Under the pieces are notes generated by a model. That model was not told where the DNA came from. It worked only from the letters and a program-made list of their open reading frames with translations, and made no database searches. From the IMG/VR virus record IMGVR_UViG_3300042731_004198, positions 1 to 23,760 of that record: 23,760 bases of DNA; one strand, 5' to 3'. A program made the position numbers and the translations under genes. Shown here piece by piece: positions 1-23,760 of the stretch; positions within the stretch are counted from its first letter, which is position 1; each line of letters begins with the position of its first letter. Origin of the DNA: a virus.

Positions 1-218
1 ACGAAGACCACGGCGTCATCGACCGCGTAGTCCGCATCGACGCGCGTCCAGTCCGTGTCACCCGTGTCCGTCTTGATCCACTCGCCACGCCCGCCACTGA
101 GCCGGGCGAACGAGAAGAGGGGTGCGGCCAGGCCGGGCGGCACTGACGGATCCGCGTCGACCGCGCCCTCGAGTGCCGGGCCCTGGCCCAGCGTCCGCTT
201 CGTTACCCAGATCGCCAT
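1..218 (-). CDS. Tail-associated receptor-binding-type protein, partial (N-terminus only)
   Basis: This gene starts with ATG at 218 and runs off the left edge, so only about 72 residues are visible. They begin MAIWVTKRTLGQGPALEG and closely match the N-terminus of the gene at 623-1648: KRTLGQGPALEG, then VDA, GLAAP, a W-x-K, and GDTDW in the same order. Fibres and spikes often share an N-terminal anchor while their distal parts differ, so I infer that this is a second appendage attached in the same way. A GAAGGA-type Shine-Dalgarno lies about 10 nt before the ATG, inside the end of the preceding gene, whose stop is only 4 nt upstream. The C-terminal part is not in the window, so function rests on the shared module. 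Confidence 0.75.
   Translation of the reverse strand, partial: MAIWVTKRTLGQGPALEGAVDADPSVPPGLAAPLFSFARLSGGRGEWIKTDTGDTDWTRVDADYAVDDAVVF
181..200. repeat. 20-bp direct repeat, copy 1
   Basis: The 20 bases here are identical to 1611-1630, in the same orientation 1430 bp apart. Both copies lie at the same point in two genes with homologous N-termini and encode KRTLGQG. The identity is at DNA level, while the sequence on either side is only similar. Confidence 0.9.
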
Positions 219-222
219 GATG

Positions 223-612
223 TCATTCCTTCACATCGACACGGCATTGGACCGCGCCAGTCGGGACGAGTTCGAAAACGCGCCGGCCATCCGCCTCGAC
301 CACAATCGCGCAGGTCGAGCGCGAGACCTCCCACCTCACGGAACGCTCGGCGCGCACCGTGAGCGTCGAGCAGCCCAGGGCAGCCTGCCAGAGGAGCCCC
401 AGGAGCGCGACGACTGCGAGGACCCCGAGGACGCTCCAGTCAGCCCGCCCGGACTCATCGGACGGGAAGGCGCGCCAGACGGCCAACGCCGCCCCGACCA
501 CGCCCATCGCGAGCGGGTAGACCTCGGCGGGCCACCCGGTGAGGTAGCCGATGAGCGCGACCAGCGCGCCGACGAATGCGCCGACGGCCGCGACGAAAAC
601 CCGTGATTTCAT
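223..612 (-). CDS. Small membrane protein with C-terminal extracytoplasmic domain; lysis candidate
   Basis: The protein has 129 residues. The start at ATG 612 is preceded by GGAG with a 7-nt spacing. Hydrophobic stretches are at about residues 4-24, 33-48 and 60-80. The third ends in LGC (Cys81) followed by STLT, which resembles the lipid-attachment end of phage Rz1-like lipoproteins but is not at the N-terminus and lacks a canonical residue at -3. The remaining roughly 48 residues are polar, contain two further cysteines, and would lie outside the cytoplasm if the third helix spans the membrane. I do not recognise a named family. Its position two genes below the endolysin makes a holin or spanin role plausible. 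A membrane anchor or exclusion factor is an alternative. It lies between two receptor-binding-type genes. Confidence 0.7.
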   Translation of the reverse strand: MKSRVFVAAVGAFVGALVALIGYLTGWPAEVYPLAMGVVGAALAVWRAFPSDESGRADWSVLGVLAVVALLGLLWQAALGCSTLTVRAERSVRWEVSRSTCAIVVEADGRRVFELVPTGAVQCRVDVKE

Positions 613-622
613 TTCCTTTCTC

Positions 623-1648
623 CTACTCCAAGAAATCGCCCGGCCCCGCGCCTCCGGCGAAGCCGCCCAGGCTGAGGTTCTGCGTGACCTTGTCGTATCG
701 CGCCGATCCCGCGGGGCCGGTGAAGAGACCGGCGATTTCGCACCCGTAGTAGCCCTGGTGCGCGTAGCTGGGCGCGGTCGTGACCGTGAGCGCATCTTGC
801 CAGCGCCCGCTGCGTGCGACGCAGCGCATGCGGTCGACCGTCCAGGCCCCGGTGCACAAGATCCGCTCGCCGAGCAGGACCCAGGCGGTGGGCAGATTGA
901 GAGCTCCCGAGACGGTGAGCCCATCGGCGTGTAGCTGGATCGTGCCCGTATGACCGACGGTGCTCGACCAGTCCCGCACGGTCAGACCCTGGACGGCGAT
1001 CGCGTGCCCGATGCCCGCGCCCCCATCGTCGATCTCGATGTCGCCGAAGAGCAACACACCCGCTACGCCGGCCCCACGGGAGACGATGTCGATACCACGC
1101 ACGATCGACGAGCCGAGTTGCGCGCCGGCTGGCGCGTACTCGAGCCGTGACCCATAGGTGAGGTGGGAGCCGACCCGGACGAGCCCGTGTGCCTCGAGTC
1201 GGGTCCGACCGCGCGCGAGCGGGCGGATGGCCTGCTCGGGGTGCTCGCCCCCGAGGAGGTGCACCGTCGCCGGGATTCCCTCCTCGGCCGCAGTCGTCGG
1301 CTCGCCGATTGCGTTGATCGCCTGCTGGATCTCGCCCTCATCGGCAAGGATCTCGAGCGCCACCCGGGCTGCCGCCGCCGAGTTCGGGTTGTAGGGGTTC
1401 CCGGGGGTTCCATCGGCGTTTTCAGCCCCGGGCAAGGGCGATACCCAGCGCGAGCGGGGCGCGTAGACCTGACTGGTCACGACCCAGTCCGTGTCCCCGG
1501 AGCCGACCTTCGCCCAGCTCGTGGAGCCGAGGCTCGCCAGCGAACCGATGGGAGCCGCGAGCCCAGGCGCGATGTTCGGCGCCGCATCGACGACGCCCTC
1601 GAGCGCGGGCCCCTGGCCCAGCGTCCGCTTGTGCGTCCAGTTAGCCAT
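623..1648 (-). CDS. Putative tailspike or fibre, beta-helix-like, with shared N-terminal anchor
   Basis: The protein has 341 residues. The start chosen is ATG 1648 because a strong AGGAGG lies just upstream; a longer in-frame reading would place this site inside the gene. It overlaps the preceding small gene by 8 bp. Residues 1-55 form the module shared with the gene at 1-218. From about residue 125 the sequence alternates short hydrophobic strands with glycine-rich turns (VHLLGGEHPEQAIRPLA, ILFGDIEIDDGG-like, IAVQGLTVRDW), as in right-handed parallel beta-helix tailspikes. No catalytic motif for polysaccharide depolymerisation is obvious. I infer a virion appendage that contacts the host surface. 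It is unusual for such a gene to lie among the lysis genes rather than beside the main fibre at 3348-4742. Confidence 0.65.
   Translation of the reverse strand: MANWTHKRTLGQGPALEGVVDAAPNIAPGLAAPIGSLASLGSTSWAKVGSGDTDWVVTSQVYAPRSRWVSPLPGAENADGTPGNPYNPNSAAAARVALEILADEGEIQQAINAIGEPTTAAEEGIPATVHLLGGEHPEQAIRPLARGRTRLEAHGLVRVGSHLTYGSRLEYAPAGAQLGSSIVRGIDIVSRGAGVAGVLLFGDIEIDDGGAGIGHAIAVQGLTVRDWSSTVGHTGTIQLHADGLTVSGALNLPTAWVLLGERILCTGAWTVDRMRCVARSGRWQDALTVTTAPSYAHQGYYGCEIAGLFTGPAGSARYDKVTQNLSLGGFAGGAGPGDFLE
1611..1630. repeat. 20-bp direct repeat, copy 2
   Basis: Identical to 181-200 and in the same orientation. It lies in the codons of the shared N-terminal module of the 623-1648 gene. Recombination between the copies would delete or duplicate the intervening 1430 bp and fuse this N-terminus in frame to the body of the leftmost gene. 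Confidence 0.9.
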
Positions 1649-1829
1649 CGCACCTCCTCTCGACCTGGTCGACCCGTACCTCAAGCCGGGTCACTCGGTC
1701 CCTCGTCTCCTCAGGTGCGGCGCGGTCGATTCGCTCGACCAGCGCTCGGATGGCGCCCATCGTCCGCCAGTGACTCCCGAGCACCGAGAGAACGATCGCG
1801 GTCGCGCTGCCGACTATCTCGAGCTCCAC
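1641..1829 (-). CDS. Small single-helix membrane protein, lysis-associated candidate
   Basis: The protein has 62 residues. The start is GTG 1829, which overlaps the endolysin stop codon as TAGTG, so translation is probably coupled. Residues 4-18 (EIVGSATAIVLSVLG) are hydrophobic and could form one short membrane helix. The rest is highly charged and heptad-like (RVTRLEVRVDQVERRC), compatible with a short coiled coil. One helix plus a coiled coil immediately after an endolysin suggests a holin-associated protein, loosely like XhlA but with the order reversed. I recognise no specific family. The reading frame is supported by its tight fit between the endolysin stop and the start of the next gene, which it overlaps by 8 bp. 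Confidence 0.6.
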   Translation of the reverse strand: MELEIVGSATAIVLSVLGSHWRTMGAIRALVERIDRAAPEETRDRVTRLEVRVDQVERRCDG

Positions 1830-2701
1830 TAGTGGTCCTCCGCACGCCAGAACGCGCGCAGCTCGGCCTCGGTGCCGAGGTAGACGTCGCGGTCGATCGC
1901 CCCGCGCCCACCTCGGTACCACGGAACCCGGCCGCGGTTGCCCATGACCTGCCAGACCGAGACCCGCGGCCAGGGCGGGGTGAGCCGCGTCGGCACATCG
2001 AGCGCGCTGGGGAGTCCCTCCCCCCGCCACCCGCCGGCGTGCCAGAGAGGCAGACGGGCGAGGTCGGCGCCACCTGCTAGCCGGTAGCGGTGGTAGCTCG
2101 GCTGCACGTAGAGGACGGGAGGCCGCCCCATCCTCGCCTCGACCACGGCCGCCCACGCAAGAGCCCACGCAATCGTCTGCCGTGCCGAGACCCCCTGCGC
2201 CCAATCCTCGAGGTCGAGCGCCAGCACGGGCAGCTCGAGCTCGAGAGCCGCATCCGCCGCCACAACGGCCTGAGCTCGGGGCGGCGAGCCGACGCGGCCG
2301 TACGCGTAGCCGCCCAGGCAGATCTCCGGCGCTGCGGCCCGAGCGCGCACGACGTGATGCACCGCGCTCTGCGTCGCTCGCCGGCCCTCGGAGATCTTGA
2401 CGAAGGCAAATCCCAGCCCAGCCTCTCGCGCCGCGGCCCAGTCGAGCCCGGCAGCGACCTGGTAGCCCGAGATGTCGCATCCCTCGACGATCCCCAGGAT
2501 GGCCCGGACCAGACGGGGGCGGAGCTCATCGAGCGCCGCCCCGTGCCAGCTCGGATGGTGCTCGATCCAGGCGCTGACGGCTGCGGTGGTCTCGGCGCCA
2601 TAGATGCCGTCTGCGCCCCAGCGCGGCAGGCTGCCCGAGTCCGCCGCAAGCAGCGAGCGCTGGAGCCGCACCACATCGGGGCCTCGGGATCCTCGCCTCA
2701 C
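1829..2701 (-). CDS. Endolysin: peptidoglycan-binding domain plus GH25-type muramidase
   Basis: The protein has 290 residues. About residues 1-60 resemble a peptidoglycan-binding domain (GPDVVRLQRSLL, then DGIYGAETTAAVSAW). From about 73 onward it matches glycoside hydrolase family 25: CDISGYQ with Asp76, FAFVKISEG at 98-106, the acidic LDLED pair at 162-166 (D163, E165), VWQ near 249-251 and AIDRDVY near 268-274. This family cleaves the N-acetylmuramic acid to N-acetylglucosamine bond of cell-wall glycan. There is no signal peptide, so export would need a holin. The GTG start at 2701 lies 6 nt after a -10 element and has no Shine-Dalgarno, suggesting a leaderless mRNA. It heads the lysis and appendage unit. 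Confidence 0.9.
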   Translation of the reverse strand: MRRGSRGPDVVRLQRSLLAADSGSLPRWGADGIYGAETTAAVSAWIEHHPSWHGAALDELRPRLVRAILGIVEGCDISGYQVAAGLDWAAAREAGLGFAFVKISEGRRATQSAVHHVVRARAAAPEICLGGYAYGRVGSPPRAQAVVAADAALELELPVLALDLEDWAQGVSARQTIAWALAWAAVVEARMGRPPVLYVQPSYHRYRLAGGADLARLPLWHAGGWRGEGLPSALDVPTRLTPPWPRVSVWQVMGNRGRVPWYRGGRGAIDRDVYLGTEAELRAFWRAEDH

Positions 2702-2707
2702 GTCCGC

Positions 2708-2737
2708 AGTTTAGGTGGTGCCGGGCGCACGGGTCAA
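2708..2737 (-). promoter_or_regulatory. Promoter for endolysin unit, leaderless type
   Basis: On the minus strand, TTGACC (2732-2737) and TAAACT (2708-2713) are separated by 18 nt, a near-consensus sigma-70 promoter. Six nucleotides separate the -10 from the GTG at 2701, so transcription would begin at or next to the start codon. Confidence 0.7.
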
Positions 2738-2741
2738 GACC

Positions 2742-2769
2742 TTGCTGCACGCGCTTGGCGTGCTATCCT
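2742..2769 (+). promoter_or_regulatory. Promoter for plus-strand gene, leaderless type
   Basis: TTGCTG (2742-2747) and TATCCT (2764-2769) are separated by 16 nt, and TGC directly before the -10 gives an extended -10. Six nucleotides separate the -10 from the GTG at 2776, the same distance as for the endolysin promoter on the other strand. Confidence 0.65.
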
Positions 2770-2776
2770 GAGCACG
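2759..2776. promoter_or_regulatory. Candidate operator: perfect 6-6-6 dyad over the plus-strand -10
   Basis: CGTGCT (2759-2764) and AGCACG (2771-2776) are exact inverted repeats with a 6-bp spacer containing most of the -10 element; the right arm ends on the first base of the GTG start codon. A bound repressor would block this promoter. No regulator gene is in the window. Confidence 0.5.
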
Positions 2777-3351
2777 TGGCAGTTTACGTAACCAACACGC
2801 TGCGCCAACTCGAGCGCGACCTCCGGCGCGATCTGCGCCAGCGTGAGGCTCGAGTCATGGCAGCAGCGCTCAACGCGACGATCTTCGATGTGCGCGAACG
2901 CTTGATCGACGAGCTCCCGCAGCACTTCACGATCCGCAACACGTGGACCGAGCGAGGAACGCGAGTCACGAAGGCCACGACGACTGAACCAACCGCAATC
3001 GTCGGTTCCGTCCGTGACTACATGGAGATCCAGACCGTCGGAGGCCAGCGACGATCGGCCAGCGGAGAGCGCGTCGGGGTCCCCTTCCGGGCCCGCCCGC
3101 GCCCGAAGTCACGGATCACGCCGGCGAAGTTCCCGGGCGCCCTGCTCCGGAAACGCGCCTTCCAGATCGGCGAGCTCGTCCTCGAGCGTCGGGGCCGAGG
3201 CCGCAAGCGCGCCAACGTCGTGATGTACTACCTCGCGCGCTCGGTCCGGGTCCGGCCCGCCTGGCCGCTCGAGGAGACGCTCCGACGAGTTGTCGCCACG
3301 GAATGGCAGGACAACATCCGGACCGCGATGCAACGCCTCTGGCGGCGCTAG
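2776..3351 (+). CDS. Tail-morphogenesis-like protein (gpZ-type), the only plus-strand gene
   Basis: The protein has 191 residues from GTG 2776. A TTG at 2755 would extend it by seven codons, but that stretch contains the -10 element. The protein is basic: a helical start (LRQLERDLRRDLRQREARVMAAALN), a middle with FTIRNTWTERGTRV, VRDYMEIQTVGGQRRS and ITPAKFPGALLRKR, then VVMYYLARSVRVRP and a C-terminal helix ending in RTAMQRLWRR. This layout recalls phage minor tail or virion-morphogenesis proteins such as lambda gpZ, by general pattern only. No such gene lies in the usual head-to-tail position near 15 kb, so this may be the displaced equivalent. It converges on the tail fibre, their stops interlocking in CTAG at 3348-3351. 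Alternatively it is a cargo gene expressed on its own. Confidence 0.65.
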   Translation: MAVYVTNTLRQLERDLRRDLRQREARVMAAALNATIFDVRERLIDELPQHFTIRNTWTERGTRVTKATTTEPTAIVGSVRDYMEIQTVGGQRRSASGERVGVPFRARPRPKSRITPAKFPGALLRKRAFQIGELVLERRGRGRKRANVVMYYLARSVRVRPAWPLEETLRRVVATEWQDNIRTAMQRLWRR

Positions 3352-4742
3352 GTGGTCTGATCGTCGATCAACCCCATCGTATCGAGTGTCGTGAGCAGGT
3401 TGGCAAGCGCTACGTTGCCGCCCTTGGCCCCGACGACGGCCGGCGGATTCGGGCCGCCGCTCGCTGTCCATCCGGCGTAGAGGTGGGAGCCGAAGAAGAC
3501 GTCTCCGGTCTCGGACTCGATCTTCCAGTAGAGATCAGCATCCTTGCCGCCCACGACCGCGTTCGCCTCGTTGACGATGACGCCCGCTCCGTCGAAGAGC
3601 GAGGCCAGGACCACGGTGTCGTTGCTCTGGATCGCGACCTGCCCGCGCACGGCGACCGCCGACGAGCCGTTGCCCTGCATGTCCGGCGCGTTGGCCCCGT
3701 CGGACCCGCACGAGATCAGAGCTGACTGCGTGGCCGCCCCCGAGATCGTGCCCTCCTGGCACGCGAGGGCCACGCAACTCCCGCCCGTGGTGTCGAGCTC
3801 GACCGATTGCGAGGCGATGATCGCCCCGCGGTCGCAGTCGTCGATTTCGCAGTCCTGACAGGCTGCGATCAGCGAGTAGAGTCCGGTGGACTCGATCCGA
3901 GTCGGATCAGCCGCCGTCCCCCCAGAGGCAAGGATCGCGCAGCCAGGACCCTCATTGTCGACGTCGCCGAAGGCCACCCCGAAACAGGCAGCGACGAGCG
4001 CGTTGGCGGCGTCGACATCCGCGCGATAGCTGGCGATGGCCGCCGCCCGATCGCTCGCGGCGTTGAGACCGAGCCGACAACCGTCCGTCGCCAACAGCGT
4101 CGCCTGCTGCGCGTGCTGACCTAGCTGCAGACTCGCGGACGCGATCCCGGCGACGTCCCGGGCGTCCGCGTGAATCGGCGCGCTCGTCGAGACCGCCGCG
4201 AGCAGTGCGCGCTGACCGGCGATCTGTCCGGCGTTGGACGCGAGCAGCGCCGCAAGTTGAGCCGTCGCGTCGATCTGCCCTCCCTCGGTCCCGAGCGCCA
4301 CGGACTTGTCGCCTGCGATCGGGATGTTGCTTGCTCCGAGAGCGCCACTGACGTCGCCCGTCGCCTGACACGAGATCGAGCCGCCGACGAAGGAATCCGC
4401 ACCGGACGCCTGCGAGTTCCAGCTCGCCGCGACTGCACGCCGATGCGTGGTCGTTACCGCTCCAGTGTCTGTCGCGTGGCTGATCAGTCCCGCGATAGCT
4501 GGCGTTGCGAGGATGTGAGCCGCGATTGCCTGATAGAGCTGGCTCTGATCGGTCTTGTCGAGGCCGATCGCCGCGGCCAAGATCACCGAGACGATCTCCT
4601 CCTGGACGGCGTTGAGCCAGTCGGAGCTGACCACCGTCCCGCGGACGGCGTCCGTGGCCTTCCGGTAGTACCCCGGAGCCGGTCCGATGGGATCCGGGAC
4701 CGGCATCACCGCCACGTTGTCTGCTGTGTCGATCCGGTACAC
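3348..4742 (-). CDS. Tail fibre with beta-roll-like repeats
   Basis: The protein has 464 residues. The start GTG 4742 follows GGAGG with a 5-nt spacing. Residues 15-80 (GPAPGYYRKATD, then GTVVSSDWLNAVQEEI) match the N-terminal attachment region common in phage tail fibres. Residues about 100-370 are built of imperfect repeats of some 14-17 residues with the pattern small-Ala-Ile/Leu-Ala-Ser followed by glycine- or aspartate-rich turns (GCAILASGG, YSLIAACQDCEI, GAIIASQSVEL, CVALACQEGTI, SALISCGSDG). These resemble the head repeats of trimeric adhesins and of some fibre shafts. About ten cysteines lie in the repeat region, many for an extracellular fibre. The C-terminus (VVGGKDADLYWKIE, then NLLTTLDTMGLI) looks like a trimerisation or tip segment. 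It follows the gp48-like gene, the usual place for a Mu-type fibre. No chaperone follows it. Confidence 0.8.
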   Translation of the reverse strand: MYRIDTADNVAVMPVPDPIGPAPGYYRKATDAVRGTVVSSDWLNAVQEEIVSVILAAAIGLDKTDQSQLYQAIAAHILATPAIAGLISHATDTGAVTTTHRRAVAASWNSQASGADSFVGGSISCQATGDVSGALGASNIPIAGDKSVALGTEGGQIDATAQLAALLASNAGQIAGQRALLAAVSTSAPIHADARDVAGIASASLQLGQHAQQATLLATDGCRLGLNAASDRAAAIASYRADVDAANALVAACFGVAFGDVDNEGPGCAILASGGTAADPTRIESTGLYSLIAACQDCEIDDCDRGAIIASQSVELDTTGGSCVALACQEGTISGAATQSALISCGSDGANAPDMQGNGSSAVAVRGQVAIQSNDTVVLASLFDGAGVIVNEANAVVGGKDADLYWKIESETGDVFFGSHLYAGWTASGGPNPPAVVGAKGGNVALANLLTTLDTMGLIDDQTT

Positions 4743-4751
4743 TGGAGCCTC

Positions 4752-5975
4752 CTAAGTCGGTAGGTCTACCTCGTTGGCGCGACGGCCTGAGATCGCGTGG
4801 ATCGTCGAATCCACCTGCTTGATCCGCTCGTAGAGGGCCAGGATCTCTACCCAACTCGCGGGCGCGAACGCCTGCCAGACGTACCACGTGCGCGTGAACG
4901 TGTCGTCGTAGACCCGCTCGTCGGCCGCCCCCTCGTCTGCCCGCAGGAGCACGGGGACTTGGATCTCCAGCGCGCCGTAGCGCTCGGCGATCCAGGCCGA
5001 CATGCGCGCGGTGAGGTCCCCAGCGAAGATCCCGACCTGACCGAGATGGCCGCCGTGAAATAACCCGCCGCCGGCTGTGTAGCGCCCAACGGTGAGCTGC
5101 GTCGTTGTCGGCAGCAACGTGATGTAGACTCCCTGCGCGGTCTGCCCGCCGTCTTGGTAGAGGGTCAGGCGCTTGAGCGCCGTCTCATGTCTGAGGACGA
5201 CAAGCTGCCACATGTCGTCAGCCAGCGGTGCGCCGATGAGGTTGACCTCGATTACGCCGCCCACGACCTGAGTCGCTGTGAGCACTCCACCGAATCGGTG
5301 GATTACTAGTCGATTTGAGGTGTTGAGCCAGAACTCGAGGTAATAGCCGTTCCCCGACCCGAGATCATTGTGAACCCAGAGCGCAATCGTCCAGTCACCG
5401 CTGGGCAGCACATAGGGAGCCGAGGCCGAATCAGCCAACCCATCGAACCACGTGAGCTGCCTACGCCAATCGTCCGGGTCTCGGACGACGTCTGCTCCCG
5501 CCAGAGTCCAGTCAACCGAGCCGACCCGGTCTGTCACGACTGGACCCCCGAGCGCGTCCAGGAGCTGGCCATTCCAGACATGCTCCGCTCCGAACTCCTC
5601 GGCCCAATCCGCGTCCTCGGTCGTGTACCCGAGAGCCGCCGCAGCCGCGACGAGGATCTGGCACTGCGTGCCAGCCTGAGCGACCAGGCGCGCATGGCAC
5701 TCGGCCTGCCGCTCAGCGAGCGTGGCGGCGGGCTCGGTCACCCCGAGGATCCGCTCCCAGCCCTCGATCAGCTCGTCAGCCGTCCGCGGATCGGCCTCCT
5801 CGAGCACGTCGAGCAGCCGTCCATGTGCGCGAGCCCACTCCTCGGCGAGTGCGTCGGTCGTCTCGTCGAGCCCCGGACCCGACCAGACCTTGCCTCGGGG
5901 CAGGATGCGTCGGAACGCCTCGGCGTAGCCAGCGGCGGGGACCGCGCGGAAGAAGACCGGGAGGGCGATGGGCAT
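4752..5975 (-). CDS. Mu gp48-like baseplate protein with apparent LamG/lectin-like insertion
   Basis: The protein has 407 residues, about twice the usual length of the gp48 (DUF2313) family. The start ATG 5975 overlaps the gp47-like stop as TGATG. Residues 1-125 are gp48-like (YAEAFRRILPRGKVW, AEEWARAHGRLLDVLEEADPRTADELI, WERILGV, CQILVAAAAALGY). About residues 140-335 look like a concanavalin/laminin-G-type beta-sandwich: DWTIALWVHND, YYLEFWLNTSNRLVIHRF, MWQLVVLRHE, LKRLTLYQDGGQ, LTVGRYTAGGG and HLGQVGIFAGDL are in the order seen in such domains. Residues 355-395 may be the rest of gp48. Gp48 helps join the baseplate wedges to fibres, so the insertion may give carbohydrate binding at the baseplate edge. 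The domain assignment is by pattern only. Confidence 0.8.
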   Translation of the reverse strand: MPIALPVFFRAVPAAGYAEAFRRILPRGKVWSGPGLDETTDALAEEWARAHGRLLDVLEEADPRTADELIEGWERILGVTEPAATLAERQAECHARLVAQAGTQCQILVAAAAALGYTTEDADWAEEFGAEHVWNGQLLDALGGPVVTDRVGSVDWTLAGADVVRDPDDWRRQLTWFDGLADSASAPYVLPSGDWTIALWVHNDLGSGNGYYLEFWLNTSNRLVIHRFGGVLTATQVVGGVIEVNLIGAPLADDMWQLVVLRHETALKRLTLYQDGGQTAQGVYITLLPTTTQLTVGRYTAGGGLFHGGHLGQVGIFAGDLTARMSAWIAERYGALEIQVPVLLRADEGAADERVYDDTFTRTWYVWQAFAPASWVEILALYERIKQVDSTIHAISGRRANEVDLPT

Positions 5976-7129
5976 CAGGGCAGGTAGGTGAAGGGCCGGG
6001 TGGGCACCGGGTAGCTGTTGGCGCCGATCACGATGTCCGCGGGCGGCGCGCCGTCGATCGCTGTGAGCTCGTGGCTCTCCTCGCCTGGAGCCGCGACGAT
6101 GGCTCCGATCACCTGTGAGACTTTGATCGTGCCCCCTGGCTCAGCTCGCTGGAGCATGAGCGCGTCGACGGCCTCCTCGATGGCCGTTCGGACGTCGGCG
6201 GTGTCAGGGTCGAGGCTCGTGATCTCGAACGTGACGGCCTGCGCCGCGAGATGCGGGCTCGTCGCGATGTTGATGCGGTCCCCGATGAGCGGCGCCGGCG
6301 AGACCGCGTCGTGATACGGGGGGTCGTAGCTCGCGGTCCCGCGGATATAGTCGCGCACCGCCTGAGCCTGCCCAGCCGATGGAATCGCGTCCACCGGCAG
6401 ACCAGTTGCCGGGTCGACGATGAATCGGATCGTGATCTCGCCGAAGAGCGGCTCGTTCGGGCTGACCCAGACCTCGCGCACATTGGCGCACGCGGCCTTG
6501 GTCCAGGCGACGAAGTCCGCCACCGCTCCGCCTTGCGGTGGCTCGGAGAGCCGGTCAAGCACTCGTCCGCGAAGTGCGGACAGGGTCTCCTCCGAGACCC
6601 CGCCCGTGAACCCCCCTGCGCCGACCTCGCACGCCGAGTCCACTCCTGATAGAGGACTCGTGAGCGTGAGCGCCTGACCCGCGGTCGAATCGTAGTCCTC
6701 GCCCTCCTCCTCGGCGGTCGCGGCGAGGGTCACCGTCCCTCCGCCGCCGATCACGCCACCGGGCGCGTCCACGAGATAGATCAGGCCATCGTTGCGCCGC
6801 GCCTCGGTGCCGGTCGGCACCGAAGCCCCCACCGAGCCCGAGAACAGAATCGAGCCTGTGGCCTTGACCGGCACGACGTCGGCCAGATCGAGCATCTGCT
6901 GCCAGCGGACGACCCCCGCCTCAGAGGCCAGGTCCGGGAAGATCTCACAGGCGATGTTGGCGGCGAATCGATGGAGCCCCCAGCTCGCGCCGGCCTCAGT
7001 CAGCGCCAGCGCGCGGAGCGGACGATACCGGAGCTTGGCGTCCGCTCCGGGTACGTGGGAGTCGACGTCGGCCGTCGTCCGGTCGACGACGTCCTCAAGC
7101 GTAGGGACCGCGAATCCTGAGTCGGGCAT
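5975..7129 (-). CDS. Baseplate J-like protein (Mu gp47 type)
   Basis: The protein has 384 residues from ATG 7129, which overlaps the preceding stop as TGATG; a GTG one codon upstream (7132) is possible. It begins with FAVPTLEDVVDRTTADVDSHVPGADAKLRYRPL, the N-terminus typical of the baseplate J family, followed by GSVGASVPTGTEARRNDG near residues 105-125 and the glycine-rich TGGVSEETLSALRGRVLDRLSEPPQGG near 175-205. The C-terminal part (AVTFEITSLDPDTADVRTAIEEAVDALM) is also typical. This is a main component of the baseplate wedge and contacts gp46 and gp48, whose homologues flank it here. Confidence 0.93.
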   Translation of the reverse strand: MPDSGFAVPTLEDVVDRTTADVDSHVPGADAKLRYRPLRALALTEAGASWGLHRFAANIACEIFPDLASEAGVVRWQQMLDLADVVPVKATGSILFSGSVGASVPTGTEARRNDGLIYLVDAPGGVIGGGGTVTLAATAEEEGEDYDSTAGQALTLTSPLSGVDSACEVGAGGFTGGVSEETLSALRGRVLDRLSEPPQGGAVADFVAWTKAACANVREVWVSPNEPLFGEITIRFIVDPATGLPVDAIPSAGQAQAVRDYIRGTASYDPPYHDAVSPAPLIGDRINIATSPHLAAQAVTFEITSLDPDTADVRTAIEEAVDALMLQRAEPGGTIKVSQVIGAIVAAPGEESHELTAIDGAPPADIVIGANSYPVPTRPFTYLP

Positions 7130-7596
7130 CACACCTCCCAGGCGTATGCGTAGCGTAGCACGTCGGGATCCTCCGATCTACCGCGGCGGATCTCGACCCC
7201 GAGGCTGATCGCCGAGCCTTCCCGACGGACATCCGCCACGACCTCGGTCGCGACGCCGTCCTGGACCAGCCACGCGAGCGCGTCCTCGACGTATTGCCGG
7301 AGCCGCTCGGGAGTACCGTCGACAAGAAGTGCTCGGTCACCGAGCCAGAGACGCGAGCCCCACCCGTCGCCAACGGTCTCGGGGAATGAGTCCCCCCACC
7401 AGCCCCGCCGATCCTCGTCTCCCGAAAGGAGCTCCTGGGGCTCGATGCGACGATCGGTGAAGAGCGACACGACGACAGCCGCTTCGAGTTCGATGAGGCT
7501 CTCGCCGGACCAGTCGTCCGGCGGGGGGAAGATCGCATGCCCGGACTCGAGGCCGTCCGCGTAGACGCGGGAGATCTTGGTCTCGTTGGTGATCAT
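7129..7596 (-). CDS. Baseplate wedge protein, Mu gp46-like
   Basis: The protein has 155 residues from ATG 7596, chosen because it overlaps the gp45-like stop as ATGA; a longer frame upstream lies entirely inside that gene. It shows the gp46 pattern: an aspartate-poor start leading to ESLIELEAAVVVSLFTDRR, then DRRGWWGDSFPETVGDGWGSRLWL (the W-W-G-D motif is characteristic), and a C-terminal VEDALAWLVQDGVATEVV followed by strands. In Mu this small protein, with gp47 and gp48, builds the wedge around the hub, like gp25 of T4. Tight overlap on both sides implies coupled translation. Confidence 0.88.
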   Translation of the reverse strand: MITNETKISRVYADGLESGHAIFPPPDDWSGESLIELEAAVVVSLFTDRRIEPQELLSGDEDRRGWWGDSFPETVGDGWGSRLWLGDRALLVDGTPERLRQYVEDALAWLVQDGVATEVVADVRREGSAISLGVEIRRGRSEDPDVLRYAYAWEV

Positions 7597-8228
7597 GAAT
7601 CCGCCTTGAGCACGGAGCTCCCGCTCGTGATCCGGGCGGCAAGCGCGGCCGGCAAGGGCGGCATGCTCCCAACCCCGTAGATGGCCTCGTAGAGCGGCTT
7701 CACGACCAAATGGACCGCGCCAATCCACAACCAGTATACGGGATCCTCTACTGCGGTCGAGCTCGTCGAGTCGGTCACGCGCGCGACTGATTGGAGGTCG
7801 AGCGGCGCCTCTGGACCGACCTCACACGCGTTGCCCGCCGCGGGCATGATCGCGATCTTGGTCCGCCGGAGCATGATGAGCTGCCCGTCGAGGTCCCAGA
7901 GAACCACGTCTCCCGGATCATCAGGATGCGGCCTGGCCTCGCGGTAGGCCGTGGCGACCGCTACCGGATGATCCGATGCCCCCCCGAGGTGGAGCACGAT
8001 CGCCTCGGAGCCCACTGGGGGACGGGTCGTCAGGCCATAGTGCTCAAAGTGCTCGACCCGGTCTGCCGTATCGCGGTCCTCGCCCTCCCCGGTCCCTGCG
8101 AGCTGCACCTCGCCTTGCGCCGGCGAATCGTCCACGAGCTTGACGACCGCCCGCCGGAGGAGATCTGTCACCCGCAGCCGGAGGGGCCGTAGCACCTCGT
8201 CGATCCTGCGCTCGATCTCGCTGATCAT
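7593..8228 (-). CDS. Baseplate spike or assembly protein, Mu gp45-like
   Basis: The protein has 211 residues from ATG 8228, which overlaps the hub protein stop as ATGA. Residues 3-35 are helical and charged (EIERRIDEVLRPLRLRVTDLLRR). An OB-fold-like section follows: VEHFEHYGLTTRPPVGSEAIVLHLGGASDHPVAVAT matches the conserved core of the gp45 family. The next part (GDVVLWDLDGQLIMLRRTKIAIMP) fits the beginning of the membrane-piercing spike. Mu gp45 trimerises to form the spike tip. Here the last 50 residues (YWLWIGAVHLVVKPLYEAIYGVG) are more hydrophobic than expected for a spike tip, and I see no HxH iron-binding motif. Confidence 0.88.
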   Translation of the reverse strand: MISEIERRIDEVLRPLRLRVTDLLRRAVVKLVDDSPAQGEVQLAGTGEGEDRDTADRVEHFEHYGLTTRPPVGSEAIVLHLGGASDHPVAVATAYREARPHPDDPGDVVLWDLDGQLIMLRRTKIAIMPAAGNACEVGPEAPLDLQSVARVTDSTSSTAVEDPVYWLWIGAVHLVVKPLYEAIYGVGSMPPLPAALAARITSGSSVLKADS

Positions 8229-9307
8229 ACCGGCGACCTCCACGCGCCGAGCCCAGCCCGCGGATTGTCCGGGAGCTGGGGTAGGTACCCCGCCTCAGGA
8301 GCGAGGTAGAGGGTCGTAGTGTACCCTCCCTCGCTGGAGAGGGCGAGATCCACGCTCGTGATCAGCATGTCCGCATCGACACGGCAGAAGGCATCCCGAA
8401 CGCGGATAAGCTCGCCCGGCTCCCAGACTAGGCCCTCGTCGTCTCGCCATCCGCGGATGACGTACTGACCCATGGTCGATCGGCCGAGCCGATTCGCGGC
8501 TGACCACTGAGCCTGAGCCAGCGCGCGCTTACGGCTCAATGAGGAGTCCGCCGAGAGCACGAGCACCCGCCGGCGTGCGCTGGCGGCGTCCGTCGCGGTC
8601 GCCTCGATCCCGGCTACGAGGTCTCCCCACTCCTCATCAGTCCCCACCGACTGACCGCGACAGCGGTACTCGGTGTAGATGTCGGTGGCATCGAAGGACC
8701 ATCGACCCGAGAGCACGTTGCGCCCGCGCTCGAGAGCGATCCCCTCGCGGAGGGGAAACATCCCCGCGCCCGCCTGCCAGAGGACGAGGCGTCCCTCGGG
8801 GTCGTCGTAGACGAGCACCCCGCGGAGCCTGGCTGCTCGCTCGATCGCGTCGTAGACCGACTCGCCCTCGTCGGCCGCGAACCGCGAGATCGGCTCCTCG
8901 TCCAGCAGCGGCGGAACCACCTCGATCGAGTAGGGCGCGCAGAGCCGGATTGCGATCTGCGAGAGGGCAAGGTTGCGGAAGCGGCGCTTGCCGACGATGG
9001 AGCAGTCGACGAGGTCCTTCGTCCGCGAACGCCCAGTCACGGCGACTCCCGAGCTTGATGCATCATAGCTTGGCTCGACAGAGTCCACGTAGCCCGTGAT
9101 CACGCGGTCACCGTCGATCGAGACCTCACAGGGGTCCTCGAGCTGGAATCCGACAGGACTCGTTGTCTGAGACGGGGGGCTGGTGGCGGTGAAGGCGAAG
9201 CTCCGGGCGGCGGTCTCGATCCCGTAGCTCACGGTCACCGACGTCCACCCGCGATAGGACTCGCCGCCGACGCGGAGCTCCACGAGGTGTCGCTCGAGCG
9301 CCGCCAT
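8225..9307 (-). CDS. Baseplate hub protein, Mu gpP / gpD family
   Basis: The protein has 360 residues. ATG 9307 overlaps the preceding stop as TGATG; a GTG at 9310 is the alternative. The N-terminus has the family pattern of beta-strands (VELRVGGESYRGWTSVTVSYGIE), then PCEVSIDGDRVITGYVDSVEPSYDASS and VTGRSRTKDLVDCSI, seen in hub proteins of Mu (gp44) and in late-control protein D of P2. Later parts include GESVYDAIERAARLRGVLVYDDPEGRLVLWQAG and a C-terminal WEPGELIRVRD. A trimer of this protein connects the tail tube to the spike encoded by the next gene. Confidence 0.9.
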   Translation of the reverse strand: MAALERHLVELRVGGESYRGWTSVTVSYGIETAARSFAFTATSPPSQTTSPVGFQLEDPCEVSIDGDRVITGYVDSVEPSYDASSSGVAVTGRSRTKDLVDCSIVGKRRFRNLALSQIAIRLCAPYSIEVVPPLLDEEPISRFAADEGESVYDAIERAARLRGVLVYDDPEGRLVLWQAGAGMFPLREGIALERGRNVLSGRWSFDATDIYTEYRCRGQSVGTDEEWGDLVAGIEATATDAASARRRVLVLSADSSLSRKRALAQAQWSAANRLGRSTMGQYVIRGWRDDEGLVWEPGELIRVRDAFCRVDADMLITSVDLALSSEGGYTTTLYLAPEAGYLPQLPDNPRAGLGAWRSPV

Positions 9308-10437
9308 CACTCGACCAACACGGTGTACGTGCCCGGCTCGACGAAGAGCGGATGACGGATGCGGTTGCGCGCCACGATCTCTTCAGCGCGCGTCGCGGCC
9401 CCGTAGATGTCCCAGGCGAGCTGTAGCGCCGATGTCGTGGTCGTCACCTCGATCGTCCGAAGCCGGGCGAGGTCCTGCGCCGCGGTCGTTAGCGTCGCCA
9501 CAGTCGATGCTCGGAGGTCTACCAGCGCCACGAACTCGTCATAGGTGCAGACCGACTCCATCTCGGCCCAGATGAGATCAGCGACTTCGTCGCGCGCCTC
9601 GACGGCCTCGTCGTAGCTGTCGTACTCCTCCTCGACGATCGCGGCGGCGAGCTGTCCCAGGACAAGGCGCTGGACGAGCTGCTCCTGGGCGTCCCGATTG
9701 ATCTGGACCTGCTGCTCGACAGGTGTCGGCGGGGGGCTTGCCGGATCGTAGCCGTCAGCCACCCGTTGGCGCGTTAGCTGCAGAAGCTCTCCGGCGTCCG
9801 TCACGGTGGCCAGTAGAGCGGCTACCGATGTTGCGATGATCGTCGCATCGGTCGGGTCGATCGGTCGATAGCCTACCGAAAGTTCGGTGAGCCCTCCGCG
9901 AGACCAGATCTCGGCCCAGTGCTCGATAACACGGGAGAACACGTAGCCTCCGAAGGCAACGCTCCACCTGTCCGCGAATCCGGCCTGAGCTGCGGTCGCA
10001 AGCGTCGCCGCGCGTTCGGCGACTTCGAGCTCGTCGACTCCGATCGAGTAGAGCCCCTCCTCACCGAGGTCCTCGACGAACTGGAGCGTGAACCGGGCCA
10101 TCCCCGAGTCCTGCGCAGACTCCTGCTCCGTGTAGCTCCGACAGATGGCGTTGATCAGCCCCCATCGCGGATGCTCAAGGAGACCCGCGCCTGCCTCGAG
10201 CACCTCGATCAGCTCTTGTGCCCGGGCGTGGTAGTCCTCGCCGATCACGAACGCGTCGAAGGTGAGCCGACCCATCTTGCGGCCGAGATCCTCGGGGATC
10301 CCGATGTCGCGCTGCGGGTACTCGTGATCTGGCCCCCGCCGTCCTCCTTCGCGGGTATGCCCGAAGACCTCGAACTCGACGCCCGCGAACCGCGCGGGGG
10401 TCAGGTCTCGTAGCCAGAGGGGACGCTCATCGGCCAT
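9307..10437 (-). CDS. Tail/DNA circularisation protein, Mu gpN-like
   Basis: The protein has 376 residues. The start ATG 10437 overlaps the tape-measure stop as TGATG. Residues about 8-100 match the DNA-circularisation N-terminal domain family to which Mu gp43 (gpN) belongs: LTPARFAGVEFEVFGHTREGGRR, HEYPQRD, PEDLGRKMGRLTFDAFVIGEDYHARAQELIEVLEAGAGLLEHPRWG. The remainder is alpha-helical and acidic. Despite the family name, the accepted place of gpN in Mu is the baseplate, around the hub, and its position between tape measure and hub agrees. The helical C-terminal two thirds show no motif I recognise. Confidence 0.88.
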   Translation of the reverse strand: MADERPLWLRDLTPARFAGVEFEVFGHTREGGRRGPDHEYPQRDIGIPEDLGRKMGRLTFDAFVIGEDYHARAQELIEVLEAGAGLLEHPRWGLINAICRSYTEQESAQDSGMARFTLQFVEDLGEEGLYSIGVDELEVAERAATLATAAQAGFADRWSVAFGGYVFSRVIEHWAEIWSRGGLTELSVGYRPIDPTDATIIATSVAALLATVTDAGELLQLTRQRVADGYDPASPPPTPVEQQVQINRDAQEQLVQRLVLGQLAAAIVEEEYDSYDEAVEARDEVADLIWAEMESVCTYDEFVALVDLRASTVATLTTAAQDLARLRTIEVTTTTSALQLAWDIYGAATRAEEIVARNRIRHPLFVEPGTYTVLVE

Positions 10438-12386
10438 CAGTCCACCCGCCGCTTGCCGACCTTCGCCGTCATCTTCACCGCGGGATTCTTCGTCTGCGCC
10501 TCCGCGGACACCGTTTTGTCCGCGCCGGTCTTGTCGGTGATCGTGATCTTGACTTCGCCGCCGACCTCGGTCTGAGCAGGAGCGAGCCCGCGAGGCACAG
10601 GCGCGATCTCTGCTGTCAGCCCCCGGTAGGCACGGTAGCCGCCCATCCCCGGACCGGCCACTGTCGTGATGCGGGAGATCTCAGCGCGACGCGCTGCCTC
10701 TGCGGCCCACTCCTCTTTGGCGCGGATCTCGGCAGCCTCGCGTGTGACCATCTCTCGCTCATGCCCTAGCGCGGTCCACGATTCCGCCGCCTCGGCGCGC
10801 CTCTTGATCTCGGCCCCATACTCACCGGCCTTGGCGCGCTGGAAGGTCTCCTCGGTCGCATACTCCTCGACCCCGTACACCTGGGCGCCCTTGGCCTTCC
10901 GCTCCGCAAGCGGCCCCGTCTCGATTCCGAGGAGCTCCTTGACGCCGCCGACAACGAACGACACGGCATCCGCGACTTCGCCGATCGCCGAGACCAACGA
11001 CGGGAGCGTGTGCACCGCGAGGTCCTTGAGCAGCGAAATCACCGAGCCGAACGCCTTGCCCGCCGAAGCGGCCATCGCGTCGAAGTCGAGGTCAGCGAGC
11101 CCCTTGCCGGGCGCGATCGCCTCGAGGAACGCGCCCGCGAAGATCTTCGATGCCGATCGAACACGCTTGCCGGCCTTCTCGAATCCTTCCGGGATGTTGG
11201 CCAGGTCGGCCAGACCGAGGCCCTCCGCGATGCCGCCCCCGAGCTCGCCGATCATCATGTGGACGCCACTTGAGATCTGCTGCAAGTGAAACCCAGTCGT
11301 CTTGGTGAGGCTACTCCATAGCTCCTCGGTACGACCGGCGGAATCCTGGAGGCGGCCGAAAATGGTCTCGAGATCCTCGAAGCCGCTGCCTGCGAGGCGG
11401 ATCATGCCCTTGTACGCCTCTTTGCGGCCGAAGATCTGCGTGATGATCCCGGGCCCCCGCTCCGCCGCCACCTCGCGAATGCGCTCGACGAGGGGCACGA
11501 TCCCGCCCATCTGGCGGATCGCGTCTGCGCCGAACGGGATCTTGAGCTTCTTCAACGCCTTCTCGGCCTTGCTCGTCGGCTTCACGATGCCGGCCACGAT
11601 CGACGAGAGCTGCGTGAACGCCTCGTCCGTCGTGAGCCCCACCTTCGTGATCGAGGCCATGGGCGCGAGTACGCCCTCGAGCGAGATCCCCATCTCCTTG
11701 GCGAAGCTCGCCACCTGTCCGATCGAGTTGGCGATCTGATCGAAGTCAGTCACACCTAGCGCTTCCGTGATGAAGAGCTTGTCAGCCACCTCCTTGGCCG
11801 TGATCCCCGTATCGGCGAACGTGTTCATGACGGCGGTCAGCGCCTTGACCGCCGTCGGCAGCTCCGTCCGCCCCGCCTTGGCCGCGCGAAGCGCGACCGG
11901 CAGGAACTCGCCGAGTGCCGCCGAGCTCGTCTCCACCCCAGACGAGAACGCCTGGTAGGCTGCGGCGGCGACCTCGATCGGCGCTGAACCGGTCTCGAGC
12001 GCCAGGCGCTTGATCTGCCCGCCGAACTCGGCCATCGGGTCGCGGCCTGCCTCGAGTAGATTCGAGAGATGCTGGACCTCGAGCTCGAAGTCCGCTGCAC
12101 GATCGACCGCGAGCCCTAACCCGACGGCTGCCCCAGCGCTGTACTTCGCGAGCGATCCGAATCCTCGCCGCGCCACGCCGATGCCGCGGCCCATCCCGCG
12201 AGCGGCCGTCCCTACGCCACGGATCCCCCGTCGGACCCCGCGCATGGCGCGCATGCCCGCCCGCTCGATCCGAGAGAAACTCCGCCCGGCCTGACGCTCC
12301 GCGCGTTTGAGAGCTTTTCGCCAGGGGACAGAGATGTCATCCACGCCATGGAGGACCGCACTCGCGCTGTACTGCGCCTTGGGCAC
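10437..12386 (-). CDS. Tail tape measure protein
   Basis: The protein has 649 residues. The start GTG 12386 lies one base after the frameshift-product stop, with GGAGG 4 nt before it. The first 80 residues are very basic (RAMRGVRRGIRGVGTAARGMGRGIGVARRG). Residues 98-340 resemble the TP901 tape-measure core (FELEVQHLSNLL, AAAAYQAFSSGVETSS, AVKALTAVMNTFADTG, KLFITEALGVTDFDQIANSIGQV, KVGLTTDEAFTQLSSIVAGI). Hydrophobic segments are at about 82-95 and in the middle. Tape-measure length sets tail length; about 650 residues imply a tail of Mu size or slightly shorter, taking roughly 0.15 nm per residue. Its place after the chaperone pair is standard. Confidence 0.92.
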   Translation of the reverse strand: MPKAQYSASAVLHGVDDISVPWRKALKRAERQAGRSFSRIERAGMRAMRGVRRGIRGVGTAARGMGRGIGVARRGFGSLAKYSAGAAVGLGLAVDRAADFELEVQHLSNLLEAGRDPMAEFGGQIKRLALETGSAPIEVAAAAYQAFSSGVETSSAALGEFLPVALRAAKAGRTELPTAVKALTAVMNTFADTGITAKEVADKLFITEALGVTDFDQIANSIGQVASFAKEMGISLEGVLAPMASITKVGLTTDEAFTQLSSIVAGIVKPTSKAEKALKKLKIPFGADAIRQMGGIVPLVERIREVAAERGPGIITQIFGRKEAYKGMIRLAGSGFEDLETIFGRLQDSAGRTEELWSSLTKTTGFHLQQISSGVHMMIGELGGGIAEGLGLADLANIPEGFEKAGKRVRSASKIFAGAFLEAIAPGKGLADLDFDAMAASAGKAFGSVISLLKDLAVHTLPSLVSAIGEVADAVSFVVGGVKELLGIETGPLAERKAKGAQVYGVEEYATEETFQRAKAGEYGAEIKRRAEAAESWTALGHEREMVTREAAEIRAKEEWAAEAARRAEISRITTVAGPGMGGYRAYRGLTAEIAPVPRGLAPAQTEVGGEVKITITDKTGADKTVSAEAQTKNPAVKMTAKVGKRRVD

Positions 12387-12387
12387 G

Positions 12388-12560
12388 TCACCTCCGGACC
12401 AGCCCCAGTAGACCCGGGGCCTGCTCGATCAGATCCCGGACCCGCTCCTCCCAGAAGGCCAGAGCCGGGGCGTCGAGGCTCAGGACGTCGACTCCCGGGA
12501 AGACTCGCCCGACGACGGCGAGCCGGAGCTTCCAGTCGCCGGGCCAGATCGAGAAAACTC
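12388..12560 (-). CDS. Frameshifted extension of tail assembly chaperone (probable -1 shift)
   Basis: This frame is open across the end of the chaperone gene and continues past its stop for about 30 codons to 12388. Relative to the upstream gene it is -1. It has no ATG; the first in-frame start-like codon is a TTG at 12660 inside the other gene. The part likely to be used (SIWPGDWKLRLAVVGRVF, then ALAFWEERVRDLIEQAPGLLGL) has the tryptophan-containing acidic helix style of tail chaperone extensions. The left boundary given is approximate. No canonical X-XXY-YYZ heptamer is visible; the T-run in GAGTTTTCT near 12555 and TTTTCC near 12600 are the nearest candidates. The family is known to use frameshifts here, in lambda and Mu. 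Confidence 0.6.
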
Positions 12561-12857
12561 GTGGATCACGCGGTTGAGCCGGGGAACATCGCTCGCGTCC
12601 ACCCGGAAAAGCGCTGAGAACGGAAGCCCCGTCGTGCGATGAGTCGCGAAGATCACCCAAGTGACGCCTTCCTCCACCTCATCGAACTCGGCCGCCACGA
12701 AGTCGCCCGCGACCAGCCGCCGGCCGTAGCGGAGCACCTCGACGGTCTCACCGCCGACGACGATCGGGACGTTGAGGCGGAGCTCGCGAACCCAGTCGGT
12801 CGGCGGATAGACGACCGTCGGGACCATGCCTCGCGCCATCTCAGGGGTGATCGCCAC
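12480..12857 (-). CDS. Tail assembly chaperone, Mu gp41-like
   Basis: The protein has 125 residues. The start GTG 12857 follows AGGAGG. Residues 15-105 show the pattern of gp41-type proteins (YPPTDWVRELRLNVPIVVGGETVEVLRYGRRLVAGDF, then PFSALFRVDASDVPRLNRVIHEF). The last 20 residues (GPATGSSGSPSSGESSRESTS) are low-complexity, which suits a short unshifted product. These proteins bind the tape measure during tail assembly and are not in the finished particle. The position between tube and tape measure, and the overlapping second frame, support the call. Confidence 0.85.
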   Translation of the reverse strand: MAITPEMARGMVPTVVYPPTDWVRELRLNVPIVVGGETVEVLRYGRRLVAGDFVAAEFDEVEEGVTWVIFATHRTTGLPFSALFRVDASDVPRLNRVIHEFSRSGPATGSSGSPSSGESSRESTS

Positions 12858-12872
12858 AACGCCTCCTGGCGA

Positions 12873-13247
12873 CTAGGTGATCCGCCGCATCTTGCGACCC
12901 TCGAAGCGAAGCGGACATGTCCCCGCGATCACGTCCGCTGTCAACTCACCGATCTGCGACCCCCCCTCGAGTACGTAGCTGATCCCGTTGTAGCCGTCGA
13001 CCTGGATCGCGACGTCCTCGACTGCTCCGAGCGCGAGGAGATCGACGCTCGAGCGGAGGATCGTCGTCGTCTGGAAGTAGGGCGTGGCAGGCACGATCCG
13101 CACACCAGCGACACCTGTCTGCCCAGTGACGGTCTCACGGATCCAACTCAGAGGCTGGATCTCGAAGTCCCCCTCGATCTCGATCGGCCCGACTCCAGGG
13201 ACGATGCATGAGAGCACGCCCCCGACCCTTGTAGTAGACGCTGCCAT
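12873..13247 (-). CDS. Tail tube protein, Mu gpM-like
   Basis: The protein has 124 residues. The start ATG 13247 follows AGGAGG with an 8-nt spacing. The pattern of a tube protein of contractile tails is seen: an N-terminal TTRVGGVLSCIVPGVGPIEIEGDFEIQPL, a middle VRIVPATPYFQTTTILRSSVDLLAL and a C-terminal strand series (VLEGGSQIGELTADVIAGTCPLRFEGRKMRRI). Hexameric rings of this protein stack inside the sheath, whose gene is immediately upstream. The length agrees with Mu gp40 (about 118 residues). Confidence 0.88.
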   Translation of the reverse strand: MAASTTRVGGVLSCIVPGVGPIEIEGDFEIQPLSWIRETVTGQTGVAGVRIVPATPYFQTTTILRSSVDLLALGAVEDVAIQVDGYNGISYVLEGGSQIGELTADVIAGTCPLRFEGRKMRRIT

Positions 13248-13259
13248 CTCTCACACCTC

Positions 13260-14750
13260 CTAGTCGGCCAGGTACTGGAGCAGGAACGCGTTCTTGATGG
13301 CGACGATCCGGAGCTGGTTGACGTAGTCCGGGTTGACTTCGATATCGATCCGGTTCGGGTCACCCGGCGGACGGACGATCGTGATCGCCCGCTCGAAGAG
13401 CTCCGCGTTCTCGACGAGCCCCTCCTTCTCCATCAGCCCATACTCAGACACGATCGAACCCTTGAGCAGCCGCGGTGTGGTCACGGCTTGTCCCGGACCG
13501 ATTGGCGTGTCGTCGTTCGCGAGCGAGTGGCGCGGCCAGTCGCTCCTGATACGCGCGTCGATCCGGCGATCGAATTCTGCCGACGTGTACATCGTGCAAA
13601 CGTCGAGGTAGCTGTCGTCCGCCACCCCCTGAGCATCGAGCTGGTAGGTCGAGATCAGCCGCTCGATCCGGACCTTGCCCGCGCTGTCCGTGGTGAGCGT
13701 CGAGATCCCGTCGAAGAGCAGCACGTTCCGCTGGGCCTGCGTCCAGCGCACCGTCTTCGCCGCCGGCAGGACGCCGGGGAGCTCGAGGGTCTGCAGCGGC
13801 CGGGCCGGAGAGTCGGAGAGACTCCGGTAGATCCGACCGACGATCGTCCCTGCGACCTCCCAGGGGAGCGTCGGCAGGGCCTCGAGCCCGACGATCGTGT
13901 TGTTCGGATCGTTCTCCGCGTTCCCCAGGGTCGTCAAATTGCCCGGGGTGTCGCAGTAGGCGCAGAACGCGTGGCCGTAGACCATCCGGTTCCAGGCCCA
14001 GCGCCCCGCCGTGAAGTTGAGCAGCTCTTCGATCTCGTCGAGCGAAGTCGAATCCAGGTACGGGTGGACGATGAAATCGAACTCCTCGTCGCCGAGGAGC
14101 GCCGCGATCCCCGAGATGTCGGGGTTGGTCGCGCCAGCGACGCCCGCGGCGACGGTCACCGTCACCCCGGGCACGTCCTCGTCCGTGTCGAGGTAGTTGG
14201 TCCGGATGTCGATCTGGTTGCCCGTCAGGCCCTTGTTCTTGGCGGTGCATGTCACCACCGGGGGGACCGCGGCGCTCGTCACAGGGAGACCTGCTGTCGC
14301 GGTGATCGCCGCGTCGATCGCGGTGGCGATCGCGTTGGCCGCGTCGCCCGAGGCGACCGCCACGGGGATACGCGTCCCAGCGATGTAGAGGGCGACGGTC
14401 CCGGCCGCGGTCGCGGCGCCGGCGACCGTGATCGTCTGCGTCGCCGCCACCCCTGCGACGGCGTCGTCGACCGCCACGCCCCAGACCTCGGCGTTCTGGT
14501 TGGCGGCACGGATGCCTCTCATCATGTGGTGCAGGATGGATCCCTCGCCCCAGTAGCCGCTCGCGGCTCGATCGCTGGCCACGCGCTTGAGGACGCCGGC
14601 CGCGACCGAACCCGCGGACGTCCGTCCGCCGATCATCAGGATCGGTCGGTCTCCCGTGCCCGGCGAGCCCGCGCGGGAGTTGTCCATCTCCAGAAACAGA
14701 AACGGCGTTCGGAGGCTGCCCGCCGCTGGAATCGTCGCGAAATCCACCAC
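13260..14750 (-). CDS. Contractile tail sheath protein, Mu gpL-like
   Basis: The protein has 496 residues, the usual length. The start GTG 14750 (or 14747) follows GGGAGG. Characteristic parts are FATIPAAGSLRTPFLFLEMDNSRA at the N-terminus, GVLKRVASDRAASGYWGEGSILHHMMRGIRAANQNAEVWGVAV near 55-100, the middle EFDFIVHPYLDSTSLDEIEELL, and the C-terminal FERAITIVRPPGDPNRIDIEVNPDYVNQLRIVAIKNAFLLQYL, which is a hallmark of the Mu-type sheath. Between about 100 and 210 is an Ala/Thr/Val-rich beta domain that probably faces outward. Sheath contraction drives the tube into the host. Confidence 0.94.
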   Translation of the reverse strand: MVDFATIPAAGSLRTPFLFLEMDNSRAGSPGTGDRPILMIGGRTSAGSVAAGVLKRVASDRAASGYWGEGSILHHMMRGIRAANQNAEVWGVAVDDAVAGVAATQTITVAGAATAAGTVALYIAGTRIPVAVASGDAANAIATAIDAAITATAGLPVTSAAVPPVVTCTAKNKGLTGNQIDIRTNYLDTDEDVPGVTVTVAAGVAGATNPDISGIAALLGDEEFDFIVHPYLDSTSLDEIEELLNFTAGRWAWNRMVYGHAFCAYCDTPGNLTTLGNAENDPNNTIVGLEALPTLPWEVAGTIVGRIYRSLSDSPARPLQTLELPGVLPAAKTVRWTQAQRNVLLFDGISTLTTDSAGKVRIERLISTYQLDAQGVADDSYLDVCTMYTSAEFDRRIDARIRSDWPRHSLANDDTPIGPGQAVTTPRLLKGSIVSEYGLMEKEGLVENAELFERAITIVRPPGDPNRIDIEVNPDYVNQLRIVAIKNAFLLQYLAD

Positions 14751-14762
14751 TTGTCGGCCTCC

Positions 14763-14996
14763 CTACTTGCCCTTGCCCTTGGTCTTGGTCTCGGTCTTGG
14801 TCTCGGTCTTGGCCTCGGGCTCGGGCTCGGGCTCGAACTCCTCGACGTCGCCACACTGGACGGCGCGCACCCACTCGATCGTCCGGGGCACGCGGGCCCC
14901 CTCGGCCGCCAGATACCCACGCTCGGGGTCGTGGTAGAGGCGGTTGAGCCTGGCCCCGAGGGGCCGGACGAACATCGTTTTCGGCGATTTCATCAT
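14763..14996 (-). CDS. DUF2635 family protein (Mu gp38-like) with charged repeat tail
   Basis: The protein has 77 residues from ATG 14996 (a second ATG follows at 14993). Residues 8-55 match the small DUF2635 family found directly before the Mu-type sheath: VRPLGARLNRLYHDPERGYLAAEGARVPRTIEWVRAVQCGDVEEF. Residues 55-77 are a repeat tail: three Glu-Pro pairs, then alternating Lys-Thr-Glu-Thr units, ending in lysine-glycine. The role of the family is not established. The start codon lies 6 nt after a TANNNT -10 with a good -35, so this may be the first gene of a tail transcription unit. The AGGA inside the same -10 could also serve as a Shine-Dalgarno, so the two readings cannot be separated here. 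Confidence 0.8.
   Translation of the reverse strand: MMKSPKTMFVRPLGARLNRLYHDPERGYLAAEGARVPRTIEWVRAVQCGDVEEFEPEPEPEAKTETKTETKTKGKGK
14764..14838. repeat. Short tandem repeat in the DUF2635 gene
   Basis: Two kinds of unit are seen on the minus strand: CCCGAG repeats coding Pro-Glu, then 12-bp ACCGAGACCAAG units coding Thr-Glu-Thr-Lys, then AAGGGC. All units are multiples of 3, so changes in copy number would change tail length without breaking the frame. Confidence 0.8.
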
Positions 14997-15002
14997 GTGA
15001 TT

Positions 15003-15031
15003 ATCCTAACGCCTCAAGGGGGCGGTGTCCA
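15003..15031 (-). promoter_or_regulatory. Candidate promoter for the tail unit
   Basis: On the minus strand, TGGACA (15026-15031) and TAGGAT (15003-15008) are separated by 17 nt. Six nucleotides separate the -10 from the ATG at 14996. The -35 lies within the end of the preceding coding sequence. Confidence 0.5.
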
Positions 15032-15574
15032 GATCGGACGGACCTCAGTCTGCGGGGCATCGCCCGTGCCACCCGCCGGCCGCGCACGGACCGTCACGCG
15101 CTCGAGATCCGGATCCGCGGTATCGCCCTCCGGATCCCAGGTCTCGTCACGGAGGTAGCGGATCTCGATCACGAGCTGGCCGCGGATGTCATCGCCGTCG
15201 ACGGTGCCGCCCTTGGCACTTGTCACGCCTTGCAGCCGCCGAAGAGCCGCGATCAACGGACGGTAGCCGAAGACCGCCGCCTTGATCTCGGCCTCGAGAG
15301 CGTCGATCGCATCCGCGAGGGCCTCGTCGATGTCGTCCCAGGGCTCGGCCGGGTCGAGGACGACCGTCCCGGCGATGGTCATTCGCTCGGTCGTCTCGAG
15401 CTCGGCGATATGACTGCTTCGTCCGGTCGAGTCTGAGCCAGCGGAGAAGACGGTGACCACGGGGACATCGCCGCGCGCGAAGGGACGGGCCCGCGCGTGA
15501 CAGACATTGCCGCCCGCCACGCCTTGTGCAATGAGACGATTGACGATCGTCTGCCTGATCTCCTGGGGGCTCAC
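15014..15574 (-). CDS. Tail completion/terminator-type protein (probable)
   Basis: The protein has 186 residues. The start GTG 15574 overlaps the upstream stop as GTGA. It begins with a helix (SPQEIRQTIVNRLIAQG), then a strand series (ARPFARGDVPVVTVFSAGSDS, ELETTERMTIAGTVVLD), an acidic helix (DIDEALADAIDALEAEIKAAVF) and a final strand (GQLVIEIRYL). This order is that of lambda gpU-like tail terminators and of Mu gp37-type proteins, which close the head-proximal end of the tail. Its position between the head-completion gene and the sheath agrees. The 30-residue C-terminal tail is rich in Pro, Thr and Arg. The assignment is by pattern and position. Confidence 0.7.
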   Translation of the reverse strand: MSPQEIRQTIVNRLIAQGVAGGNVCHARARPFARGDVPVVTVFSAGSDSTGRSSHIAELETTERMTIAGTVVLDPAEPWDDIDEALADAIDALEAEIKAAVFGYRPLIAALRRLQGVTSAKGGTVDGDDIRGQLVIEIRYLRDETWDPEGDTADPDLERVTVRARPAGGTGDAPQTEVRPIWTPPP

Positions 15575-15918
15575 GCGTGCACCCCCCGGACAGAAATCAG
15601 CTCCGCGGTCTGGTCCTGCATGAGCCGCGCGTCTACGACCGTGTACGTCTCGCCGAGATGCGGCCCATCCTGGACCTCGTACACGTCGCCCGCCCTCGGC
15701 TCGACCACGAGGTCTGAGAGGAGCGGCAAGAGCGTCGGCGCGCGGTCGGTCACGATGAGCCCGTCTTCCTCGACGGAGTACTCGTGATCCGAATTGAACT
15801 CCGCCCGGATTGGGACCGCTGAACCGCCGCGCGGCATGTAGCTCACGAGCACGCCCCAGACGTCGCGGGTGGCCTCTGTCGCAAGGCCCTCCGCGACATC
15901 TCGGACTGCTAGAGCCAC
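15571..15918 (-). CDS. Head-tail joining protein, lambda gpFII-like (probable)
   Basis: The protein has 115 residues, compared with 117 in lambda gpFII. The start is GTG 15918, 4 nt after the preceding stop. An N-terminal segment is followed by VSYMPRGGSAVPIRAEFNSDHEYSVEEDGLIVTDRAPTLLPLLSDLVVEPRAGDVYEV, then GETYTVVDARLMQDQTAELISVRG. Proteins of this family often have such an oligonucleotide-binding-like barrel and attach to the portal ring to receive the tail. The position directly after the decoration proteins and before the tail completion gene supports this. There is no strong Shine-Dalgarno. Confidence 0.7.
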   Translation of the reverse strand: MALAVRDVAEGLATEATRDVWGVLVSYMPRGGSAVPIRAEFNSDHEYSVEEDGLIVTDRAPTLLPLLSDLVVEPRAGDVYEVQDGPHLGETYTVVDARLMQDQTAELISVRGVHA

Positions 15919-15922
15919 GTGA

Positions 15923-16408
15923 CTAGGTCAGCGCCACGCCCGGGCTAGCGGCGACGTGCCACTTGAGCGCGGCACCGAGATCGGCGGCGCGGAACGACGC
16001 GAAGTCCTGCGCATCCCCGAAGGTCGCCTTGGTGTTGCCGGCCGAGTCGAAGGCCGACGCGAAGGTCACCTCGATGGCGCCGCCGCCGTCGACATCCATC
16101 CCGAGGTCGAGGATCTGCCCGTCATAGGTCGGATCCGCGACGGTGCGCGTCTCGTCGACCGCGCCGGACGTCATGTTGCACACGCCCGAGACCGTCACGG
16201 GAATGGCCGCGGCGTCCCCGGGATCCGGGATGTCGTAGTAGACCTTGTCGCGCGCCCACGTCGTGGTGCCGAGACAGGTCCACTCGCCGTGACCGGTGGT
16301 CAGCTTCGCGGTGTCACCGGCGTTGCCCGAGAGGACACCGCTCGGGTCCGCGTCGACCTCGTAGTGGATGCGGCTTTGCCCCATCTGGATCTTGTTCACG
16401 ACTGCCAT
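15923..16408 (-). CDS. Second decoration-type protein, paralogous to the C-terminal domain of the upstream gene
   Basis: The protein has 161 residues. The start ATG 16408 follows AAGGAG with an 8-nt spacing. Residues 60-151 align along their whole length with residues 123-213 of the upstream gene: DPGDxxAIPV, SGAxxETRT, DxDGGGxIxVT and a final GD...W segment in the same order and spacing. The N-terminal 58 residues are unrelated to the DUF2190 part of the neighbour and are beta-rich (GEWTCLGTTTW). The position after the capsid gene suggests an outer capsid or head-fibre protein. There is no signal peptide or helix. A virion location is inferred, not shown. Confidence 0.7.
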   Translation of the reverse strand: MAVVNKIQMGQSRIHYEVDADPSGVLSGNAGDTAKLTTGHGEWTCLGTTTWARDKVYYDIPDPGDAAAIPVTVSGVCNMTSGAVDETRTVADPTYDGQILDLGMDVDGGGAIEVTFASAFDSAGNTKATFGDAQDFASFRAADLGAALKWHVAASPGVALT

Positions 16409-16423
16409 ATTTGAAACTCCTTG

Positions 16424-17095
16424 CTACGCGATCGCGCAGCCCTCGTTGCCCTCAGGTCGCCAGCGGCGATTGCCGTCCTCGGCCACACCCACGAGCGTGA
16501 CGGAGTCCCCCTCGTCGCCGACGGTGATCGTCGTCCTACCAGCGCCCAGCCCGGTGGCCACGGTGATCACGATGTTGCCCCCGCCGTCCTGGTCGAAGCT
16601 GAGCTTGAGCTGCTGGCCGAGTGCCACCGGCGGCGCGATCGTCCGCGTCTCTTCCGCCGCACCCGACGAGAGCGCACAACACCCGTCCTGCGAGACGGGG
16701 ATCGCGCCGCCGTCACCGGGATCCGCGATGATCGCCAGCCCCGCGCCGGGCGCGTGAGCTGTTGTTGCCGGAATCGCCACCCGTACGCTCGTTGCCGCCG
16801 AGGCGACGCCGCCCGTGGTGGCGCAGTAGCCGATGTGCTCGCCGGCGGCCTCGCAGCGCTCATCCGTGTAGTCGTAGTAGACGGCCTCGCCCTCGGCGAG
16901 CGCGAAACCGGCCACCTTGGCCAACCGGAAGACCGGCATGAAGGGTACGTCGCACGCGAAGGTCTCGCCGACCGCCGCGGTCGTCCGGGGGACCACGACC
17001 AGCGCGCCGATCTTCACCGGCTTTCCGACCGTCACCCCGCCCGCCGGAGCGGTGAACCTGAGGACGTCACCTGTCAGGACTCTCGGAGCTGCCAT
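16424..17095 (-). CDS. DUF2190-type capsid decoration protein with added C-terminal domain
   Basis: The protein has 223 residues, twice the usual length of the DUF2190 family. The start ATG 17095 follows AGGAGG with a 9-nt spacing. Residues 1-112 match the family: GDVLRFTAPAGGVTVGKPVKIGALVVVPRTTAAVGETFACDV, then ALAEGEAVYYDY and HIGYCATTGGVASAATSVRVAIPAT. Small proteins of this type follow the capsid gene in many phages and can bind the capsid surface. Residues 122-215 are a second domain that recurs in the next gene. Six cysteines are present, two adjacent (139-140). Confidence 0.8.
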   Translation of the reverse strand: MAAPRVLTGDVLRFTAPAGGVTVGKPVKIGALVVVPRTTAAVGETFACDVPFMPVFRLAKVAGFALAEGEAVYYDYTDERCEAAGEHIGYCATTGGVASAATSVRVAIPATTAHAPGAGLAIIADPGDGGAIPVSQDGCCALSSGAAEETRTIAPPVALGQQLKLSFDQDGGGNIVITVATGLGAGRTTITVGDEGDSVTLVGVAEDGNRRWRPEGNEGCAIA

Positions 17096-17121
17096 GTCTC
17101 TCTACCTCCTCTATCGGCGGC

Positions 17122-19464
17122 CTAGCTGGCCGCTCCGAGGTTTCGGTCCAGCCCGCGCCAGTCGGGCACACCGGCGCCCAGCGCGACGGAGAGCCGGATC
17201 TTGAGGCCGCGGATCTCGAAGCCCTCCTCGAGCGCGACCTGCACGCCCTCCTCGCCCTCGAGCCAGGAGTAGTGGACCGTCTCGCCGTCGGTCCCGAACC
17301 ACGCGTTGCCGGCGCCCTTGCCGCCGTTGTACGCGTCGAGGATCGGATCGAAGACCACATCCTGGATCCCCTCGAAGTGCTTGGGGATCGCCGACGCCGG
17401 CGAGGTCACCGCGATGTCGGCCCGGGCCGAGACCATGCCCAGCTCCTGCTGGGCGCGGGTGAGCCACTTGCGCGCGGTCAGCAGCCAGCGGAGCATGTGC
17501 GGTGCCGTCGGGGTCTCGCCCTCGGACGGGGTGTGCCCCGGGCGCGTGGCCATCCGGAGGCCCATCGCGTCGATCGCGGCGATCGATGGGACAGCGCCCG
17601 TGTCATCCGTGTTGCCCCGCGACGTGTGGAAAAGCGTCACGGTGTCGGAGAGCGCGGCGTTGGCGGTCAGGAGCCCGAAGGTCGCATTCCTGATCCGTCG
17701 GTTGGCGACCTTGACGTAGCCTTCGCCGAGCTTCGACCAGGCCCCGAGCCGGTCGTTGACTATCAACTTGCGGGTGAGGCCGAAGATCTTGCCGTAGTCG
17801 ACCACTGCCCAGCCCTCTCGGGACTCGGTCAGGGTCGAGGTTGGGTACTCGCCGCCCTCGTCGATCTCCTCGAGGTCCTCGAGATCCCCCAGGGTGACCA
17901 CGTAGAGGCTCCGGAAGTCGGGGGCATCCATCCTGGTGCACCATCTGAGGTCCACCGGCTGTTCGAGGTAGCCCATCCTGACCGAGGTGTTGAGGGTCTC
18001 GGCCAGGAGGAGTGGGAAGCTCGACGTCGTGTTGAGGCCGCGCCCGTGGAGCCCGGTCCCGATCCCGCATGCCATGTCGGCCAGTCGCCCGACTCCGACC
18101 CCGGCGAGATCGTAGCCGTCCGCGGAGAGCCGGTCCTCGGCGAGCCGCAGGAGGTTGTACCTAGCGTACTTGCGAGCCTCGCGCTTGAGCGCGAATCCCT
18201 CGAGATCCCGGACGTCGAAGCCGGTCGCGGCGAAGCGAACGCCAGCCTCGTCGTTGATGCGGATGGCCTCCTTGACCTTCTGCTCGTCCTTGCCGAGCCG
18301 GACGCACAGGAGGTGCCCGAGGATGCGCATCGCCTCGACGTCGCGCTCATCTCGACCGCCCTCGACCGAGACCGATCCGTGCACGGCGGTCGCGCACTCG
18401 CGCTCTTCGGCCGCGGCAAAGGCCAGCTCGCGAGCCTCGGCCACCGTCACCTTGGAGTCCTCGACCCAGGCGCGGATCTGCTCGTCGCTCGTCCCGAGCA
18501 CCCGGAGGCGCTCGATCTGCGCCCGGCGCTCATCACGCTCGGCCACGATCTGGCGCGCACGCTCCTCGGCGAGCTCCTCGACCCTGATGTCGCGGATCTC
18601 GATCTCGCTCGCGGTGAGCCCCGGCATTCCTGTGTCCGGCATCTCTGCCCCCTGTCGTCGTGGCGGTATCGGAACCGCCCTGAACATCGCGCCATCGTCT
18701 GCGCCCATCGGGACAGACGAGACCTCCATCGGCTCCCAGTCGATCACGAGCACCCGGTCCGGGCCTCCGTCGCCGGGGATCCAGATCTGTTCGAACGGCC
18801 GCCAGCCAACCGAAACGTTGCGCCGGATCCCGTCGGCGATCTCCTGGACGTGCGCCTCACGCTCCTCGTCGAGATGCGAAGAAAACCGCGCGGTCCCCAC
18901 TAGGGCCCGCTCGTCACCCTCGCCTTCGACGCGAATTGACCCCTGCACGAAGACGCCGATCTGCGCCCGGGGGTCACCCGCCCGGTGGACCATGAGCACC
19001 GGCGCCCCGTTGTTGATCCGCCCGAGCCGCACATGCTCGGGCTGCAGGCTCAGCCGCTCGTAGTAGGCGATCTCGCCGCCCCACGTGTAGCGCGGGATCT
19101 CGTTCGTGCGCTCGTCCGAAAGGACGAGCTCGATGGTCCGCGCCTCGGGGTCCCATGTCCTCGGCCTGACAGTGGCCGAGATCTCGGATGGCTGGTCCGC
19201 AGCTCGTGGGACAACGCCCTCCGCCTCGCGCGCCTTGAGGCGCCCGATCACGGCCTGGACGCCCTCGCGGAGAGTGATCGTCCGGAATGAGCCCTCTTCG
19301 AACTCCGCGGGCTCACGCTGCCGGAGCCGGAAGGTCTCATCGGTCTCGTCGACCTTGTCCGCGCGATACCCGTGATCCATGGCCCACTGCTTGGCTCTCG
19401 CCGCCGTCGCGAACGACGACCGCGAGAAGATCAGCGTCTGGACTGTGGTTGGCTGGCGAGCCAT
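17122..19464 (-). CDS. Prohead protease and major capsid protein fusion
   Basis: The protein has 780 residues. Residues 1-85 (FATAARAKQWAMDHGYRADKV, TFRLRQREP, FRTITLREGVQAVIGRLK) are a small domain found before some phage proteases. Residues 100-265 are an HK97-type (U35) serine protease with His160 in LMVHRAG, Ser218 in RRNVSVGW and the WEPMEVSSVPMGAD end motif at 243-256. Residues 280-400 are charged and helical, suited to act as an internal scaffold. From about 400 to 780 is the major capsid protein (LLLAETLNTSVRMGY, GKIFGLTRKLIVNDRLGAW, RKWLTRAQQELGM, HFEGIQDVVFDPIL). The protease would release itself and cleave the scaffold during prohead maturation. The start ATG 19464 lies 7 nt after a -10 and has no Shine-Dalgarno. 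Confidence 0.93.
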   Translation of the reverse strand: MARQPTTVQTLIFSRSSFATAARAKQWAMDHGYRADKVDETDETFRLRQREPAEFEEGSFRTITLREGVQAVIGRLKAREAEGVVPRAADQPSEISATVRPRTWDPEARTIELVLSDERTNEIPRYTWGGEIAYYERLSLQPEHVRLGRINNGAPVLMVHRAGDPRAQIGVFVQGSIRVEGEGDERALVGTARFSSHLDEEREAHVQEIADGIRRNVSVGWRPFEQIWIPGDGGPDRVLVIDWEPMEVSSVPMGADDGAMFRAVPIPPRRQGAEMPDTGMPGLTASEIEIRDIRVEELAEERARQIVAERDERRAQIERLRVLGTSDEQIRAWVEDSKVTVAEARELAFAAAEERECATAVHGSVSVEGGRDERDVEAMRILGHLLCVRLGKDEQKVKEAIRINDEAGVRFAATGFDVRDLEGFALKREARKYARYNLLRLAEDRLSADGYDLAGVGVGRLADMACGIGTGLHGRGLNTTSSFPLLLAETLNTSVRMGYLEQPVDLRWCTRMDAPDFRSLYVVTLGDLEDLEEIDEGGEYPTSTLTESREGWAVVDYGKIFGLTRKLIVNDRLGAWSKLGEGYVKVANRRIRNATFGLLTANAALSDTVTLFHTSRGNTDDTGAVPSIAAIDAMGLRMATRPGHTPSEGETPTAPHMLRWLLTARKWLTRAQQELGMVSARADIAVTSPASAIPKHFEGIQDVVFDPILDAYNGGKGAGNAWFGTDGETVHYSWLEGEEGVQVALEEGFEIRGLKIRLSVALGAGVPDWRGLDRNLGAAS

Positions 19465-19471
19465 CCCAATC

Positions 19472-19501
19472 AGGCTAGACGCCGCCTCGCCGAGACGTCA
19501 A
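19472..19501 (-). promoter_or_regulatory. Promoter for capsid unit, leaderless type
   Basis: On the minus strand, TTGACG (19496-19501) and TAGCCT (19472-19477) are separated by 18 nt. Seven nucleotides separate the -10 from the ATG at 19464. It occupies most of the 63-bp gap between portal and capsid genes. Confidence 0.65.
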
Positions 19502-19503
19502 GC

Positions 19504-19529
19504 GATTTCAGGTTTCGCTCTCCGAAATC
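19504..19529. other. Inverted repeat between portal stop and capsid promoter
   Basis: GATTTC (19504-19509) and GAAATC (19524-19529) are inverted repeats with 14 bp between; on the transcript a further GG/CC pair may form with a one-base bulge. No T-run follows, so it is a weak terminator candidate. It lies 2 bp upstream of the -35, where a regulator could bind. Confidence 0.4.
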
Positions 19530-21039
19530 AGTCGTTGTCGAGCCGTGGCGAGAGCGTCTCCTGTACCTGACCTCCCAGGGTCGCTGTCGACGGGATCCCA
19601 TCGAGGACGATGCCGTGAGCCCGAGCCCACTCCTGCAGACGTCTCTGCTCGGCGAGTACCTCGTCGGGATCCTCTCCCGTCTCGGCGATCACCCGTGAGA
19701 GCGTATCCCAGCCGCCGCGGACCGCGATCAGCTTCCCGCGGGCGTCCTTGACAGGATCGACCAACGGCCAGGGCGGGTGGACCCATCGGACCGGGCCTGC
19801 CTCGTCAGGTAGCACTCCCGCCGCCTGCCCGAGCTCGACGAACCACTCCCACACAGGATTGGTCCAGAAGGGCAGGACGACGTCGCGCCGCAGCAAAGAG
19901 ACGAGCTGGCGATAGCTCCCGAGTCCGAACATGATGCTCGAGTAGCTCGTATCTGAGAGATCTCCCGAGAAGAGCTCGTAGGGCATGAGCGCGCCCACCG
20001 CCTGGCCGTGGAGCTCGACGCGGGCATGCTCTCCGACCTGAGGCGTAGTCGGCGGCGTGTTCCAGCTCACCCGCTGACCTGCCTGCATGTAGCCGATCTG
20101 CCCCGGCCGGATGCGCTCGAGGATGTCCCCGCTGGAGTCCCGAAGCGGGTTGAGCCCGGTGGGGAGATCATCCTGACCTTCGCAAAACCGGTCCTCGGTC
20201 TCAACGACGGCCATCTGCGACGCCGCCGCGCGCATCCGGACCCGATCGGCGTCCTGGAAGCCGGCGAAGTCGTAGAGATCCTGGATCACGGCGTGAAGCC
20301 AGGGCACGCCGCGGGCCTGCCCTGGGCGCTCGATGGGCGCGCCGTAGAGGTGGCAGACCGTCCGCGCATCCACGCGAACGGTGCTGTAGGGCGTCTGCAG
20401 CCCGGAGATCAGGGTCTCTCCCGGATGCCAGCGCCACATGTGGTACGCCTGCCGCGCACCGATGGGCGAGTACTCCACACCCTGGACGATCCAGCCGCCC
20501 GTGTCGAGCCGCTCGCTCCGGGTGTGGTCGACGAGATCAGCCTCCAGGAGATCGAGCTGCAGCGGCACCGGAAGACCATCGTCGAGCCGCCGCACCCGCC
20601 GGCGGGTGAACGACTCTCCCGATGTGAGCCAGCCGAGGATCGCGCGGTAGAGGAGCCCGGAGAAGGTCTCGCGTCCCTCGACGGAGCAGACCCTTGACCA
20701 TGCTCGGAAACGTCCGTCCACCGTGCGGTTGACGCTCTCGATCCGCGCACGCTCGCGATCTGATGCCCCTTCGGGGACGGAGATCGCCGACTGTGGCAAC
20801 GACCCGGCGAGGTAGCAGGCGGTCTCGATCAGCGCGTGGTGAGCATAGCGATTGTTGCGCGCATGATCACGCGAGCGCCGGCGCAGCTCGACGAGCGACC
20901 CGGCGACCGCGGCGTTGCCTGAGACGTCACCGAGCACCCAGCCGGCATTACGCCGCGAGCGCCGCCCTCCGACATATGACGCATCGCGTCGAGACTCGGC
21001 GCGGCCGAAGGTGCGGCGAAACCAGTCTCGGACGCCCAT
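19528..21039 (-). CDS. Portal protein, lambda gpB family
   Basis: The protein has 503 residues from ATG 21039, which overlaps the gpW-like stop as TGATG; a longer frame upstream lies inside that gene. It begins MGVRDWFRRTFGR. The family pattern follows: ELRRRSRDHARNNRYAHHALIETACYLAG near 50-80, FSGLLYRAILGWLTSGESFTRRR, QLDLLEADLVD, then DARTVCHLYGAPIERPGQARGVPWLHAVIQDLYDFAGFQDADRVRMRAAASQMAVV, and the C-terminal YELFSGDLSDTSYSSIMFGLGSYRQLVSLLRRDVVLPFW. Twelve copies form the ring through which DNA enters and leaves the head. The lambda-type portal contrasts with the Mu-type tail. Confidence 0.93.
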   Translation of the reverse strand: MGVRDWFRRTFGRAESRRDASYVGGRRSRRNAGWVLGDVSGNAAVAGSLVELRRRSRDHARNNRYAHHALIETACYLAGSLPQSAISVPEGASDRERARIESVNRTVDGRFRAWSRVCSVEGRETFSGLLYRAILGWLTSGESFTRRRVRRLDDGLPVPLQLDLLEADLVDHTRSERLDTGGWIVQGVEYSPIGARQAYHMWRWHPGETLISGLQTPYSTVRVDARTVCHLYGAPIERPGQARGVPWLHAVIQDLYDFAGFQDADRVRMRAAASQMAVVETEDRFCEGQDDLPTGLNPLRDSSGDILERIRPGQIGYMQAGQRVSWNTPPTTPQVGEHARVELHGQAVGALMPYELFSGDLSDTSYSSIMFGLGSYRQLVSLLRRDVVLPFWTNPVWEWFVELGQAAGVLPDEAGPVRWVHPPWPLVDPVKDARGKLIAVRGGWDTLSRVIAETGEDPDEVLAEQRRLQEWARAHGIVLDGIPSTATLGGQVQETLSPRLDND

Positions 21040-21239
21040 CAGTCCTCGAACTGCGCGTACCCGACGCGATCTCGCGTCGAGCAGGAGCCGGCCAGCGCGC
21101 GGGCCACCCAATCTCGACGAGCCCGGAGTTCGTCGAAGGACTCGAACTGCACGCGCTTGCCGTCGGCGGTTCTCGACTCGAGGATCCCGCTGGCGATCAT
21201 TTCGTCGAGCTTGTCCAGGTGGGCCTGAGTCAACGCCAT
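21039..21239 (-). CDS. Head-tail joining protein, gpW-like
   Basis: The protein has 66 residues (lambda gpW has 68). The start ATG 21239 is one base after the large terminase stop. An earlier in-frame start would lie inside that gene and was not used. The sequence MALTQAHLDKLDEMIASGI, then VQFESFDELRARRDWVARAL is typical: helix, a short hairpin (ESRTADGKRVQF), helix. gpW sits between terminase and portal genes in lambda, as here, and closes the head after packaging so that gpFII and the tail can attach. Confidence 0.88.
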   Translation of the reverse strand: MALTQAHLDKLDEMIASGILESRTADGKRVQFESFDELRARRDWVARALAGSCSTRDRVGYAQFED

Positions 21240-21240
21240 G

Positions 21241-23136
21241 CTACCAATCATCCCGGCGAGGGATGAAGTCCTCGCCTCGCCCCCCATCGTGCCGCGGTCG
21301 CCGAGCGGCGTCAAGCCTCTCGTCTTTCCGGCGCCGACGCGTGCTCTTGCGGGGTCGCGCGCGCTCGTCCTTCCGGCGGTCGAGCTCGCGCTCTATGGTC
21401 CGGCCAGCGCGCTCGAGCCCGAGCAGAGCCGCGTAGGCCAGGACACGGCAGTCGAGCGCCTCGTTACGCCGTCCCTTAGGCAGCTCCCACTCAACGTAGC
21501 CGTGCCCGCGCCGGTACTTCTTGACCGGTCGCTCGGCGGTGAGCTGCTCGAACCACCAGCGCGGGCGGCCCTCGGGAAAGTGGCAATAGCCGGGTTCGTC
21601 CGGACCTGCCCGAAGCCAGCGATAGACGTGCCCCTTCGCGGTCGAGACCCCGACCAGCTTGAATTTGACCTCGCGATTCGCGGACCGGCCCCACGCGACC
21701 GGCCAGACCTCGCGCCCCACTCGCTGCGCGTCAGAGGCCCCCTTGGTCGCCCAGATCCTCCGGTGCCAGCGCGGCCGAACATACCGGTAGACGTGGTCGG
21801 CCTCGAAGCCCGAGTCCACGCACGCGGCCGAGATCGCCAGACCGGCGTAACGCCGGCCAAAGACTTCTTCGAGATCAGACCAGACATCGTCCCCGGTGGG
21901 GTCACCGGGGATCACGACGTAGTCCAGCGACCAGGATTCGTATCGGAGACCCCAGCCCACGACCTCGACCTCGAGTCGGTCGCCCTGGACATCTACCCCG
22001 GCGGTGATCATCCCGACCCCCGGGAGGTCTGCGGCGAACTGCTCTCGCCGCTCGAGGAGATCCGACTCGTCAAGCTCCGCCCCCTGCGTGGCGTCCCACT
22101 CTTCGCCAAGCAACATGTTGACCACGACCTTCAGCGCCTCTGGATCCCCGCAGTCGGTGGCCTCCACGAACTCCCGAGCGATCGTACCCCAGCCGCCTTG
22201 GATAAACGGCGAGTACCAGCTGTTGAGCCACGCGCCCCGGACCCCGGGATCTCGAGGCGTCGCCGTCGGTCGCCACTCCCCTGCCGCGAGCATGGCGTAC
22301 TTCTCCCGGTCCTGGATCTCGCGACCGCACCCCGGACAGACGCAGTAGCACTCGAGCGGGCGACCTGCTGGCCAGCGCATGATCTCGAGCCGAAGGACCA
22401 GCGCCTCACCGCAGCCCGGACAGGGCACGTGGTAGACGCACTTGTCGCTCTCGTCGTAGGCCCGCTCGATCCGCGAGAGCCCGCGCACCGTGGGCGTGCT
22501 GGTCTTGAGGATCTTGGCGTCCGCGAAGTTGGCGGCCCGGCGCTCTGCCAGCTTGACGGGATCGCCGTAAGCGCCGGCAGAGAGGGGATACCCGTCCACC
22601 TCGTCGAGCGCCACGCGCCCGATGGGTCGGCCGATGAGCCCAATCGGGCTGTTGGCGCCGGCGCAGTAGATCGCCCCGCCCGGGAAGGACTTGGCCATGA
22701 TCGTGTCACCGCCATCCCGACCGCGACCAGCCCTGGTCCGCAGCCCGACCCGCTCTCTCAGCGGCTCAGAGAGCGAGATCATGGGTGCGAGGCGGTCCTT
22801 CGACCATGACTGCGTTAGATCAACGGTGGGCTGCACTGCGAGGATCGGGGCCGGCGCGCAGTGCACAGTGTAGCCGATCCAGTTGAGCAAGATCTCGGTC
22901 TTCCCGAGCTGGGCCGACCACTTGAGCACGACGACTCTGCACGGGTCGCTCGATGAGAGCCAGCGCATCGGCTCCCGGAGGTAGGGGGCTCTCTCCGTCT
23001 GCCAGCGGCCAGCCAGCGAGGCTGAACGACGGTCCAGGACGCGATACCGGTCGGCCCAATCGGCCACGTCTGCCACATCCGGCGGACGCAGCTCCAGGAG
23101 GAAGCGCTGCATGAGCCTGGCATCAGAGACCGTCAC
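21241..23136 (-). CDS. terL: Terminase large subunit, lambda gpA family
   Basis: The protein has 631 residues. The start GTG 23136 overlaps the small subunit stop as GTGA. Residues 15-35 are the family N-terminus. The Walker A-like loop is WSAQLGKTE at 73-81 and the Walker B region is RVALDEVD at 174-181. Two CPGCG zinc-ribbon-like motifs are at 239-243 and 267-271. The nuclease domain begins near 377 (TAGVDVQGDRLEVEVVGW with Asp382), continues with ACVDSGFEADHVY (Asp441), and ends with the NEALDCRVLAY motif. The last 60 residues are very basic and may bind DNA or the portal. It cuts concatemeric DNA and pumps it into proheads. The gpA type suggests cohesive ends, but no cos site can be recognised. 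Confidence 0.95.
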   Translation of the reverse strand: MTVSDARLMQRFLLELRPPDVADVADWADRYRVLDRRSASLAGRWQTERAPYLREPMRWLSSSDPCRVVVLKWSAQLGKTEILLNWIGYTVHCAPAPILAVQPTVDLTQSWSKDRLAPMISLSEPLRERVGLRTRAGRGRDGGDTIMAKSFPGGAIYCAGANSPIGLIGRPIGRVALDEVDGYPLSAGAYGDPVKLAERRAANFADAKILKTSTPTVRGLSRIERAYDESDKCVYHVPCPGCGEALVLRLEIMRWPAGRPLECYCVCPGCGREIQDREKYAMLAAGEWRPTATPRDPGVRGAWLNSWYSPFIQGGWGTIAREFVEATDCGDPEALKVVVNMLLGEEWDATQGAELDESDLLERREQFAADLPGVGMITAGVDVQGDRLEVEVVGWGLRYESWSLDYVVIPGDPTGDDVWSDLEEVFGRRYAGLAISAACVDSGFEADHVYRYVRPRWHRRIWATKGASDAQRVGREVWPVAWGRSANREVKFKLVGVSTAKGHVYRWLRAGPDEPGYCHFPEGRPRWWFEQLTAERPVKKYRRGHGYVEWELPKGRRNEALDCRVLAYAALLGLERAGRTIERELDRRKDERARPRKSTRRRRKDERLDAARRPRHDGGRGEDFIPRRDDW

Positions 23137-23630
23137 TCCTCCTCGTCCTCCGAGCCACCCGCCTTCTCGATCTCGGGGAGCTCCAACGACCCCAGCGCGT
23201 CGACCACCTCACGGTGGAGCAGCTCGCGAATCGCGTGCTGATCGAGCCCCACGAGGCGGTCAGACATCCGAGCAGGTATCAGGAGCATCCGTTCGCGCAG
23301 GACCGCCGCCACGGCGATCCACGAGTGCTCGACCACAGCGCGCTCGACGAGCTCACCGCGCTTGATCCGCCCCTCGATCTCCCGGAGCCGGGCGCGCGCT
23401 GCCTCGTGTCGGACCCTCGCCTCGGCGAGCGTGATCTCGCCGAGCACCGTCTCGACCATGTTCGAGTCGCGGCCGAAGGTCCGCTCGCGCGGCCAGACGA
23501 GGTCGGCCGCCTCGACCGGAATCATCCCGTCAGCGTTTGCGGGACAACGACCTTCGCGAATTGCCTTATGGACCGCCTCGGGAGTGCAACCCCGCAAAGC
23601 GGCGTAGCGCTTGGGTGAGAGGCTTTGCAC
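23133..23630 (-). CDS. terS: Terminase small subunit, Nu1-like
   Basis: The protein has 165 residues (lambda Nu1 has 181). The start used is GTG 23630. Residues 5-45 form a winged helix-turn-helix like that of Nu1 (KRYAALRGCTPEAVHKAIREGRCPANADGMIPVEAADLVW). Residues 65-100 are a long charged helix (LAEARVRHEAARARLREIEGRIKRGELV), and residues 105-140 (IAVAAVLRERMLLIPARMSDRLVG) match the family C-terminal region that contacts the large subunit. It would recognise the packaging site and bring the large subunit to it. It overlaps the large subunit gene by 4 bp. Confidence 0.9.
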   Translation of the reverse strand: MQSLSPKRYAALRGCTPEAVHKAIREGRCPANADGMIPVEAADLVWPRERTFGRDSNMVETVLGEITLAEARVRHEAARARLREIEGRIKRGELVERAVVEHSWIAVAAVLRERMLLIPARMSDRLVGLDQHAIRELLHREVVDALGSLELPEIEKAGGSEDEEE

Positions 23631-23634
23631 AGAT

Positions 23635-23647
23635 GGTTATACCCCCG
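23635..23647. repeat. 13-bp imperfect direct repeat, copy 1
   Basis: GGTTATaCCcCCG here and GGTTATgCCtCCG at 23741-23753 agree at 11 of 13 positions, 106 bp apart. This copy contains the TATAAC -10-like element of the minus strand. Confidence 0.5.
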
Positions 23648-23740
23648 GGCTGTTGGCTGGCCCGCCAATCGCGCTAACCCGCAGAAACAAACAGCCTTCC
23701 AGATACCAAAGAACCAGGATTCGATAGAGGTATTCCGTTT

Positions 23741-23753
23741 GGTTATGCCTCCG
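23741..23753. repeat. 13-bp imperfect direct repeat, copy 2
   Basis: The second copy of the motif at 23635-23647. On the minus strand it reads CATAAC where the other reads TATAAC. It may be a protein-binding site or a second promoter. Confidence 0.45.
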
Positions 23754-23760
23754 CAGGTAC

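Follow-up and report, generated by a model that had tools for sequence, protein, structure and literature searches.

Leaderless-type promoters are well supported, on the evidence of the DNA sequence, at the starts of the capsid–protease fusion gene (19464), the endolysin gene (2701) and, chiefly by position, a lone plus-strand gene (2776) of this viral record. These sites, and possibly a fourth at the DUF2635 gene (14996), are probably promoters for the primary sigma factor of the host that would give rise to leaderless mRNAs.

The window, that is, the whole stretch of 23,760 nt analysed here, is viral with a GC content of 68%; the record is classed as linear and is probably a fragment. It contains a contractile-tail structural module, with a head and packaging part (TerS, TerL of the GpA type, a lambda-family portal, the capsid–protease fusion and a decoration protein) and a tail and lysis part (DUF2635, sheath, tube, tape measure, baseplate, fibre and GH25 endolysin). 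No tRNAs or Rfam families were found in the window. A close relative of the window is absent from the viral collection, where the best sheath match is 47–48% identical. The features that define the four sites are as follows.

19496..19501, minus strand: TTGACG, -35 of the candidate capsid promoter
19472..19477, minus strand: TAGCCT, -10 of the candidate capsid promoter, in the 63-nt gap between portal and capsid genes
17122..19464, minus strand: capsid–protease fusion gene, predicted leaderless (phrog_4523, E=6e-100; Phage_capsid_4)
15026..15031, minus strand: TGGACA, -35 of the candidate DUF2635 promoter, within the end of the upstream gene
15003..15008, minus strand: TAGGAT, candidate -10 or AGGA Shine-Dalgarno (SD) sequence, ambiguous
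14763..14996, minus strand: DUF2635 gene (PF10948, E=6e-7; phrog_208)
2742..2747, plus strand: TTGCTG, weak -35 of the candidate plus-strand promoter
2764..2769, plus strand: TATCCT, -10 of the candidate plus-strand promoter
2776..3351, plus strand: gene for a minor tail/neck-like protein, predicted leaderless (phrog_1924, E=1e-18)
2732..2737, minus strand: TTGACC, -35 of the candidate endolysin promoter
2708..2713, minus strand: TAAACT, -10 of the candidate endolysin promoter
1829..2701, minus strand: endolysin gene (N-terminal domain and GH25), predicted leaderless, without SD (PF01183, E=9e-12; phrog_1493, phrog_291)

On the minus strand, the elements are arranged as TTGACG-18-TAGCCT-7-ATG at 19464, TGGACA-17-TAGGAT-6-ATG at 14996 and TTGACC-18-TAAACT-6-GTG at 2701, each with a -35 that matches TTGACA in 5/6 positions. 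The plus-strand site reads TTGCTG-16-TATCCT-6-GTG at 2776, and its -35 matches in just 3/6. The capsid ATG and the GTG codons at 2701 and 2776 have no SD sequence; AGGA precedes the start at 14996. We thus recover every element described in the earlier note, namely four starts with a -35-like hexamer, a 16–18 nt spacer and TANNNT 6–7 nt before the start codon, with the proviso that the -35 at 2776 is weak. Its description of the inner genes, most of which have an AGGAGG-like site or overlap the previous stop codon, is likewise correct.

Three gene starts were re-set before counting: portal (21039), gpW-like (21239) and W (7596). The portal gene probably starts at ATG 21039 rather than at TTG 21111, and the small gpW-like gene (66 codons, 21039-21239, minus strand) lies between TerL and portal. 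A TATACT located 4 nt ahead of GTG 7728 was set aside; this GTG is inside the upstream gene, and the likely start is 7596.

TANNNT is rare in the window, with about 51 occurrences on both strands combined, or about 0.001 per position per strand. Five occur in the 45 nt ahead of the 26 curated starts, and four of them end 6–7 nt before the start, exactly at 19464, 14996, 2701 and 2776. This count of 4/26 is a clear enrichment over 10,000 dinucleotide shuffles of the upstream sequences, in which the mean count was 0.17 and none had as many as four (P<1e-4); when the two neighbouring distances may lie anywhere between 3 and 15 nt, P=0.0005. We then defined a joint pattern as TANNNT 6–7 nt before an NTG together with a -35 matching TTGACA in at least 5/6 positions at a spacing of 16–18 nt. 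Only three of the 1,451 NTG triplets on the two strands carry it, and all three are gene starts (19464, 14996 and 2701); three NTGs picked at random would all be among the 26 starts with a probability of 5e-6. In relatives with a GC content of at least 0.60, the joint pattern occurs at 7 of 161,372 NTGs, with a single match at a large gene, and a further high-GC set has none in 35,067 NTGs, which makes 7 in about 196,000 for the high-GC relatives together. Compared with the high-GC relatives, 0.05 matches are expected in the window and three are observed (P about 2e-5). The first packaging gene of the window, TerS (23630), carries TATAAC-5-GTG, lacks a -35 at normal spacing and was left uncounted. 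Slightly weaker RNA folding at the 5' ends than elsewhere is uninformative.

The single match at a large gene belongs to IMGVR_UViG_3300013119_000180 (L087), found in a screen of fetched relatives. Its TerL is the closest found to that of the window (45% identical), and the same capsid–protease fusion gene has such a promoter at its start, TTGACA-17-TAGCGT-6-ATG. This is the sole TANNNT with a 6/6 TTGACA on that 11.8-kb fragment, and no other such sites were found there; the two capsid proteins differ considerably (about 28% identity), and the site represents an independent orthologous case. The sites of the window could in principle be chance matches, with the genes expressed from remote promoters and their translation independent of an SD, and the lack of the pattern in most relatives would fit such an origin. 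The enrichment over shuffled sequence, over all NTGs and over high-GC relatives, together with the independent capsid site, led us to reject it as highly improbable.

Among about 109 capsid orthologues, the capsid promoter is shared with this one relative only. Such promoter placement is therefore not lineage-wide, and a rule of that kind was rejected; host biology is a likelier cause. The placement is rare among the relatives of the window. The group of Rhodobacter phage RcKvothe, with a capsid of the same capsid–protease family, has the same order of terminase, gpW-like, portal and capsid–protease genes, but there the start of the capsid gene overlaps with the portal gene and lacks such a promoter. 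The first 92 residues of the capsid–protease fusion form an N-terminal domain of about 90 residues that is covered neither by the family profile nor by the matches to relatives.

The endolysin and plus-strand genes are separated by a region of 74 bp. The TAA of TAAACT is an in-frame stop, so that the endolysin cannot start before GTG 2701. Homology from residue 3 fixes both starts, 2701 (phrog_1493) and 2776. This argues against real promoters from which transcription begins inside the genes, or true starts that lie further downstream, either of which would make the mRNAs not leaderless; annotation errors of that kind are on record in Deinococcus (PMC12340547), but we consider either possibility very unlikely here. 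Despite its weak -35, the site at 2776 is credible because of the position of its -10, the start fixed by homology and the opposite orientation of the gene, which requires a promoter of its own. Only 4 bp separate the two -35 elements, so that two polymerases are probably unable to bind simultaneously.

The plus-strand gene (2776-3351) is alone on its strand, between tail fibre and endolysin and apart from the neck genes. A relative was not found among viral contigs, and the gene may have moved together with its own promoter. The minus strand has a second TAAACT near 2786, which is preceded by TTGGCG at 16 nt and followed after 5 nt by a GTG that opens a frame of 13 codons before the endolysin; it overlaps the start of the plus-strand gene via CACGTG.

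The DUF2635 site is ambiguous because TAGGAT contains AGGA at normal SD distance. A leaderless promoter is possible at this position from its sequence, and an SD accounts for the start equally well. We see an even chance that DUF2635 is an ordinary SD-led inner gene, with TAGGAT serving as an AGGA ribosome-binding site and TGGACA present by coincidence. The AGGA is placed 7 nt ahead of the ATG, and 17 nt separate the gene from the preceding one on this strand. The relative L049 (GC 0.55), which shares 13 proteins with the window at about 29–51% identity and is the closest relative of the tail module, has GGAGG before the aligned start, which is SD-led; another TAGGAT in L049, 6 nt from an ATG, has merely a weak -35. 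Against an ordinary inner gene, the window as a whole has just four sigma-70-like sites, one of them TGGACA-17-TAGGAT, which is also among the three joint matches in the NTG count. A more far-reaching proposal, which we regard as doubtful, is that leaderless promoters with a -35 are a general switch for the strongest late genes and that TAGGAT has a dual role as -10 and SD. If true, TAGGAT would act as a -10 in DNA and as an SD in read-through RNA, and DUF2635 would be translated via two initiation routes. As a separate observation, many gene starts in L049 are preceded by GGTTAAGCT- or GTAGCT-like words, without SD.

The earlier note further held that these promoters mark the first genes of the late transcription units and define separate head, tail and lysis units. 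The four sites are indeed located at head, tail and lysis genes. A strict rule, by which each late unit stands alone and begins with a leaderless gene, is nevertheless improbable, and neither claim is borne out. Terminator-like sites are no commoner in the window than in shuffled sequence, and none is found at the proposed head, tail and lysis borders; TerS lacks the pattern, and the DUF2635 site is ambiguous and lies in a continuous run. From TerS to 3348, the same-strand genes overlap or are packed with gaps of mostly 26 nt or less. Two intervals stand out: the 63-nt portal–capsid gap, which is the sole clear intergenic gap of this run, and, at the tail assembly genes, a stretch of 93 nt; of the supposed unit borders, only the portal–capsid gap and the divergent region have real gaps. 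The lack of terminators at the borders and the tight packing of the genes favour an additional capsid promoter inside an uninterrupted run over three separate units. Moreover, a leaderless gene is necessarily the first on its transcript, so that heading a unit is no separate rule. The 93-nt stretch follows a tail assembly gene (12480-12857, minus strand) and is open in another frame (12388-12857 overall), which suggests a programmed frameshift of the E/E' type.

In our preferred reading, that of leaderless promoters for the host sigma factor, the primary sigma factor would recognise the -35, the 16–18 nt spacer and TANNNT at 19464, 2701 and 2776, and transcription would start at the start codon or within one nucleotide of it. 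Such a start implies a leaderless mRNA that is translated without an SD sequence. The start of transcription, the leaderless translation and the timing of expression in the window are what we infer from the sites. The capsid promoter, in the only real gap of the structural run, would boost the capsid gene and the genes downstream of it, and the 74-bp region would hold two back-to-back leaderless promoters. If active, the DUF2635 site would be an internal promoter, with AGGA as an alternative SD in read-through RNA. A common activator site upstream of the four -35 elements was not seen; the sequences there have just short GC-rich words in common.

The layout resembles known leaderless systems. 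In Actinobacteria and Deinococcus-Thermus, more than 20% of genes are leaderless, and TANNNT with its first T about 12 nt before the start codon is their mark (PMC3160421). In Deinococcus, a -10 motif adjacent to the open reading frame drives leaderless genes, and a -35 located 17 bp upstream strengthens it (PMC12340547). The sites described here share the -10 consensus and the distance to the start with these systems (PMC3160421, PMC12340547), which concern cellular genes; the Deinococcus promoters mostly lack a -35, whereas those of the window have one. A -35/-10 layout of leaderless type is also of an already known kind in phages, and its description in the earlier note as unusual for a phage was overstated: middle and late mRNAs of the Thermus phage phiYS40 are reported to be mostly leaderless (PMC3594737), and its sequence contains the same layout. 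Our scan of phiYS40 finds TANNNT at 6–7 nt for 9/48 starts and, in another stretch, 13/54 annotated starts; several sites have TTGACA at 17–18 nt, and two divergent pairs are leaderless in layout. In contrast to the window, phiYS40 is AT-rich with many such sites, and those in the structural stretch scanned mostly lack a -35, while the structural and lysis sites of the window have one. No enrichment of TANNNT at 6–7 nt is seen in the control phages phiC31 and P23-45, and RcKvothe has one match; the test is thus not positive in every phage. The existing picture of leaderless phage transcripts is unchanged by the sites of the window.

The relatives of the window with a named host nearly all belong to Proteobacteria and are too distant for host assignment, and a host search via the plus-strand gene and the endolysin revealed no close relative of either. 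From the promoter sites, we infer that the host belongs to a high-GC lineage rich in leaderless genes. Leaderless promoter use would now include an uncultured high-GC phage with a structural type that we otherwise encountered in phages of Proteobacteria. Leaderless-type sites point to a host with leaderless-rich expression and would provide both a cheap host clue and an aid to start-codon annotation in uncultured phages.
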